This document shows positions 1-64,000 of a stretch of 64,000 nucleotides of DNA, in pieces; position 1 is the first letter of the stretch, and each line of letters starts with the position of its first letter. This DNA comes from Myxococcales bacterium (GTDB lineage Bacteria; Myxococcota_A; Polyangia; Haliangiales; Haliangiaceae). Below the pieces are notes generated by a model. The model saw only the letters and a list, made by a program, of their open reading frames with translations, ran no database searches and had not been told where the DNA came from. The stretch covers positions 1 to 64,000 of the forward strand of contig JAQBQE010000032.1 of assembly GCA_028287135.1 (NCBI GenBank), given 5' to 3'. Position numbers and translations under genes: made by a program.

Positions 1-8
1 AATCTTGA

Positions 9-79
9 GCGGGATACCGGATTCGAACCGGCGACCTTCAGCTTGGGAAGCTGACACTCTACCGCTGAGTTAATCCCGC
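9..79 (-). tRNA. tRNA-Gly (anticodon CCC)
   Basis: On the minus strand this 71-nt stretch folds as a complete cloverleaf. The 7-bp acceptor stem is GCGGGAT/ATCCCGC, the D-arm contains AGCGGTA, the anticodon arm is TCAGC-TTCCCAA-GCTGA and the T-arm contains TTCGAAT. The loop TTCCCAA places CCC at positions 34-36, which reads the glycine codon GGG. CCA is not encoded at the 3' end. The gene lies only 8 nt from the window edge, so its terminator is not visible. Confidence 0.96.
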
Positions 80-90
80 AGAGCCCGCCT

Positions 91-118
91 AACCTAGCGG
101 CATCGTGGGCGAAGTCAA
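91..118 (-). promoter_or_regulatory. Putative sigma-70 promoter of tRNA-Gly
   Basis: Reading the minus strand, TTGACT (118-113) is followed after 16 nt by TAGGTT (96-91). The tRNA 5' end lies 11 nt after the -10 element. The spacing fits a housekeeping promoter that starts transcription just before the mature tRNA. The -10 match is only moderate. Confidence 0.5.
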
Positions 119-275
119 GGGTGATCGAGGTTGAACCGAACGTGCGTAGCATGCTGCGCATCACGTACGTGCCCCTGCTCGGGTCTCCGACGTCGTACAA
201 CCCCTGGTCTCCTCACGCTTTCGTTTTCTACGATTTGTTGTCAGACATCGGCCGGTGCCCGCACTACCAGGTGAC

Positions 276-1709
276 ATGGGAAGAGCGAGCACAGATGCCG
301 AGCTGATCGCGGCCAGCCGGCGCGGAGACGCGACGGCCTTCGGCGAGATCGTCGAACGCTACCAGCGTGCAGTCATCGCAGTTTCGTACAGCGGGACACG
401 CGATCGAACGCTCAGCGAGGACGTCGCGCAGGACACGTTTGTGACTGCGTGGCGGCAGCTTGCGGCGTTGCGTGAGATTGATCGACTGCCGGCTTGGTTG
501 TGCGGCATCGCGCGCAATCTGGCGCGAGCGGCGCGGCGGCGGCACGGACGAGAGACCGCGCTCGACGACCACGATCTGGTGTCCGAGTACGGTCCGTTCG
601 ATGCGGTCAGCGATCAGCAAGCGGAGCAGGTGGTCGCGAGCGCGCTCGCGCGCGTGCCAGCGACCTATCGTGAACCGCTGGTGCTCTTTTACTGTGAGCA
701 CCAGTCGGTGAAGTCGGTCGCACAGGCTCTCGGAATCAGCGAGGACGCGACGCACCAGCGGCTGTCCCGCGGCCGTCAGCATCTCGCTGACGGGGTGTCG
801 GGACTTGTCGAGCGAACGCTCGAACGTCAACGGCCGCGCCGTGATCTCGCTGCCGCCGTGCTGGCCGCGATCGCGATGGTTGGAGTTTCTTCCCAGGTCG
901 ATGCGTCAACCACGAGCACGAGAGGATCGACCATGTTGAAGACGAAGATCGGAGCAGCACTTGGCGTCACCGCCGCAATTGTGGGGACCGGATACGTCGT
1001 CCAGCGATCTGGCGCCGAACCCGCGCCTCCGCACATCAGCTTGGCCGAAGGCATCAGCCTGGCCGAGCACGGGAACACGAGTCGCGTCGCGCAGATGCCC
1101 GTAGGCATCGCGCCGGTGTCGTCCGCATCGAGTGGCACTGCGGCCACCGGAGCGAAGGCGCCACGTGCGCCTGCGGGCGTGGGCGCACCACTCGCGTGCA
1201 ACACCATCGCACGCCACATCGCGGACCTCGGGATGCAGGCGCAGCCGGACATCGCACAACTCACACCAGAGCAAATCGAGCTGGACATCCAGAAGATCAG
1301 CTCTCAGGTCGACGAGGCGTGCTCGACGCAGAACTGGTCGATGGACTACCGTGCGTGCATTGCGGCAGCCAGCGAGACGTTCACCATTGGGGTCGAATGT
1401 GCGCGGTTCGCTCCACCGGATGGGATCAGGCCACCGACGACCGCACAACCTCAGGCGCCCTACACCGGAAACGACATGAGCTGCGCCGCGGTCGGCAACC
1501 ATGTCGTTTCGTTGATGCAGCCAGACCCGGCAACCTGGGAGAACCTGGATCCCGAGGCTCGGCAGCGCAGGGTCGACGCGATCAAACGCGCACGCTCCAC
1601 GATGCCCGACCAGGTCGAGGCGGCGTGCGACCAAGGCGCGTGGTCCGAGGCACGGCGGCGATGCATGCTCGGAGCGACGACGATGAGTGACGCCGACAAG
1701 TGTCGCTAG
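276..1709 (+). CDS. ECF-type sigma factor fused to a membrane anchor and tandem Cys-containing domain
   Basis: Residues 1-180 look like an ECF-family sigma factor. There is a region-2 core (SEDVAQDTFVTAWRQL), a link with AWLCGIARN, and a region-4 helix-turn-helix (KSVAQALGISEDATHQRLSR). Two hydrophobic stretches follow (about 190-206 and 224-243), then an Ala/Pro linker. The C-terminal ~170 residues hold two copies of one module with matched cysteines: C..., EAC, W-S-x-x-R-x-C and a final C near 308-375 and again near 401-477. The C-terminal part is probably periplasmic, giving a membrane-tethered sigma factor that may sense envelope conditions. The start is ATG 276 behind AGGTG; GTG 255 is possible. 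An in-frame ATG at 933, preceded by AGAGG, could start a separate anchored C-terminal protein. Confidence 0.8.
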   Translation: MGRASTDAELIAASRRGDATAFGEIVERYQRAVIAVSYSGTRDRTLSEDVAQDTFVTAWRQLAALREIDRLPAWLCGIARNLARAARRRHGRETALDDHDLVSEYGPFDAVSDQQAEQVVASALARVPATYREPLVLFYCEHQSVKSVAQALGISEDATHQRLSRGRQHLADGVSGLVERTLERQRPRRDLAAAVLAAIAMVGVSSQVDASTTSTRGSTMLKTKIGAALGVTAAIVGTGYVVQRSGAEPAPPHISLAEGISLAEHGNTSRVAQMPVGIAPVSSASSGTAATGAKAPRAPAGVGAPLACNTIARHIADLGMQAQPDIAQLTPEQIELDIQKISSQVDEACSTQNWSMDYRACIAAASETFTIGVECARFAPPDGIRPPTTAQPQAPYTGNDMSCAAVGNHVVSLMQPDPATWENLDPEARQRRVDAIKRARSTMPDQVEAACDQGAWSEARRRCMLGATTMSDADKCR

Positions 1710-1790
1710 CGCCAGGCGCCGGTTGGGATCTGGCCGGCGTTATCCAGCGCATGAGATCCACGATCGCCACGGCTTGAGCTACAACGCGGC

Positions 1791-2861
1791 GTGCAGGTCA
1801 CGCTGTCACTTCACGAACGATTCCTGCTCGAGTCTTGGCTTCCTAGGGAGTCGGCGGCTGGAGAGGACCAGAACGACGCGCGCAGCCTGGTAGCCACCGC
1901 GCAGAGGATTGAACCTGCGGACGTTCACGATCGACTCGGCAAGGTTCGAACGTGCTTGAGCGAGCTTCGCTCGCAGCGGTCCATGCTCGAGGTCCGGCCA
2001 GCTCTTGGAAGGGGCCGTAGCTATCGGCAGCCCGGCGCGACGGTGCTGACCTATCTCTCTCCCTGGGAAGAGGCATGGCTGGTCGTCGATCAGATGAAGT
2101 CGGCCGGTCGGCTCCGGTCACCGATGATGGCGGCGACAGAGCTGCAGGCTGAGCTGCGCACGTCGCTCGTGAACGCGATCTCGATCACCATTCTCTGTCT
2201 TGAAACACCGACCGAAGGACATGAGCTCGTGAAGGCCGTCGCCGTCGACCCGAGCTCTCCGGCGCACGATCGAGCATGGCTCCGTTGGCTTGCTGACGGC
2301 AGCGATGATGCGCTAGCCGCAGGCCTCACCGAGGATCTCGCCGGGGAGACACCGATGCAGCCGCTCATCGCTGCCCTTCGTGGAAACTGGGCACAGGTCG
2401 AAACACTCCTGCCAAAGAGCTTCCGGAAGCCCTTCGCGAAACCGGTCCAGCCCAGCGGCACCCGGATGCACGGGCAATTCCTGGCACAACTTGCTTCGTA
2501 CGCGCTGCGTGGCGAGCCGTCGCGAGATGTTCTCGACGCGTCGCTCGCAGCGCTGTTTGGCTTCTTCGGGTTCGACAAGACGTCCGCCTGGTGGGACGGG
2601 CAAGACGTCATGACTCGGCTGCCCCTCCTTGCGCTCTATGCTCGCGAGCTTCAGCTGACTTCCGCAGGCGCGCTCCTCCTGCATGCCCAGCGCCGATTGA
2701 ACTCACACCTCACCGAGCCGCCGGCACGCAGCTTTTTCGGTCCTCCTGACGTCATCGCTGCGGTCGAGAAGCTCGAGCGTGTCCTCGCGACGGCTGCTGC
2801 CGAACGCAGGGGCCTGAGTGGCTCGCTCGAAGAGGACGGCAACGTTTACGTCGTGTCGTAG
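1791..2861 (+). CDS. Hypothetical protein (356 aa)
   Basis: This is an open frame of 356 residues with no family that I recognise. The protein looks soluble: there is no signal peptide or membrane segment. It is mostly predicted helical, with Leu/Ala-rich stretches and an aromatic patch (LFGFFGFDKTSAWWDG) around residues 252-267. The start is GTG 1791, with no obvious Shine-Dalgarno sequence. It follows the sigma-factor gene by 81 nt on the same strand and could be its target or partner. Codons look less GC-rich at third positions than in the neighbouring pil genes, but I did not measure this. Confidence 0.55.
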   Translation: MQVTLSLHERFLLESWLPRESAAGEDQNDARSLVATAQRIEPADVHDRLGKVRTCLSELRSQRSMLEVRPALGRGRSYRQPGATVLTYLSPWEEAWLVVDQMKSAGRLRSPMMAATELQAELRTSLVNAISITILCLETPTEGHELVKAVAVDPSSPAHDRAWLRWLADGSDDALAAGLTEDLAGETPMQPLIAALRGNWAQVETLLPKSFRKPFAKPVQPSGTRMHGQFLAQLASYALRGEPSRDVLDASLAALFGFFGFDKTSAWWDGQDVMTRLPLLALYARELQLTSAGALLLHAQRRLNSHLTEPPARSFFGPPDVIAAVEKLERVLATAAAERRGLSGSLEEDGNVYVVS

Positions 2862-2973
2862 GGCACAGAACGCTCAAGACCTCCCCCCCCCTCATCGCGC
2901 GGCTCACTTCGTCGTCGGCGCATCGACGACCAGCGCCTGGGCCGTACGCCGGCGCCGCTCCGGAAACGTTTTT

Positions 2974-3018
2974 TCAGAACACGTACCCGGCGTTGAGGCC
3001 GAACCCGCCTGACACGGT
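2974..3018 (-). pseudogene. Possible fossil of an outer-membrane beta-barrel C-terminus
   Basis: Directly after the TAG stop of the neighbouring minus-strand gene, and in the same frame, 14 codons read TVSGGFGLNAGYVF and then TGA. The aromatic-terminated alternating pattern (GFGLNAGYVF) resembles the last strand, or beta-signal, of an outer-membrane barrel protein. No upstream barrel sequence remains. It could be the relic of a deleted gene or coincidence. Confidence 0.25.
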
Positions 3019-3366
3019 CTAGAGCTGTACAAGCACCGCGATGGCGACCGCGGCGAGCACGAGCCCGATCACGAGCCAGAGCGCACCCCGTCCTGCCGGA
3101 GCCGGGGGGCGTCGGGCGGAGACCCGGGGTACTTCGACGTCCTCTGCGGCGGGTTGGGTCGCAGCGGGCGAGACCTCGACCGGTGGAGCGCTTGCTCCGT
3201 CGACCGACACTTCGATCTCCGGCTCGGACGCGGCACCGGCGACCTCGTGAATGAGTCGCGCGAGATCGAGCGGGGCCATGGCCTCCGTGGGGCGAGCGGC
3301 TTCATACGGCGCAAGATCGCCGTCATTTGCGGTCGTTGCCTCATCGCGGGGGGTACGGCCGGCCAT
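3019..3366 (-). CDS. Hypothetical tail-anchored protein (115 aa)
   Basis: A short acidic, Ala/Pro-rich protein that ends in a single hydrophobic helix (LWLVIGLVLAAVAIAVLVQL) at the extreme C-terminus, preceded by basic residues (RRPPAPAGR). This layout suggests a tail-anchored inner-membrane protein with a cytoplasmic N-terminal region. The function is unknown. The start is ATG 3366 rather than the upstream in-frame 3393 codon, because TACGCT lies 8 nt before it, matching the leaderless pattern seen at many genes here. It lies downstream of cysK on the same strand. Confidence 0.6.
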   Translation of the reverse strand: MAGRTPRDEATTANDGDLAPYEAARPTEAMAPLDLARLIHEVAGAASEPEIEVSVDGASAPPVEVSPAATQPAAEDVEVPRVSARRPPAPAGRGALWLVIGLVLAAVAIAVLVQL

Positions 3367-3374
3367 GGCGTTCG

Positions 3375-3380
3375 AGCGTA
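3375..3380 (-). promoter_or_regulatory. TANNNT -10-like element before the tail-anchored protein gene
   Basis: TACGCT on the minus strand lies 8 nt upstream of ATG 3366. It belongs to the window-wide set of TANNNT motifs that sit 5-9 nt before start codons. No clear -35 element is visible. Confidence 0.4.
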
Positions 3381-3432
3381 CCGCAACGCTCATCGCGCGC
3401 GACCGACGGCGCCGCTGCGAAATGCGCCAGGC

Positions 3433-4374
3433 CTACAGCTCGGCGTCGGAGTCCTTGTTGACGCCCTCGAACAGCGGCGTCGACAGGTAGCGCTCGCCGG
3501 TATCGGGGAGCATCGCGAGGATGACGCTGCCCGCGGGCGCTGACTTCGCGACCTGGAGCGCGGCGGCGAACGTCGCGCCCGACGAGATGCCGACGAACAG
3601 ACCTTCGCGCTGCGCGAGCGCGCGAGCGGTGGCGATCGAATCGGCGTCTTCGACCGCGAGCCGGTCGTCGAACACGGTGCGATCGAGGACGGCCGGGACG
3701 AAGTCCGGGGTCCAGCCCTGGACCTTGTGCGGCTTGAACTCGGCACCGCCGAGCAGCTGCGCGGCGGCCGGCTCGCACACGACGATCTTGATGTCGGGGC
3801 GCGCGACCTTGAGGACCTGGCCCGCGCCGGTCAGCGTGCCGCCCGTGCCCCAGCCGGTGACGAAGTAATCGAGCCGCTTGCCCGCGAAGTCCTCGAGGAT
3901 CTCGGGACCGGTGGTCTGCCGGTGATAGGCGGGGTTCGCCTCGTTCTCGAACTGGCGGGCGAGGAACCAGCCGTTCTTTTCGGCGAGCTCCTTGGCCTTG
4001 CGCACCATGCCGCTGCCGCGCTCGGCACCCGGCGTCAAGATCACCCTCGCGCCGTACGCGCGCATGATCATCCGGCGCTCCTGCGAGAACGTCTCCGCCA
4101 TCGTCGCGACGAACGGATAGCCCCGCGCAGCACACACCATCGCGAGCGCGATGCCGGTGTTGCCCGACGTCGCTTCGACCACGGTCTGCCCGGGCTTGAG
4201 CGCACCGCTGCGCTCCGCGTCGAGGATGATGCCGAGGGCGAGGCGATCCTTGACTGACCCGCCCGGGTTGAAGGATTCGACCTTCACGTACATCGTGACG
4301 TTGGCGGGCGCGAGCTGGTTGATACGCACGATCGGGGTGCGGCCGATCAGCTGCGTGATGTTGTCGTAGATCAT
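3433..4374 (-). CDS. cysK: Cysteine synthase (O-acetylserine sulfhydrylase)
   Basis: A 313-residue PLP enzyme of the normal family length. It makes L-cysteine from O-acetylserine and sulfide in the cytoplasm. The PLP-binding lysine is K42 in NPGGSVKDR. The substrate-binding loop SGNTG is at residues 70-74, and the glycine-rich phosphate loop GWGTGGT is near residues 175-181. The C-terminal SSGA motif that contacts the cofactor is present. No N-terminal haem-binding or C-terminal CBS domain is present, so it is not cystathionine beta-synthase. It starts at ATG 4374. No serine acetyltransferase gene (cysE) is adjacent. Confidence 0.93.
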   Translation of the reverse strand: MIYDNITQLIGRTPIVRINQLAPANVTMYVKVESFNPGGSVKDRLALGIILDAERSGALKPGQTVVEATSGNTGIALAMVCAARGYPFVATMAETFSQERRMIMRAYGARVILTPGAERGSGMVRKAKELAEKNGWFLARQFENEANPAYHRQTTGPEILEDFAGKRLDYFVTGWGTGGTLTGAGQVLKVARPDIKIVVCEPAAAQLLGGAEFKPHKVQGWTPDFVPAVLDRTVFDDRLAVEDADSIATARALAQREGLFVGISSGATFAAALQVAKSAPAGSVILAMLPDTGERYLSTPLFEGVNKDSDAEL

Positions 4375-4458
4375 GCAGCAACCATCGCACGAGTGCCGAC
4401 GGCTCGCGTCAGATCGTACCGCTCGCGGTGGTCACTCCCGCGTGGGATATCAAACGGC

Positions 4459-4953
4459 ATGTAGGCCGCCGTCCTCCTCGCTCTCGTCCTGATCGCGAAC
4501 GCACCCGACGACGCGCCGGCCCTGCTCTCGAAGAAGTGCGCCGCTCCGTCACCGACGGATCAACCGTGCACGAGCATCGTCGGTCGCTACCGGATCGAGC
4601 TCGCGCCGCGCGCGATGAGCTGCGTCCTCACCAAGCCGGTGTCCACCGTGCTGAAGGTGACGAGCGAGGGTCGCAAGTCGACCTTCGATGCCAGGCCGTT
4701 GGTCCCCGCGCTCGGCCTCAAGCCTGGGCAGAACGATGCGCCCGAGCTGGGAGCCGCGATTCGCGAGGGCGTGTGCTGCCTCGATCTGCGGCTCTACGGC
4801 AGAACAGGAACCAAGCAGCAGCGTGTGATGGTGCACATGGCGACCGGCGCGTCCGTCGTCGGCTCGAAGGCGGACGACCGCTGGTACGACGACAGCACCA
4901 ACGACATGTGCGGCGATGAAGATCTCGATGTCACGGTCACGCGCGAGCGCTGA
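4459..4953 (+). pseudogene. Secreted protein gene with amber codon immediately after ATG
   Basis: ATG at 4459 is followed directly by TAG (4462-4464). The frame then runs open to TGA 4953 and begins AAVLLALVLIANAPDDAPA, which is a near-perfect signal peptide lacking only its start. The mature part has several cysteines (KKC, QPC, MSC, CCLD, MCGD), which suits an exported disulfide-bonded protein. A single change in codon 2 (for example AAG or CAG to TAG) explains the arrangement. An internal ATG at 4615 would give 112 residues without the signal. No family is recognised. It could be a recent pseudogene, a sequencing error, a non-AUG start or suppression. Confidence 0.5.
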
Positions 4954-5074
4954 CGATCACGGAGACTCGGGCACCCGCGACGTCGCCCCCGTTCACACCA
5001 TGGCCGCGCGGGCGATAGGTTCGGCCGCAGGCAATCAGAACTGCCATTCTGCGGGCCTCGTGCGTTTCTCGAAC

Positions 5075-5506
5075 ATGCCCTCCCCTTCGCTCTGGCTCGT
5101 GCTCTCGGTGGCCCTCTCTGCGTGTGGGCCGCATCATGCCGCGCAGCCATCCCGACCACCGGCCGAGTTCTGCGCCTCGGTGATCGCCGGCGACCTCGAG
5201 CCCGCAGGTCACTCGGCGCACGGCGCGCTGATCGAAGCCGAGGCCGACCAGCTGTCCGATGCCAGCGAGCCCCTCGCGGCATGGTTGCGCACGCAGCCGT
5301 GCGTGACCTCGGTGACCGTGCCGGCCGAGGTCATCGAGACCGAACCCGGGATCCGCGAGATCGTGTTCGAGCTGAAGCCCGACGCGAGCGGCAGCATCCG
5401 CCGCTGTGTGGCCGACCTCCGGCTCGCGCCCGGTGGTCGCGTCGGCATTCACCCCGCGAGTCATTCCACCAGCAATCCCGACACGCACTGCACGGTCGTG
5501 CCGTAG
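5075..5506 (+). CDS. Putative lipoprotein (143 aa)
   Basis: The N-terminus MPSPSLWLVLSVALSACG is a lipoprotein signal with lipobox LSAC. The mature protein has four further cysteines and is rich in Glu/Asp/Ala. I do not recognise the family. The open frame extends upstream to 4916, but ATG 5075 is chosen because it puts the signal peptide at the N-terminus. The next gene begins 15 nt downstream on the same strand, so the two lipoproteins may form a unit. Confidence 0.65.
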   Translation: MPSPSLWLVLSVALSACGPHHAAQPSRPPAEFCASVIAGDLEPAGHSAHGALIEAEADQLSDASEPLAAWLRTQPCVTSVTVPAEVIETEPGIREIVFELKPDASGSIRRCVADLRLAPGGRVGIHPASHSTSNPDTHCTVVP

Positions 5507-5521
5507 CGTATCGTCGACCGC

Positions 5522-5989
5522 GTGAAGGCCGCCTGGATCGTGTTCGTCGCCGCCTGTGGCGGTTCTCCCCCGCCCGCACCGCCCACCAACGCGGGTGGAT
5601 CTGCATCGGTGACGCCGCCCGATCTCGCCGGCATTCGCGCCGCGCTCGCGCCGCATACCGGCCTTCGCTTCGACGCAACCTCGACGACGGAGCGCGGCTG
5701 CCCGACCGATCAAACCCTCGGCGAGTACCTCGCGATGCTCGTGCAGAACACCACGCCCGAGCCCGGTTCGCAGGACGAGTACCGCCTGACCGGAACCTGC
5801 GGCGAGTTCCCGACCGAGCTCGCGCCGATCGATCCGCCCGCAGATCCTGCCTACTGGTACTGCCGGATCGACGCGTACACGCTCGATGCCGAGTCCGGAG
5901 ATCCGTGGCACTACGAGCTGCGCCTGCGGATCCGCAAGACCGACGGCGCGCCGGACCTCACGACGTTCGGCTGCCCGGGAACGCCCTGA
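5522..5989 (+). CDS. Putative lipoprotein (155 aa)
   Basis: A GTG-started protein with a very short signal (MKAAWIVFVAACGGS) and lipobox VAAC, followed by a Pro/Ala/Gly-rich linker. The mature domain has cysteines at GCPTDQ, GTCGE, YWYCR and GCPG that could pair as two disulfides. Its family is unknown. TATCGT lies 7 nt before GTG 5522, consistent with near-leaderless expression, although the preceding lipoprotein gene ends only 15 nt upstream. It converges with the copper-monooxygenase-like gene, with only a few bases between the stop codons. Confidence 0.65.
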   Translation: MKAAWIVFVAACGGSPPPAPPTNAGGSASVTPPDLAGIRAALAPHTGLRFDATSTTERGCPTDQTLGEYLAMLVQNTTPEPGSQDEYRLTGTCGEFPTELAPIDPPADPAYWYCRIDAYTLDAESGDPWHYELRLRIRKTDGAPDLTTFGCPGTP

Positions 5990-5992
5990 CGT

Positions 5993-6961
5993 CTAGAAGC
6001 CGAAGCCCCGAGTATCGGTGCAGTCGAACAGGCCCGTCGCCGGAACCGCTGCGGGGTAGCGATACATGCCGGTGAAGCACATCTCGTTGTTCGAGCTGTC
6101 ACCGAAGCCGACCATTGCGCCTGTGTTGTTGATGTACGTGCAGGTGACGCGGATTTGGTCACCCGTCAGCACTTGGAACTCCGGCGTCTGCTTGTAGTAG
6201 GTCTGCTCTTCGAAGTGGAAGTCCTGATCATGGATGACGGTCGTCGTGCCGTTACGTGTGATCGTCATTTTCTGGTGGGTCGCCAGCTTGTGCATGTGCG
6301 GCCAGACGGCAAACAGCTTGAAGTCATTCGGCGCGTCGCAACCGCTCATGGCAGGGCCGACGTTCGCCGGCATGTTGGTCGGTGGAATGCGGACGTCGAA
6401 CTTTCCCGCGAAGGCCATCTCGGCAAGCGTCGCGGGCGGCGTCGCCTGCGCCTTCACGAAGATCCCGGAATCGCCGGTCAGCGTTCCATCGGTCGCGTTG
6501 AACAGGTGCAGGTTGAGATGGATCTGCGTGCCGGCCGCGATCTTCACGCCCACGCCGGTGGGGAAGTCGAGCGGCGAGGTGCCGACGCCGGAGGCGTACA
6601 GCATCTGGGTGCCGAGCTCGCCGACATCGCAGTCGTACTCACCGTCGGGACCCGCGACGTTGCCGGTCGCGATCGAGAGCACCGTGTGATGCGTGCCCGA
6701 CGGCGCCTGCGCCACGATGTTGGTGATGTACGTATCAGCCGCGACCGTCGCGCGCATGCAGACATAGGTGTCCAGCTGCCCACCGGCGAGCGTCCAGGTG
6801 CGGCCGATCAGCTTCGTGAAGTCCGCCGGTGGTGCCGCGGCGTCCGGATCGGTCGCGCCCGGAGCATCGACGACCGGCGCCGCATCGACGCCCGTGTTCA
6901 TCCCTCCGTCGTTGCCACAACCGATCGCAAACAACACGACAGCGCCAAGGGCGTTCCTCAT
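5993..6961 (-). CDS. Copper type II monooxygenase-like lipoprotein
   Basis: The signal MRNALGAVVLFAIGCG has lipobox AIGC, followed by an Asp/Ala/Pro linker to residue 45. The rest matches the two-domain copper hydroxylase fold of peptidylglycine and dopamine beta-monooxygenases. Candidate ligands occur in the expected order: HH at 91-92 (GTHHTVL), H148/H152 (QIHLNLHLF), H222-M-H224 (WPHMHKL) and M294 (NNEMC). The family performs ascorbate- and copper-dependent hydroxylation. Here the protein would be anchored in the envelope and its substrate is unknown. The GTG/ATG choice is not an issue, because the lipobox fixes ATG 6961. Motif recognition was by eye, so a non-catalytic copper-binding role is possible. 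Confidence 0.7.
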   Translation of the reverse strand: MRNALGAVVLFAIGCGNDGGMNTGVDAAPVVDAPGATDPDAAAPPADFTKLIGRTWTLAGGQLDTYVCMRATVAADTYITNIVAQAPSGTHHTVLSIATGNVAGPDGEYDCDVGELGTQMLYASGVGTSPLDFPTGVGVKIAAGTQIHLNLHLFNATDGTLTGDSGIFVKAQATPPATLAEMAFAGKFDVRIPPTNMPANVGPAMSGCDAPNDFKLFAVWPHMHKLATHQKMTITRNGTTTVIHDQDFHFEEQTYYKQTPEFQVLTGDQIRVTCTYINNTGAMVGFGDSSNNEMCFTGMYRYPAAVPATGLFDCTDTRGFGF

Positions 6962-7071
6962 CGGCGCATCATCTGCGATCTGCCGGCGCCGGTCGAGAGT
7001 CTACTTCAGCGCCGGTATCCCGAATGGTTCCCCCACGTTGCTACCTGTGCCGGGGGGGCACGATCCGCGAG

Positions 7072-7479
7072 CTACTTCGCCTGTACCTTCGCTACGCACA
7101 CGGCATAGTTGCCACCGCCGCCCTCGAAGTCGGCCTTCTTGATCAGTGGCTGCTTCGAAACGCTTCCGACCGCGTCGCGCTTCTTCGACTTCTCGATCTC
7201 GAGATACGTGCAGGTGTCGTTCTCGACGACGCCCCAGCTCCGCAGGTCGCCGTTCGATGTGATCGGGGCGCCGGCCTCCGCCTCGATCAGGGCGACCGCG
7301 CGGGTCCACGAGAGGTCGTCTTGATCGGCGATCGCGCCCGCCTTGACGACCCGCTCGGCCGTGACGGGGCCGGTGAACCGCGGGGGAGCGGGCGGCTCGG
7401 ACGCACCGCTCTTGCACGCCGTCGTGAGGCTGACGAGCAATCCGAGAACGAGAGAAGCTGCAGACATTGAACGTGACAT
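7072..7479 (-). CDS. Putative lipoprotein (135 aa)
   Basis: MSRSMSAASLVLGLLVSLTTACKSG is a lipoprotein signal with lipobox TTAC, followed by a Pro-rich linker. The compact mature domain contains two cysteines (NDTCTYL and AVCVAKV), but no recognised family. The reading frame is open upstream to 7596. ATG 7479 is preferred because it creates the signal peptide and has a good Shine-Dalgarno sequence (AGGAAG) seven bases upstream. It is divergent from purU, with about 200 nt between them. Confidence 0.7.
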   Translation of the reverse strand: MSRSMSAASLVLGLLVSLTTACKSGASEPPAPPRFTGPVTAERVVKAGAIADQDDLSWTRAVALIEAEAGAPITSNGDLRSWGVVENDTCTYLEIEKSKKRDAVGSVSKQPLIKKADFEGGGGNYAVCVAKVQAK

Positions 7480-7675
7480 GAGTACTTCCTGTGCTGTGAG
7501 ACCAGGCGGTCGGGTTGATGCCATCCGGACGTGACGCGGAGGCCGGGAGTCGCATGTAGTAGACAGGTTTTCTCCCGATCGGATGACTCCCCGCACGCCA
7601 TCATTCGTTTCAGCTCTCGCGAGCGCGTGTTAGCGTCGCCCGGGCGATGCGGGTCCTGATCGATATCGCCGTGCC

Positions 7676-8527
7676 ATGAGCGAGGACGTCGCGACCCTGC
7701 TGGTGTCCTGCCCTGATCGCAAGGGGCTCGTTGCATCCCTGGCGCAGGTGCTGTACGGCCACGGAGCGAACATCCTCGATTCGGATCAGCACTCCGATCC
7801 GATCGCGTCGATGTTCTTCCAGCGCCTGCGCTTCGATCTGTCATCGCTGACCACCGACCGCACCTCGCTCGAGAACGGGATCCGCGAGGTCGGGGAGCGG
7901 TTCGGGATGGACTGGAAGCTGTCGTACGGCAACCGCGTGCGCAGGATCGCGATCTTCGCGTCGAAGCAGGAGCACTGCCTGTACGACCTGCTGCTGCGCC
8001 ATCGCGCCGGCGAGCTCGCGTGCGAGATCGCGATGGTGATCTCCAATCATCCTGACGCCGGGCCGATCGCGGCGCACTTCGGGATCCCGTTTCACCACCT
8101 GCCGGTGACCGCGGAGACCAAGGACCACGCGGAGGCGGCCGCGATCGAGCTGACGTCGAGCCTCGATCTGATCGTGCTTGCTCGCTACATGCAGATCCTG
8201 TCGCCGGCATTCGTCGCGCGGTTCCCATCGCGGATCATCAACATCCACCACTCGTTCTTGCCGGCGTTCGTCGGCGTCAATCCGTACAAGCAGGCCTACG
8301 AGAAGGGCGTCAAGCTGATCGGCGCGACCAGCCACTACGTGACCGCGGATCTCGATCAGGGACCGATCATCGAGCAGGCGGTGATCCGCTCGACCCATCG
8401 CGACCTGGTCGAAGATCTCGTGCGCAAGGGCCGCGATCTCGAGAAGCAGGTCCTCGCCCACGCCGTCCGCTGTCACCTCGAGGATCGGATTCTCGTGTAC
8501 GCCGGCAAGACCGTCGTGTTCGACTGA
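7676..8527 (+). CDS. purU: Formyltetrahydrofolate deformylase
   Basis: This 283-residue enzyme hydrolyses 10-formyl-THF to THF and formate, balancing one-carbon pools and feeding formate to purine synthesis. Residues 1-85 form an ACT-type domain (VSCPDRKGLVASLAQVLYGH), and the remainder is a formyltransferase-like fold. The catalytic signature region is clear: ARYMQIL, then INIHHSFLPAFVG with the active-site histidine, then GATSHYVTADLDQGPII with the conserved aspartate. Length and order match PurU rather than PurN. The gene starts at ATG 7676 and stands alone, divergent from a lipoprotein gene. Confidence 0.93.
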   Translation: MSEDVATLLVSCPDRKGLVASLAQVLYGHGANILDSDQHSDPIASMFFQRLRFDLSSLTTDRTSLENGIREVGERFGMDWKLSYGNRVRRIAIFASKQEHCLYDLLLRHRAGELACEIAMVISNHPDAGPIAAHFGIPFHHLPVTAETKDHAEAAAIELTSSLDLIVLARYMQILSPAFVARFPSRIINIHHSFLPAFVGVNPYKQAYEKGVKLIGATSHYVTADLDQGPIIEQAVIRSTHRDLVEDLVRKGRDLEKQVLAHAVRCHLEDRILVYAGKTVVFD

Positions 8528-8859
8528 CTCCGAAAATGTGCCGAGCCCCGACGGGGTAGGTCAGGGGCCCGGCCGCCCGCTGCACACGGGCGTAGACGAT
8601 CCGTAGAAAAGCAAACGCCGTACCCGATGCGGATGCGGCTGCTACCGAGGGTGGTTGTCGCGCGCGCTGCCGCGAGCGCGGATTCCATCGAGCCCCGGCC
8701 GCCGCACGAGACCGCCGCGCGCGGCACGCATCGCGCACATCGGCACAGTGCGCGCTGATGCGTCACCACGACCGGGTAGTCGAATCTCCGTGTCAGAAAG
8801 GCAGCTTGAAGCCCGCTTCAGTACCCCGCCTCGGGGACGGGGCGTACCATCAGGCCGCT
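8528..8859 (+). other. Non-coding stretch between purU and the next gene
   Basis: About 330 nt without a convincing gene. Just after purU there is a short GC hairpin (CCCCGACGGGG) without a T tract. Open frames here on either strand are short and Arg-rich. If the downstream gene instead starts at ATG 8758, the gap shrinks to 230 nt. Confidence 0.5.
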
Positions 8860-10056
8860 GTGCCTCATCGCGTCGAGACCGACATCAAGGTTCAACGTTT
8901 CGGCTTCGCGGGCGACGATCAGGGCCGCAGGCTCCTGTTCCCCCGCGCCGAGTCCCACAACATCGAGGGCCGCAGTGGTGCGGTCGGCTACGGCGTCGCC
9001 GACTGCATCTTCGACGGGCTCGAGGGTCGGCTCGATACGCTGCGCTGGACCGCCGACGCGGCGTCGCTCGGCAATGCGTGGATCCGCGACGACAACGGCC
9101 GGTTCGAGATGGCGGTCGACCGCATCGAGATGTCCCACGGGCTCATGCTGACGCGCGCCGAGAGCGGCGTCGAGCTCGTCGCCCCGCACGTCTCGCTCTC
9201 GGAGATGAAGCTGTCGGTCAAGGGACCGTTCGGCCGCGGCGCGAACGCACCGTCTCCAGCTCCGGCGCCGCTCGAGCCCGAGAAGCTGCGCCAGGACAAG
9301 TTGCGGTTCCTCGACAGCCTGTCGGGTCAGATCAACCTGACCGTCAAGGTCGTCCTCGATCTGCCGGTGATCAAGAAGCGCACGCTCGATCAGAAGCTCC
9401 AGGTTCCGGTCCAGGAAGGCAGCCTCGACTTCCGCGCCCTCGAGAACAGCCTCGACTGGCTCGAAGGCGCGTTCCTCGACATCAACCACGAGAAGGATCA
9501 CCTCGCGCTCAAGTGGAAGGTCCCGATCTTCGGCGGTGGCCGCGAGCTGGTCACGTGGAAGCTCGATGCCGAGGCCGAGACCCTCGCCTCCTTCGGTCGC
9601 GTCCCGGTGCGCTCGCTCGCCGACTACCGGTTCCGCAAGCAGCGGCCCACGCTGACCGGGATGATGCGCGATGACGACAAGCGGAAGACGCTGCAGTCGC
9701 TGACCGTCGAGGCGATCGACATCGCGCTGTCGTTGCTCGCGCCGCGCTCGCTCGAGGTCGGCGGTGGCCTGATCATGTTCGGTGGCGAGGATCAGCCCGG
9801 GATGGTCGATCTGCGGGTCACCGGCGGGATCTCGAACCACGGACCGGGCGCGCTGAGCGGTGCGATCGGCAGCGTCGACACCACGATCAAGGATCTCCGC
9901 CTCGGCCCCGTGCTGCTGACCGCGGACCGCCTCCACTTCGACGGCCTCGATCAGCTCGAGGTCACGTTCGATGGGTTCAGCCCGTCGATGGTGACCATGG
10001 TCGTGCATCGGGTCACGGCGACGAACCTCGCGATGCGGCTCGGCGGCACGCGCTGA
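8860..10056 (+). CDS. Hypothetical protein, beta-rich (about 398 aa)
   Basis: A large protein of unknown family. It consists of alternating hydrophobic/charged stretches typical of extended beta structure (for example MSHGLMLTRAESGVELVAPHVSLSEMKLSVKG), with repeated lines built around L, V and D. This is somewhat reminiscent of AsmA-like or lipid-transfer proteins, but no motif proves it. No N-terminal signal is evident. GTG 8860 is chosen because TACCAT sits 9 nt upstream and AGG 5 nt upstream. An ATG at 8758 would add 34 poorly ordered residues. It converges with fumC. Confidence 0.65.
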   Translation: MPHRVETDIKVQRFGFAGDDQGRRLLFPRAESHNIEGRSGAVGYGVADCIFDGLEGRLDTLRWTADAASLGNAWIRDDNGRFEMAVDRIEMSHGLMLTRAESGVELVAPHVSLSEMKLSVKGPFGRGANAPSPAPAPLEPEKLRQDKLRFLDSLSGQINLTVKVVLDLPVIKKRTLDQKLQVPVQEGSLDFRALENSLDWLEGAFLDINHEKDHLALKWKVPIFGGGRELVTWKLDAEAETLASFGRVPVRSLADYRFRKQRPTLTGMMRDDDKRKTLQSLTVEAIDIALSLLAPRSLEVGGGLIMFGGEDQPGMVDLRVTGGISNHGPGALSGAIGSVDTTIKDLRLGPVLLTADRLHFDGLDQLEVTFDGFSPSMVTMVVHRVTATNLAMRLGGTR

Positions 10057-10059
10057 CGC

Positions 10060-11448
10060 TCAGCCCGGCCGCGTCATGTCCGCGGGTTTGACCCACGCAT
10101 CGAACTGCTCGGGCGTCACGTAGCCGAGCTCGATCGCCGACTCCCGCAGGTTCGTGCCGTGCTGATGAGCGTGCTTGGCGATCTTCGCCGCCTTGTCGTA
10201 GCCGATGTGGGGCGCGAGCGCGGTCACCAGCATCAGGCTGCCGTCGAGCTTGCGCTGGATCTCTGCCCTCACCGGCTCGATCCCTCGCGCACAGTGCTCG
10301 TCGAACGACGCACACGCATCACCGAGCAGCCGGATCGATTGCAGCGCGTTGTGCGCGATCATCGGCTTGAACACGTTGAGCTCGAAGTTGCCCATCGCGC
10401 CGCCGATCGAGATCGCGACGTCATTGCCCATCACCTGAGCACACACCATCGTCATGGCCTCGGCCTGGGTCGGATTGACCTTGCCCGGCATGATCGAGCT
10501 GCCCGGCTCGTTCTCGGGAATCGCCAGCTCCCCGAGCCCGCTGCGCGGCCCACTCGCGAGCCAGCGCACGTCGTTGGCGATCTTCATCAGGCTGGTCGCC
10601 AGCGTCTTGATCGCGCCATGGCACGCGACGATCGCATCGTGCGACGCCAGCGCGGCGAACTTGTTGTTCGCCGTGACGAACGGCCGACCCGTGAGCTGCG
10701 CGATCTTCGCGGCCACCCGCTCGGCGAACTGCGGATGGCTGTTGAGCCCGGTGCCGACCGCCGTCCCGCCCTGCGCCAGCTCGTACAGCGCGGGCAGCGT
10801 CGCGCGGATCGCCGAGATCCCGTGATCGATCTGCGCGACCCAGCCGCTGATCTCCTGGCCGAGGGTCAGCGGCGTCGCGTCCTGGAGGTGCGTGCGGCCG
10901 ATCTTGACGATGTCGGCGAACGCCTCCGCCTTGGCCGCGAGGGTCTGGCGCAGCTGCATCGCGGCCGGCAGTAACCCCGCGTCGATCCGCGCCGCGATCG
11001 CGATGTGCATCGCCGTCGGGAACACGTCGTTCGAGCTCTGCGACATGTTCACGTGATCGTTCGGATGCACCGGCTTCTTCGAGCCGCGCGCACCACCGGC
11101 GAGCTCGATCGCGCGGTTCGAGATCACCTCGTTGACGTTCATGTTCGTCTGCGTGCCGCTGCCGGTCTGCCACACCGCGAGCGGGAACTCGCCGTCGTGA
11201 CCGCCGTTGACGACCTCGTCGGCCGCCTGAGCGATCAGCGTCGCGAGCTCCGCCGGCAGCAAGCCCAGATCCTGGTTGACCTGCGCCGCCGCCTTCTTGA
11301 TCGTCGCGAGCGCGCTGATCAGCTCGCGCGGCATCTTCTCGACGCCGATCCGGAAGTTCTCGAGCGAGCGCTGCGTCTGGGCGCCCCAGTACCGAGCCTC
11401 GTCGACCTCGACGCTGCCCATGCTGTCGGACTCGTTGCGGCTCGTCAT
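10060..11448 (-). CDS. fumC: Fumarate hydratase class II
   Basis: A 462-residue cytoplasmic TCA-cycle enzyme that interconverts fumarate and malate without an iron-sulfur cluster. The superfamily signature [17 protein letters not shown] is intact and holds the catalytic serine loop. Also visible are the substrate-binding regions [30 protein letters not shown] and [16 protein letters not shown] with the catalytic histidine. Length is normal for FumC, and the NEV and THLQD motifs distinguish it from aspartase or argininosuccinate lyase. It starts at ATG 11448, 36 nt after the TPR gene ends, so it may be cotranscribed with it. Confidence 0.95.
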
Positions 11449-11484
11449 GAGCCAGGCTTACCACCTACGGCGAGGCGAACGAGA

Positions 11485-14484
11485 TCAGATATCGTCGTCG
11501 GTGTGCTGCGCGTGGCCGCCCTGGGCCCGCAGATGCGCGACGCGCTGGTTGACGTCCGCGAAGCCAGGGTCGCGCTTGAGCACCATCTCGAAGTAGTACA
11601 GCGCCTCGCCGATGTCACCGATCGTCTCGTAGGTGACAGCAATCTCGTAATACAGCGACTGCCGCTCGCGATCGGAGGGCTCCGCGTGGAGGCCCTGCTT
11701 GAACTGGTGGATCGCCTCGGACGAGTTGCCCTGCTCGCGATGGCAGAGGCCGATCATCACGCGGCAACCGACCTCGCGGCCGGGCGCACGCACGGCCTTC
11801 TCGAAGGCCTTGATGGCCTCGTCCATCAACCCCATCTCCTTGTACGCGAGGCCGAGATCGTAGTGCGTCTCGGCATCGCTCTCGTCGACGGGCTTCTCGA
11901 GCATGACCGTCGGGCCGCGCTTCTTCTTGTGCGGAGCCTCGGGTACCGGTTCGACCTCCTCGAGATCGTCCATCTCGACTTCTTCGATCTCGTCGAGATC
12001 GAGCGCCTCGTCGGCACCGACGGTCGGCATCTCCTGCTCGATCGAATCGTGGGCGACCTCGATCGGCTCCTCGACGCCGCCCATCAGCATCTCGATGTCG
12101 CGCAGCTTGTTGAGGATCAGCGGATGGTTCGGATAGCGCTCGAGCAGGACGTGGAGGACGTCGACGGCCTCGGGGTACATGCCCTGCCCCGAGTAGAAGT
12201 CGGCCTCGTCGAGATCGTCCTCGACCAGGCTCTCCGCGCGCGGCTGCTCGACGACACCGTCGTCGTACTCGTGACCGCTGGTATCGACCGCGTGGGACTG
12301 CGTCGGATCGTACGGCGGCGTCTGCACGGCCTCGGTGCCGTACGGGTCGTAGCTACCGGAGACGGAGAGCGCGTCGTCGGACGGATCGTAGCCGGCGCTC
12401 GTGGTGTCACCGACCGCGGGGAGATCGGTCTCCTCGAAGCCGTTGACGTCGACCGGCTGGGTGCTGCCGGGAACGCCCATGTCGAACCGGCGCGCCTCGT
12501 CGGGATCGAACGGCAGATCCTCGCCGTCGGGTCCGGTGTGCGCGAGCTCGGCGGCCACCTCGGAATCGATCTCGTCGCCGATCTCGCCGTCATCGAGCTG
12601 CCGATCGACCGCATACGCGGGGTCGTACTGCTCGCCGGGCACCGCGCGCGCGAGCGCCTCGGCATGCGCCGGGGACATCTGGCGCGTCGACTGCGACGGC
12701 GATGGCTCGAACTCGAGATCGAAGTTCTGATCGTTCGGGCGCTGCGGTGGCCGGCTCGGCGCCGGGCTGCCGTGCGCCACGCGACCGACCAGCTCGTGCG
12801 CATCGAAGTCATCGACGGAGTCGCGCGATGCGGGACTGCCGCCACGTGCGATCCCCATCGGACGCTGACCACCGCCGCGCGGTCCGTCGTCGAGCGCGAG
12901 CTCGTCGGGATCCGCTTCGACCGCGGCAACGCCGCCACCGGCCGACAGCCCGTACTCGACCTCGGCAGACACCGAGCTCATCCGCGCCACGCGCAGACGG
13001 AACCGCCGCGCGAGCTCGAACGCACCGGTGTGCGTGCCGTTGATCGCGAGCAGCTCCTGGAGATACGACTCGGCGCGATCCGGATCTGCCGGCGCGACGA
13101 CCTCGGCGAGCTTCAGCAGCTCGACCTCGGCTTCCTGCTCGCGACCCTGCGAGACGAAGATGTCCTTGAGCCGCTCGTGCGCCTCGACGTTCTCCGGATC
13201 GAGCGTGAACACGCGGCGCAGGTGATCGACGGCCTTCTGGTGGAGGCCGTACTTCACGTAGACATCGGTCTCGGCGAGGATCTTCGAGATCTCCTCGGCG
13301 TGACGCTCGCCCGCCGCGGACGTCTGCCGCGGATCCGGTGCAGGCTCCATGTCGGCCGAGAAGTCGGCATCGTCGTACTCGGGCAGCGCAAAGTCGACGC
13401 CCGACAGGCTCTGCTCGTCGACGAGCGGCATCGAGCCGGTCATGTTCGCAGCCGGGCTGCGGAACGCCGGAAGATCGGTCGTGATGTTGAACTTCGCGTT
13501 CTCCGTCGCAGATTTGACGGCGATCGGCAGCGGCGTCGACGCGCGCACCGGCGGCGCGGGCGGACGTACCGCAGGCACCGGCGTCGCGGCGGCCGGTCCG
13601 AGGAACTCCATCGCGTCCGGATCCTTCGGGACGAACTCGAGGATCTTGCGGAACACCTCGCCCGCCTTGTCCTTCTGCTTGTTCTCGGTGTGAACGCGCG
13701 CGAGCTCCTTGAGCACGCTGACGGTCTTGGCCTTCTGGTCGAGCGCCTGGAAGGCCTGCGCGAGCAGACCGAGCGTCTCGACGTCGCGCGGGTCCGCCTT
13801 GAAGCACGCCTGCAGCTTCTGCAGCGCACGGCGCGGATCGTTGCGGCGCAGATAGAGGCCCGCGAGCTCGCGGTTCAGCGAATGATTATCCGGCTTGTGC
13901 CAGAGCAGACGCTCCGCGACCTTGAGGAAGTCGTCCTGGCGTCCCTGCCGGCGCAGCTGCTCGCACGCGACCTGGAACTCGTTCGCCGCGTCCTCGACGA
14001 TGCCTTCCTTCGAGTACAGCTCCGCGAGCTTGATGCGCGTCGCGATGTTCTCGGGATCGAGATCGACGAGCTTCTTGACCGTCGCGAGCGCTTCCTTCGT
14101 GTTGCCTTCGCGATGGAAATGCGCGGCCACCGACTCGAAGTGCTGCATCGCATCGGACATCAAGCCGAGCTGGCGATAGAGCTCGGCGAGCTTCAGGATC
14201 ACGTCGACGAGACGCGGATCGAGCTTGAGGATCTGCTTGTAGACCGCGACCGCTTTGAGGAAGAAACCTTGCTCGTGATAGAAGCGCGCGACCTTGAGAT
14301 AGGTCTCGATCGCGTCCTGCTTCGCACCCTTCTTCGCGTAGAGGTCGCCGATCTTGAGCCACACGCGGACGTCCTTCGGATCCTCGTGGACGATCCGCAG
14401 GTACTCCTTCACGGCCTTGTCGATCTGTCCCTTGTCGACAAATTTGCGCGCCGCATCCATGACCTTTTCTTTGTTGAAGGCCAC
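11485..14484 (-). CDS. Large TPR-repeat protein (999 aa)
   Basis: The N-terminal ~290 residues are a continuous array of tetratricopeptide repeats (for example VWLKIGDLYAKKGAKQDAIE, LKLAELYRQLGLMSDAM and IKLAELYSKEGIVEDAA). A short second TPR block lies around residues 400-500 and a third near the C-terminus (ALYYFEMVLKRDPGFADVNQ). The blocks are joined by long acidic, low-complexity linkers rich in Asp, Glu, Pro and Tyr. No signal peptide is visible, so it is probably a cytoplasmic scaffold. Its partners are unknown; proximity to pil, roadblock and acc genes hints at cell polarity or motility but does not prove it. A strong promoter lies upstream. It starts at ATG 14484. Confidence 0.85.
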   Translation of the reverse strand: MAFNKEKVMDAARKFVDKGQIDKAVKEYLRIVHEDPKDVRVWLKIGDLYAKKGAKQDAIETYLKVARFYHEQGFFLKAVAVYKQILKLDPRLVDVILKLAELYRQLGLMSDAMQHFESVAAHFHREGNTKEALATVKKLVDLDPENIATRIKLAELYSKEGIVEDAANEFQVACEQLRRQGRQDDFLKVAERLLWHKPDNHSLNRELAGLYLRRNDPRRALQKLQACFKADPRDVETLGLLAQAFQALDQKAKTVSVLKELARVHTENKQKDKAGEVFRKILEFVPKDPDAMEFLGPAAATPVPAVRPPAPPVRASTPLPIAVKSATENAKFNITTDLPAFRSPAANMTGSMPLVDEQSLSGVDFALPEYDDADFSADMEPAPDPRQTSAAGERHAEEISKILAETDVYVKYGLHQKAVDHLRRVFTLDPENVEAHERLKDIFVSQGREQEAEVELLKLAEVVAPADPDRAESYLQELLAINGTHTGAFELARRFRLRVARMSSVSAEVEYGLSAGGGVAAVEADPDELALDDGPRGGGQRPMGIARGGSPASRDSVDDFDAHELVGRVAHGSPAPSRPPQRPNDQNFDLEFEPSPSQSTRQMSPAHAEALARAVPGEQYDPAYAVDRQLDDGEIGDEIDSEVAAELAHTGPDGEDLPFDPDEARRFDMGVPGSTQPVDVNGFEETDLPAVGDTTSAGYDPSDDALSVSGSYDPYGTEAVQTPPYDPTQSHAVDTSGHEYDDGVVEQPRAESLVEDDLDEADFYSGQGMYPEAVDVLHVLLERYPNHPLILNKLRDIEMLMGGVEEPIEVAHDSIEQEMPTVGADEALDLDEIEEVEMDDLEEVEPVPEAPHKKKRGPTVMLEKPVDESDAETHYDLGLAYKEMGLMDEAIKAFEKAVRAPGREVGCRVMIGLCHREQGNSSEAIHQFKQGLHAEPSDRERQSLYYEIAVTYETIGDIGEALYYFEMVLKRDPGFADVNQRVAHLRAQGGHAQHTDDDI

Positions 14485-14566
14485 GGTCTTACTGAGGGCT
14501 CCTGGTGCGGCGCATCACAGGTGAATGAGTACAGGGCACACGGAAATATGCCCCGGCATCGGGAAA

Positions 14567-14596
14567 ATCATACGGACCGGCGCGCCAGTGGGTCAA
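14567..14596 (-). promoter_or_regulatory. Strong sigma-70 promoter upstream of the TPR gene
   Basis: On the minus strand TTGACC (14596-14591) and TATGAT (14572-14567) are separated by 18 nt. This is one of the best consensus matches in the window. Transcription would start near 14560, leaving a leader of about 75 nt before ATG 14484. It would let the TPR and fumC genes be expressed independently of the upstream acc genes. Confidence 0.6.
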
Positions 14597-14697
14597 GGAA
14601 AAGCACGAGCATTTCCCGAGCGTTGCGCCGCGGCCCGCGCACATGTGATCAGCGGTCGGCAGGTACGAGTTTCTGCTGGGCGGCGCTGTACGTCCGC

Positions 14698-16053
<1,356 letters not shown>

Positions 16054-16057
16054 CGCT

Positions 16058-16541
<484 letters not shown>

Positions 16542-16570
<29 letters not shown>

Positions 16571-17036
16571 CGCGAACGGTAGCTTCCACATGCGACAGGG
16601 CCGCGTCCAGTCCCAGGTAGTAGCTTTGTGCACCAAAGCCGCAGATCTGCCCGATGCACTTCGGGGCGGTGATCGATTCGTGCCGGAAAGGCTCGCGCGC
16701 GTGGATGTTCGAGAGATGGACTTCGATCGCGGGCAGACCGACCGCCTCGATCGCATCCCGGATCGCGACGGAGGTATGGGTATAGCCGCCGGGGTTGATC
16801 ACGATCGCGTCCGCCCAGCCGCGGGCGCGCTGGATCAGGTCGACCAGCTTGCCCTCGATGTTGGTTTGCGCGCTGCGCAGGACGGCTCCCCGCGCCTGGG
16901 CGCGATGGGCCAGCTCGCGGTCGATCTCGGCGAGCGTCGTCGTGCCGTAGACCGCGGGCTCCCGTGTCCCGAGCAAGTTGAGGTTCGGCCCGTGGAGGAC
17001 CTGGATCCGCGGCGCGCGGGCGCGGGCGCGGGCCAC
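16542..17036 (-). CDS. aroQ: 3-dehydroquinate dehydratase, type II
   Basis: A 164-residue enzyme for step three of the shikimate pathway (3-dehydroquinate to 3-dehydroshikimate). The type II signature [14 protein letters not shown] with its catalytic tyrosine (AVYG), the [15 protein letters not shown] loop and [14 protein letters not shown] with the general-acid histidine are all present. It starts at GTG 17036, immediately after the TAA of the roadblock gene. Its 3' end overlaps accB by 29 nt. With aroKB upstream, it places three shikimate steps in one block. Confidence 0.95.
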
Positions 17037-17393
<357 letters not shown>

Positions 17394-17462
17394 GGGCCAC
17401 CTTCCCAACGACGTTACTAGACCGCTGCCGACCTGCGCCAGCCCGCGAGCCAGCTGATTAAC

Positions 17463-18218
17463 TTACTGCGCCGCCGCAGCGACGGTGGCGGGGCAGATGA
17501 CCTCGTCGTTCAGGCGGCAGCAGTCTGCGCTGCCATCCTGGAACGGATTACAGGCGTTGCCCGGGCGGGGCACCGTGCCGGCCGGCAGCGGGCATGCGCC
17601 GAGCTCGTTCACGACGCAGTCGTTGCAGATCGTGATCGGGAACTGGAACTCCTGGCTCGTGATCTCGGAGCCCGACATGTCGCCGTAGACGACCACGCTC
17701 GCGATCACCTCGGTGCGGAACGAGGGCGCATCGGCGGCCAGGATCCCGGCGCCCTTCGCCATCACGATCTGATCGAGCAACGCCGGCGTGATCACATCGA
17801 GCTCGCCGGTCGCGATCCCACCGTTGGGCGGCAGGGGCGCCGTGAACAGCGCGGAGAACTTCATGACACCGCTCGCGCGCAACGACTCCTGCTGCGCGGC
17901 GGAGAGCACGGTCTCGTCGGGGATCCTCAGATTGACGCGGGCCCCGCGCATGATGATGGTGCGGGCTTCCTGTTGCCCGGCGCTCGCCGTCACGCGGCTC
18001 ACCATCTGCGGGTGAAGCGCGTAGCTGGTCGTCGCATGGATGGAATACGTCCCGTGCGAGAGGAAGGCGGCGCCCTCATCGGCAGTGAACGTGCAACTTG
18101 CGCTGGCGGCGACGTTCTTCGTTACGAAGATGCCCTCGTCGCCATTGTCGGCGGCACAGGCGCCGAGCGCGGCCGCGAGCGTGAAGCATGCGGCAGGGAT
18201 GGTGAGCGAGCGGTACAT
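17463..18218 (-). CDS. Putative lipoprotein with Cys-rich C-terminus (251 aa)
   Basis: MYRSLTIPAACFTLAAALGACAAD is a lipoprotein signal with lipobox LGAC. The central part is beta-rich. The last 60 residues contain seven cysteines (TICNDCVVNELGAC, NACNPF, DCCRL, ICPA) likely to form disulfides. The family is unknown. ATG 18218 has a strong GGAGGA Shine-Dalgarno sequence 5 nt upstream; the longer frame to 18245 overlaps aroKB and is less likely. The gene starts 24 nt after aroKB and is probably in that operon. Confidence 0.75.
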   Translation of the reverse strand: MYRSLTIPAACFTLAAALGACAADNGDEGIFVTKNVAASASCTFTADEGAAFLSHGTYSIHATTSYALHPQMVSRVTASAGQQEARTIIMRGARVNLRIPDETVLSAAQQESLRASGVMKFSALFTAPLPPNGGIATGELDVITPALLDQIVMAKGAGILAADAPSFRTEVIASVVVYGDMSGSEITSQEFQFPITICNDCVVNELGACPLPAGTVPRPGNACNPFQDGSADCCRLNDEVICPATVAAAAQ

Positions 18219-18241
18219 AGTTCCTCCGAGGAGAAATCGTA

Positions 18242-19837
18242 TCAAGCCGTTGGATCAGGACGCAAAATTCTTCGCACTTCGGTGACACCGATCTCGGTGA
18301 CCTCACACGAGCCCACCTCACGAACGACGATGAATCTCAGATTGGCACCGATGCGCTTCTTGTCGACCTGCACCCGGGCGAGGACGTCGTCGACGAGCCA
18401 GCGGTCCAGATCGGTGGGCAATCCCGAGGATCCGAGGGCCTCGGAGACCTCGTCCGCGAGCTCCGGGCGCGCCCCGGCGACCTGGGACGAGATCCTGCAT
18501 GCGGCGATCAGGCCCAGCCCGACCGCCTCGCCGTGCAGCAAGCCGCCCGCGGAGGCGGACTCGATCGCGTGCCCGATCGTATGGCCGAGGTTCAGGAGGG
18601 CCCGATGGCCGGTCTGCTCGCGCTCGTCCCGGCCGACGATCGCGGCCTTGTACGCGATCGAGCGCTCGATCACATCTCGCATCGCCGCCGGTGGTGGTGC
18701 GTCGTCGGGCCCCGCGGCCCACGCGGCACACGAGGCCACCGCCTTCCACAGGTCGCGCCCGTCGAGCAGCGCGTACTTCCAGAGCTCGCCAAAGCCGGCC
18801 CGACGCTCGCGCCCGGGCAGCGTGCTCAGGGTCGCGAGCCCGCAGGCGACCATGCGGGGCTGCCAGAACGCTCCGACCAGGTTCTTTCCCGCCGGCAGAT
18901 CGACGGCGGTCTTGCCGCCGATCGCGGCGTCGCTCATCGCCACGATCGTCGTCGGGATCTGCACGAACGGGATGCCGCGGTACAAGGTGGCCGCGACGAA
19001 CCCGGCCAGATCGCCGACCACACCGCCACCGAGCGCGACGATCGCAGAGCCGCGATCGAGCCCGCGCTCGACGAGCTCGTTGCACAGCCGCTGATAGACC
19101 GCGAAGTCCTTGCTCGCCTCCCCGGGTTCGATCTCGAGAACGACGACCTCGGGTCCTGCCACCGCGGCGAGCGTCGGCTTCAGCCAGGCGCGCGCGACGT
19201 TGCGGTCGGTGATCACGGCGATCTTCGTCGGGGTGCCGAGCGCCGCGCGGATGGAGGCCGCATCGATCGTGCCGGGAACCACGGTGACCGGATAGCTGCG
19301 GTCGCCGAGCGCCACGATCGTCGCGTCGCGCTGCTGGGCGGGGAGCCGCTGCCAGCTCCGCTCGACCTCCTGCACCGCGCTGACGACCTCGGCGATCGAG
19401 TGCCCCGTGGTGTCGACCACCGCATGGGCCCGGCGATAGATCGGTGCGCGCCTGGCCGCGAGCGTCGCGGCCGCCCCGAGCAAGGGTCGCGGCGGCCCAC
19501 CGGCAGCGCGTCGCTCGGCCTCGCGAACATCGACACCGAGAGCGATCACGAGCCCGGCGGCCCGCATCCGCTCGAGGTTGTCGCCGTGCGCCGCGGCACC
19601 ACCACCGGTCGCGATCACCGGACCATCGGTCGCAGCCGCGATCGCGTCGGCCAGCGCCTGGGCTTCCCGCCGGCGAAACTCCGGCTCGTCGCGCGCGACC
19701 AGGGCCGCCGCCGGCTCGCCGGCCTGTGAGATCACGTCATCGAGATCGACGAACCGGCGCCCGGCGGCCGATGCGACCGCCCGCCCGACCGACGATTTGC
19801 CGGCGGCCATGAACCCGATGAGAAACAGGGGCGTCAT
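18242..19837 (-). CDS. aroKB: Fused shikimate kinase / 3-dehydroquinate synthase
   Basis: A 531-residue bifunctional protein. Residues 1-165 are shikimate kinase: Walker A GFMAAGKSS with K14, the DLDD metal/substrate motif near 31-34, the GGGAA loop near 77-81, and the lid PPRPLL. Residues 170-531 are 3-dehydroquinate synthase: the NAD-binding VALGGGVVGDLAGFVAA, PTTIVAMSDAAIGGKTAVD with metal ligands, and LLNLGHTIGHAIE. These are two shikimate-pathway steps, on one chain. The gene follows pilQ, matching the pilMNOPQ-aroK-aroB order known in gammaproteobacteria, but with the two aro genes joined. TACGCT lies 8 nt before ATG 19837, hinting at its own leaderless transcript. Confidence 0.93.
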   Translation of the reverse strand: MTPLFLIGFMAAGKSSVGRAVASAAGRRFVDLDDVISQAGEPAAALVARDEPEFRRREAQALADAIAAATDGPVIATGGGAAAHGDNLERMRAAGLVIALGVDVREAERRAAGGPPRPLLGAAATLAARRAPIYRRAHAVVDTTGHSIAEVVSAVQEVERSWQRLPAQQRDATIVALGDRSYPVTVVPGTIDAASIRAALGTPTKIAVITDRNVARAWLKPTLAAVAGPEVVVLEIEPGEASKDFAVYQRLCNELVERGLDRGSAIVALGGGVVGDLAGFVAATLYRGIPFVQIPTTIVAMSDAAIGGKTAVDLPAGKNLVGAFWQPRMVACGLATLSTLPGRERRAGFGELWKYALLDGRDLWKAVASCAAWAAGPDDAPPPAAMRDVIERSIAYKAAIVGRDEREQTGHRALLNLGHTIGHAIESASAGGLLHGEAVGLGLIAACRISSQVAGARPELADEVSEALGSSGLPTDLDRWLVDDVLARVQVDKKRIGANLRFIVVREVGSCEVTEIGVTEVRRILRPDPTA

Positions 19838-19845
19838 CGATGTGA

Positions 19846-19851
19846 AGCGTA
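19846..19851 (-). promoter_or_regulatory. TANNNT -10-like element before aroKB
   Basis: TACGCT on the minus strand lies 8 nt upstream of ATG 19837. If it is functional, aroKB can be transcribed separately from the pil genes. No -35 match is seen. Confidence 0.4.
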
Positions 19852-19883
19852 GCGCCTTCGTCGGGCGAGGACGCCACCCTCGC

Positions 19884-22800
19884 CTACTGACAGCCCAGGA
19901 GCCCGCGGTTCGTGATCTTCGGCGTGATGAACACGAGGATCTCGGTGCGGTCGTCGTTCTCGCGGCGGTTCTTGAAGAACCAACCGATCACGGGCAGGTC
20001 GGCGAAGAACGGGACCTTCTTGTACGCGAGGCCGGTGTTGCGGGTGTAGATGCCACCGAGGACCGAGGTCTCGCCGTCGTTGACGAGCATCGACGTCTTG
20101 GCTTCCTTGCGGAGAATCGACGGGTCACCACGTGCGCCGACGTTGACGAAGTCCGGCTCGTTCTTCGTGACGGTCAGGTTCATCTCGATGGCGCAGTCGC
20201 GCTGCGACACCTTCGGAATCACCGTGAGCGCGAGGTCTGCCTGGACGAACTGCGTCTGCGTACCGGCGGCCGACACGACCGAGATCGGAATCGACACGCC
20301 CTGGCTGATCTTCGCCTCGCGGTTGTTGAGCACGGTGATCTTCGGCGCCGAGATGATGCGCACCGTACCGGTGTCCTCGAGGGCGGACAGCCGCAGGTTC
20401 AGGTTGAAGTTGCCGCCGAGCGAGCCGAGCGACATGCCGATCGCGCCACCTTCGCCGCCGCCCGTCGCAGCCGGCAGGTTGATGGCGAAGTCCGAGGGAG
20501 TCGCCGTCACACCGCCGCTCGGCGTGGCCGCGCTGTCGTTGCCGCCGGCGATACCGATCGACGACGGGAAGATCAAGCCGGTCGCGTTACCACCGGCCGA
20601 GCTGGCGAGCGCACGACCACCCCACTGGATGCCGAACTGGCGGAGGAACGTCGACCGCGCCTCGACGATGCGTGCTTCGATCGAGATCTGCGGCGTCTGC
20701 CGGTCGAGCTGCAGGGCGAGCCGAGCGATCTGCTCGCGGTTGCCGGCGACGTCGTTGATGATCAGCGCGTTGGTGCGCTCGTCGACCTCGATGCGGCCCT
20801 TCGGCGACAGCATCGCCTCGAGCTTGCCGCGGAGATCCGCCGACGACGCGTAGTTGAGCGGAACGATCTCGGGGCGCGGAACCTCGGACTTGATCATCGC
20901 CTCGCGACGCGCGGCCTCCGCCTCGTCCTCGGCGTCGAGCTCCTTGCGCGGAGCGATACGGAACAGGTTTCCGTCGCGGCGGTACCACAGGCCATGCGAC
21001 GCGAGGATCACCTCGAGCGCCTGGTCCCACGGAACGCGCTTGAGGCGAACGGTGACGCGGGCGTTGATGCCGTCGGGGACGACGATGTTGACCTTGCCGG
21101 TATCCGCGATCGTGCGGAGCAGGTCGTGGATCGGAGCATCCTTGAAGTCGAAGTCGACGGTCGCACCGCGATAGACCTTGCGGTTGCGCGCACCCTGCGT
21201 GCCCGCCGGGACCTGCGAGACTGACTGCGGCGCGATCGGCGTCGATGCAGCACCGAAGCCGCCGACGACCGGCGACGGAACGTTCTGCGTACGGGTCGGG
21301 CGCTTCGCGACCTGGTTGCCGACGAAGCTCCACTTCACACCGGTCGAGGTCCGGTCGAACGTCGACGTCATCGGCGCATCGAGCTCCGCGATCAGACGGA
21401 CGCGGTTCGGCGTACGCCGATCACGGAACGAGGACACCGCTCGGATCGGGCTACCGAACTTGCTGACGTCGAGCTTGCGCTCGAGCTTCGCGCCGAGCTC
21501 GGCGCCGTCGATGATCAGCTCGACGTGGGTGGCGGTGACGTCACCGATCGTGATCGCGCCCTCCCCCGTCATCGCGATGTCGACGCGGGTCATCGAGTCG
21601 TCGCTCTTGAACGTGATGTCCTTGACGAACGCTGCCTTGATGGCGGGCTTCGCGGCGACCGTGACCACCGGCGCGGCCGGCGTCATCGGGACCGCGGCCA
21701 CCTTCACGGCGTCCGCCTTCTGGGCCTTGATGCGCGCGAGCTCCTGCTCCTCCACGGCGCGCTGCTGCGCGAGCGTGGACCGCCGGGACTCCTCGCGCTC
21801 GGCGGCATCGCGTGCCTGCGCCGCCGCGACCTTCAACCGGTCGGACTCGGCCTGCTGCGCGGCCACGGCCTTGCGGCGATCCGCGAGCTCGCTCTCCGCG
21901 CGCTTGCGCTGATCGGCGAGCCGGGTCGCTTCGGCGCGAGCCTTCGCGAGCTCGTCCTCGTTCGCCTTGCGCGCCTTGGCCGCGGCGACCTGCGCCTGGG
22001 CATGGGCTTCCGCCTTGCTGCGGGCCTCGAGATCCGCTGCTGCCTTCTCCGCCGCCTGGCGACGCTCCATCAGCGTCTCGAGGCTGGCTTCTGCATCGTG
22101 CTTCGCAGCGACGGCCATGCCCGCGGCCTTCTCGGCGATCGCGCGCTGTTTGTCGGCGGCGATCTTCGCGGCCTGGGCCTCGCGGGCGGCGCTCTCGGCC
22201 GCCTTGCGCTGCATCTCGGCCGCGATCCGCTGGTGCTCGGCCTCGGTGCGCTGCTTGCTCGCAGCCTGCGCCGCCTGCTCGGCCTCGCTGCGCTGACGTG
22301 CCGCGAACGACGCCGCGGTCTCCGCCTCGGTCCGACGGCGCGCTGCATCGCTGGCAGCGGCCTCCGCCTCACCACGCTTGCGGGCTGCTTCGCCCGCGGC
22401 CTTCTCGGCCGACGCGCGCTGCTGCTCGACGGTGAGCAGCGCGAACCGCGTCTGCTCGAGATCCTTCTTCGCACCCGACGCCGCGGTCTCGGCCGCCACC
22501 CGGCGCATCTCGGCTTCATCGGCCGCGTGCTTCGCCCTGGCGAGCCGGTCCTCGGCCACCTTCGCCTCGGCGATCAACTTCTCGCGATCGGTCGCAACCT
22601 GGCTCGACGACCGGTCACGGGCGAGCGCGGCCTGCTTCGCAGCAGCCTCCGCCGCCTCGCGCTCACGGGTCGCACGCGCCACGGTCTCGCGGGCCGCTTC
22701 CTCGCGGGCCTGCGCCGCAGCGTGTGCCGCGCGCGCCTTGTCCTCGAGCGACTGGACCTGGAGCGTCTTCTTGTCGAGCGTCGCGAGCTGCGTCTTTGCA

Positions 22801-24245
22801 TCCTTGAGCATCTTCGAGGCTTCGGTCCGCGACGCCTCCGCGCGCTGCTTGTCGGCTTCGGCCTGGCGCTTGTCCGCCGCCGCCGCCATCTTCGCCGCCT
22901 CGGCCTCGGCACGCGCCGCCTTGGCCTCGGTGCGAGCGCGCGCCGCATCCGCCTTCGCTGCGTCCGCCTCGCTCTGCGCGCGCGCCGCCATGGCGGTGCT
23001 CTTCGCGATGTCGTCCTTGGCCTTCGCCGCCTCGACGCGAGCGGTCTCCGCTTCCATCCGCTTCTGCGCGACGTCGCGCCGCGCCTGCTCGGCCTCGATC
23101 CGCGCCGACTCCGCTTCGGCCTTGGTCCGTGCTGCATCCGCGCGCGCCGCGTCGGCTTCTGCCCGGGCGCGGGTCGCTGCATCCTTGGTGGTCGCGGCTT
23201 CGCGACGCGCGACCTCGGCATCCTTGCGAGCCGCTTCCGCCTCGGCCTTCGCGCGATTCGCCGCGTCGAGGTCCTTCATCGCACCAGCGCGGGTCTTCGC
23301 CATCGCGGCGTCGGCCTCGGCCTTGGTGCGGGCTGCGTCCTGCTGCGCCGCGAGCACGTCCTGCTTCGCGACCGCAGCTTCCTTGCGTGCACGGTCGGTC
23401 TCGGCCAGCGCGTCACGCTTGGCCTGCTCCGCCGCCATCCGCATCCGCTGCGCATCGGTCTCGGCGCGAGCCACCTGCAGCTTGGCCTTCGCGGCTTCGT
23501 CCTGGGCGCGGGTCGCCTGGAGCTTGGCCTTCGCGGCCTCGTCCCTGGCGGCTGCGGCGAGGGTCTTCGCGCGCTCGATATCCGCCGAGCTCGCCTGCTG
23601 ACCGGCGCGCTTGGCGTCCTCCGCGGCGCGCTGCGCTGCATCGGCGCGCGCCATCTGATCGGCTGCCGCCTTGCGGAGCCGCTCGGCCTCGGCCTGCGCC
23701 GCGGCACTGACCTTCTCGGCCTGCGCCCGCGCCTGCTCGGCGGTGGCCGCAGCGCGCCTGGCCTGCTCGCTCTCCGACTGCGCCTTGGCGAGCGCCTCCG
23801 GGCTGGCGTTCCTCGGGGCCGCGTCCCGCGCGGTCACCATGACGACGACCTCGTTGCCGTCGGTCTTGACGTCGTAGCGACCGGGTCGCGCCAGCGTGAC
23901 GATCACGCGGACGACCTGACCGCCGTCGTCGATCTGCTGGGCAGCGATCGTGCTCACCGCCCAGGTACTCGGTGTGTAGACACTTGCGCCTTCATGGCCG
24001 CGGAGGGCCTCGGCGAGCCGCGCTTGCGGCACGTCGATGACGACGCGACTAGGTCGCTCGAGCTTGTACACGGTGAATGTCGGCGTCTGCGCGCCGCGCA
24101 CGTGTACGCGTGTCATCCCTCCTTCTTCTTCGAAGGTGACGGCGCGGATCTCGTTCTTGCCGTCGGCACGCGCCGGCTGAGCGTTGAGCGCGACGACGAC
24201 AACGGCGAGTGAAGCGATCCAGATCTTGGGATGGGTCATGTGCAT
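19884..24245 (-). CDS. pilQ: Type IV pilus secretin PilQ with giant coiled-coil insertion
   Basis: PilQ forms the outer-membrane secretin through which type IV pili pass. This copy is 1453 residues, far longer than usual PilQ proteins. Domains in order: a signal peptide (to ~28, ending QPARADG); AMIN 1 (about 30-140); about 700 residues of Ala/Glu/Lys/Arg heptad-like sequence with hardly any Pro or Gly (148-845); AMIN 2 (about 870-985); the secretin N0 domain (DFDFKDAPIHDLLRTIADT, ~1025-1100); an N1 domain; and the secretin core (VPFFADLPVIGWFFK). It starts at ATG 24245 with a GAGGAG Shine-Dalgarno sequence 5 nt upstream. The AMIN domains are expected to bind peptidoglycan. The coil is discussed as a finding. 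Confidence 0.93.
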   Translation of the reverse strand: MHMTHPKIWIASLAVVVVALNAQPARADGKNEIRAVTFEEEGGMTRVHVRGAQTPTFTVYKLERPSRVVIDVPQARLAEALRGHEGASVYTPSTWAVSTIAAQQIDDGGQVVRVIVTLARPGRYDVKTDGNEVVVMVTARDAAPRNASPEALAKAQSESEQARRAAATAEQARAQAEKVSAAAQAEAERLRKAAADQMARADAAQRAAEDAKRAGQQASSADIERAKTLAAAARDEAAKAKLQATRAQDEAAKAKLQVARAETDAQRMRMAAEQAKRDALAETDRARKEAAVAKQDVLAAQQDAARTKAEADAAMAKTRAGAMKDLDAANRAKAEAEAARKDAEVARREAATTKDAATRARAEADAARADAARTKAEAESARIEAEQARRDVAQKRMEAETARVEAAKAKDDIAKSTAMAARAQSEADAAKADAARARTEAKAARAEAEAAKMAAAADKRQAEADKQRAEASRTEASKMLKDAKTQLATLDKKTLQVQSLEDKARAAHAAAQAREEAARETVARATREREAAEAAAKQAALARDRSSSQVATDREKLIAEAKVAEDRLARAKHAADEAEMRRVAAETAASGAKKDLEQTRFALLTVEQQRASAEKAAGEAARKRGEAEAAASDAARRRTEAETAASFAARQRSEAEQAAQAASKQRTEAEHQRIAAEMQRKAAESAAREAQAAKIAADKQRAIAEKAAGMAVAAKHDAEASLETLMERRQAAEKAAADLEARSKAEAHAQAQVAAAKARKANEDELAKARAEATRLADQRKRAESELADRRKAVAAQQAESDRLKVAAAQARDAAEREESRRSTLAQQRAVEEQELARIKAQKADAVKVAAVPMTPAAPVVTVAAKPAIKAAFVKDITFKSDDSMTRVDIAMTGEGAITIGDVTATHVELIIDGAELGAKLERKLDVSKFGSPIRAVSSFRDRRTPNRVRLIAELDAPMTSTFDRTSTGVKWSFVGNQVAKRPTRTQNVPSPVVGGFGAASTPIAPQSVSQVPAGTQGARNRKVYRGATVDFDFKDAPIHDLLRTIADTGKVNIVVPDGINARVTVRLKRVPWDQALEVILASHGLWYRRDGNLFRIAPRKELDAEDEAEAARREAMIKSEVPRPEIVPLNYASSADLRGKLEAMLSPKGRIEVDERTNALIINDVAGNREQIARLALQLDRQTPQISIEARIVEARSTFLRQFGIQWGGRALASSAGGNATGLIFPSSIGIAGGNDSAATPSGGVTATPSDFAINLPAATGGGEGGAIGMSLGSLGGNFNLNLRLSALEDTGTVRIISAPKITVLNNREAKISQGVSIPISVVSAAGTQTQFVQADLALTVIPKVSQRDCAIEMNLTVTKNEPDFVNVGARGDPSILRKEAKTSMLVNDGETSVLGGIYTRNTGLAYKKVPFFADLPVIGWFFKNRRENDDRTEILVFITPKITNRGLLGCQ

Positions 24246-24300
24246 GACGACTCCTCGAGCGCCTGCGAACAGACGAAGGCCGTTACGTCATGACGACGCA

Positions 24301-24351
24301 GGACCCGCGATCAGTCGCGCAGCTTCGAAAATTTTCGCCCGGCGCGGGTCC
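24301..24351 (-). other. Inverted repeat between pilP and pilQ
   Basis: Nine-bp arms GGACCCGCG (24301-24309) and CGCGGGTCC (24343-24351) enclose a perfect 12-bp palindrome CGAAAATTTTCG (24326-24337). The element lies in the 133-nt pilP-pilQ gap. It has no T tract on the minus strand, so an mRNA hairpin or protein-binding site is more likely than a classical terminator. Confidence 0.45.
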
Positions 24352-24378
24352 GGATCACAAATTTTCGATCAATTTCGT

Positions 24379-25107
24379 TTACGGAGACTCGGTCGGCGCG
24401 CCGCCAGGGAGCGGCTGCATCGGCGTATTTCCCGACGGAGACACCATCGGCGCCTGGGTCGGGACCCGATCATCAGGCGTCGGCTGCGATTGCACCGGCA
24501 TCTGGTTCGGATAGAGCTGCACCGAGTGCTCCTCGACCACGCGGGGCTGTCCCGTCGCGGTCTCCTCGGGCTGGACCTGGAACGTGATGAAGCCGGCGCC
24601 GATGTCCTTGACCACCGCCTTCTCACGCCCGACGCAATCGCCCTTCTTGATGATGTGGCCGAGGTTGCCGGCGTCCATCATCAGGACCTTGCGCTGCGCT
24701 CGCTCGGCGACGATGCCGACGAGCCGCAGATCCGTGTAGCTGTAGTTCGACGCGACGAACTGATCCTCACGAAGACACTTCTTCGTGACGTCCTTCGGCA
24801 GCGTCGTGCCTTCGGTCGGGGTCAGGCCCTTCTGGCCGACGACGAACGACTGGAACGGATCACGATTGCTCTGCTCGACCGCGAAGTCACGGTCCTTGAA
24901 CTCGTGCCGGATGCTGAGCTTCTCGGCCGCGTCGGTGACGCGGTCCTCGATCTTGAGCTTGGGCACGAGCGCTTTGGTCGGCTTGGCCTTGGACTTCGCG
25001 GCTGCCGGAGCACCCGGAGCTCCGGGCGCGCCCGGTGCGGGTCCGGAGGGCTCGTCCTCGCCGCACGCAGCCAGCATCACCACGAGGAGGAAGCTGTGAC
25101 GCAACAT
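24379..25107 (-). CDS. pilP: Type IV pilus assembly lipoprotein PilP
   Basis: A 242-residue lipoprotein (signal MLRHSFLLVVMLAACG, lipobox LAAC) that links the inner-membrane PilMNO platform to the PilQ secretin. After an Ala/Pro/Gly linker comes the PilP core: RDPFQSFV, then YSYTDLRLVGIV and an HQ-like beta fold (VLMMDAGNLGHIIKKGDCVG). The C-terminal 50 residues are Pro/Gln-rich and probably disordered. The start ATG 25107 overlaps the pilO stop (TGATG), giving translational coupling. Unlike the other pil genes, it is separated from pilQ by 133 nt. Confidence 0.92.
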   Translation of the reverse strand: MLRHSFLLVVMLAACGEDEPSGPAPGAPGAPGAPAAAKSKAKPTKALVPKLKIEDRVTDAAEKLSIRHEFKDRDFAVEQSNRDPFQSFVVGQKGLTPTEGTTLPKDVTKKCLREDQFVASNYSYTDLRLVGIVAERAQRKVLMMDAGNLGHIIKKGDCVGREKAVVKDIGAGFITFQVQPEETATGQPRVVEEHSVQLYPNQMPVQSQPTPDDRVPTQAPMVSPSGNTPMQPLPGGAPTESP

Positions 25108-25922
25108 CAGATGCCTCCCTTCAGCCTGGCAGAGCCCTCGTCGGGCGCGGTGCCCTTCTTGAGCGCCGCATCACTCTTGTCCATCGAATCCTCGACGCTG
25201 GCCTTCGCCCCCGCCGGCGTGTTCGCGCTCGGCATCGGCGGAGCGGTCGGCATCGGCGCTGCCTTCGGAACGGCTGCAGGCTTGGCCGGCGCACCCTTCT
25301 TCGGCGGAGCCACGGGCGCCGCATCTTCCTGCCGGAACGTGACCGCGACGAACTTCGCGACCAGGTGAATCTCGCGGTTGCGGACGACCGGGTTCCCGAG
25401 GGTGAGGTTGTCGATCGCGACGATCCGATCGCGCTCTTCACCACCGCCCGGCGTGATCGACTTCTGGACGAGCGACGCGAAGAACCGCTTGATCTGCATG
25501 AACGTGCCGCTGATCTCGATCTCGACGGGCACGCGCACGAACGTCTCGACGGGCTCCTCCTTGATCTTGCGCCACTTGAGGATCTCGACGCCGGACTCGG
25601 TGACCTTGCGCTCGAGCGTCTCGAAGAACGCCGGGACCTCTGCCTCGGTCGGCAGCGCCTTCTGGTTCTCGTTGATGAGCGCCGTCAGCTCCTTCATCCG
25701 GTTCTTCAGCGCTTCGTACTTCGGGATGTCGCCGGCGAGCCCGTTGTTCTGGCCCGCCTTCATCTCGTTGTCGCTCTGCGCGGTCTCGAGGTTGCGGTTC
25801 AACGGCTTCCACGCGAACTGCCAGTACAGGGCGCCGAGCACGAGCCCGATCACCGCGAACACCATCGCCTTGCGCTGGGGTGGAAGCCGACCAAAGTCGG
25901 CCATGACTCCGCTGGTCGCCAT
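25107..25922 (-). CDS. pilO: Type IV pilus inner-membrane platform protein PilO
   Basis: A 271-residue bitopic protein. A short cytoplasmic N-terminus is followed by one transmembrane helix (MVFAVIGLVLGALYWQFAW), then a coiled coil (about 40-95) and a ferredoxin-like periplasmic domain (VEIEISGTFMQIKRFFASL). The last 70 residues are Ala/Pro/Lys-rich and low in complexity, an extension on the family core. PilO pairs with PilN to connect PilM to PilP. It overlaps pilN by one base at the start (ATG 25922) and pilP by one base at the stop. Confidence 0.92.
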   Translation of the reverse strand: MATSGVMADFGRLPPQRKAMVFAVIGLVLGALYWQFAWKPLNRNLETAQSDNEMKAGQNNGLAGDIPKYEALKNRMKELTALINENQKALPTEAEVPAFFETLERKVTESGVEILKWRKIKEEPVETFVRVPVEIEISGTFMQIKRFFASLVQKSITPGGGEERDRIVAIDNLTLGNPVVRNREIHLVAKFVAVTFRQEDAAPVAPPKKGAPAKPAAVPKAAPMPTAPPMPSANTPAGAKASVEDSMDKSDAALKKGTAPDEGSARLKGGI

Positions 25923-26575
25923 CAGTACGCCAACCTTCCGGTGATCGTGTACTTGTAGTAGTTCAAGTTGGTCTCGCGATCGACGACGCGCTCACCACCG
26001 GCGGGCGTGACATCGAGGAAGTACACCGAGGCCGCGAGGCGCTTCGACAGCTGCGTCACGTCGGATTCAGACTGCGCGCCGCCCTCGAGGCGAAACACGC
26101 CGTTCTGATCGACGAACGCCGACATCCAGACATGGGACGGATCCCAGTCATTCTGGAACTGCTTGTTCGGATTGCTATCCGGACCGGTGCCGACGGCGCG
26201 CGCCATCTCCTCGGTCATCGTCGGTCCTTCGCGCGTCAGCACCTTGCCGAGCTCGTGGAGGATGTGCGCCGGAACGACCTTCGATCCGAGCAAGCGCGTG
26301 ATCGAATCCGCGCGGCGATTCGCTTCTTCTTCGGCCTTCTTCAGCTCCGCGTAGCCGACGAGCTGCTTCTGCTTCTCGGCGATCTGCGTGTCGAGCTGCG
26401 CGTTCGCGGCCTTGAGGTCGTTGAGCCGCGACCGCCGCGGCATGTCGAGGAGGAAGAACACCGCAACCGCGGCGAGGGCGAGAGCGGCGACGCCGAACAC
26501 GGCTTGCTTCGCCGATGGATCGGCAGCAGCCCTGACCTTCGCGCGACGCTGGGGGAGGAGGTTTACCTTGATCAT
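25922..26575 (-). CDS. pilN: Type IV pilus inner-membrane platform protein PilN
   Basis: A 217-residue protein that begins with the diagnostic MIKVNLLP, the tail that docks into PilM. A transmembrane helix (AVFGVAALALAAVAVFFLL) follows, then a coiled coil (LNDLKAANAQLDTQIAEKQK) and a periplasmic ferredoxin-like domain. Together with PilO it forms the inner-membrane alignment complex. It starts 7 nt after pilM ends and overlaps pilO by one base, so it is part of a tight operon. Confidence 0.92.
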   Translation of the reverse strand: MIKVNLLPQRRAKVRAAADPSAKQAVFGVAALALAAVAVFFLLDMPRRSRLNDLKAANAQLDTQIAEKQKQLVGYAELKKAEEEANRRADSITRLLGSKVVPAHILHELGKVLTREGPTMTEEMARAVGTGPDSNPNKQFQNDWDPSHVWMSAFVDQNGVFRLEGGAQSESDVTQLSKRLAASVYFLDVTPAGGERVVDRETNLNYYKYTITGRLAY

Positions 26576-26582
26576 GGCGCGT

Positions 26583-27629
26583 CTACTTGTCTCCTGCCGC
26601 GCGCATGGCGAGGCCGACGCCGATCAGCGCCTCAGGTGAGTGCGCACCCAGGTACACACGGTCCAGGGTACCGTCGATCTCGACACGTCGCCACGCATCG
26701 GCGACCTCGAGCGGGAGTCGCGAGCGCCGCTCGATCGCGCGGTGCAGCGAGCCCACCTTGGAGCTACCACCCGCGAGCACGATGCGGGTCACGTTGGCAT
26801 CGGTGGTGGTGGCGAGGAAGAAGTCGAGCGAGCGCTGGAATTCGCCCGCCATCACCTCGGACACGCCATCCATCACGCGCAAGACTTCTTGCGGCACGAC
26901 GCCATCCTCGGTCTGCGAACCGCCGACCTTGTAGGCCTCGGCCTCGTCGGCGGCGATCCCGAGCTGCTTCTGGATCTCCTCGGTGAACGCGTTGCCACCG
27001 ATCGTCACATCGCGCGTGAACAGCGACACACCGCTGCGCACGATGTTGATGTTCGAGATCGCAGCGCCGATGTTGATCAGCACCACGGTCTCGCGCGGAT
27101 CGAGCGGATAGTTCGCCTCGAACCCGTTCTGACTCGCGAACGCGGCGACGTCGACGACGTGCGGGATCAGGTTCGCATCGCGAACGACCTGCACATAATC
27201 GGCGACGACTTCCTTCTTCGCAGCGACGAGCAACAGCTCGGTCTGGCCACTCGAGTTCGCGGGGTTGGTGACGTGATAGTCGATCTCGACGTCGTCCTTG
27301 CCGAACGGGATGTGGTGCTCGGCCTCGCTGCGAATGTTCGCGGCGAGCTGCTCCATCGTCATCTGCGGCACGGAGATCTTCTTGATGATCACGGAGTGAC
27401 CCGCGATCGCGATCGCGACGTCCTTGGTCTTCAGCTTGAGACGTGACCAGAGCTGACGGATCGCATCTGCGACCGCGCCCTGATCCATGATCGTCCCGTC
27501 GACGATCGTCTGAGGAACGAGGGGTTGCATGCCGAACGCTTGCAGCGACCAGCCCGAACCTTTACGGCGCAGCTGGACCACCTTGACGCTGGAGCTGCCG
27601 ATATCGAGCCCGATGCACTGTTTAGCCAT
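26583..27629 (-). CDS. pilM: Type IV pilus assembly ATPase-like protein PilM
   Basis: A 348-residue actin-like (FtsA/PilM family) cytoplasmic protein that binds the N-terminal tail of PilN. The nucleotide-binding start IGLDIGSSSVKVVQL and the later IVLAGGSSKVGSL phosphate loop are present. The central LLVAAKKEVVADYVQVV and NIGAAISNINIV are typical. ATG 27629 is chosen from the family N-terminus (MAKQCIGLDIG) and the AGAGG Shine-Dalgarno sequence 4 nt upstream; upstream codons to 27734 do not look coding. It is the first gene of pilMNOPQ and has a candidate promoter in the 146-nt gap to the regulator. Confidence 0.93.
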   Translation of the reverse strand: MAKQCIGLDIGSSSVKVVQLRRKGSGWSLQAFGMQPLVPQTIVDGTIMDQGAVADAIRQLWSRLKLKTKDVAIAIAGHSVIIKKISVPQMTMEQLAANIRSEAEHHIPFGKDDVEIDYHVTNPANSSGQTELLLVAAKKEVVADYVQVVRDANLIPHVVDVAAFASQNGFEANYPLDPRETVVLINIGAAISNINIVRSGVSLFTRDVTIGGNAFTEEIQKQLGIAADEAEAYKVGGSQTEDGVVPQEVLRVMDGVSEVMAGEFQRSLDFFLATTTDANVTRIVLAGGSSKVGSLHRAIERRSRLPLEVADAWRRVEIDGTLDRVYLGAHSPEALIGVGLAMRAAGDK

Positions 27630-27679
27630 GGAACCTCTGCATGACGTGCCCCGACCCGAGTCCGGAACCGTCGCCAATA

Positions 27680-27708
27680 ATGGTAGGGCGATCCGGGCGA
27701 ATCTCCAA
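27680..27708 (-). promoter_or_regulatory. Possible sigma-70 promoter of pilMNOPQ
   Basis: On the minus strand TTGGAG (27708-27703) and TACCAT (27685-27680) are spaced 17 nt apart, about 50 nt before the pilM start. No convincing GG-N10-GC sigma-54 promoter was found in the same gap, although the preceding gene encodes a sigma-54 activator. Confidence 0.3.
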
Positions 27709-27775
27709 AAACAGTCTCGCGATCGCGGGTTCACCGCGCCCTTCGATAAGTGTGGGCGCGGAGACGAATGCAGGC

Positions 27776-29104
27776 TCAGGTGATGCCGTACTCCTTCATC
27801 TTGTAGAGCAGCGCACGGTGGCTGATCTCGAGGAGCTTGGCCGCGTTCGTGCGGTTTCCCTGGGTTACGACCAGCGCGCGCTTGATCAGGCCCTCCTCGA
27901 GGTCCCTGGTGCCCTTCTTGATCGAGAGCTCGAGCTGCCCGGTGTCGGTGGCCGGGGGCGCTGCACGCACGTTCATCACGGTCTCGAGGAACGCGAGGTC
28001 GATGGTGGGGCCGTCGGCGAGCACGATCGCGCGTTCAATGATGTTCTCGAGCTCGCGGACGTTCCCGGGCCACGGCTGGTGGGAGAGCGCTTCGATCGCA
28101 TCGTCGGACAGCTGGATCGACGCGCGCTGGTGATGCGCGCCGTGACGTGCGGCAAAGAACCGCGCGAGCAGCGGGATGTCCTCGGGGCGTTCGCGCAGCG
28201 GAGGGATCGTGACCGGCACGACGTTGAGCCGGTAGTAGAGGTCCTCACGGAACCGCCCCGCGGTCACCTCGGCCGCGAGATCGCGCAGCGTTGCGGCGAT
28301 CACGCGGACGTCGATCGAGATCGCGTCGGTGTCGCCGACCCGGCGGATCTCGCCCTCCTGCAGCGCCCGCAGGAGCTTGGCCTGGAGCGGCAGCGGGATC
28401 TCGCCGACCTCGTCGAGGAACAGCGTGCCGCCGTGGGCTTCCTCGAACAGTCCCACGCGATCGCGCACGGCATCGGTGAACGCGCCCTTCGTGTGACCGA
28501 ACAGCTCGGCCTCGAGCAACGTCGCCGGGATCGCGGCGCAGTTGATCGCGATGAACCTGTGGCTACTGCGTGGGGACGCGTCGTGGATCGCGCGCGCGAC
28601 GAGCTCCTTGCCGGTGCCACTCTCGCCGGCGATCAGCACCGTCGTTCGATGGCCCGCGACCCGCGCGATGACCTCGCGCAGCTCCTGCATGCCCTCCCCT
28701 GCCCCGATGATCTCGCGCTTGTCGGCACGGGTGCCGTTCGCCGGCGACACCGTCGCTGTGCGCACACGCGTTCCGGCTCGACGCAGGGCGAGCACGATCG
28801 CGAGCTCGTCGATCGGCTCGGACACGACATCGTGGACGCCGCCGTCGAGCAGGGCGAGCGCGACCGCCGGATCGCGCGAGGACACGATCGCGATCACCGG
28901 GGGTGAACGGCCGCCCGCGAGCTGAGGCGCTAGCTCGCCGGGTGCGATCACGGCGTCACAGTCGGCGGTCTCGAGGTACCGCTGGGCCGCCTCGAGCTCG
29001 GTCACCGCAACCACCTGCTTGCCGCCGCGATCGAGCATCAGGTGCAGCGATCGGCGCGCAGCATCGTCGGGACCGACGAGCAACACCCGTTGCACGGTGC
29101 TCAC
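27776..29104 (-). CDS. NtrC-family sigma-54 activator with degenerate receiver
   Basis: A 442-residue bacterial enhancer-binding protein. Residues 1-125 look like a receiver ([20 protein letters not shown]), but the phosphoacceptor position reads [10 protein letters not shown], with no aspartate at the end of strand 3. The AAA+ domain (about 130-370) has Walker A GESGTGKE, Walker [13 protein letters not shown], and GAFTDA in place of the sigma-54-contacting GAFTGA. A Fis-type helix-turn-helix ([20 protein letters not shown]) ends the protein. It lies directly upstream of pilM and may regulate it. GTG 29104 is chosen: TAGCGT lies 8 nt upstream. Longer frames run antisense through the next gene. 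Confidence 0.85.
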
Positions 29105-29112
29105 GAGGATCG

Positions 29113-29118
29113 ACGCTA
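29113..29118 (-). promoter_or_regulatory. TANNNT -10-like element before the sigma-54 activator gene
   Basis: TAGCGT on the minus strand lies 8 nt upstream of GTG 29104, consistent with near-leaderless initiation and with the chosen start. Confidence 0.35.
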
Positions 29119-29142
29119 GCACGCCGGTTCGCGACAACCACC

Positions 29143-29168
29143 TTGGCGCAACGCCAACCGCGTTGGCG
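29143..29168. promoter_or_regulatory. Overlapping palindromes with TTGGC half-sites (putative operator)
   Basis: Two overlapping palindromes lie in the divergent gap between the sigma-54 activator and the first VWA-like lipoprotein gene: TTGGCG-CAA-CGCCAA (29143-29157) and CGCCAAC-CGC-GTTGGCG (29152-29168). The second has the same GCCAAC-N3-GTTGGC core as the site at 31491-31507 before a paralogous gene. This suggests a shared regulator. Confidence 0.45.
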
Positions 29169-29236
29169 CGCGTGCCGCGGCAACCGCGCGGCATCACATC
29201 CACGCGGCTGGCGAGGCGCTTGCTGGGAGGACCGAC

Positions 29237-30307
29237 GTGCGTGTCCTCCTGATCGCGTCGTGCTCCTTGTGGTTCGCGTGCGCCGATCGCACCACCGCGA
29301 TGCCGGAGGACGTGGTCCAGGTCCGCGTCACCTACTTCGACATCCCCGAGCTCGTGCCCGCCCCGCTCGACATCCTGTTCGTCGTCGACAGATCGCCGGC
29401 CATGGCGGTCCATGCGCAGCGGCTCGCCGCCAACGTCCCGCAGTTCATCACCGTACTTGGCGACCGAGCGATCGACGATCTTCACCTCGGCGTGATCACC
29501 GCGGACCTCGGCGGCACCGGCTGTGGCGCCGGTGAAGGAGGCGTGATGCGCCACGAGGGCCTCGTGGGCTCGCCCTTCATCATCCACTGGGAGCACCTCG
29601 ACCGCAGCACGAGCACGAACTACCAGGGCACCCTGGGCGCTGCGTTCACGCAGATCGCGACGGTCGGTCACGGTGGATGTGCGGACCAGCGGCCGTTCGA
29701 CGCGATCCGGCTCGCGCTGGAGAACCCCCGCAACGTCGGGTTCCATCGGCCCGATGCGGCGCTGGCCATCGTGCTGATCAGCGGCGGCGATGATCGCTCG
29801 CAGATCTCGGGCGACGAGCTGGCGGCGTACCTGAAGACCTTGGTGGAGAACCCCGCCTCGCTGATCGTCTCGGGCATCTACGAGCTCGGATCGCCACGGC
29901 TCGACGCGTTCTTCACGAACTTTCCCGGTCGCTCGACGACGACCACGATCCACCAGGAGAACCTGACCGATGCGTTTGCCATTCTGAGCGGGTTCAACGG
30001 CGGGTGGGGGAGGAGCTTCGGCGACCCTTGCATGGAGGGAGAGCTGGCCGACGTCGACCCGGAGACTCCGGGCGCGCAGTACGACTGCTCGATCAGCGAC
30101 GTCCTGTTCGACAGCGGCGGGGACCGCAGCTTCGAGCAGACGATCACCGAATGCGCGCCTGGTTCGCTCGTGCGTCCGTGCTGGCGGTTCGAGCGCGATG
30201 TGCAGAACTGCCCGTTCGCAGGAAGTCTGCGCGTCCGGATCGACCGCCACGACTGGGCCGCGCCCGGGACCCACGTCATCGGGTACTGCGTCACCGAGGC
30301 CCCGTGA
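29237..30307 (+). CDS. VWA-like lipoprotein, paralogue 1 (degenerate MIDAS)
   Basis: A 356-residue lipoprotein (lipobox WFAC, C15) of the local VWA-like family. The hydrophobic strand LDILFVVD leads into DRSPAM, so the metal-site motif D-x-S-x-S has become D51-R-S53-P-A55. Family landmarks follow: DLHLGVITADLGGTGCG, YQGTLGAAF, CADQRPFDAIRLALE, FHRPDAALAIVLISGGDD and the C-terminal THVIGYCVTEAP. Cysteines CME, YDCS, CWRF, QNCPF and YCVTE are shared with paralogues. GTG 29237 has GGGAGGA upstream. The role is unknown; it is probably on the cell surface or in the periplasm. It ends 39 nt before paralogue 2. Confidence 0.75.
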   Translation: MRVLLIASCSLWFACADRTTAMPEDVVQVRVTYFDIPELVPAPLDILFVVDRSPAMAVHAQRLAANVPQFITVLGDRAIDDLHLGVITADLGGTGCGAGEGGVMRHEGLVGSPFIIHWEHLDRSTSTNYQGTLGAAFTQIATVGHGGCADQRPFDAIRLALENPRNVGFHRPDAALAIVLISGGDDRSQISGDELAAYLKTLVENPASLIVSGIYELGSPRLDAFFTNFPGRSTTTTIHQENLTDAFAILSGFNGGWGRSFGDPCMEGELADVDPETPGAQYDCSISDVLFDSGGDRSFEQTITECAPGSLVRPCWRFERDVQNCPFAGSLRVRIDRHDWAAPGTHVIGYCVTEAP

Positions 30308-30345
30308 CTCGTGATGGAAGTGCGTGTGCGCCGCACCAACGCCCG

Positions 30346-31461
30346 ATGATCCACCGAACGCTCTGTGCTCCGTTGCTACTCCTCGCCGCGTGCGTCGAGC
30401 CGGCACCGCCGGTCGAGCCGCAGGTCACGAGCCACGTCGCACGCCACGAGCTGTTGCTCCCGACTGCGAGCAAGATCGATGTCCTGTTCGTGATCGACAG
30501 CTCGCCCGCGATCGCCGGGCACCGCGCGCACCTCGACGAGCAGCTCCCAGCCCTCGCCGACGCGCTGCTCGATGCGCCGCGGGCGCCCGATCTTCACCTG
30601 GGCGTGATCTCTGCGGACGTCGGTGCCGTCGGGGTCAGCGGCTGCACCGCGACGGGTGATGGGGGCCAGATGAACCAGCGCGGACAGCCGATCACGGGAA
30701 CGTTCATCACCGATGCGCCGCTCAGTACCGGTACGCGCGTTCGCAATTACACCGGCTCGATCGGCGAGGTGTTCCGCGGCTACGCGAACGTAGGCGCGCA
30801 AGGCTGCTCGGTGTCGCGGCCGTTCGACGCGGTTCGCCGCGCGCTCGATCCGGCGACCAACCCCGGCTTCTTCCGGCCCGATGCGTACTTCGCAGTGGTG
30901 TTCGTCACCGCGACCGACGATGCGAGCGAGGTCGACGTCGCGAGCTTCGCGAAGGAGCTCAAGAGCCCGTTCGCCGATCCATACCGCGTGATCGTCTCCG
31001 TGATCGCAGGGCCCGCGACCGGCGCTTCGTCGTGCGGCGCCACGAGCGCGCCGCGCCTGCATGCGCTCGCCGCCAGCTTTCCCAATCGCAGCGGCGTCGG
31101 CTCGATCTGCGAGGCCGACCTGACCCCGGCGATCGCGATCATCCCTCAGCTCTACAAGAGCGTGCTCGCGATCCAGTGCTGGGAAGAGACCCCGCTCGAT
31201 GTCGATCCGTCGACGCCTGGCGATCAGCTCGATTGCACCGCAGCGCTCTACAACGCGACCACCGGCACCGGCGTCATCCTCGCGCCGTGCGGCCCGGCTC
31301 CGACCAGCCTGTGCTTCCGGATCGAGGACGAGCAAGCGTGTGACTTCAGCCCCGGATCCGGCCTGACCACGCGGCTCGAACCGCGCGCGGTTTCACTCCC
31401 GCGAGAGACCCGCGGCTGGGTCGAATGCGTCGTCGCCGGACCAAGCGATGAGAATCTCTGA
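30346..31461 (+). CDS. VWA-like lipoprotein, paralogue 2 (degenerate MIDAS)
   Basis: A 371-residue lipoprotein (MIHRTLCAPLLLLAACVEP, lipobox LAAC). Its VWA-like strand is KIDVLFVIDSSPAI, with D51-S-S53-P-A55 instead of D-x-S-x-S. It keeps DLHLGVISADVG, RVRNYTGSIGEVFRGYA, RPFDAVRRALD, FFRPDAYFAVVFVTATDD and the W-E-x-T-P-L-D-V-D-P segment. The C-terminus is divergent: the CYCVTD-like ending is replaced by RGWVECVVAG. It follows paralogue 1 by 39 nt and is probably cotranscribed with it. ATG 30346 is fixed by the signal peptide, because upstream codons belong to the antisense/other-frame reading of paralogue 1. Confidence 0.75.
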   Translation: MIHRTLCAPLLLLAACVEPAPPVEPQVTSHVARHELLLPTASKIDVLFVIDSSPAIAGHRAHLDEQLPALADALLDAPRAPDLHLGVISADVGAVGVSGCTATGDGGQMNQRGQPITGTFITDAPLSTGTRVRNYTGSIGEVFRGYANVGAQGCSVSRPFDAVRRALDPATNPGFFRPDAYFAVVFVTATDDASEVDVASFAKELKSPFADPYRVIVSVIAGPATGASSCGATSAPRLHALAASFPNRSGVGSICEADLTPAIAIIPQLYKSVLAIQCWEETPLDVDPSTPGDQLDCTAALYNATTGTGVILAPCGPAPTSLCFRIEDEQACDFSPGSGLTTRLEPRAVSLPRETRGWVECVVAGPSDENL

Positions 31462-31490
31462 AGATTCACCTGCCAACGATCGATCGCGAT

Positions 31491-31507
31491 CGCCAACGTT
31501 GTTGGCA
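31491..31507. promoter_or_regulatory. GCCAAC-N3-GTTGGC palindrome (putative operator)
   Basis: GCCAAC-GTT-GTTGGC is a perfect 6-bp-arm palindrome, about 100 nt before VWA paralogue 3. An extra GCCAAC half-site lies at 31472-31477. It matches the core of the palindrome at 29152-29168 upstream of paralogue 1. Confidence 0.45.
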
Positions 31508-31607
31508 GCCCGTCCGCGCTGTGAGAAAAGTAAGCGTCTGAAACTGCTGGCGACTCAACTTGGTCGCTCAGTTGCTCTATGCTGCGACAGCTTTTGGAGG
31601 GCCGCAC

Positions 31608-33035
31608 ATGCGCCATGTAACAACCGCTTCGTTCCTTGCTGTGGCCGCCATCGGCCTGATGACGGGCTGTCCCGACCGCACCATCTCGGAGGTCAATCCT
31701 CTGCAGGGTCGCGTCGAGTACAAGGACATCCCGGTCACCGTGAACCGTAACGTCGACATCCTGTTCGTGATCGACGACTCGCCGTCCATGGCTGACAAGC
31801 AGGCGAACCTGTCGACGAACTTCCCGAACTTCATCAACGTCCTCAACACGATCCAGGGCGGTCTGCCGGACGTCCACATCGGCATCGTGTCGTCCGACGT
31901 CGGCACCAAGGCGACGCAGGACGCGGCTCCTGGTCCCGCGATCGGTCAGATCGGTAACGGCGGCTGCTCGGGCACCGGCAAGTCTGGAAACCTCCAGATC
32001 TACGGCGCTCCGGTCACGAGCCCGTACATCAGCGATATCGCGAGCGGCACCACGGGTACCCGCATCAGGAACTACACCGGCAACCTCGACGCCGTGTTCG
32101 GTCAGATGGCTCGCGGCGCCGGCGCCGGTGGCTGCGGCTTCGAGCAGCACCTCGAGGCGATGAAGCGCGCGCTCAACAACAACCCGGCGAACGCGGGCTT
32201 CCTCCGCCCCGACGCCTACCTCGCGGTGATCTTCATCGTCGACGAGGACGACTGCTCGATGTCGAAGTCGTCGATGCTCGGACCGGAGAGCGCGGCTCTC
32301 GGACCGCTGCAGTCGTTCCGCTGCACCCGCTTCGGCGTCACGTGTGACGTCGGCGGCGCGACGGCCGACGCGATGAACCAGGTCGGCACCAAGTCGCAGT
32401 GCCACCCGAACGAGAACTCGGCGTACCTCGAGAAGGTCTCGCTCTACGTCGACTTCCTCAAGAAGCTGAAGACCGACCCGACCAAGGTCATCGTCGCCGG
32501 CATCATGGGCACCACCGAGCCGTTCCAGACCGAGCTTCGCTCGCCGCCCGGCGGTGGTACGGCGCAGCAGGCACTCGCGCACTCGTGCAGCTACCAGGGC
32601 GCGATGGGCCTCGAGGTTGCGGATCCGCCGACGCGCATCAAGTTCCTCCTCGACCAGTTCCCGAACCGCTCGACGTTCACGACGATCTGCCAGCAGAACC
32701 TGTCTGACGGTCTCATCCTGATCGCCCAGCTCCTCAAGACCGTCATCGGCGACCCGTGCATCGAAGGCAAGCTCGCGGACGTCGACGAGGCGACCCCGGG
32801 CCCGCAGTACGACTGCTCGGTCTCGGATGTCACCAACATCGGCAAGCCGAACCAGGCCGAGGCTGTGCTGCCCCAGTGCAACACGGGCAACACGAACACC
32901 CCGTGCTGGCGCATCAACGTCGACCTGATGAACTGCCCGGCGAGCGATCACTTCACGCTCAAGATCGAGCGCGGTGGCCAGACGCCGCCGCCCGAGACCC
33001 ACGTGATCGCCTACTGCGTCACCGACGCCGTCTGA
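31608..33035 (+). CDS. VWA-like lipoprotein, paralogue 3 (intact MIDAS)
   Basis: A 475-residue lipoprotein (MRHVTTASFLAVAAIGLMTGC, C21). The VWA strand NVDILFVIDDSPSM keeps a full D56-x-S58-x-S60 metal site. Other landmarks are DVHIGIVSSDVG, RIRNYTGNLDAVFGQMA, EQHLEAMKRALN, FLRPDAYLAVIFIVDEDDCS, FPNRSTFTTICQQNLSDGL and the terminal THVIAYCVTDAV. VWA domains bind proteins through a divalent metal; an adhesion or complex-assembly role is likely but unproven. ATG 31608 has GGAGGG 7 nt upstream. It is very similar to paralogue 4 over its whole length. A clear terminator follows. Confidence 0.8.
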   Translation: MRHVTTASFLAVAAIGLMTGCPDRTISEVNPLQGRVEYKDIPVTVNRNVDILFVIDDSPSMADKQANLSTNFPNFINVLNTIQGGLPDVHIGIVSSDVGTKATQDAAPGPAIGQIGNGGCSGTGKSGNLQIYGAPVTSPYISDIASGTTGTRIRNYTGNLDAVFGQMARGAGAGGCGFEQHLEAMKRALNNNPANAGFLRPDAYLAVIFIVDEDDCSMSKSSMLGPESAALGPLQSFRCTRFGVTCDVGGATADAMNQVGTKSQCHPNENSAYLEKVSLYVDFLKKLKTDPTKVIVAGIMGTTEPFQTELRSPPGGGTAQQALAHSCSYQGAMGLEVADPPTRIKFLLDQFPNRSTFTTICQQNLSDGLILIAQLLKTVIGDPCIEGKLADVDEATPGPQYDCSVSDVTNIGKPNQAEAVLPQCNTGNTNTPCWRINVDLMNCPASDHFTLKIERGGQTPPPETHVIAYCVTDAV

Positions 33036-33061
33036 TTCACGCACTCCTCTAGCGATCGAAG

Positions 33062-33086
33062 CGGGCCGGACCTTCCGGCCCGTTTT
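33062..33086 (+). terminator. Rho-independent terminator after VWA paralogue 3
   Basis: CGGGCCGGA and TCCGGCCCG form a 9-bp GC-rich stem with a 3-nt loop, followed by TTTT (33083-33086) and a further TTTT after CG. It lies 26 nt after the stop codon. Confidence 0.75.
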
Positions 33087-33087
33087 C

Positions 33088-33254
33088 GTTTTCGGGGTGA
33101 CGGAAAGAAAACGCGCGCGCACCAACGAGTCACATCGGAGGTACTTCATGCAACGAGCACCAACCCGCACCTCGAGCTGGTGATCGAGCGCGGTGGCGTG
33201 GTCCCCGACCCCGATGTCCACGTGCGGGCGAGCTGCGTGACGACGGCCTCCTAG
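33088..33254 (+). pseudogene. Internally deleted fifth VWA-like lipoprotein gene
   Basis: The 5' part (33088-33150) aligns closely with the untranslated leader of VWA paralogue 4 read on its own strand: TCGTTTTCGG, TGACGGAAA, GCACCAACG, ATCGGAGGT and then ATG in the same order. The 3' part (33168-33254) encodes HLELVIERGG and DVHVRASCVTTAS before TAG, matching the paralogue ending HFTLKIERGG...THVIAYCVTDAV. About 1.3 kb in between is missing and the two ends are out of frame. It is in inverted orientation relative to paralogue 4. Confidence 0.75.
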
Positions 33255-33272
33255 GGCGACCTGCGCTGAGGC

Positions 33273-33875
33273 TCAGGGCGCGTACGTCGCTGCCGGCTCG
33301 GACGCACGCACAGGAAGATCCGCCCACAGGTCTGCGAGATCGATCTCGATCGCCTCGAACGGTTCCGCGCGCACGCGCTGATCGTCGCGATGAACCGCGA
33401 GCGTCAGCCACTTGCCCTCGTGCAGGCGCAGGACCTCGACGGTTCGGTGGCGCGGATGCACGATCCAGGCGTGGCCGACGTTCATCGAGGCATAGATCGG
33501 CAGCTTGCGTGAGCGGTCGACCCGCTCGGTCGACGGCGAGAGCACCTCGCACACCCAGTCTGGAGCGATCGTGAACCCCGTAACGTCCTCGACGACCGGC
33601 ATCCGCTCACGTCGCCAGCCGGCGAGATCAGGAATCAGCACGTCGTCACCGAGGTGGAGCTCTGGCTCGTCGAGGATGATCCAGCCGCCCGGTCCTCCGC
33701 GGCCCCGGCCGAACGGAGGGATCAGGGATGCGCCGATCATCGAGCCCACCGAGGTCGCGGGGCCCGCCGGGCGAGGAGACACGTGGAGCTCGCCATCGAT
33801 GATCTCGGCGACCGTGTGCTCCGGGGCATCCAGAACGTCCTGGTAGGTCGCCCGCTTGGTGGTCGGCGCCGCCAT
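33273..33875 (-). CDS. Uma2 family (DUF820) endonuclease-like protein
   Basis: A 200-residue protein of the Uma2/DUF820 family, which has a restriction-endonuclease-like fold. Typical landmarks: EIIDGELHVSPRPAG at the N-terminus, DDVLIPDLAGWRRE with the conserved Pro-Asp, WVCEVLSPSTERVDRSRK carrying Glu and Lys of a PD-(D/E)xK-like site, and YASMNVGHAWIVHPRHRTVE. The biological role of the family is unsettled. ATG 33875 has TAGACT 6 nt upstream and no Shine-Dalgarno sequence. Uma2 genes are often mobile; this one sits next to a deletion remnant, so local rearrangement is plausible. Confidence 0.88.
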   Translation of the reverse strand: MAAPTTKRATYQDVLDAPEHTVAEIIDGELHVSPRPAGPATSVGSMIGASLIPPFGRGRGGPGGWIILDEPELHLGDDVLIPDLAGWRRERMPVVEDVTGFTIAPDWVCEVLSPSTERVDRSRKLPIYASMNVGHAWIVHPRHRTVEVLRLHEGKWLTLAVHRDDQRVRAEPFEAIEIDLADLWADLPVRASEPAATYAP

Positions 33876-33881
33876 TCCCGC

Positions 33882-33887
33882 AGTCTA
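33882..33887 (-). promoter_or_regulatory. TANNNT -10-like element before the Uma2 gene
   Basis: TAGACT on the minus strand lies 6 nt before ATG 33875. There is no Shine-Dalgarno sequence in between, so the mRNA is probably leaderless. Confidence 0.4.
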
Positions 33888-33959
33888 CCAGACGCGTCGT
33901 GACGCCATTCGCCGCGTGGCAGCGTCGAGGAATAGGGGTTGTGATAGGGTGCGCGCGTC

Positions 33960-35089
<1,130 letters not shown>

Positions 35090-35093
<4 letters not shown>

Positions 35094-36529
35094 TCGCTCG
35101 GAACTGCGTCGGTGACGCAGTACGCGATGACGTGCGTCTCGGGCGGAGGCGTCACCCCGCCACGCTCGATCTTCAGCGTGAAGTGATCGCTCAGCAGACA
35201 GTTCTCGGTATCGACGTTGATCCGCCAGCACGGCGTGTTGGTGTTGGTGGCGTTGCACTGCGGCAGCACATCCTCCATCTCGTTGGGCCTGCCGACGTTG
35301 GTGACGTCGGAGACCGAGCAGTCGTACTGCGGACCCGGCATCTCCTTGTCGACGTCGGACAGCTTGCCCTCGATGCACGGATCGCCGAGCACGGTCTTGA
35401 GCAGCTGCGCGATCAGCGCGAGGCCCTCGGACAGGTCTTGCTGGCAGATCGAGGTGAACGTGTTGCGATTCGGGAACTGGTCGAGGAAGAACTTCAGGCG
35501 CGCCGGTGGATCTGCGGTCTGGAGGGTCGTGGCACCCTGGTAGCTGCAGGACGGCCTGAGCGCCTGCTCGGGCGTGGCGCTCCCCGACGGAGGCCGGAGC
35601 TCGACCTGGAACGGTTCCGACACCCCCATGATGCCGGCGACGATCACCTTCGTCGGGTCGGTCTTCAGCTTCTTGAGGAAGTCGACGTAGGCACCCACCT
35701 TCTCGAGATACGCCGAGCTCTCGTTCGGGTGGCACGTCGACTTGGTGCCGACCTGGTTCATCGCGTCGGTGGATGCGCCGCCGACATCGCACGTGACACC
35801 GAAGCGCGTGCACCGGAACGACTGCAGCGTACCGAGCGCTCCGCTCGGCGGTCCGAGCATCGACGAGTGCGACATCGAGCAGTCATCCTCGTCGGCAATG
35901 AAGATCACCGCGAGGTACGCATCGGGCCGGAGGAAGCCCGCGTTCGCCGGGTTGCTGTTGAGCGCGCGCTTCATCGCCTCGAGGTGCTGCTCGAACCCGC
36001 AGCCGCCGGCACCAGCGCCCGTCGCCATCTGACCGAACACGGTGTCGAGGTTGCCGGTGTAGTTCTTGATCCGGGTACCGGGCATCGTCGCGCTGGCGAT
36101 ATCGCTGATGTACGGGCTCGTGACCGGTGCGCCGTAGATCTGGAGGTTGCCCGACTTGCCGGTGCCCGAGCACCCGCCGCTACCGATGCCTCCAATCGAG
36201 GGACCCGGTGCTGCATCCTGGGTGCCCTTGGTGCCGACGTCAGACGTGACGACGCCGATGTGCACGTCCGGCAAGCCGCCCTGGATCGTGTTGAGCACGT
36301 TGATGAAGTTCGGGAAGTTGCTGGCGAGGTTCGCCTGCTTGTCCGCCATCGATGGCGAATCGTCGATCACGAACAGGATGTCGACATTGCGGTTCACGGT
36401 GACCGGAATGTCCTTGTACTCGACGCGACCCTGCTCGGTATCTACCTTCGAGATCGTGCGGTCAGGACAACCGGTCGCGAATCCAAGCGCGGCCAGTCCG
36501 AGAAGCGACGCAGCAGTTCCATGGCGCAT
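35090..36529 (-). CDS. VWA-like lipoprotein, paralogue 4 (intact MIDAS)
   Basis: A 479-residue lipoprotein (MRHGTAASLLGLAALGFATGC, C21), the closest relative of paralogue 3 and nearly collinear with it. The metal site D56-D-S58-P-S60 in NVDILFVIDDSPSM is intact. Shared segments include DVHIGVVTSDVG, RIKNYTGNLDTVFGQMATG, EQHLEAMKRALN, FLRPDAYLAVIFIADEDDCS and the ending THVIAYCVTDAVPSD. The leader contains TCGGAGGTGCTCAC before ATG, which is also preserved in the deleted copy at 33088. The function is unknown. Its gene converges with the phosphatidyltransferase gene and the stop codons overlap by 4 nt. Confidence 0.8.
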
Positions 36530-36633
36530 GTGAGCACCTCCGATTCGCCCGTTGGTGCACGCGCCATTTCGTTTCCGTCACCGAAAACGACCGGCAGCCC
36601 TCCGGGCCGAAGCGCGTCGCCTCGACGAATTGC

Positions 36634-38148
36634 TCAGAGAGGCGCGGTCGACGGTGCGTGCAGCGGCTCCGCGCTCGGCGCGGCTGGCTCCTGGTGCACC
36701 GGCACGATCCGCGCGAGGTGCGCACCGAATCGCCACATGACCCAGCGGTGCACGAGGGCCTGGCTGTAGCGATAGATCAACCACGGCAGCTTCGGCATGA
36801 ACTCGTGGATCGCGGTCAGCAGGTGCTTGCCGTCGGGGGTGACCCGAAACTCGAGGCGGCCGCGCTTGGTCGGGCGCGAGAGGAGGCCGCCGGTGACGTA
36901 GAACAGCTGACGATCGGAGGCGCTGCGCTCGCGCGCGAACTGCAGCACGAGCAACGGACGCTTGAACAGCGGACCGTAGAACGAGCACGTGCGCTCGTGA
37001 TCGACGTCGACGCGAAAGCCGGGCCGCATGCCGCGCGGCAGCCAGCGCATGTACTCGTGCGCCGCCCATTCGGCATCGCGCCCGAGCGGCAGCGGGATCC
37101 GCTGGACCGAGCGGACGCCGGTGACCGGCACCGACGGAGCACGGCGATAGGCCGCGGGCTTCTTCGATGCTGCGGGCGTGATCGTGCCGCTCGCGGACGC
37201 GGCCGGCAGGCTCACGGCACTGGATGCACTCGCAGCACGCTCGGCAGCGAGGGACTGCGCGACGGCGGCGCGGAACGACAGACCGGGGAGACCCGCTTGC
37301 TCCTGCAGCCGGCGATCGCGGCACACCATGTCGTGGCGCAGGCTCTCGATCAGCGGAGCCACCAGCGCCTTCGGTGCACCTGTGATCAGCGAGACCCACA
37401 GCCTCGACAGCTTCGGCGTGATCACCGGAACACCGACGGCCTTGCGCGGCGTGCCGAGCTCCTCGCCGACGATCTGGATCATCTCGCGGTAGCGCGGCGC
37501 ATCGGGACCGCCGACGTCGTAGGTCTGACCGTACGCATCGCGCCGACCAACGACGTGATCGATCAGCTGCGCGATCGTCTCGAGATCGATCGCCTGGCAC
37601 CGCCGCTCGCTCCACGCGGGGAGCACCATCGCGGGGAGCCGGCGCACGAGCCGGGTCAGGATCTCGAACGACGATCCACCGGGACCGACGACCATGCCGG
37701 CACGCAGCGTGGTGACCGGGACGCCGTGCGCGCCGAGCGCAGCCTCGACCTCGAGCCGGCTCGCGAGGTGATCGGAGAGCTCGTCGGTCTCGGGGATCAG
37801 GCCACCGAGATAGACGATCTGTTCGATCCCAGCCTTGTTCGCCGCGCGACCGAAGTTATCCGCGCAGATCAGATCGAGATCCGCGAACCGGCCCTGGACG
37901 AGGCGCGCCGACGGCAGCATCGAGTGCACGAGGTAGAGCGCGAACCGAGCGCCCTGCAGCGCCTGTTCGACATCCTTGAGCGAGAACAGATCGCAGGTGA
38001 TCAGCCGATCCCAGCCCCCGGTCGCTTCCTTGCGCCCGCGCGTGAGCCCCACGACATCGAGCGCATCCGCCCGGCTCGCGAGCTGCTGGGCGACGGCGTG
38101 GCCGATGAAGCCGGTGGCGCCGGCGATGACGATGGAATCCCGCGACAT
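36634..38148 (-). CDS. NAD(P)-binding SDR-like protein with C-terminal extra domain
   Basis: Residues 1-290 form an atypical short-chain dehydrogenase/NmrA-like Rossmann fold: the dinucleotide loop IAGATGFIGHAVAQQL, LVHSMLPSARL, QIVYLGGLIPETDELSDHL and VTTLRAGMVVGPGGSSFEIL. The usual YxxxK is not evident, so catalysis is doubtful. After an Ala/Ser-rich linker (300-335), residues 340-480 form a second domain rich in basic and aromatic residues (FYGPLFKRPLLVLQF, LPWLIYRYSQALVHRWVMWRFG). This layout recalls YbjT-like proteins with a DUF2867-type C-terminal part. It starts at ATG 38148; the FHA-GGDEF gene ends upstream on the same strand, 50 nt away. Confidence 0.8.
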   Translation of the reverse strand: MSRDSIVIAGATGFIGHAVAQQLASRADALDVVGLTRGRKEATGGWDRLITCDLFSLKDVEQALQGARFALYLVHSMLPSARLVQGRFADLDLICADNFGRAANKAGIEQIVYLGGLIPETDELSDHLASRLEVEAALGAHGVPVTTLRAGMVVGPGGSSFEILTRLVRRLPAMVLPAWSERRCQAIDLETIAQLIDHVVGRRDAYGQTYDVGGPDAPRYREMIQIVGEELGTPRKAVGVPVITPKLSRLWVSLITGAPKALVAPLIESLRHDMVCRDRRLQEQAGLPGLSFRAAVAQSLAAERAASASSAVSLPAASASGTITPAASKKPAAYRRAPSVPVTGVRSVQRIPLPLGRDAEWAAHEYMRWLPRGMRPGFRVDVDHERTCSFYGPLFKRPLLVLQFARERSASDRQLFYVTGGLLSRPTKRGRLEFRVTPDGKHLLTAIHEFMPKLPWLIYRYSQALVHRWVMWRFGAHLARIVPVHQEPAAPSAEPLHAPSTAPL

Positions 38149-38198
38149 GAGGTGGTCCGACGCAACTTGGATGCCACCACCCGTCCAGCGGTTACGTC

Positions 38199-39080
<882 letters not shown>

Positions 39081-39132
39081 GACGAACTACTCACGATGCC
39101 CGTCTCAACCCGGCGTGATCGCGTTGCTTTCG

Positions 39133-39161
39133 ATCTGACCGCAAGGGCCCCAGGCTGTCAA
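39133..39161 (-). promoter_or_regulatory. Putative sigma-70 promoter of the FHA-GGDEF gene
   Basis: On the minus strand a perfect TTGACA (39161-39156) is followed after 17 nt by TCAGAT (39138-39133). The start codon is about 50 nt further on. The -10 match is weak. Confidence 0.4.
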
Positions 39162-39190
39162 TGTATGCGGGGGTATGTTAAGCCGGCGGC

Positions 39191-39973
39191 GTGGCGGGTG
39201 GGACCGATGCCAGAGCCGCGTTCGATCTCGTCGGCGACGACGAGCTCGGGGTCGTGCTCGTCCACGGGTTCACCGGCACGCCCTTCGAGGTGCGCTACCT
39301 CGGCGAACGGCTCGCCCAGGCCGGGTTCACGGTCCACGCGCCTCGACTCCCGGGCCACGGGACCCGGGTCGAGGACCTCGATGCCACCCGGTGGCAGGAC
39401 TGGGCCGGGGCGGTCGACCGCGCCGTCGACGCACTCCAGCAGCGCTGCCGGCGGGTCGCCGTGGTCGGCCAGTCGCTCGGCGGCCTGCTCGCCCTCCACC
39501 TCGCGAGTCGGCGCACCGACATCGCGTGCGTCGCCAGCCTCGCCGCGCCGCTGTGGCTCGAAGGACTGTCGGCAAAGGTCGCACGCTGGACCCGACCCGG
39601 CGGCGTGCTCCAGCGGGTCCGCACGATCCCCAAGCTCGGCGGCTCCGACGTTCGCGATCCGCGGGCGAAGGCCGCCAACCCTTGTTACGACGCGATCCCG
39701 ACCCGCGCCCTCGGCGAGCTGATGGCGTTCATGAAGATCACCGAGGACGCGCTCCCGGCCGTGACCCAGCCGCTGCTCGTCCTCCACGCGACCCAGGATC
39801 ACACCGCCCCGGTCGCCTGCGCGACCCGGATCGCGAAGCGTGCGCGTGCGGTCCGGATGCGGATCCTGCCGCGCAGCTATCACTTGATCGCGGTCGACGT
39901 CGAGCGCGATATCGTCGCCGCCGAGGTCATCCAGTTCTTGAAGACGTCCGGAGGAACACCATGCGCCACGTGA
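39191..39973 (+). CDS. Alpha/beta hydrolase (carboxylesterase-like)
   Basis: A 260-residue alpha/beta hydrolase. The oxyanion region GVVLVHGFTGTPFEVR is followed by GFTVHAPRLPGHG, and the nucleophile elbow is VVGQSLGGLLAL (G-Q-S-L-G-G). The acid is in HATQDHTAP and the catalytic histidine in LPRSYHLIAVD. The pattern is close to Est30-type carboxylesterases and monoacylglycerol lipases. The coding region overlaps glpK by 13 nt, so glycerol released from acylglycerols could be passed directly to glycerol kinase; this coupling is an inference. GTG 39191 is chosen; TATGTT lies 11 nt upstream. Confidence 0.85.
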   Translation: MAGGTDARAAFDLVGDDELGVVLVHGFTGTPFEVRYLGERLAQAGFTVHAPRLPGHGTRVEDLDATRWQDWAGAVDRAVDALQQRCRRVAVVGQSLGGLLALHLASRRTDIACVASLAAPLWLEGLSAKVARWTRPGGVLQRVRTIPKLGGSDVRDPRAKAANPCYDAIPTRALGELMAFMKITEDALPAVTQPLLVLHATQDHTAPVACATRIAKRARAVRMRILPRSYHLIAVDVERDIVAAEVIQFLKTSGGTPCAT

Positions 39974-41442
39974 TCGCGATCGACCAGGGAACCACCGGCT
40001 CCACCGTGCTCGTGCTCGACGAGAAGCTCCAGCTCCGCGGTCGCGGCTACAAGGAGTTCCGCCAGATCTACCCGCAGCCCGGCTGGGTCGAGCACGATCC
40101 CGAGGACATCTGGTTGTCGGTGACGTTCGCGCTGCAGGCGGCGCTCGCGGGGATCGATCCGGCGTCGATCGCGGCGATCGGGATCACGAACCAGCGCGAG
40201 ACCTCGGTGCTGTGGGATCGCGCGACCGGCAAGGCGGTGCACAACGCGATCGTCTGGCAGGACCGCCGCACCGCGGATCGCTGCGCGGAGCTCAAGCACG
40301 CGGGCAAGGAAGCGCGGGTCAAGCAGCTCACCGGGCTCACCCTCGATCCCTACTTCTCGGGGACCAAGGTCAGCTGGATGCTGCGCAACGTCGACGGGCT
40401 TGCCGCGCGCGCGCGTGCCGGCGAGATCGCATTCGGCACGGTCGATAGCTACCTGCTGTCCCGGCTGACGGCGCGCGCGGTCCACGCGACCGACGTCACC
40501 AACGCCTCGCGCACCCTGCTGTTCGACATCCACACGCTCGCGTGGAGCGACGAGCTGTGCGAGGTGATCGGTGTCCCGCGCGTGATGCTGCCCGACGTGG
40601 TCGCCTCGTCGGGGATCGTCGGGACCACGAAGGGCGTTCCCGGCCTGCCCGACGGCATCCCGATCGCGGGGCTCGCCGGCGATCAGCAGTCCGCGCTGTT
40701 CGGCCAGGCGTGCTTCACCCCCGGCGATGCAAAGTGCACGTACGGCACCGGCGCGTTCATCCTGATGAACACCGGCGACAAGCCGGTCGTGTCGAACGCG
40801 GGCCTGCTCACCACCGTCGCGTGGAAGCTGTCCCCCGAGCAGGGCGGCGAGCTGCGTTACGCCCTCGAAGGCTCGGCGTTCATCGCGGGTGCCGCCGTGC
40901 AGTGGCTGCGCGATGGCCTGCAGTTCTTCTCGTCGGCGACCGAGATCGAGGCGCTCGCTGGATCGGTCGCCGATTCCGGTGGGGTGATCGTGGTCCCCGC
41001 GTTCGCCGGCCTCGGTGCTCCGCACTGGCGGCCCGAGGCCCGCGGCTCGATCACCGGGCTGACCCGCGGCACCACGCGCGCGCACATCGCGCGGGCCACG
41101 CTCGAGGGCATCGCCTTGCAGAACGTCGACATCCTGCGCGCGATGGAGCGCGACGCGGGTCGCCCGCTACGGACCCTCAAGGTCGACGGCGGTGCCTCCG
41201 CGAACGATCTGCTGATGCAGTTCCAGAGTGATGTGCTCGGTGTCGAGATCTCGCGGCCCGATGTCGTCGAGACCACCGCGCTCGGGGCGGCCTTCCTCGC
41301 GGGTCTCGGGACCGGGGTGTGGAAGGATCAGGACCAGGTCACGAGGACCTGGCGCGAGCAGCGTCGGTTCAAGCCGATCGCCGATCGCACGAGGGTCAAC
41401 GAGCACCTCGCGCGCTGGGACGCCGCCGTCGCCAAGGCGTGA
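39961..41442 (+). CDS. glpK: Glycerol kinase
   Basis: A 493-residue FGGY kinase that phosphorylates glycerol to glycerol 3-phosphate with ATP. The N-terminal phosphate loop AIDQGTTGSTVL (about 6-17), NQRETSVLWDRATGKAVHNA and WQDRRT for substrate binding, GTVDSYLLSRLT, and the C-terminal adenosine motif LKVDGGASANDLLMQFQSDV are all canonical. Length is normal. ATG 39961 has GGAGGA 6 nt upstream and lies inside the end of the esterase gene. No glpF or glpD is adjacent. Confidence 0.96.
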   Translation: MRHVIAIDQGTTGSTVLVLDEKLQLRGRGYKEFRQIYPQPGWVEHDPEDIWLSVTFALQAALAGIDPASIAAIGITNQRETSVLWDRATGKAVHNAIVWQDRRTADRCAELKHAGKEARVKQLTGLTLDPYFSGTKVSWMLRNVDGLAARARAGEIAFGTVDSYLLSRLTARAVHATDVTNASRTLLFDIHTLAWSDELCEVIGVPRVMLPDVVASSGIVGTTKGVPGLPDGIPIAGLAGDQQSALFGQACFTPGDAKCTYGTGAFILMNTGDKPVVSNAGLLTTVAWKLSPEQGGELRYALEGSAFIAGAAVQWLRDGLQFFSSATEIEALAGSVADSGGVIVVPAFAGLGAPHWRPEARGSITGLTRGTTRAHIARATLEGIALQNVDILRAMERDAGRPLRTLKVDGGASANDLLMQFQSDVLGVEISRPDVVETTALGAAFLAGLGTGVWKDQDQVTRTWREQRRFKPIADRTRVNEHLARWDAAVAKA

Positions 41443-41451
41443 GCTCGCGCG

Positions 41452-42090
41452 CTACTTGCGCGCCTGCTGCTTCGCGCGCCGCATGATCCGGTCGGTGTCC
41501 TTGCGGAACTGCGCCTTGTCGATCTGACTGCCGTTGAGGATGGTGCTCGCCTGGCGCGTCAACGCCGCCATCCCGATCGCCTCCTGGATCTCCTCCGCCG
41601 AGGCGCCATGCATGCGCGCCGCCTCGGTGTGAAACGAGACGCAGTAGTCACACGGGATCTGCGCGGCGACCCCGAGCCCGATCAGCTCCTTGGTCTTCAT
41701 GTCGAGCCGGGTCTCCGAGCTCATCTGGAACCCCTTCAGCTCCATCCAGAACGCCGGCAACATGCTGGACGGCACCGCTCTCAACCACTGAGGCATGAAG
41801 CCGAACGTGGTCTCGATGTCCCGCATCGTCTCCTGCGCGGTCATGCCCATCGACGTGCCTTGCGAGCCCATGCTCGAGCCCTGCCGGCTCGGAGTGCCCC
41901 AGGTCGAAGGGCTCGGAGCGTTCGGATCAGTCGTGCTCGGGGTGCCGCGATCGGGTGCGGGCTGTGACGGCTGTGACGGCTGTGATGGCTGTCGCTGCGA
42001 TGGCTGCGACGGCTGCGATGGTTGTGCGATCGCGACACCACCTGCGAGCAACGCAACGATCAACAGGTGTGATCCAACTCGATTCCTCAT
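41452..42090 (-). CDS. Exported AhpD/carboxymuconolactone decarboxylase-like protein
   Basis: A 212-residue protein with a signal peptide (SHLLIVALLAGGVAIAQ) and then a Pro-Ser-Gln repeat region (residues ~24-45) and a Gly/Ser/Thr linker. The C-terminal half has the AhpD-like core CDYCVSFHTEAARMHGASAE: a C-x-x-C pair plus the downstream histidine used in peroxidase/disulfide chemistry. Family members are usually cytoplasmic, so the signal peptide is notable. ATG 42090 has AGGAGG 6 nt upstream. It is divergent from the ECF sigma gene and could be one of its targets. Confidence 0.82.
   Translation of the reverse strand: MRNRVGSHLLIVALLAGGVAIAQPSQPSQPSQRQPSQPSQPSQPAPDRGTPSTTDPNAPSPSTWGTPSRQGSSMGSQGTSMGMTAQETMRDIETTFGFMPQWLRAVPSSMLPAFWMELKGFQMSSETRLDMKTKELIGLGVAAQIPCDYCVSFHTEAARMHGASAEEIQEAIGMAALTRQASTILNGSQIDKAQFRKDTDRIMRRAKQQARK
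41960..42028 (-). repeat. In-frame 9-bp repeats encoding Pro-Ser-Gln triplets
   Basis: Units close to GGCTGTGAC/GGCTGCGAT repeat about seven times with small changes, keeping the frame and encoding QPS/PSQ triplets just after the signal peptide of the AhpD-like protein. This is coding low complexity, not a CRISPR array. Confidence 0.85.
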
Positions 42091-42421
42091 GTCCCGCCTC
42101 CTCTGGGTTTGCCCCAGGCAGTTCACGATCCATTCCGTCGGATGACCGACGATCGAGCGGATCGATCCGCGGGAGCGTTCGACCGGCGCTCGCTCGCGCG
42201 CAGGCGCCGCGCTCCGTCGACCACATCGGGCTACATCGGGGCCGACGTACGCGCGGGAGCGATTCCTACGGCCTACACACCAGCCTCCTTCCCTCGTCTG
42301 GTCGTTTTCACCAAGAAGTGGTGCCGGGCACCTGTGGATATCGCAAGGGATTCAACGAATCCATGCAGTTAGCTGTCGGCGCGGAGGTTGCTCTAAGGCT
42401 TCGTCCCGGAGGGGATGGACC
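42091..42421 (+). other. Divergent intergenic region
   Basis: About 330 nt between the AhpD-like gene and the ECF sigma gene. It holds the AGGAGG ribosome site of the former and the GGAGG site of the latter. There is no convincing gene, and no -35/-10 pair stands out. Confidence 0.5.
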
Positions 42422-43084
42422 ATGGCACTACTTGCGACCCGCACCTCGAAGAATTCCGCTGACTGGACCGATCGCGAGCTGTTGAAGTTTGTCCTCCGGA
42501 GCGATGCGCGTGGCTGGGCCGAGCTGGTCCGCCGCTTCCGCCCGCTCATCTACCGCTGCATCACCAAGGTGACGCTGAAGTACTCGCCGTCGCTCGGCAG
42601 CGCCGACCTCGACGAGATCTACGCCGACGTGATGATGCAGCTCGTGCGCGATGACATGCACAAGCTCCGCATCTACAACCCCGCGCGCGGCACCAAGCTC
42701 GGCTCGTGGATCGGCATGATCTCGGTCAACGCCGCCTACGACTTCCTTCGCGGCGCCGGTCGCCGTCCGCTGCTCGACAAGGTCGACGGCAACCTCGATC
42801 CGCACGAGGAGTGCGATCGCACGCCGCTCGATCTCCTGATCGAGAAGGAGCGCTGGGGTCACCTCAACGAGCTGCTGTCGGATTTTACCGACAAGGATCG
42901 TCACTTCGTCGAGCTCTACTACCAGCGCGGCATGGAAGCCGACGAGATCGCGGCCGAGATGCAGATCAGCCTGAAGACGGTCTACTCGAAGAAGCACAAG
43001 ATCCGCGCGCACCTCGTGCGCTGCCTCCAGGGTCTCGCGGGCGACAGCCCGATCGCCGACCTCGCTGCGGCCGCGGCGGCGTAA
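42422..43084 (+). CDS. ECF-like RNA polymerase sigma factor
   Basis: A 220-residue sigma-70-family protein. Region 2 spans about residues 18-100 (WAELVRRFRPLIYRCITKVT, DEIYADVMMQLV, KLGSWIGMISVNAAYDFLR), and region 4 carries the helix-turn-helix MEADEIAAEMQISLKTVYSKK. There is no obvious C-terminal extension or membrane anchor. No anti-sigma gene is adjacent, which is unusual for an ECF factor and suggests control by another partner or at transcription. ATG 42422 follows GGAGGGG. A good terminator lies 21 nt after the stop. Confidence 0.88.
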   Translation: MALLATRTSKNSADWTDRELLKFVLRSDARGWAELVRRFRPLIYRCITKVTLKYSPSLGSADLDEIYADVMMQLVRDDMHKLRIYNPARGTKLGSWIGMISVNAAYDFLRGAGRRPLLDKVDGNLDPHEECDRTPLDLLIEKERWGHLNELLSDFTDKDRHFVELYYQRGMEADEIAAEMQISLKTVYSKKHKIRAHLVRCLQGLAGDSPIADLAAAAAA

Positions 43085-43104
43085 CCAGCCCGCTCTCGCT
43101 CTCG

Positions 43105-43139
43105 AACGCGCGATGCCCTGACCGGCGTCGCGCGTTTTT
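43105..43139 (+). terminator. Rho-independent terminator after the ECF sigma gene
   Basis: The 9-bp stem AACGCGCGA (43105-43113) / TCGCGCGTT (43128-43136) runs into TTTTT (43135-43139). The loop is 14 nt. Confidence 0.7.
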
Positions 43140-43149
43140 GCGTGGGAGC

Positions 43150-43173
43150 GAAATGGGGGTCTGACCCCATTTC
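43150..43173. repeat. Solitary REP-like palindrome
   Basis: GAAATGGGG-GTCTGA-CCCCATTTC is a perfect 9-bp-arm palindrome with a 6-nt loop, AT-rich at its ends in a GC-rich region. Similar AAATGGGGTCTGACCCC-type palindromes recur next to Y1 (REP-associated) transposase genes in other bacteria, from general recall. No transposase gene is nearby. It may also act as a terminator for the convergent genes. Confidence 0.5.
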
Positions 43174-43177
43174 TTTG

Positions 43178-43759
43178 TCACTCGGGCGAGCGCTCGAACA
43201 TCGCGTAGGCGCGAACGATCATCGTGCCGTCGCGTTGCTCGGGCCCGCTGAGTAGCAGCTTGTCGGCAAACTCGCCGAGGCCCTGCTTGCTCTCGAGCCG
43301 GTCGAACGCGGTGGCGATGTCGTCGGACGCGCCGGAGATCGTCAGCTCGCATTGATTCGCCCGACACTCGAGGGCGTCGAGGGTGACGCCGAGCGACAGC
43401 GCCCGGAACCGCTTCTTGATCTCGCTCTCCGTTCTGGTCGCCCAGCCGGGGTCGCGCGTCTGGGTCACGAACACGTCGCGGTGAGACGGCGCATCGATCG
43501 TCAGCGCATCGACCGTCGCGGTCCCGCCATCCGGGAGCGGCAGCCCTTCGGTGAACGCCTCGCTCCCGCTCCCGAGCCGTGGCCCGGCGGGAGCCGAGAT
43601 CGCTGCCTTGCCCGACCCGGTGGTGAGAGCAGCCGATCCCTGCGAATCCCCCCGGGTTCCGGACCCAGCCCCGGGATTGCGATCGCGCAGGGCGAACCAT
43701 GCGATTCCACCGGCGATCACCACGATGCCGACGACCACCGGTGCACGCGGTACGGCCAT
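43178..43759 (-). CDS. Hypothetical membrane-anchored protein (193 aa)
   Basis: A single N-terminal transmembrane helix (APVVVGIVVIAGGIAWFAL) is followed by a Gly/Ser/Ala linker and a C-terminal domain of about 100 residues with one C-x4-C pair (LECRANQCELTI). This is a pattern of small extracytoplasmic domains in myxobacterial proteins. The family is unknown. ATG 43759 is chosen over 43777 because TAGGCT lies 8 nt upstream. Its start is divergent from the PBP1A gene, about 90 nt away. Confidence 0.65.
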   Translation of the reverse strand: MAVPRAPVVVGIVVIAGGIAWFALRDRNPGAGSGTRGDSQGSAALTTGSGKAAISAPAGPRLGSGSEAFTEGLPLPDGGTATVDALTIDAPSHRDVFVTQTRDPGWATRTESEIKKRFRALSLGVTLDALECRANQCELTISGASDDIATAFDRLESKQGLGEFADKLLLSGPEQRDGTMIVRAYAMFERSPE

Positions 43760-43767
43760 GGGAGCGC

Positions 43768-43773
43768 AGCCTA
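43768..43773 (-). promoter_or_regulatory. TANNNT -10-like element before the 43759 gene
   Basis: TAGGCT on the minus strand lies 8 nt before ATG 43759. The same hexamer occurs before the gene at 63471. Confidence 0.35.
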
Positions 43774-43848
43774 GCACTTGCTGCTACGACGTGGGACGGA
43801 CCGCCGGGCGTGACCGGACGGGTACCGGCCAGGTCGGATTGTGATTAG

Positions 43849-46404
43849 ATGCGCGCCGTGACCGAGGAGCCAGCCGTGAGTCCGCCCGGCGAGATCCGCC
43901 CGCGCGTGACGGTCGCGAACCGCGCCGATGGCGGGGTGTTCTACTGGATCGGCAAGCTCTACGGGTTCGCCGTGCTCTCGATCCTCGCGAGCGTGATGCT
44001 GCTCGCGATCACGATCTACGGCTACTTCTCGCTCAACGCCCCGCCCGTCCCCGACCTGACCCAGTACGCCAAGGTTGCTCCCGCCGTGTCCCGGATGTAC
44101 GCGGCCGACGGCACGCTGCTCGGCGAGTTCGCCAAGGAGTGGCGCCAGCTCGTTCCGTACGAGCGGATGCCCAAGAAGCTGGTCGACGCGTTCCTCGCCG
44201 TCGAGGATCACGACTTCTTCTCGCACCGCGGTCTCTACTTCAAGGGCATCGCTCGCGCGGTGTGGGCGAACATCACCGCACGCGACTTCGCGCAGGGTGG
44301 CTCGACGATCACGCAGCAGGTCGCCAAGCAGTTCCTCGGCGGCGAGAAGTCGCTGTCGCGCAAGGGCAAGGAAGCGATCATCGCGCGCCGGCTCGAGGCG
44401 ATGTACTCGAAGAAGGCGATCCTGTCGGTCTACCTCAATCACATCTATCTCGGCGCAGGTGCGTGGGGTGTCGGCGGCGCGGCGCAGCGCTACTTCCAGA
44501 AGAACCTCGACCAGCTGACGCTCGCGGAGTCCGCGCTGATCGCCGGCCTCGCGCAGGCACCATCGGCGTACTCGCCGATCCATCGGCCCAAGCTCGCGAT
44601 CGAGCGCCGCAACGTCGTGCTCGACAAGATGGCAAGCTACGGGCTCGCGACCCCCGCGGAGATCGCCGCGGCCAAGCAGGAGCCACTCGCGCTCCACCTC
44701 TATCGCGACGTGTTTCCGGATCGCATGCCGTACTACTCGGAGTGGGTGCGCAGCTACGTCAACAAGACGTATGGCGAGCAGGCGCTGTTCGAGAAGGGGC
44801 TGACGATCGAGACCGCCGCCGAGCCGACCTGGGAAGCGACGGCGTACGAGAACACCGACTTCGGCGCGCGCAACCAGGACAAGCGTCAGGGCTGGCGCGG
44901 ACCGGAATGGCGGATCGATGGCGCCGCGCGCGACAAGTTCATCGAGCGGCAGAAGACGTTGTATGGCACCGGGCCACTCGCTCCGGGCAAGCGCTACCTC
45001 GCGGTCGTCGACAAGGTCACCGGCGACAACGCGGATGTGACGATCGGTGATCGCAAGCTCAAGCTTCCGTCGCGCAACCTGCGCTGGGCCTCGAAGTGGC
45101 AGCCCGGCAACGCCGAGAACGACATCCCCGTCGAGAGCGCAACTCAGGTGCTCAAGCCCGGTTACGTCGTGTGGGTGACGCGGGAGATCCGGACCCGCAC
45201 CAAGTATCGCAAGTGGGCGCTGCCCGACACCAAGAACCCGGCGTGGGTCCCCGGCGAGGACCAGCACGAGTGGGACGAGAAGCACCCCGACGTGGTCGCG
45301 CTCGAGCAGGTCCCGCACCCGCAGGCGACGATCTTCACGGCCGATCACCACAATGCGTACGTGGTCGCGATGGTCGGCGGTCACGACTACGACCGCTCGG
45401 TGTTCAACCGCGCGACCCAGGCGTGCCGCCAGCCAGGCTCGACGTACAAGCCGATCTACTACGCGCTCGGTCTCGACCAGGGCTACGGCTTCGACACGGT
45501 GCTCAACGATGTGCCGGTGAAGATCGTCGACCCCGACACCGGCGAGGAGTGGAGCCCGACCAACCTCGGTGACTCGATGGACGGCGACGTCACGCTCGAG
45601 TACGCGCTCGTGTTCTCGAAGAACATCCCCTCCGTCGATCTGTTCAAGCGGCTCGGTGCGAAGAATGTCGAGGACTGGGCGCGCCGCCTCGGGTTCACGA
45701 CCAAGATCTTCGCCGACGACGCCCTCGCCCTCGGTGCCTCGTGCTCCAAGCTCGACGAGATGGCGCGCGCGTTCACGATGTTCGCCCGGCTCGGTCAGTG
45801 GTGGCCGCGCCCTGCGGGCAAGGAGAAGAACTGGATCTACACGCGGCGGATCCTCGACCGCGATGGCAACACCGTCGAGGACAACACGCTCGCCGACGAT
45901 CCCCAGCTCACCGCGGACGACCGGTTCGATCGGATCGCCGCACTCGCCGGTGTGAAGGCCCCGCAGGCGATCCCGCAGCGCAGCGCCTACCTGATGTCCC
46001 GCCTGCTCGCGCACGAGGTGATCTACGGGTTCGCGAACGTGCTGCGCGCGACGCAGATCAACGCCGCCGGCAAGACCGGCACGTCGAGCGACACCCACGA
46101 CACGCTGTTCATCGCGTACACCTCGAAGTTCACGACCCTGGTGTGGATGGGCGACGACAAGAAGGAGCGCGCGCTCGGCAAGAGCGATGCGGCGTACATG
46201 ACCGCGGTGCCGCTGTGGTCGCGGTACATGTACGAGAGCGCGAAGGGCTATCCCAACCCGGAGATCCCGTGGTTCACGCCGGCCGGCCAGAGCCCGAAGG
46301 ATCGCGGCGATCACAGCAAGGGCACCAAGGGCCCGCAGATGAACCTGATCTTCCGCGCCCCGAAGAAGGATGGCGTCCCCGAGGACGATCGTCCGCCGGT
46401 CTAG
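43849..46404 (+). CDS. Penicillin-binding protein 1A (bifunctional transglycosylase/transpeptidase)
   Basis: An 851-residue class A PBP that polymerises and cross-links peptidoglycan. One transmembrane helix (about 37-60) anchors it. The GT51 domain has the catalytic glutamate E119 in AVEDHDFFSHRG, then QGGSTITQQVAKQFL and the second motif ESALIAGLAQAPSAYSP. The transpeptidase has S531-x-x-K (GSTYKP), SKN (FSKNIPS) and K742-T-G-T. An OB-like insert lies between the domains. ATG 43849 is annotated. GTG 43858 is a serious alternative, because the sequence just before it (TTGTGATTAGATGCGCGCC) strongly resembles the sequence before the gene at 33960. Confidence 0.94.
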   Translation: MRAVTEEPAVSPPGEIRPRVTVANRADGGVFYWIGKLYGFAVLSILASVMLLAITIYGYFSLNAPPVPDLTQYAKVAPAVSRMYAADGTLLGEFAKEWRQLVPYERMPKKLVDAFLAVEDHDFFSHRGLYFKGIARAVWANITARDFAQGGSTITQQVAKQFLGGEKSLSRKGKEAIIARRLEAMYSKKAILSVYLNHIYLGAGAWGVGGAAQRYFQKNLDQLTLAESALIAGLAQAPSAYSPIHRPKLAIERRNVVLDKMASYGLATPAEIAAAKQEPLALHLYRDVFPDRMPYYSEWVRSYVNKTYGEQALFEKGLTIETAAEPTWEATAYENTDFGARNQDKRQGWRGPEWRIDGAARDKFIERQKTLYGTGPLAPGKRYLAVVDKVTGDNADVTIGDRKLKLPSRNLRWASKWQPGNAENDIPVESATQVLKPGYVVWVTREIRTRTKYRKWALPDTKNPAWVPGEDQHEWDEKHPDVVALEQVPHPQATIFTADHHNAYVVAMVGGHDYDRSVFNRATQACRQPGSTYKPIYYALGLDQGYGFDTVLNDVPVKIVDPDTGEEWSPTNLGDSMDGDVTLEYALVFSKNIPSVDLFKRLGAKNVEDWARRLGFTTKIFADDALALGASCSKLDEMARAFTMFARLGQWWPRPAGKEKNWIYTRRILDRDGNTVEDNTLADDPQLTADDRFDRIAALAGVKAPQAIPQRSAYLMSRLLAHEVIYGFANVLRATQINAAGKTGTSSDTHDTLFIAYTSKFTTLVWMGDDKKERALGKSDAAYMTAVPLWSRYMYESAKGYPNPEIPWFTPAGQSPKDRGDHSKGTKGPQMNLIFRAPKKDGVPEDDRPPV

Positions 46405-46408
46405 CGAT

Positions 46409-46846
46409 TCACAGGTGGGTGACGAGGCCGCTCGTCACGACGGTTCGCCCGGCGTGGCGCTGCTCGATCTCGCTGAACCCGGCGCACAGCGCCCGGCGGC
46501 TCGCCTCCGGGGCATGACCGCGATCGACCATCACGATCGCGCCGCCGTCGCGCACGACCCGCGCCCACTCGCGCAGCGTCACATCCCAGCCCTCGTCGAC
46601 CGCGACATCGATGCCGATCACCGCGGCGAGCGAGCCTGCCTCGAGGGAGGTGGTGTCCGCGAGCGTCGCCGACAGCTTCTTGGCCGCGCGCGCCGACATC
46701 CCGACCGCGATCACCTCGCGGTGCGCGCCGAGGGCGCTCGCGAGCTTGGGATGGCCGATCACCACCACCTTGCCGTCCGCGTTCGCCGAGGACAGGGCCT
46801 CGGTGACGGCGGTGACCGCGGGTGTGATGAACAGACCGTCGAGCAT
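46409..46846 (-). CDS. Small methyltransferase-like Rossmann protein
   Basis: A 145-residue protein with a compact class I methyltransferase-like pattern: KVVVIGHPKLASAL as strand 1, HREVIAVGMSARAAKKL, LAAVIGIDVAVDEGWDVTLREWARVVRDGGAIVMVDRG as strands 4 and 5. The canonical GxGxG loop is not present, so it may not bind SAM. ATG 46846 is chosen over GTG 46861 because TACCGT lies 5 nt upstream. It converges with the PBP1A gene, with 4 nt between stops. Confidence 0.6.
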   Translation of the reverse strand: MLDGLFITPAVTAVTEALSSANADGKVVVIGHPKLASALGAHREVIAVGMSARAAKKLSATLADTTSLEAGSLAAVIGIDVAVDEGWDVTLREWARVVRDGGAIVMVDRGHAPEASRRALCAGFSEIEQRHAGRTVVTSGLVTHL

Positions 46847-46893
46847 TCGCCACGGTAACACGGGCTGAAGACCCGTTGACGTCGGCCCGCGGC

Positions 46894-47655
46894 TCAGAGA
46901 TCGCGCATGTACTCGCAGCGCGGCGCTTCGATATGCGGCGTGATCCAGCTGACACCGAGCAGCTGGTCGAGGAGGAACCGGAAGTTGCCGTACGTCACGA
47001 CGAAGAAGTCCATCTTGCGCTTCTTGATGCCACCGCCGGTGTCATCCGCGCGGACGCAGCCATCGTGGATCGAACCGTCCGGCAGCTGCAGGCCGTCGAA
47101 CTCGGGGATGTACAGCGGCTCGCCGATCGCGATCACGGTCTTGTCGACGGCGACCGACTTGAACGGGATCAGTGGCCGCTGACCGGCACCGCGTCCGAAC
47201 GGATGGTTCGCGATGTTGAGCTGCTCGAAGCACGTGCCGTAGCCGTACTTGCACGCGCCTTTGTAGTTGATGACCCGGCCATCCATCATCAGGCCCGAGC
47301 CCTCCATGCGCAGCGACCACGCGAAGCGCTCGCGCACGCGGCCGAAGAACAGACCATCCGAGGTGTAGAGCTCGACCCACGTGTGATCGGGGACCTTCGC
47401 ATTGCGACCGGACTTGGGGACCGTGCTCGTGCGCGCGTCCTGGTAATCCTCCTCGAGGGCGAGCCAGTAGAACCGCAGCGCCCAGCCGCTGTCCTTCACG
47501 AGCGGGTAGCCGCAGCACAGCTTGTTCTTGCCGCGCAGGTTCATCCGCGGCTGCAGCGGGACGTCTTCCTTCGCGAGCTTGCTGTCGTCGGCCCCGGCAT
47601 CCGCACCGAGCACGGCGAGGATCCCGACGACGAACAGGCTGACGGCGCGTCGCAC
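46894..47655 (-). CDS. Exported 3D-domain protein
   Basis: A 253-residue protein with a signal peptide (RRAVSLFVVGILAVLGADAGA). The C-terminal part has the 3D (three-aspartate) domain pattern seen in MltA and Rpf/YabE-like cell-wall enzymes: GCVRADDTGGGIKKRKMDFFV, preceded by AIGEPLYIPEFDGLQLPDG. A role in peptidoglycan cleavage is likely. An N-terminal stretch with paired cysteines (NKLCCGYP) is extra. GTG 47655 is preferred because TACGAT lies 6 nt upstream and the signal then begins with basic residues. ATG 47691 and 47736 are possible longer starts that would overlap the divergent gene. Confidence 0.78.
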   Translation of the reverse strand: MRRAVSLFVVGILAVLGADAGADDSKLAKEDVPLQPRMNLRGKNKLCCGYPLVKDSGWALRFYWLALEEDYQDARTSTVPKSGRNAKVPDHTWVELYTSDGLFFGRVRERFAWSLRMEGSGLMMDGRVINYKGACKYGYGTCFEQLNIANHPFGRGAGQRPLIPFKSVAVDKTVIAIGEPLYIPEFDGLQLPDGSIHDGCVRADDTGGGIKKRKMDFFVVTYGNFRFLLDQLLGVSWITPHIEAPRCEYMRDL

Positions 47656-47661
47656 CGCAGA

Positions 47662-47667
47662 ATCGTA
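47662..47667 (-). promoter_or_regulatory. TANNNT -10-like element before the 3D-domain gene
   Basis: TACGAT on the minus strand lies 6 nt before GTG 47655, supporting that start over the longer in-frame ATG codons. Confidence 0.35.
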
Positions 47668-47689
47668 CGTCACGCGGTACAACCCGTCC

Positions 47690-49783
47690 ATGTGGTTGCA
47701 CCGGCTCGACGACGCGGACGCCTCGTGCGGCGGCAAGGCCGTCGGGCTCGCACGTTTGCTCGGTGCCGGCCTCCCGGTCCCCGACGGCTTCGTGATCGAC
47801 GACCGCGCGTTCCGCCACCTGGTCGGCGAGATCGACGTGACCGCCGGCCTCGACGCGCGCCCGCATCCGATCGGATTTCTCCCGCACGCCAGCAGCGGCG
47901 CCGAGCCCGGTAGCTCGCTCGGCCATCAGCTCGTCGAGGCCGCACACCGGATCGCGACCGGTGAGCTGCCCGCCGATCTCGTGCGCGAGGTCGAGGAGCG
48001 GGCCGCCGCGCTCGGCGTGCTCGCGGTCCGCAGCTCGGCGACGATCGAGGATGGTGATGCTGGCTCGGGTGCCGGCGTGTTCTCGTCGAGCACCGCGGTG
48101 CCCGCGCGCGATGTGTGGGCCGCGATTCGCGCGGTGTGGGGCAGTGCGCTGACGCCACTCGCCGCCGCGTATGCACGCCGCCGCGGCGGCACGATCTCGA
48201 TCGGCGTGATCATCCAGCGCTTCGTTCCCGGCGAGCTGGTCACGATCTACACGCGACCTCCCGGCGAACCGAGCAGGGACGAGCTGCTGATCCAGCGCGG
48301 TGAGACCACCACGCGAGGAGTGCGCCCCGCGACCGACGCGATCACCGCACTCGCCCTCCAGGCCGAGGCGGCGATCGGATCACCGCGCGGCGCGGACGTC
48401 GAGATCGTCGAGGCCGCGGCGACGCGATGGATCGTGCAAGCGCGACCGATCGTGCACCCGGTGACCCGACCGCGTAGACCACCACCGCCGTCGGTGATCG
48501 CGCCGCTCGTCGCGGATGGTCGGACATGGACGTGGGATGTGGCGCATAACCCCGACCCGCTGTCGTCGGCGCAGGCCGGCCTCGTCGAGCACGTCGATCG
48601 CGCGGAGGTCTCTGCGTGGTCCTTGAAGGTGTGTGCCGGCTTTCTCTATGCGGCGCGCCGCGAGGATCCCGCCGCGCAGCACGTCGTTGCGACGCCGCAC
48701 AACGTGGCCGCGCTCGATGCACGGGTTCACGAGCTCGAGCTCGCGATGGAGGCCGCGCTCACCGGGCCGGCTCCGACCCGCGGCATCCTCGACGACGCGA
48801 TCGCGCGCTACCTCGCGTTCTACCGGATCTGGTCGACCGAGCTCGCGCCGCTGATCGCCGCCGCGCGGATGAACCTGGCGCCCGCGCAGCTCGCGGGTGC
48901 CCGACCGTCGTCGGTCGAATCGACACTGTTCGCGGCTGCGCGCGGCGAGCTCGACGAGCCCACCCTGCTCGCGCGGATCGGCGTGCTGTCGCCAGCGTGG
49001 GACGTCTCGACCGCGACGTTCGGCGAGCGCCCCGAGCTGGTGCGCGATGCGATCGAACGTGCGCGCGCTGTGATCGAGGCACCACACCCGATCACCACCT
49101 CCGCTGCACCGGGCGCCGGTCCAGCGCCGCTCGAGACGCTGCACCATCACGCCCGCGCCGCCGCGGATCACGCGGACCGCGACCTCGCGCGGGCGGCCGC
49201 CGATCTCGCGGAGCGCGATGACATCTGGTTCGCGCGCGCGCAGCTGCTGGTCCGGACCGCGATCCTCGCGCGGGCACGCGACCTCGCGATCGATCCGGAG
49301 GATGCGTTCTGGATCCCGCTCGATGAGCTGGCGGCCGCGACCGCCCTCGATCCGGATGACGTTCGGCGCCGGGCCTCGGCCGCGCGGACGGCGGCGGCCC
49401 GGGCGGCCCAGTGGTCGATGCCGATCGTCGTCGGCGGTGACTCACTCCCGGCCGAGGCGCCCCTCCGCGGTGTCGGTACCGGCCCACGGGTCACCGGCCG
49501 GGTGGTGCGGTTTGCGTCACTCGCGTCCGCGGTGATGGTCGGTGCTGGCGATGTCGTCGTGGCCCGCGCGGTGACCCCGGCGCTGGCGGTCCTCGTGATC
49601 GGCTGCGCCGCCCTGGTCAGCGAGACCGGTGGATTACTCGATCACGGCGCTGCGCTGGCGCGCGAGCTCGGGATCCCGTGTGTCGTCGGCTGCCGCGACG
49701 CGTGGTCGCTACTCGCCGACGGAATGCTCGTCACCGTGGATGGTGAAGCGGGTGAAGTGGCCGTAAGTCCAACGGACAATTAG
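47690..49783 (+). CDS. PEP-utilising enzyme without PEP-binding barrel (Rph-like)
   Basis: A 697-residue protein. The N-terminal ~280 residues are a pyruvate/phosphate dikinase-type ATP-grasp (GGKAVGLARLLGAGLPVPDGF, LAVRSSATIEDGDAGSGAGVF, WIVQARPI). A helical middle domain (about 290-590) follows. The C-terminal mobile domain contains the swivelling histidine in ETGGLLDHGAALARELGIP. The C-terminal TIM barrel of PEP synthase is absent. This three-part order (ATP-grasp, variable, His domain) is that of rifampin phosphotransferase and related antibiotic-modifying or small-molecule phosphotransferases. The substrate is not predictable from sequence. It starts at ATG 47690. Confidence 0.82.
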   Translation: MWLHRLDDADASCGGKAVGLARLLGAGLPVPDGFVIDDRAFRHLVGEIDVTAGLDARPHPIGFLPHASSGAEPGSSLGHQLVEAAHRIATGELPADLVREVEERAAALGVLAVRSSATIEDGDAGSGAGVFSSSTAVPARDVWAAIRAVWGSALTPLAAAYARRRGGTISIGVIIQRFVPGELVTIYTRPPGEPSRDELLIQRGETTTRGVRPATDAITALALQAEAAIGSPRGADVEIVEAAATRWIVQARPIVHPVTRPRRPPPPSVIAPLVADGRTWTWDVAHNPDPLSSAQAGLVEHVDRAEVSAWSLKVCAGFLYAARREDPAAQHVVATPHNVAALDARVHELELAMEAALTGPAPTRGILDDAIARYLAFYRIWSTELAPLIAAARMNLAPAQLAGARPSSVESTLFAAARGELDEPTLLARIGVLSPAWDVSTATFGERPELVRDAIERARAVIEAPHPITTSAAPGAGPAPLETLHHHARAAADHADRDLARAAADLAERDDIWFARAQLLVRTAILARARDLAIDPEDAFWIPLDELAAATALDPDDVRRRASAARTAAARAAQWSMPIVVGGDSLPAEAPLRGVGTGPRVTGRVVRFASLASAVMVGAGDVVVARAVTPALAVLVIGCAALVSETGGLLDHGAALARELGIPCVVGCRDAWSLLADGMLVTVDGEAGEVAVSPTDN

Positions 49784-49802
49784 AGGTCGAACGCTTCGAC
49801 CT
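49784..49802. terminator. Bidirectional hairpin between convergent genes
   Basis: AGGTCGAA-CGC-TTCGACCT is a perfect 8-bp stem with a 3-nt loop. It starts right after the PEP-enzyme stop and reaches into the IHF/HU stop codon. It could terminate both transcripts, though neither side has a long T tract. Confidence 0.5.
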
Positions 49803-50163
49803 AATCGTCGTCGTCGTCGTACTCGGGCTCGTTCGGATCGGTATCGTCGGCTTCGTCGGGCTTGTCCGCCGGCAGCGGCGTCCCGAGGCCCGCATTGACT
49901 CGCTCGCGCAAGTCCTTGCCGACCTTGAAGAAAGGCAACCGCTTCTCGGCGACGTGCACCGTCTCGCCGGTACGCGGGTTGCGCCCTTCGTAAGCCTTGT
50001 ACTTGCGTACGGTGAAACTGCCAAAGCCGCGGATCTCGATACCTTCTCCGCGTTCCAGGGCCTTCACCATGGAATCGAAGATCGTATTGACGATCGCCTC
50101 TGCCTTACCAGCAGGCAGCTTCAGCGTCTCAGAGATTTTCTCGATGAGCTCGGACTTGGTCAC
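49801..50163 (-). CDS. Integration host factor / HU family DNA-binding protein
   Basis: A 120-residue nucleoid protein. MTKSELIEKISETLKLPAGK and the GRNPRTGETV beta-arm with the DNA-intercalating proline match the HU/IHF family. The start MTKSELIE and IEIRGFGSFTVRKY resemble the IHF beta chain most. A C-terminal acidic tail ending in five Asp residues is an addition to the normal ~94-residue chain. It bends DNA as a dimer. GTG 50163 is the start. A weak promoter may lie around 50180-50215. Confidence 0.93.
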   Translation of the reverse strand: MTKSELIEKISETLKLPAGKAEAIVNTIFDSMVKALERGEGIEIRGFGSFTVRKYKAYEGRNPRTGETVHVAEKRLPFFKVGKDLRERVNAGLGTPLPADKPDEADDTDPNEPEYDDDDD

Positions 50164-50237
50164 CCGTAACTCCGCGTAACTGCACCTAGCTAATCGTGTC
50201 TAGGCCCGGATAGCAAGTCTAACGCCGCGAAAAGGCG

Positions 50238-51086
50238 TCACATGCCCGCGGCGGTGTCGGGGACCGAGCGCTCGCCATCCGTCTTGAACGCTCGATATCC
50301 CGATGGAAAACGGTACGTTGGGCAGCGGTGGCGCGCGTAGAAGTCCACGAGATCTCGCCAGCCGATTTGTCCCTGTTCCAGCCCACTTCGGACCGCCTGG
50401 GACACGGCAGTGCTGCATTTCTCGCTGATCTCGGCACGTTTGTGCCCGCGCGCGATCCGGTCCTCGACGCCGACGAGCCGCGGCGGAACGAGCGTCAAGT
50501 ACCAGGCGGACAGCGGCGGAACCTCGAGCGTCTCGACGCGGGAGATCGCCAGCGACATGCCCTCCCGCCATACGCATTCGACACGAACCTCGTTCTTGCC
50601 CTTCGCGATCACCATCGCGTTGAACAGCATGGCGCGCGCCGAGGTGCAGCCACTGATGTTCGGCATCGGCGACGACGCGACGTGATACGCGAGGTCCGAG
50701 GTCGTGGTGTTGGTGATCTCGAGAACGAGCGCATCGGCATCGCGCTTCGCTTCGAGCCGGACCCCCGCGATGTCGATCGCAGGTTGTCCTACCTCCAGCA
50801 CGTGGCGCGCTTCATCGACGCGGTACGCGAACTTCGCGGTCATCTGCTCGATCGTCGGCGTGGGAACGCCCGCCGCTTGCGCGTCGCGCTCGAGGAACTC
50901 CTGGTAGATCGCCGGCGTTGCGGCACTCTTCGTCAACAACTGGCTTTGATTGCCCGTCGGTGCCGGCGGCGCGGGCTTCGGCGGGATCGAGACGCTCCCG
51001 CAGAACCGCATGGTCGCGATCAATGCGGCCACTGCGATCCCGGCGCCGACGACACCGAGACGAAACTGCGCGTCCGAAACTGCCAC
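50238..51086 (-). CDS. Hypothetical membrane-anchored protein (282 aa)
   Basis: An N-terminal hydrophobic helix (FRLGVVGAGIAVAALIATM) precedes a Pro-rich linker and an extracytoplasmic domain of about 220 residues with a beta-rich centre (VRLEAKRDADALVLEITNTT) and cysteines in SGCTS, ECVWR, EKCST and RHCPTY. No family is recognised. The start is uncertain between GTG 51104, 51092 and 51086. The last has GGTGA 7 nt upstream and is used here. It is divergent from the HEAT-repeat gene. Confidence 0.55.
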   Translation of the reverse strand: MAVSDAQFRLGVVGAGIAVAALIATMRFCGSVSIPPKPAPPAPTGNQSQLLTKSAATPAIYQEFLERDAQAAGVPTPTIEQMTAKFAYRVDEARHVLEVGQPAIDIAGVRLEAKRDADALVLEITNTTTSDLAYHVASSPMPNISGCTSARAMLFNAMVIAKGKNEVRVECVWREGMSLAISRVETLEVPPLSAWYLTLVPPRLVGVEDRIARGHKRAEISEKCSTAVSQAVRSGLEQGQIGWRDLVDFYARHRCPTYRFPSGYRAFKTDGERSVPDTAAGM

Positions 51087-51143
51087 GGTCACTTCACCAT
51101 ACACGCGCGCTCGCGCACGGATGAAACCGTTGCCTACAAAACA

Positions 51144-51172
51144 TTGACTCGGTAGGGGGCACGGAGCCTAAT
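51144..51172 (+). promoter_or_regulatory. Putative sigma-70 promoter of the HEAT-repeat gene
   Basis: TTGACT (51144-51149) and CCTAAT (51167-51172) are separated by 17 nt. The start codon lies 12 nt after the -10 element, so the leader would be only about 6 nt. Confidence 0.5.
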
Positions 51173-51184
51173 CGAGGCACGGTC

Positions 51185-52120
51185 ATGCACGCAGGAGGGC
51201 ACCGACTCGCGCGATGGTTTGCGCCCCTCCTCCTGGCGGCCGGGCTGGTCGTCGGTGGTGTCGTCGAGATCCGGCCCGCGCATGCGGACGATCGGATCAC
51301 CGAGCTGTCGAAGACGTTGACCACGAGCTCGAGCGACAAGGCGCGTATGTCCGCCGTCGTCTCGCTCGCGCGCCTCCACGATCGCGCTGCCATGAAGCCG
51401 CTGGTCGGCGCGCTGCACGATCCGAATCCGCAGATCCGCGCACTCGCCGCGACCGCACTCGGTCAGCTCGGTCACAAGGCCGCACTGCCCGCGCTCAAGA
51501 CCGCGGCCGACAGCGACACCGATGCGAACGTCCGCAAGCGGTCCAAGGAAGCGGCGATCGCCGTCGCGAAGACGAACACCCTGCCCGATCCGTTTCCGAC
51601 GGCCGCCGTGCAGGCGCCCCAGGCACGCAAGTACGGTGGTCGTGCAGGCTTCGGTCGTCAGGCGCACGCGGTCGAGAACCATCCCGACCTGTTCGTGCTG
51701 ATCAAGTCGACGGCGGACGACTCGCCCGGCAAGAGCGACAAGATCGCTCGCAAGATGCACGGCGACATTCTTCGCCAGACCCTGACCGCCTCGTTCAAGT
51801 CGACCCCGATGGTCACGACGACCGCCTCGGACGCCCAGCGCTGGGGCCTCGATCCGCGTCATCTCGACCTGTCCGTGACCAAGCTCGACGTCGGTCAGGC
51901 CGGTCAGTTCGTCGAGGTCGAAGCCCAGCTCCGCCTCGCGATCTCCGACGACAACGGCAAGATGCTGTCGTTCATGTCCGGCGGCGCGAAGATCCAGGTC
52001 CCGAAGCGCACGTTCAATCCCAAGTACCTGCCGAGCCTCCGCAAGGAAGTGCTCGAGAGCGCGATGCGCGGCATGTTCGCGAAGCTGCTGACCCAGCTCC
52101 GCGACAAGACGCAGAGCTAG
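51185..52120 (+). CDS. Exported HEAT-repeat protein (311 aa)
   Basis: A signal peptide (RWFAPLLLAAGLVVGGVV...AHAD) is followed by HEAT-like helical repeats (KARMSAVVSLARLHDRAAMK, NPQIRALAATALGQLGHKAA). The C-terminal ~160 residues form a separate domain (DLFVLIKSTADDSPGKSDK, LSVTKLDVGQAGQFVEVEAQ) of unknown family. It is probably a periplasmic scaffold. ATG 51185 is 12 nt after a candidate -10 element. Confidence 0.75.
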   Translation: MHAGGHRLARWFAPLLLAAGLVVGGVVEIRPAHADDRITELSKTLTTSSSDKARMSAVVSLARLHDRAAMKPLVGALHDPNPQIRALAATALGQLGHKAALPALKTAADSDTDANVRKRSKEAAIAVAKTNTLPDPFPTAAVQAPQARKYGGRAGFGRQAHAVENHPDLFVLIKSTADDSPGKSDKIARKMHGDILRQTLTASFKSTPMVTTTASDAQRWGLDPRHLDLSVTKLDVGQAGQFVEVEAQLRLAISDDNGKMLSFMSGGAKIQVPKRTFNPKYLPSLRKEVLESAMRGMFAKLLTQLRDKTQS

Positions 52121-52213
52121 CCGCTCCGGCGGTTGCTCGCCGCAACAGTTCGTAACGTGCACGGATCACGTTTTGCGTGACGACCAACGCGTGATCACGC
52201 CGCGCCGAGAGGC

Positions 52214-52219
52214 TACGCT
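52214..52219 (+). promoter_or_regulatory. TANNNT -10-like element before the TonB-domain receptor gene
   Basis: TACGCT lies 6 nt before ATG 52226, and no ribosome-binding site is visible in between. Confidence 0.4.
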
Positions 52220-52225
52220 GCCGCC

Positions 52226-54904
52226 ATGGGTCGGTGGTACCTCGCGATCGCGCTGATCGCGATCGCGTCTGCGCCTGCGTTCGCGCAGGAAGCGCGTCCA
52301 CCCGAGGCGCCGCCACCCGCGACGCCGACCGGTGTCGTCACCCGATCGCCGAAGCTGCTGCAGGCCGTCGCGCCGGACTATCCGCCCGCCGCGCTCGCCG
52401 CCGGCAAGACGGCGCAGGTGAAGGTCCGGATCAAGATCGACGCGAGCGGCATCGTCACCGCGGTCGAGGTGATCGAGAAGGTCGGTGACGGCTTCGACGA
52501 GGCCGCGATCGCAGCGGCGATGCAGTACGTGTTCGAGCCCGCCGAGATCGATGGCAAGCCCGCGCCGATCTCGGTCGAGACGGTGATCCACTTCGTGATC
52601 GAGACGCAGGAGGAGCCCGACGAGGTTCCGCTGCCTCCGCCGTCCACCGGCCCCACGCCGCAGGAGACCGGTCCTCCGAATCACGCCGGCAATTCGCTGC
52701 TGCCGGTCACCATCGAAGGTGTCGTCGTCGAGCGCGGCACGCGGCGAAAGCTCGCCGGTGTGATCGTGTCGATCGTCGAGCTCGGGCTCGATGCCGTCAC
52801 CGGTGAGGACGGCAGCTTCTACTTTCACGGCGTCGCGCCCGGCAACTACAAGGTGCTCGCCGTCGATGCGAAGTTCGACCGGCTCGAGCGACCGATCTCG
52901 ATCGCCAAGCGCGAGAAGCTCGAGGTCCGGCTGTGGATGCGCCCGCGCGGCGGCAACCCGTACGAGACCGTCGTCGAGGGCGAGCGCGAGGTCCTCGAGG
53001 TCACGCGCCGCACGTTGCAGCGCCAGCAGCTGACCAGCATCCCCGGCACGTTCGGCGATCCGATCCGCGTGATCCAGACGCTGCCCGGCATGAACCGCGC
53101 GCCGTTCGGGCTCGGCCTGTTGCTCGTTCGCGGCTCGAACCCCGACGACACCGGCATCTACGTCGATGGTCACGAGGTCCCCGCGCTGTTCCACTTCCTC
53201 GGCGGCCCCTCGATCTTCAACGTCGAGATGCTCGAGTCGATCGATCTGTACCCCGGCGGATTCCCGGCCCGGTTCGGTCGCAAGCACGGTGGCGCCGTCG
53301 CCCTCGAGCTGCGGCCGACCAAGTCCGACGGCGTGCACGGCGCCGCGAAGGTCGACTTCATCGACGCCGGCGGCTACGTCCGCGCACCGATCACCAAGGA
53401 CGTGTCGTTCGCGTTCGCAGGTCGCCGCTCGTACATCGATGCGTTCCTCGGATTCGTGCTTCCCGCGCCGCCCGCGGGTGGCCAGCGGATCGTGACCCCG
53501 ATCTATTACGACTACGCGGGGCGCCTCGACTGGAACCTCAAGAAGGAAGGCCGGCTCAGCCTGTTCGCGATCGGCTCGTCGGACACGCTCCACGTGCTCG
53601 ATCAGGATCCGGAATCGCCGGTGTCGACCGACCTCGATACCTCGGTGAAGTTCTTCCGCGTGATCGCGACCTACGCGCGCTCGCTCGGTGGTGACCTCAA
53701 GCTATCGGTGTCGCCCGCGTGGGGCCGCGACAGCCTGACGTTCACCGGCGCCCAGGCCGAGGCGGCCGGCCCGTTCACGAGCGTCGGCATCATCAACAAC
53801 TCGCTGTCGTATCGCGCACGTGTCACCGGCCGGCTGACCAAGCACCTCGTGCTCGACACCGGGATCGACGTGCTGTCGCGGGTCACGACCTACGACGCGC
53901 TGGTGCCGCTCGACGACAACCTGATCAACGCTGGCGGCGTCGACATCCCGCCGTCGAAGGTGTTGCGTGGTGCGCAGACCCTTGGCATCGGTGGCTACAT
54001 CGATCTCGGCATCGATGTCAGCAAGCGCCTGAAGATGATCCCGAGCCTGCGGCTCGACTCGTACATCATCGATGGCCAGGACCGCGCATCCGCGGATCCC
54101 CGCCTGGTCGCGCGCTATCAGGTCTCGCCGACACTGACCGGCAAGGCCTACATCGGCGAGTTCAGCCAGCCACCGCAGCCCGAGGCGATCGACCGCCGGT
54201 TCGGAAATCCCAACGTCGGGATCGAGCACGCGACGCACATGGGCCTCGGTTACGAGTGGAAGCCCGACCGGTTGTGGACGATCGATAGCGAGATCTACTG
54301 GGCGCGCCGTCGCGACCTCGTCGTGTTCACGAACGAGATCGTGATGAACGACGACGGTACGTTCTCGAGCACGAACTTCAACAACGACGGACGTCGCGAC
54401 TCGTACGGGCTCGAGATGTTGATCAAGCGCGAGATCAGCGAGCACGCGTTCGGCTGGCTGTCGTACACGTTCAGCCGCGCTCGCCAGCGCAACCAGCTCG
54501 GCAACCCGTTCGTCCCGACGAGCTTCGACCAGCCGCATGTGCTCAACGCGGTCGGTAGCTGGAAGCCGGGCAAGGGCTTCGAGCTCGGCGCGCGATTCCA
54601 GCTCGCGAGCGGCCGCCCTGACACCCCGGTGATCGGCGCCACGTACGACGCGGACTCCGGCAGCTATGTCCCGCTCAGCGGCGAGCGGCGCTCGATCCGG
54701 ACGTCGTACTTCCGCCAGCTCGATGTTCGCGCCGAGAAGGTCTGGCTCTACGACACGTGGAGCCTCGGCCTGTACCTCGACATCATCAACGTGACCAACG
54801 CGGAGAACGTCGAGGCGATCCAGTACGACTATCGCTACCGCGAGTCGGCACCGGTCACCGGGTTCCCGATCTTGCCGACGCTCGGCCTGCGAGGGACGTG
54901 GTGA
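52226..54904 (+). CDS. TonB-dependent receptor with fused TonB C-terminal domain
   Basis: An 892-residue outer-membrane transporter with an unusual start. After a signal peptide (to ~21) come residues ~40-130 with the full TonB C-terminal-domain pattern (DYPPAALAAGKTAQVKVRIK, GFDEAAIAAAMQYVFEPAEI). A Pro-rich linker follows, then a CarboxypepD_reg-like beta domain (IEGVVVERGTRRKLAGVIVS, ~165-240), a plug (LLLVRGSNPDDTGIYVDGHE, ~250-375) and the 22-strand-type barrel ending in an aromatic residue (LGLRGTW). TonB domains normally sit in inner-membrane energisers. The stop overlaps the next lipoprotein start (GTGA). Confidence 0.88.
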   Translation: MGRWYLAIALIAIASAPAFAQEARPPEAPPPATPTGVVTRSPKLLQAVAPDYPPAALAAGKTAQVKVRIKIDASGIVTAVEVIEKVGDGFDEAAIAAAMQYVFEPAEIDGKPAPISVETVIHFVIETQEEPDEVPLPPPSTGPTPQETGPPNHAGNSLLPVTIEGVVVERGTRRKLAGVIVSIVELGLDAVTGEDGSFYFHGVAPGNYKVLAVDAKFDRLERPISIAKREKLEVRLWMRPRGGNPYETVVEGEREVLEVTRRTLQRQQLTSIPGTFGDPIRVIQTLPGMNRAPFGLGLLLVRGSNPDDTGIYVDGHEVPALFHFLGGPSIFNVEMLESIDLYPGGFPARFGRKHGGAVALELRPTKSDGVHGAAKVDFIDAGGYVRAPITKDVSFAFAGRRSYIDAFLGFVLPAPPAGGQRIVTPIYYDYAGRLDWNLKKEGRLSLFAIGSSDTLHVLDQDPESPVSTDLDTSVKFFRVIATYARSLGGDLKLSVSPAWGRDSLTFTGAQAEAAGPFTSVGIINNSLSYRARVTGRLTKHLVLDTGIDVLSRVTTYDALVPLDDNLINAGGVDIPPSKVLRGAQTLGIGGYIDLGIDVSKRLKMIPSLRLDSYIIDGQDRASADPRLVARYQVSPTLTGKAYIGEFSQPPQPEAIDRRFGNPNVGIEHATHMGLGYEWKPDRLWTIDSEIYWARRRDLVVFTNEIVMNDDGTFSSTNFNNDGRRDSYGLEMLIKREISEHAFGWLSYTFSRARQRNQLGNPFVPTSFDQPHVLNAVGSWKPGKGFELGARFQLASGRPDTPVIGATYDADSGSYVPLSGERRSIRTSYFRQLDVRAEKVWLYDTWSLGLYLDIINVTNAENVEAIQYDYRYRESAPVTGFPILPTLGLRGTW

Positions 54905-55920
54905 TCCGCGCACTCGTGCTCGCTGCCCTGCTCGCCGGCTGCGGCACGTTCGAGGATCCGACGATCGTGCTCGATCTCCGGGTCCTCGCGATGAGCGCAG
55001 AGCTTGTTCCGAACCCCGGAGATCTACCCGAAGTGGGCGCCGGGCCTGACCAGGTCGTCGATGTCGACCTGACGATGCCGATGGCGGCGCAGATCCTCGA
55101 GCAACTTCGGCCGACGAGGCTGTGCGCGCTCGCGGCCGACCCACGCAACGCGCGCGACCTCCGGTGGTCGATGACCGTGTGCATGATCGACGAGGAAGGT
55201 CGCTGCGATCCGGACGCGCCGACCATCGACCTCGGCTCGGGCGTGATCGGCGATCCCGAGACCAGCGAGGCAAGACAGATCCCGTGCGCGACGATCGAGC
55301 CGCAGGACACCCAGGTCGGCCAGAAGCTGCTCGCGATCCTCAGCAAGACGGTCACCGAGAACCCGGTCCAGGCGCTCGGTGGCGTCGACTACACGGTCGT
55401 GTTCTCGATCGGCGCCGTCGATGATCGCTCGACCGACGTCTACGCCTCCAAGCATCTCCGGGTGTCGCCGCGGATCCCGGAGGCCCGGGTGGCGAACACC
55501 AATCCACGCGTCGACTACGTCGATGCGGCCCTCGAGAACGGCGGCACGATCCCGCTGCCGGTCGACAGTCGTTGTTCCGACACGTTCCTCGCCCCGCGGG
55601 TTCCGCCCGGCACGCGCGTGACGCTGTTCCCGATCGAGCCCGCCGGGGTCCGCGAGACGTATGTGGTGCCGACGCTCGACGGCCAGGTCGCGATGCTCGA
55701 GGAGACGATGACCTATCAATGGCTCGCGACCTACGGCGGCTGGTCGGACGAGCTCACGGGCGGCGGCCATGACCTGCTCGGCAACCAATCGTTGCTCGGT
55801 AGTGACTGGATCGCGCCGTCGGAGGTCACCGGCAGCCTGATGGTCTCGCTGTGGATGATCCAGCGTGACGAGCGTTACGGCACGAAGTGGTTCGAGACCT
55901 GCATCGAGGTGTTTCGATGA
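54901..55920 (+). CDS. Lipoprotein A downstream of the TonB-domain receptor
   Basis: A 339-residue lipoprotein (signal VIRALVLAALLAGCGTF, lipobox LAGC). It is paralogous to the next gene: shared segments include LRVSPRIPEARVANTNPR, PAGVRETYVVPTLDG and the C-terminal WMIQRDERYGTKWFETC. Conserved cysteines lie in RLCAL, VCMIDE, RCDPD, IPCATIE, RCSDT and ETCIE. Given its position it may be a surface-exposed partner of the receptor, such as a ligand-binding lipoprotein. GTG 54901 overlaps the receptor stop by 4 nt (GTGA). Function beyond this is inference. Confidence 0.8.
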   Translation: MIRALVLAALLAGCGTFEDPTIVLDLRVLAMSAELVPNPGDLPEVGAGPDQVVDVDLTMPMAAQILEQLRPTRLCALAADPRNARDLRWSMTVCMIDEEGRCDPDAPTIDLGSGVIGDPETSEARQIPCATIEPQDTQVGQKLLAILSKTVTENPVQALGGVDYTVVFSIGAVDDRSTDVYASKHLRVSPRIPEARVANTNPRVDYVDAALENGGTIPLPVDSRCSDTFLAPRVPPGTRVTLFPIEPAGVRETYVVPTLDGQVAMLEETMTYQWLATYGGWSDELTGGGHDLLGNQSLLGSDWIAPSEVTGSLMVSLWMIQRDERYGTKWFETCIEVFR

Positions 55921-56888
55921 ACCGGCTCGGCATCACGGCGTTGCTGCTTGGCTGTACTTCGTTCCCGGATCCGGACGTCGTCATCGATCTGCGCCCGCTC
56001 GCGATCACGGCGACCCCGCCCGAGCAGGTCGTGACGGTGGATCCGAGCGCTCCGCAGAATCCGACCGAGCTGCTCGGTCAACTGGTCTCCGCCGAGGTGT
56101 GCGCGCTGGTCGCGGATCCGGCGTTCGAGCGACGTCTGCGCTACCGGTTCACGCTGTGCGTCTATGGCGACGACGCACGCTGCGACCCCGACATCATGGC
56201 GACGATCGGCACCGGTGTGATCGAGGATCCCGAGATCGGGCCCCGGATGGGCACGCAGATGTGCGCGACGATCGAACCGAACGGTAACTTGCTCGGCGTG
56301 CTCACCGAGACGCTGAAGGACGATGCGTTCGCCGGGCTCGGTGGGCTCGACTACCTGGTCCAGCTCACCGTCGGTGGCGAAGATGCCGACCCTGCCCTCG
56401 ACGAGCTCGCCGCGAAGATGTTGCGGGTGTCGCCGAAGATCCCGGTCGAACGGCAGGCGAACCTCAATCCCACCCTCGACCGGATCGAGGCGGAGCTCGA
56501 AGGTCGCGAGCCGGTCGAGCTTCCGCTCGGTCGCTGCATCGACCAGGTCGCGCCGCTCGAGATCGCACCCAACACGCGGCTCGAGCTCCACCCGATCGAG
56601 GCCGCGACCGCGCGCGAGACCTACGTGGTGCCGACGATCAGCGGCGCGTCCATGATGTTCACGGAGAGCCTGACCTACCAGTGGCTCGCGAGCGCGGGCG
56701 GGTTCTCGAGGGGATCCACCGGCGGAACGCGCGACATCGCGGGCAATTTCCCGGAGCTGTTCACCGAGTATCGGGCGCCGACGGCTGGCGACCTCGACGG
56801 GCCGCTCGACGTCCAGCTCTGGATCATTCAGCGCGACGAGCGCTACGGGCTCACCTGGTACGAGAGCTGCGTTCGCATCGTCCCGTGA
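55917..56888 (+). CDS. Lipoprotein B, paralogue of lipoprotein A
   Basis: A 323-residue lipoprotein (MNRLGITALLLGCTSF, lipobox LLGC). It is collinear with lipoprotein A: VDPSAPQNPTELLGQLVSAE versus the A counterpart, LRVSPKIPVERQANLNPT, ATARETYVVPTISG, and the ending WIIQRDERYGLTWYESC. Cysteine positions (VCALV, LCVYGD, RCDPD, MCATIE, RCIDQ, SCVRI) match A. ATG 55917 overlaps the stop of A by 4 nt (ATGA), so receptor, A and B are translationally coupled. It converges with the Fur-family gene. Confidence 0.8.
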   Translation: MNRLGITALLLGCTSFPDPDVVIDLRPLAITATPPEQVVTVDPSAPQNPTELLGQLVSAEVCALVADPAFERRLRYRFTLCVYGDDARCDPDIMATIGTGVIEDPEIGPRMGTQMCATIEPNGNLLGVLTETLKDDAFAGLGGLDYLVQLTVGGEDADPALDELAAKMLRVSPKIPVERQANLNPTLDRIEAELEGREPVELPLGRCIDQVAPLEIAPNTRLELHPIEAATARETYVVPTISGASMMFTESLTYQWLASAGGFSRGSTGGTRDIAGNFPELFTEYRAPTAGDLDGPLDVQLWIIQRDERYGLTWYESCVRIVP

Positions 56889-56899
56889 CGGCGTGACCG

Positions 56900-57319
56900 T
56901 CAGCTACAGGCGTCGCACAGGCCACGAACGTGGACCTCGACCTGACGCTGGCGGATCGCGCGAGGAGCACGGGCGCGCCGCACGGTGAGCTCGAGATCGG
57001 GCAGGCACTCGACGGTGCCGCACTCGGTGCACACGAAGTGGGGATGCGCGGACTCGTGGCCGTCGGCGACCGCCTCGAACCGCCAGACGTGATCGCCGAC
57101 GTCGGTGCGGCGCGCGAGCCCGACCTCCGAGAGGTCGATCAGGTTGCGATAGATGGTCGCGCGGTCCCAGGCCTGTGACGCGAGGCGATCCGCGACGTCA
57201 CCGTGGGACATCGGAGCGCTCTCGACGCGCAGGAGCTCGAGCACGGCGATCCGGGACGGCGTGGCCCGGAGCCCGCGTGCGCGAACCGCGCTGCGCAGCG
57301 CGTCGACGTCCTTCGCCAC
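56900..57319 (-). CDS. Fur-family metal-responsive transcriptional regulator
   Basis: A 139-residue Fur/Zur/PerR-family repressor. The N-terminal winged helix is in GLRATPSRIAVLELLRVESA and DVADRLASQAWDRATIYRNL. The metal sites include HESAHPHFVCTECGTVECL, with histidines and a C-x2-C pair, and the C-terminal GLCDAC gives the second C-x2-C. Which metal or peroxide it senses is not clear. GTG 57319 has TAGAGT 7 nt upstream. It is divergent from the serine hydrolase gene and sits next to the TonB-receptor operon, which it might regulate. Confidence 0.9.
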   Translation of the reverse strand: MAKDVDALRSAVRARGLRATPSRIAVLELLRVESAPMSHGDVADRLASQAWDRATIYRNLIDLSEVGLARRTDVGDHVWRFEAVADGHESAHPHFVCTECGTVECLPDLELTVRRARAPRAIRQRQVEVHVRGLCDACS

Positions 57320-57326
57320 ACCGACC

Positions 57327-57349
57327 ACTCTACGCGAAGGTGATAACTT
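57327..57349. promoter_or_regulatory. Back-to-back TANNNT elements between fur-like and serine hydrolase genes
   Basis: In a 37-nt divergent gap, TAGAGT (minus strand, 57332-57327) lies 7 nt before GTG 57319, and TAACTT (plus strand, 57344-57349) lies 7 nt before ATG 57357. A Fur-type regulator binding here would block both. Confidence 0.4.
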
Positions 57350-57356
57350 GGAGAAG

Positions 57357-58631
57357 ATGTCGCTACGCGGTCGGTTCGAGACGTTGATCCGCGTGGCTGC
57401 CCCGGAAGAAGTCGCAGATCGCGGCACCGAGATCGATCCGCGCGAGGTCGGGCTCGAGCGGACGTCGATCGATTCGATCTGGCGAGCCTGCACCGCGACC
57501 TATCGCACCGGGCTCTATCCCGCGCTCGCGCTGTGCATCCGGCGGCGCGGGAAGGTCGTGTTCGATCGATCCCTCGGTCACGTCCGTGGCAACGCGCCCT
57601 ACGATCCCACGGACGCTCAGCGCGTACCCGCGACGACCAGGACGCTGTTCAACCTGTTCTCGGCGTCGAAGATGGTCACCGCGATGCTCGTGCACCTGTG
57701 CGATCAGCGCCGGTTGCTGCACCTCGACGATCCGGTCGCACGCTACCTCCCGGAGTTCGGTCAGCACGGCAAGGAACGGATCACGCTGCGCCACGTGCTC
57801 ACGCATCGCGCCGGCATCCCGAACATTCCGCCCCAGTTCGCCGACGTCGGATTGCTCGAGCGGCCGGGCGAGATCCTGACCCTGCTCGCGAACCAGAAGC
57901 CGCGGTGGCGTGCGGGCCGTCGGCTCGCGTATCACGCGCTGACCGGGGGGTTCGTGCTGGGCGCGGTGATCGAGAAGGTGACCGGCACGCCGCTGCGCGA
58001 GCTCATGCGCGACGAGGTCCTGGCGCCCCTCGGCTTTGACGCCTTCAACTTCGGCGTCCCCGCGGCGAGGCTGCCGGAGGTCGCGGTCAACGCGTTCACC
58101 GGACCGCCGGTGCTCCCGCCGCTGTCGCAGATCCTGCGCCGCACGCTGTCGGTCGACTTCGTCGAGGCGGTGCGGGTGTCCAACGATCCGCGGTTCCTGA
58201 CCTCCGTGGTGCCGGCCGGCAACATCGTGTCGACCGCGAACGAGGCGTCGCGGTTCATGCAGCTCCTCCTCGACGGCGGTGAGCTCGACGGCGTACGGGT
58301 GTTCGAGACCACCACGATCGAACGTGCGATCGCAGAGCAGACCTACTTCGAGATCGATCTGACCCTCGGTGCGCCGATCCGCTACAGCATGGGGTTCATG
58401 CTCGGCGGCCGGCTCGCGAGCCTGTACGGCCTGCGCACGCAGCGGGCGTTCGGTCACGTCGGGTTCACCAACGTGTTCGTCTATGCCGATCCGAGCCGTG
58501 ACATCGCGGTGTCGCTGATGACCAGTGGCAAGCCCGCGCTGTCACCGGGCATCACGCGGACGCTGATGATCATGCAGACGATCGCACACCACGTGCCGCG
58601 CGACGGCACGGGTCCGCTACGCCGGCACTAG
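57357..58631 (+). CDS. Serine hydrolase, class C beta-lactamase/esterase-like
   Basis: A 424-residue protein of the beta-lactamase/D-Ala-D-Ala carboxypeptidase-related family. The nucleophile motif is S102-A-S-K (LFSASKMVTAML), the second motif YHA lies in RLAYHALTGGFVLGAVI, and the third is HVG in FGHVGFTN in place of KTG. These variants are typical of EstB-like esterases rather than true antibiotic-degrading enzymes. No signal peptide is present, so it is probably cytoplasmic. ATG 57357 follows GGAGAAG and TAACTT. Confidence 0.85.
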   Translation: MSLRGRFETLIRVAAPEEVADRGTEIDPREVGLERTSIDSIWRACTATYRTGLYPALALCIRRRGKVVFDRSLGHVRGNAPYDPTDAQRVPATTRTLFNLFSASKMVTAMLVHLCDQRRLLHLDDPVARYLPEFGQHGKERITLRHVLTHRAGIPNIPPQFADVGLLERPGEILTLLANQKPRWRAGRRLAYHALTGGFVLGAVIEKVTGTPLRELMRDEVLAPLGFDAFNFGVPAARLPEVAVNAFTGPPVLPPLSQILRRTLSVDFVEAVRVSNDPRFLTSVVPAGNIVSTANEASRFMQLLLDGGELDGVRVFETTTIERAIAEQTYFEIDLTLGAPIRYSMGFMLGGRLASLYGLRTQRAFGHVGFTNVFVYADPSRDIAVSLMTSGKPALSPGITRTLMIMQTIAHHVPRDGTGPLRRH

Positions 58632-58703
58632 CGCTACCACGACGGTGATCGGCCGCGAGCCGCTGCGCCGGGCCCGGCCGGCGGCTGGACCGATCGCGAT
58701 CAA

Positions 58704-59141
58704 TTAGGGAGCGGTGCGAAGGATCGCGAACGCGCTGATCGACACGAGCATGTCCGGCGTCGTCGTCAGCTGATTCACGACGAGCGGCCTCGATGACGTG
58801 GGCGGATTGGTCGGAAACAGCTCTTCACGCACCTTGGACACGAACGGCATGTGCTCGACGTTCGTGATGCAGGTCCAGGTCGCGACGATGTCGCGAATCG
58901 TTCCGCCCGCCGCCTCCATCGCGATCGCGAGATTGGACCAGATCTGGCGGACCTGACCTTCCGGATCGCCCTTGGCGACAATCCCCTGCTGCGGCGTGTT
59001 CGATACCTGCGCCGAGATGAAGACGAACTGGCCGACCTTCACGACGTTGCTGAGCGCTGGTACGACGACCAGTCCCGCTGGGTTCAAGAACTCTCGGACG
59101 CCCGAAGATTCCAGAATGCTGATGGGAATCACTTCACGCAC
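58704..59141 (-). CDS. RidA family (YjgF/YER057c/UK114) protein
   Basis: About 145 residues of the RidA family, which hydrolyses reactive enamine/imine intermediates from PLP enzymes. The sequence VKVGQFVFISAQVSNTPQQGIV, QVRQIWSNLAIAMEAAGGTIRDIV and the C-terminal RPLVVNQLTTTPDMLVSIS follow the fold. The critical arginine of true RidA (usually in the R-x-C/V motif) appears as SRPLVV, but the assignment is only to the family. The start is uncertain among nearby GTG codons (59180, 59150, 59141, 59132). Confidence 0.82.
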   Translation of the reverse strand: MREVIPISILESSGVREFLNPAGLVVVPALSNVVKVGQFVFISAQVSNTPQQGIVAKGDPEGQVRQIWSNLAIAMEAAGGTIRDIVATWTCITNVEHMPFVSKVREELFPTNPPTSSRPLVVNQLTTTPDMLVSISAFAILRTAP

Positions 59142-59320
59142 GATTGTCACAGAAACGTTGGATCGCCACAACCCGAACACCGCCGCCGACGGTCAGCGAA
59201 TCTCGCGGCATGTGGTCACGTCCGCCAGCGCTGCGGCTGCGGGGTGTGCGCCTGCCCACTGACGTGATCACTTGTGGGCCGACGTGTGTGCACCTTGCGG
59301 CAGCCCCGCAGGCCCGAGCG

Positions 59321-60505
59321 CTACTTCCCACGAAGTGACGCGGCGAGCCCGAGCAGCGCGACGGCCGCCGGCACCAAGGCCCAGCCGAGGAGCCAGTGGT
59401 GCTCGAGCATCGCCCCACCCGTCGGGGGCGCCACCGCCATGGCCACGAAGGTCAACGAACCCGAGACACCGATCGCCGCACCTTGCTCGTGACGCCCGAC
59501 GGCCAGGGAGATCCGGCTCGTCAGTACGGGCCTCAGCATGCTGTTACCGAACGTCGTGACCACCATGACGAAGGCGAGCGCGAGCAAGTTCTCCGACGGG
59601 ACGAGACCGAGGGCCACGTAGCCAGCTGCTGCCGCCATGAATCCGACCAGCGCGAGCCTGCGCGCTCCGTAGCGCTTGACGAGCCGACCCACGGCGGCGC
59701 CTTGCCACGCGATCCCGAGCAGGCCGAGGAAGCCGAACAGGAAGCCCGCCTCGCGCGCCGTCCACGGCTGTCCATCGTGGAGAAACCGCCGCTCGGAGAA
59801 CAACGCGAGCCCGCTGATGAACACCGAGTACGCGAACGAGAACGCGAAGAACTGGAGATACAGCGACCGCAGCTCGGGCCGCCGGAGGTAGTCGAGATAC
59901 GTCGTGAGGTTGAACGCGCTGGAACGCTTCGCGCCGGCCGCGAGCGTCTCCTGCGGCGGCAGCTCCTTCGGAAGCAGCACGTACGTGCACGCGATCGATA
60001 GTCCGGACAGCCCCGCGGCGACGAGGAACGGCAGGTGCAGGCTGTACTCGCCGAGCCAACCGCCCAGGGTGGGGCCGATCGTCAGCCCGAGCCCGAAGGC
60101 CACGCCGATGATCCCGAATGCCCGCGCGCGCTCCTCGGGCTTGGTGTGATCCGAGACATACGCGTTCGCGAGCGACGCATTGCCCGCGGTGACTCCGTCG
60201 ATGATGCGACCGAGAAACACCATCCACAGGGAGGTGGAGAACGCGAGGATGAGAAACCCGATGCACGTGCCCACCTGGCTGAGCAGCAGCATGCGACGGC
60301 GACCGTACTGGTCGGAGAGCTTGCCGAGGACCGGCGACGAGATCAGCGAGCAGACCGCGAAGCACGACACGATCGTCGTCGCGACCAGCGGCCCTGCATC
60401 GAACTTCTCGGCATATAGAGCGAGCAGCGGCACGACGATCGTGAAGCCCATCACGTCCACGAGGACGATCAGGAACATCGGCAGCAGTGGTGAGCGCGGC
60501 TTCAC
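59321..60505 (-). CDS. MFS transporter (TetA-like drug/H+ antiporter family)
   Basis: A 394-residue 12-helix major facilitator transporter. The motif between helices 2 and 3, GKLSDQYGRRRMLLLSQ, is canonical, and the loop 8-9 counterpart VGRLVKRYGARRLALVG is present. DVMGFTIVVPLLALYAE in helix 1 and GPTLGGWLGEYSL in helix 5 resemble TetA/multidrug DHA1-type exporters. GTG 60505 overlaps the stop of the upstream adenylate-forming enzyme (GTGA), so the two are coupled. The substrate is unknown; it may be the product of the upstream enzyme. Confidence 0.88.
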   Translation of the reverse strand: MKPRSPLLPMFLIVLVDVMGFTIVVPLLALYAEKFDAGPLVATTIVSCFAVCSLISSPVLGKLSDQYGRRRMLLLSQVGTCIGFLILAFSTSLWMVFLGRIIDGVTAGNASLANAYVSDHTKPEERARAFGIIGVAFGLGLTIGPTLGGWLGEYSLHLPFLVAAGLSGLSIACTYVLLPKELPPQETLAAGAKRSSAFNLTTYLDYLRRPELRSLYLQFFAFSFAYSVFISGLALFSERRFLHDGQPWTAREAGFLFGFLGLLGIAWQGAAVGRLVKRYGARRLALVGFMAAAAGYVALGLVPSENLLALAFVMVVTTFGNSMLRPVLTSRISLAVGRHEQGAAIGVSGSLTFVAMAVAPPTGGAMLEHHWLLGWALVPAAVALLGLAASLRGK

Positions 60506-61575
60506 GCGGCCGCGGGGATCCGCTGGATGCCGCGAAGTCGCGGCGTCGTGAGTCCGCACGTGCACGCCTCGTCGATCCACGTCGCGCCATCCCCCGCCGC
60601 GAGCCGCAGGAATTGCGTGCCGCGATACACGCACGCACGTCCGTCGTCGTCGATTCCGCTGAGGTGGCTCACGAGGATCCGCCCGGACTGTCCGCTACGG
60701 ACCTGTGTCCCCGTCGCGTCCACGACCTCGACGAGGACATGTCCCTCGGCGACGTGCATGTCATCGTGGTCGACCGTGCAGGACACCGAGAACGGAGCCA
60801 CTTCGGAGCAGCCGTAGAGCCGACTGACAACCTCCACGCCCTGGTCGCGGAGCTGCGTCGTCAGCCGCGCATCTTCCTGGTTCATGGCACCGACCCATGC
60901 CGAGCCGAGCACCCAGCGGACGGCGTGACGCGCGAGCAAGCTCGGATCCTCCGCGAGCAAGGCGACCATCCCGACGGCTTTGCCGCGCATCGACGAGGCC
61001 GGGATGATCAGCGTGTCGACGTCGAACAGCTCGATCTGATCCCGCGTCGAGAATTGCTCCTCGGGATGAGGACTGCGTTCGAACACGGCGCCGCCGAGAT
61101 GGCGCATCACGGCGCTGAACACCGGGCCGGTGACGTGGGACTGACTGAACGCATTGAACGCGGTGGGACGAGGGATCGGAGCCTGGCGGCGCAACGCACG
61201 GCCGAGCCCCGCGACGAGCCCAGCCCAGTCAGAGTCACTCCAGAAGTTGACGGTGGGACGGCCGCTCGAGCCGCTCGTCCAGCGGCAGACGCGAAGCTGA
61301 CCGAGACTCTCGACGGGAAGCAGCGTGGCAGGACGCTGGGCCCTGAGCTCCTGCTTGGTCCACACCGGAATCCGCGCGAGATCCGCGAGGCTCTCGATCT
61401 GGCGTTCCGCGACGCCAGCGCCGTCCAGCCGCTCGCGCCAGAACGGAACGGTCGCCCGCATGTACGCGACCTGCTTGCGGAGGGCGTCGACGAGCCACAC
61501 TTCCCGAGCTTCGCGCGTCGTGCTGTCGAACGAGGCCAGGTCGGGGCGCAGCGCCCCGTCACTAGGAGGCTTCAT
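60502..61575 (-). CDS. Phenylacetate-CoA ligase-like adenylate-forming enzyme, C-terminally short
   Basis: A 357-residue member of the PaaK-like ANL superfamily. The phosphate-binding motif is WTSGSSGRPT near 102-111, and the adenine/acyl site lies around RLYGCSEVAPFSV. PaaK enzymes of about 430 residues add a C-terminal mobile domain with a catalytic lysine. Here the chain ends just after the hinge-like TPRLRGIQRIPA, so that domain is missing. It may adenylate without the thioesterification conformations, or act with a partner. Cysteines in ACTCG may bind metal. ATG 61575 is used; GTG 61581 is possible. Confidence 0.78.
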   Translation of the reverse strand: MKPPSDGALRPDLASFDSTTREAREVWLVDALRKQVAYMRATVPFWRERLDGAGVAERQIESLADLARIPVWTKQELRAQRPATLLPVESLGQLRVCRWTSGSSGRPTVNFWSDSDWAGLVAGLGRALRRQAPIPRPTAFNAFSQSHVTGPVFSAVMRHLGGAVFERSPHPEEQFSTRDQIELFDVDTLIIPASSMRGKAVGMVALLAEDPSLLARHAVRWVLGSAWVGAMNQEDARLTTQLRDQGVEVVSRLYGCSEVAPFSVSCTVDHDDMHVAEGHVLVEVVDATGTQVRSGQSGRILVSHLSGIDDDGRACVYRGTQFLRLAAGDGATWIDEACTCGLTTPRLRGIQRIPAAA

Positions 61576-61632
61576 GATCACTGTACTGCATGATCGTCGG
61601 GTAGTGATTCTACACGCTTCGTGGCGCGGTGC

Positions 61633-62529
61633 TCACGGCCCCGAGACCTCGGACAGGATCACCTGCGCGGTCAGCTTCGCCGCGAGCACGAGATACGGCG
61701 TGTCGACCGTCGCGGCGGTGTCCTGCGGGGTGTGGCGGTGCGGTGAGGTGTCACCCCCGACGTATTCCTCGGTCAGCCCGATTGCCTTGAACGCGCGATC
61801 ACGAAACGCCTCGTGGTCGGTGCCCTGCGTCGCGGTCGTGTTCACGATCACGCCGACGACCTGCGCGGCCGCGCGGTACTCGGCTTCGAGCACAGCGGTC
61901 GGGACCTCGAGCTCGAACCGCAGGTCGTTGTCCTGGTCCCACGCGACCTGATCGATCGTGTGCACGGCGCGGACGTTCGCGGCGGTCTTCGTCATCGCGA
62001 ACGCGCGCGCGCCGAACAGGCCCTGCTCCTCCTCGTCGAACAGCACGACCGTCACCGGAGCGCTCCGGCACGGGACATCCTTGAGAAACCGCGCGACCGC
62101 GAGCACGACCGCGACACCGCTCGCGTTGTCATTCGCACCGGGGCTGCCGGTGACCGTATCGAAGTGCGCACCGACGATGATCTCGCTGCCGGTGCCACCC
62201 ATCGTCGCGGGGATGGTCGCGTAGACGTTCGCGCCCGTCGTGTACATGTGGAGCTGCGGCTGCCAGCCGATCGCCGTGAGCTGGTTGGAAAGGTACGTTC
62301 GCGCGGTGGTGCGCTGCGTCGTCGTGGCACGCGGCGCGGTGGCGAGCTGCGCGACGGCGCTCGTCAGCAGCGACGGCAGCCACGGCGCATCGAGCTCGGG
62401 TCGCGTGCAGCCAGCGGGCGCGTCGCCGCCATGGCCATCGACACCACCATCGGGCGTGTCCATCGGTGCTTCGCAGGCGATCAGGCCCGCGGCGAGCGCG
62501 GCCAGCATCCGTACCTGGTGTTCGATCAC
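61633..62529 (-). CDS. M28-family metallopeptidase lipoprotein
   Basis: A 298-residue lipoprotein (lipobox LIAC, MLAALAAGLIACEAP). The M28 co-catalytic zinc-site motifs are in place: VGAHFDTV (His/Asp), GANDNASGVAVV (bridging Asp), FDEEEQGLFGA (Glu pair), and late ligands TSPHRHTPQDT. It is likely an aminopeptidase or glutaminyl cyclase-type enzyme acting in the envelope. GTG 62529 overlaps the stop of the extensin-like gene (GTGA), so the two are coupled. ATG 62508 is an alternative start. Confidence 0.88.
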   Translation of the reverse strand: MIEHQVRMLAALAAGLIACEAPMDTPDGGVDGHGGDAPAGCTRPELDAPWLPSLLTSAVAQLATAPRATTTQRTTARTYLSNQLTAIGWQPQLHMYTTGANVYATIPATMGGTGSEIIVGAHFDTVTGSPGANDNASGVAVVLAVARFLKDVPCRSAPVTVVLFDEEEQGLFGARAFAMTKTAANVRAVHTIDQVAWDQDNDLRFELEVPTAVLEAEYRAAAQVVGVIVNTTATQGTDHEAFRDRAFKAIGLTEEYVGGDTSPHRHTPQDTAATVDTPYLVLAAKLTAQVILSEVSGP

Positions 62530-63440
62530 GGAACCAGCGCCGTGTGATCCGCGAGGGTGTAGTCGACCGCGACCTCGAGGTGGAAGTGATCGTGATGCGA
62601 GACCGGATCGTTCTTCGGTGTCAGCAGTACGCGAAACCTGCCACTCGTCCCCACCACGGTCTCGACCGCGAGCAGAAGTGGATCGTTCTTCGGATAATCC
62701 TTCTCGACGACCGCTTCGCGCCCGGCCTCATCGATGAACGACACGATGTCCATCGCGATGCCGAGCGCGTGACGCGACAGGATGTTCTTGGTCTCACCGT
62801 TGACGCGAACATTGGTCCATCGGTAGATGCTGCCGAACTTGATCTCGCGAACGCCGGTCGCGTGCAGGTCGGTGCCGAGCTCGTGGAGCGCGAGGGCGAG
62901 CTGACAGTCGAGCTTGTGGGGACCCTTGCGATACGCGCTGCGGTACGTGATCCCGCCGAGCGTCATCGTCCCGTTCTCGTCGGTCACGGTGACGGCGGCG
63001 ACGATCCGGCCCTCGGTCTCCGCGGGCTTCCACGGGATGCCGGCCGCATCGAGCTTGGTCTCGCACACCTTCTCGGCTGCGAGCATCTGTTCGGTCGGTG
63101 GCCACGCATAGCCGCGCGGCATGTTGGTGACGCTGCGCAGGCTCGAGGCCGTCGGCGTGCGCGCGATCAGCGTCTTCTTCGACTTCTTTGATTTCTTCGA
63201 TTTCTTCGATTTTTTCGACTTCTTCGCGACCAGCTTGGACTTCTTGGCCGTCGACTTCTTGGCCGTCGACTTCTTGGCCGTCGCCTTCTTGGCCGTCGCC
63301 TTCTTCGGCGCCGGCGACGGCGGGGACGCGGCCGGCGTGGTGACCGGTCCATCGGTGGCTGCCGCGATCTCGGCCCTCGCCAGCGTCGGTGCGAGCGCCA
63401 CCCCCGCGGCGAGCACCAATGCGAGGAACGGCCGCGACAT
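62526..63440 (-). CDS. Extensin-like/M15-type protein with Lys-rich repeat stalk
   Basis: A 304-residue exported protein (signal to ~24, ALARAEI). Residues ~45-90 are a Lys/Ser/Ala/Thr-rich repeat (KKATAKKS, KKSKKSKK), giving a highly basic stalk. The C-terminal domain has the extensin-like/DD-peptidase zinc-site pattern: SRHALGIAMDIVSF and SHHDHFHLEVAVD. Family members probably cleave peptidoglycan peptides. The basic stalk may bind polyanions such as DNA or LPS. ATG 63440 has TAAGGT 7 nt upstream. It is translationally coupled to the M28 peptidase gene. Confidence 0.82.
   Translation of the reverse strand: MSRPFLALVLAAGVALAPTLARAEIAAATDGPVTTPAASPPSPAPKKATAKKATAKKSTAKKSTAKKSKLVAKKSKKSKKSKKSKKSKKTLIARTPTASSLRSVTNMPRGYAWPPTEQMLAAEKVCETKLDAAGIPWKPAETEGRIVAAVTVTDENGTMTLGGITYRSAYRKGPHKLDCQLALALHELGTDLHATGVREIKFGSIYRWTNVRVNGETKNILSRHALGIAMDIVSFIDEAGREAVVEKDYPKNDPLLLAVETVVGTSGRFRVLLTPKNDPVSHHDHFHLEVAVDYTLADHTALVP
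63174..63300 (-). repeat. In-frame 9-bp and 15-bp repeats encoding a Lys-rich stalk
   Basis: Four near-identical 15-bp units (TTCTTGGCCGTCGAC, 63241-63300) and about six 9-bp TTCTTCGAC-type units (63174-63226) encode KKATA/KKSTA and SKK repeats on the minus strand. Such tracts are prone to slippage length change. Confidence 0.9.
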
Positions 63441-63447
63441 CCCCTGA

Positions 63448-63464
63448 ACCTTAGCAGGTAGGCT
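63448..63464. promoter_or_regulatory. Back-to-back TANNNT elements in a 30-bp divergent gap
   Basis: TAAGGT (minus strand, 63453-63448) lies 7 nt before ATG 63440. TAGGCT (plus strand, 63459-63464) lies 6 nt before ATG 63471. The hexamers are 5 nt apart, so the two promoters would compete for polymerase. Confidence 0.45.
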
Positions 63465-63470
63465 CGCCCG

Positions 63471-64000
63471 ATGGACCTGGAACTACGTGAGGCGCTAGCC
63501 CTCGCGGAAGATCGTGATGTAGCGCTCGCACACTTGCTACCCGGTAGCGAGGACCACGATTACTTTCGCTGTCTGCGTGCGCAGCATGCGGGCGCGCTCG
63601 ACGACGCGGACGCGATCATCCACGCGTGGCCAGAGCGCCACGGCCAGACCGAGCGTTACCGGCGCCTCCAGCTGCGTCAGCTGTTGCTGCGCGTGACCGG
63701 CGACACACCGGCCCTGGCAGCCGATAACGTCCGTGACTGGTTCGGTGTCAGCCACTGGCACGAGGCCGAGGTCGAATCCATCGATCCGACGCGACCGACG
63801 CGGATCGCCGAGGGTGCGTTCGATGGTGCTCGCCTGCTCCAGCAAGCGATGGAGCACGACAGCCATCTGTCCCAGGTCACCGACGAGGGCCTGTACGAGC
63901 TGCTCGAGCGGCCTCTCGATCCACCGCGGCGGCGCGTCCTGCTCGGTCGGATCGGTCATACGCCGCAACCGGCGCTGGTCGAGCAGATCGCGCTCGATCT
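63471..64000 (+). CDS. Hypothetical protein, 3' end beyond window
   Basis: An open frame of at least 176 codons that runs off the right edge without a stop. It begins MDLELREALALAEDRDVALA and is rich in Arg, Leu, Asp and His, predicted mostly helical, with no signal peptide. There is an RLLQQAMEHDSHLSQVTD segment, but no recognised motif. ATG 63471 is supported by TAGGCT 6 nt upstream and AGGTAGG just before that. It is divergent from the extensin-like gene. Confidence 0.65.
   Translation, partial: MDLELREALALAEDRDVALAHLLPGSEDHDYFRCLRAQHAGALDDADAIIHAWPERHGQTERYRRLQLRQLLLRVTGDTPALAADNVRDWFGVSHWHEAEVESIDPTRPTRIAEGAFDGARLLQQAMEHDSHLSQVTDEGLYELLERPLDPPRRRVLLGRIGHTPQPALVEQIALD

What the first reader, a model, noticed from the sequence alone, without database searches (positions are those of the whole stretch)
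3366..63471. TANNNT hexamers 5-9 nt before many start codons suggest widespread leaderless mRNAs
Seen directly, hexamer and spacing to the start codon: TACGCT-8 (3366), TATCGT-7 (5522), TACCAT-9 (8860), TACGCT-8 (19837), TAGCGT-8 (29104), TAGACT-6 (33875), TAGGGT-9 (33960), TAGGCT-8 (43759), TACCGT-5 (46846), TACGAT-6 (47655), TACGCT-6 (52226), TAGAGT-7 (57319), TAACTT-7 (57357), TAAGGT-7 (63440) and TAGGCT-6 (63471). A sigma-70 -10 hexamer (T-12, A-11, T-7) there would start transcription near the start codon. In DNA this GC-rich, by rough estimate, TANNNT should occur at well under 1 percent of positions, so about 15 of roughly 60 genes is far above chance. Most of these starts lack a Shine-Dalgarno sequence, and most of the sites lack a clear -35. 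Caveat: some starts were chosen partly because of this pattern.
Basis: partly seen in the sequence, partly recalled or inferred. Interest (0 to 1): 0.75.

Follow-up and report, generated by a model that had tools for sequence, protein, structure and literature searches.

The report
Promoters touching start codons in myxobacterium
In this myxobacterial genome roughly one gene in six carries a promoter box directly in front of its start codon, so its messenger RNA probably begins at or next to the start codon without the usual ribosome-binding leader; this is a known type of gene start, here worked out in a little-studied lineage.

Summary
All 15 TANNNT hexamers are present at the stated places and spacings. 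The window is a myxobacterial MAG; named relatives include Kofleriaceae. With starts chosen by coding potential only, 569 kb of this genome gives 80 of 459 genes with TANNNT 6-9 nt before the start, against 7.2 ± 2.6 in shuffles. It is the top of 256 gapped patterns, with a sharp lower edge at spacing 6, which puts +1 on the start codon. TANNNT and Shine-Dalgarno genes avoid each other (3 of 80 have both, p = 8e-5). No -35 is seen; an extended -10 TG is enriched (21 of 80, expected 4.4). In orthologs T, A and T stay while neighbouring bases change: 26 of 28 for gene 33960, 14 of 16 for 8860, but 4 of 12 for 57357. The signal is strong in this family, patchy in its class, at background in some other families of the phylum. 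Best reading: sigma-70 -10 promoters giving leaderless or near-leaderless mRNAs. The kind is known, and an in silico survey already listed delta-proteobacteria (PMC3160421); this is a new member. No transcript data were available.

The parts
3375..3380 (-). TACGCT, 8 nt before ATG at 3366 (weak 115-aa ORF)
   Evidence: ORF called but not in the larger model
5509..5514 (+). TATCGT, 7 nt before GTG at 5522
   Evidence: start called independently
8845..8850 (+). TACCAT, 9 nt before GTG at 8860; conserved in orthologs with spacing 5-12
   Evidence: 14 of 16 orthologs
19846..19851 (-). TACGCT, 8 nt before ATG at 19837 (shikimate kinase + 3-dehydroquinate synthase)
   Evidence: phylum-wide orthologs 8 of 29
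29113..29118 (-). TGCTAGCGT (extended -10), 8 nt before GTG at 29104 (sigma-54 activator; start inside a longer call)
33882..33887 (-). TGGTAGACT (extended -10), 6 nt before ATG at 33875 (Uma2 family)
33945..33950 (+). TGATAGGGT (extended -10), 9 nt before GTG at 33960 (CDP-alcohol phosphatidyltransferase); best-conserved site
   Evidence: 26 of 28 orthologs
43768..43773 (-). TGCTAGGCT (extended -10), 8 nt before ATG at 43759 (alternative start 7 codons upstream of my call)
46852..46857 (-). TGTTACCGT (extended -10), 5 nt before ATG at 46846
47662..47667 (-). TACGAT, 6 nt before GTG at 47655 (alternative start 12 codons inside my call; 3D-domain protein)
52214..52219 (+). TACGCT, 6 nt before ATG at 52226
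57327..57332 (-). TAGAGT, 7 nt before GTG at 57319 (alternative start 3 codons inside my call); divergent from 57357, 37 bp between the starts
57344..57349 (+). TGATAACTT (extended -10), 7 nt before ATG at 57357 (alternative start 3 codons inside my call); the only one of the 15 with a GGAG as well
   Evidence: orthologs 4 of 12
63448..63453 (-). TGCTAAGGT (extended -10), 7 nt before ATG at 63440; divergent from 63471, 30 bp between the starts
63459..63464 (+). TAGGCT, 6 nt before ATG at 63471; T, A, T and spacing 6 kept in the 3 relatives whose sequence here could be read
   Evidence: L232, L233, L237 as printed

Best explanation
The hexamers are -10 elements of housekeeping (sigma-70 type) promoters that work without a recognisable -35, in about a quarter of cases with an extended -10 TG. 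RNA polymerase starts at, or a few bases before, the first base of the ATG/GTG, so the mRNA is leaderless or has a leader of about 0-6 nt. Translation must then begin by 5'-terminal start-codon recognition (70S-type leaderless initiation, recalled from other bacteria). Tightly packed operon-internal genes of the same genome use Shine-Dalgarno sites more often. Shown here: position, specificity, near-exclusion of Shine-Dalgarno sites, and conservation of the hexamer at some genes. Inferred: the sigma factor, the actual 5' ends and the mode of ribosome binding.
For: TANNNT at spacing 6-9: 80 of 459 against 7.2 ± 2.6 in 100 dinucleotide shuffles; seven composition-matched patterns give 9-17 of 459; top of 256 gapped patterns. 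Counts 3, 36, 15, 14, 15, 2 for spacings 5 to 10; spacing 6 puts +1 on the start codon. TA and SD nearly exclusive: 3 both, 77 TA only, 80 SD only, 299 neither, p = 8e-5. Divergent ends 39 of 158 TA, 16 SD; tandem genes under 30 bp apart 17 of 149 TA, 51 SD. Extended -10 TG 21 of 80 against 4.4 expected; TTGAC-like -35 no more than shuffled (11 of 80 with 4 of 5 bases, 9.0 expected). Ortholog footprints at the nearest start 26 of 28 (33960) and 14 of 16 (8860), control patterns 0-3. A 48.5% GC genome of the same family has 15 of 64 against 3.2 expected, control patterns 3-8.
Against: No RNA data. 299 of 459 genes have neither signal, so most starts stay unexplained, partly perhaps through wrong start calls. 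Tandem genes more than 80 bp behind another, which should mostly be first in their unit, carry TA no more often (10 of 89) than genes under 30 bp behind (17 of 149). Footprints are weaker for 57357 (4 of 12) and for 19837 across the phylum (8 of 29, controls 0-4). Ten named relatives' loci, all around one gene, show little signal (6 of 86, expected 3.2, p = 0.10). Several ortholog spacings of 10-12 for 8860 imply short leaders rather than strictly leaderless mRNA. The extended -10 TG is not general: 0 of 13 in G150 and 0 of 8 in G225 of the same class.
Confidence: 0.92

Rival explanations
1. Chance plus biased start choice: the reader picked starts that had a hexamer.
For: Seven of the 15 starts are not the ones my caller chose in the larger model.
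Against: Independent starts still give 8 of 54 in the window against 0.21 expected, or about 0.95 with the upstream rate, and 80 of 459 against 7.2; orthologs of 33960 and 8860 keep the hexamer.
Confidence: 0.02
2. The TA is the stop codon (TAA/TAG) of the upstream gene, which tends to sit just before the next start.
For: TAG/TAA begin with TA and genes are packed closely.
Against: The hexamer coincides with the upstream called stop in 3 of 80; the third base is C or T in 41 of 80; divergent ends, with no such stop, have 39 of 158.
Confidence: 0.01
3. The hexamer is a true -10, but the main mRNA starts at another promoter upstream and has a normal leader; the adjacent -10 is secondary.
For: Some genes may have several promoters; 57357 also carries GGAG.
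Against: Only 3 of 80 TA genes have a Shine-Dalgarno site, which a normal leader would often need; the window's two tightest divergent pairs leave 30 and 37 bp between starts.
Confidence: 0.05
4. The element is a translation signal or protein-binding site rather than a promoter.
For: Position relative to the start codon is tight.
Against: Pattern T-12 A-11 T-7 with TG at -15/-14 is the sigma-70 extended -10 (recalled), spacing 6 equals the -7 to +1 distance, and TANNNT is the mapped -10 motif of M. tuberculosis, where 26% of genes with a primary start site are leaderless (PMC3898074, passages read).
Confidence: 0.02

Closest known systems
Leaderless genes of Mycobacterium tuberculosis (Cortes et al. 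2013, PMC3898074; passages read)
   Same: TANNNT -10, no -35 found, 26% of genes with a primary start site leaderless, distribution reciprocal to Shine-Dalgarno genes
   Different: Actinobacteria; mapped by RNA; extended -10 TG in 7% of TANNNT promoters there, in 21 of 80 start-adjacent sites here
-10-motif adjacent to ORFs in Deinococcus-Thermus (PMC12340547; passages read)
   Same: TANNNT at fixed short distance from the ORF, beside a GGAG class
   Different: Different phylum; about 30% of ORFs there; function tested by mutation there. That paper also scanned bacteria of many phyla (its Fig. S7, which I could not see), so Myxococcota may be included
TA-led genes in delta-proteobacteria (Zheng et al. 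2011, PMC3160421; passages and one section read)
   Same: In silico TANNNT signal; 8 of 33 delta-proteobacterial genomes, mean 15.8% of genes (5.7-20.6)
   Different: The parts I read do not name the delta genomes; Myxococcus, Sorangium, Haliangium and Anaeromyxobacter do not occur in the main text; I saw no footprints of single sites there

Membership tests
Leaderless (TA-led) bacterial genes | -10-like TANNNT about 12 bp (first T) upstream of the start codon | tested here: met
   Peak at spacing 6-9, i.e. first T 12-15 bp upstream
Leaderless (TA-led) bacterial genes | No Shine-Dalgarno in these genes | tested here: met
   3 of 80 TA genes have one; 14 of 15 listed sites lack one
Leaderless (TA-led) bacterial genes | mRNA 5' end at or within a few nt of the start codon | not testable with these tools
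   No RNA data held
Extended -10, -35-independent sigma-70 promoters | TG one base before the hexamer | tested here: inconclusive
   Enriched, 21 of 80 against 4.4 expected, but 59 of 80 lack it, and it is absent in G150 (0 of 13) and G225 (0 of 8)
Extended -10, -35-independent sigma-70 promoters | No -35 hexamer | tested here: met
   TTGAC-like matches at about the shuffled level, 11 of 80 against 9.0
Bidirectional promoters with pseudo-symmetric -10 | Overlapping -10 hexamers on both strands at divergent starts | tested here: inconclusive
   Two cases in 569 kb, each with one start moved to an alternative; 3 of 19 against 2 of 73 control palindromes at close divergent gaps

The most novel reading that the evidence does not exclude
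In this family, divergent leaderless genes have shrunk to the physical minimum: two start codons 22-28 bp apart share one palindromic -10 (ANNNTANNNT), so a single RNA polymerase site, in two orientations, supplies both promoters and no leader exists on either side. Leaderless translation would be what allows such compaction.
Probability: 0.2. Interest if true: 0.6.

Novelty: new member of a known kind. Interest (0 to 1): 0.42.

Why it matters
Leaderless initiation is well mapped in Actinobacteria and Deinococcus but seems little discussed in Myxococcota. In my searches for leaderless with Myxococcus (20 of 20 papers listed), Deltaproteobacteria (3 of 3), Myxococcus xanthus and transcription start sites (15 of 231) and myxobacteria (15 of 16), no listed title or abstract start was about it; only open-licence papers are held, and apart from PMC3160421 I did not read those papers. 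The signal is strong in this family and at background in several sampled families of the same phylum, so the lineage could serve to compare how leaderless use is gained or lost. Practically, the hexamer could help to correct gene starts in such MAGs.

Tried and rejected
A search for shared palindromic -10 sites was not enriched in total (3 against 4, 1 and 9 for controls in own stretches); only their location is suggestive. Depletion of TANNNT inside coding sequence is real in this genome (0.27 sense, 0.29 antisense of synonymous shuffles), but it has a three-base periodic component and also occurs in sampled genomes without the start peak such as G110, G081 and G099, while G061 shows none, so I do not use it as evidence. 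Footprinting of 63440: 23 of 30 loci had a strong hit, 19 of these were dropped because the N-terminus did not align, 4 (one our own) were tested. Rows dropped elsewhere: one for 33960 (L053), three for 8860, two for 57357. Footprints for 52226 and 46846 could not be read because the loci were not cut; the remaining sites of the 15 were not footprinted. Stop-codon overlap and start-choice bias were tested and rejected. Genus and family pools of 4-kb loci (13 of 35, 10 of 32) are biased, as they were fetched through a leaderless gene, and are not counted as evidence. PMC6028130 is not held.
Full report
Observation. TANNNT is rare in the window, 0.08% of positions on both strands.

What organism. 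TANNNT-led leaderless genes are best known from Actinobacteria, but this window is myxobacterial. The ten loci that encode a relative of the 1453-aa protein at 19884-24245 carry the names Deltaproteobacteria (five), Kofleriaceae (three) and Myxococcales (two). G000 is a 4.84 Mb MAG in 71 contigs, 59.5% complete, with no 16S match.

Is it more than chance? I wrote a gene caller that uses only codon statistics and start-codon type, never upstream sequence. On 568,687 bases of this genome it called 465 genes, 462 with usable upstream sequence; 459 had 100 clean upstream bases. TANNNT counts at spacings 0 to 12 were 0, 2, 0, 0, 1, 3, 36, 15, 14, 15, 2, 6, 6, against about 1.6 per position further upstream. 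At spacing 6-9: 80 of 459, shuffles 7.2 ± 2.6 (maximum 15 in 100), seven composition-matched patterns 9 to 17, and first of 256 gapped three-base patterns. Allowing neighbouring starts within 4 nats of coding score: 109 of 462 against a mean of 21.1 for control patterns, an excess of 19%. In the window alone: 8 of 54 against 0.21 expected, or about 0.95 with the local upstream rate (my arithmetic).

What it looks like. The sharp lower edge at spacing 6 places +1 exactly on the start codon if the last T is -7. ATG (50 of 278) and GTG (29 of 171) starts carry it; TTG 1 of 10. TG at -15/-14 is enriched (21 of 80, expected 4.4) and a TTGAC-like -35 is not. The TG is also common in G017 (5 of 15) but absent in G150 (0 of 13) and G225 (0 of 8). 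TA and Shine-Dalgarno signals nearly exclude each other (3 both, 77 and 80 alone, 299 neither; p = 8e-5). By gene context: divergent ends 39 of 158 TA and 16 SD; tandem 30-80 bp apart 13 of 52 TA and 3 SD; tandem over 80 bp 10 of 89 TA and 13 SD; tandem under 30 bp 17 of 149 TA and 51 SD. So Shine-Dalgarno sites concentrate in tightly packed genes and TA at divergent ends, but long tandem gaps are not TA-rich, which a simple 'first genes are leaderless' rule would not predict.

Conservation of single sites. For 33960 (CDP-alcohol phosphatidyltransferase) I read the 30 loci that were cut, the best matches of 56 genomes searched. The hexamer reads TAGGGT, TAGGTT, TAGCTT, TACATT, TACAGT and so on, mostly exactly 6 nt before the start, through changes in N-terminal length (28 of 29 tested including our own, control patterns 0-3, nearest start only and our own left out: 26 of 28, none with a Shine-Dalgarno). 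For 8860: 8 of 17 including our own at spacing 5-9, 14 of 16 orthologs at spacing 5-12; two of these rows (L193, L200) are the same site. For 57357: 4 of 12 at the nearest start. For 19837 across the phylum: 8 of 29, against 0-4 for control patterns. Between 63440 and 63471, the three relatives that could be read (L232, L233, L237) keep the 63471 hexamer as TAGGCT, TATTCT and TACTCT, each 6 nt from the start codon; the 63440 hexamer is kept in two of the three (read from the output).

Distribution. In 80-kb samples (79 kb for G206): same family G017 (48.5% GC) 15 of 64, expected 3.2, though control patterns there reach 8. Nine genomes of the same class sum to 57 of 579 against about 12 expected, with f14 (13 of 70, 9 of 70) and f19 (8 of 65) strongest, and G054, G044 and G074 not significantly above background. 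Ten genomes elsewhere in the phylum sum to 31 of 604 against about 17: f23, f25, f29 and f47 at background, f28 (6 of 66) and f24 (6 of 60) modestly above, f37 and f38 no higher than their best control patterns (all; sums mine). Samples are small and starts approximate. Ten named loci around one gene gave 6 of 86 against 3.2, which does not support a uniform signal across every relative or region.

Divergent pairs. In the window the pairs 57319/57357 and 63440/63471 leave 37 and 30 bp between start codons. Elsewhere two pairs, 23 and 25 bp apart after start refinement, share a palindromic -10; in each pair one of the two starts was moved from my call (raw gaps 41 and 1 bp) to an alternative with a hexamer. 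Close divergent gaps hold 3 of 19 such palindromes against 2 of 73 control palindromes in 21 genomes. Bidirectional promoters from pseudo-symmetric sequence are known in E. coli and Salmonella plasmids (PMC12825309, PMC10268837; search listing and abstract starts only). One search for bidirectional promoters, divergent transcription and leaderless together gave one paper, on Pyrococcus.

Known or new. The kind is known: TANNNT-led leaderless genes in Actinobacteria, Deinococcus-Thermus and other groups. Zheng et al. 2011 report them in 8 of 33 delta-proteobacterial genomes, mean 15.8% (PMC3160421). [quoted passage not shown] The Deinococcus paper scanned motifs across bacteria in a supplementary figure that I could not see (PMC12340547, passages). 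My contribution is the identification in a Kofleriaceae-type MAG, the exclusion of start-choice and stop-codon artefacts, the near-exclusion of Shine-Dalgarno sites, site-level footprints and the patchy spread in the phylum. What remains undone is RNA evidence.

Noticed in passing
window 63471 to contig position about 65570 (C11; window plus L020): The ORF from 63471 has good coding score up to about 65570, then the signal moves to the frame of 65599-69627; a frameshift in the assembly or the gene is possible. Described only.
   Followed up: partly
own genome stretches C3:82521/82544 and C7 (L023):10356/10381: Divergent gene starts 23 and 25 bp apart (one start of each pair refined) with overlapping palindromic -10 hexamers, ATGCTAGCAT and ATGGTAGCAT.
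   Followed up: partly
426 coding sequences of G000 and samples of 17 relatives: TANNNT is depleted inside coding sequence on both strands (0.27 and 0.29 of synonymous-shuffle expectation in G000), also in several relatives without the start peak but not in all (G061 1.10 and 1.17); part of the effect is three-base periodic.
   Followed up: partly
window 57357: This start carries both a TANNNT and a GGAG; orthologs at the nearest start show TANNNT in 4 of 12 and Shine-Dalgarno in 1 of 12.
   Followed up: no
G017 (same family, 4.1 Mb): A member of the same family with only 48.5% GC in the 80-kb sample, against 67.6% in the sampled stretches of the window's genome, keeps the same start signal.
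   Followed up: no
own genome, tandem genes: TANNNT is as common in tandem genes 30-80 bp apart (13 of 52) as at divergent ends (39 of 158), but not in tandem genes over 80 bp apart (10 of 89).
   Followed up: no
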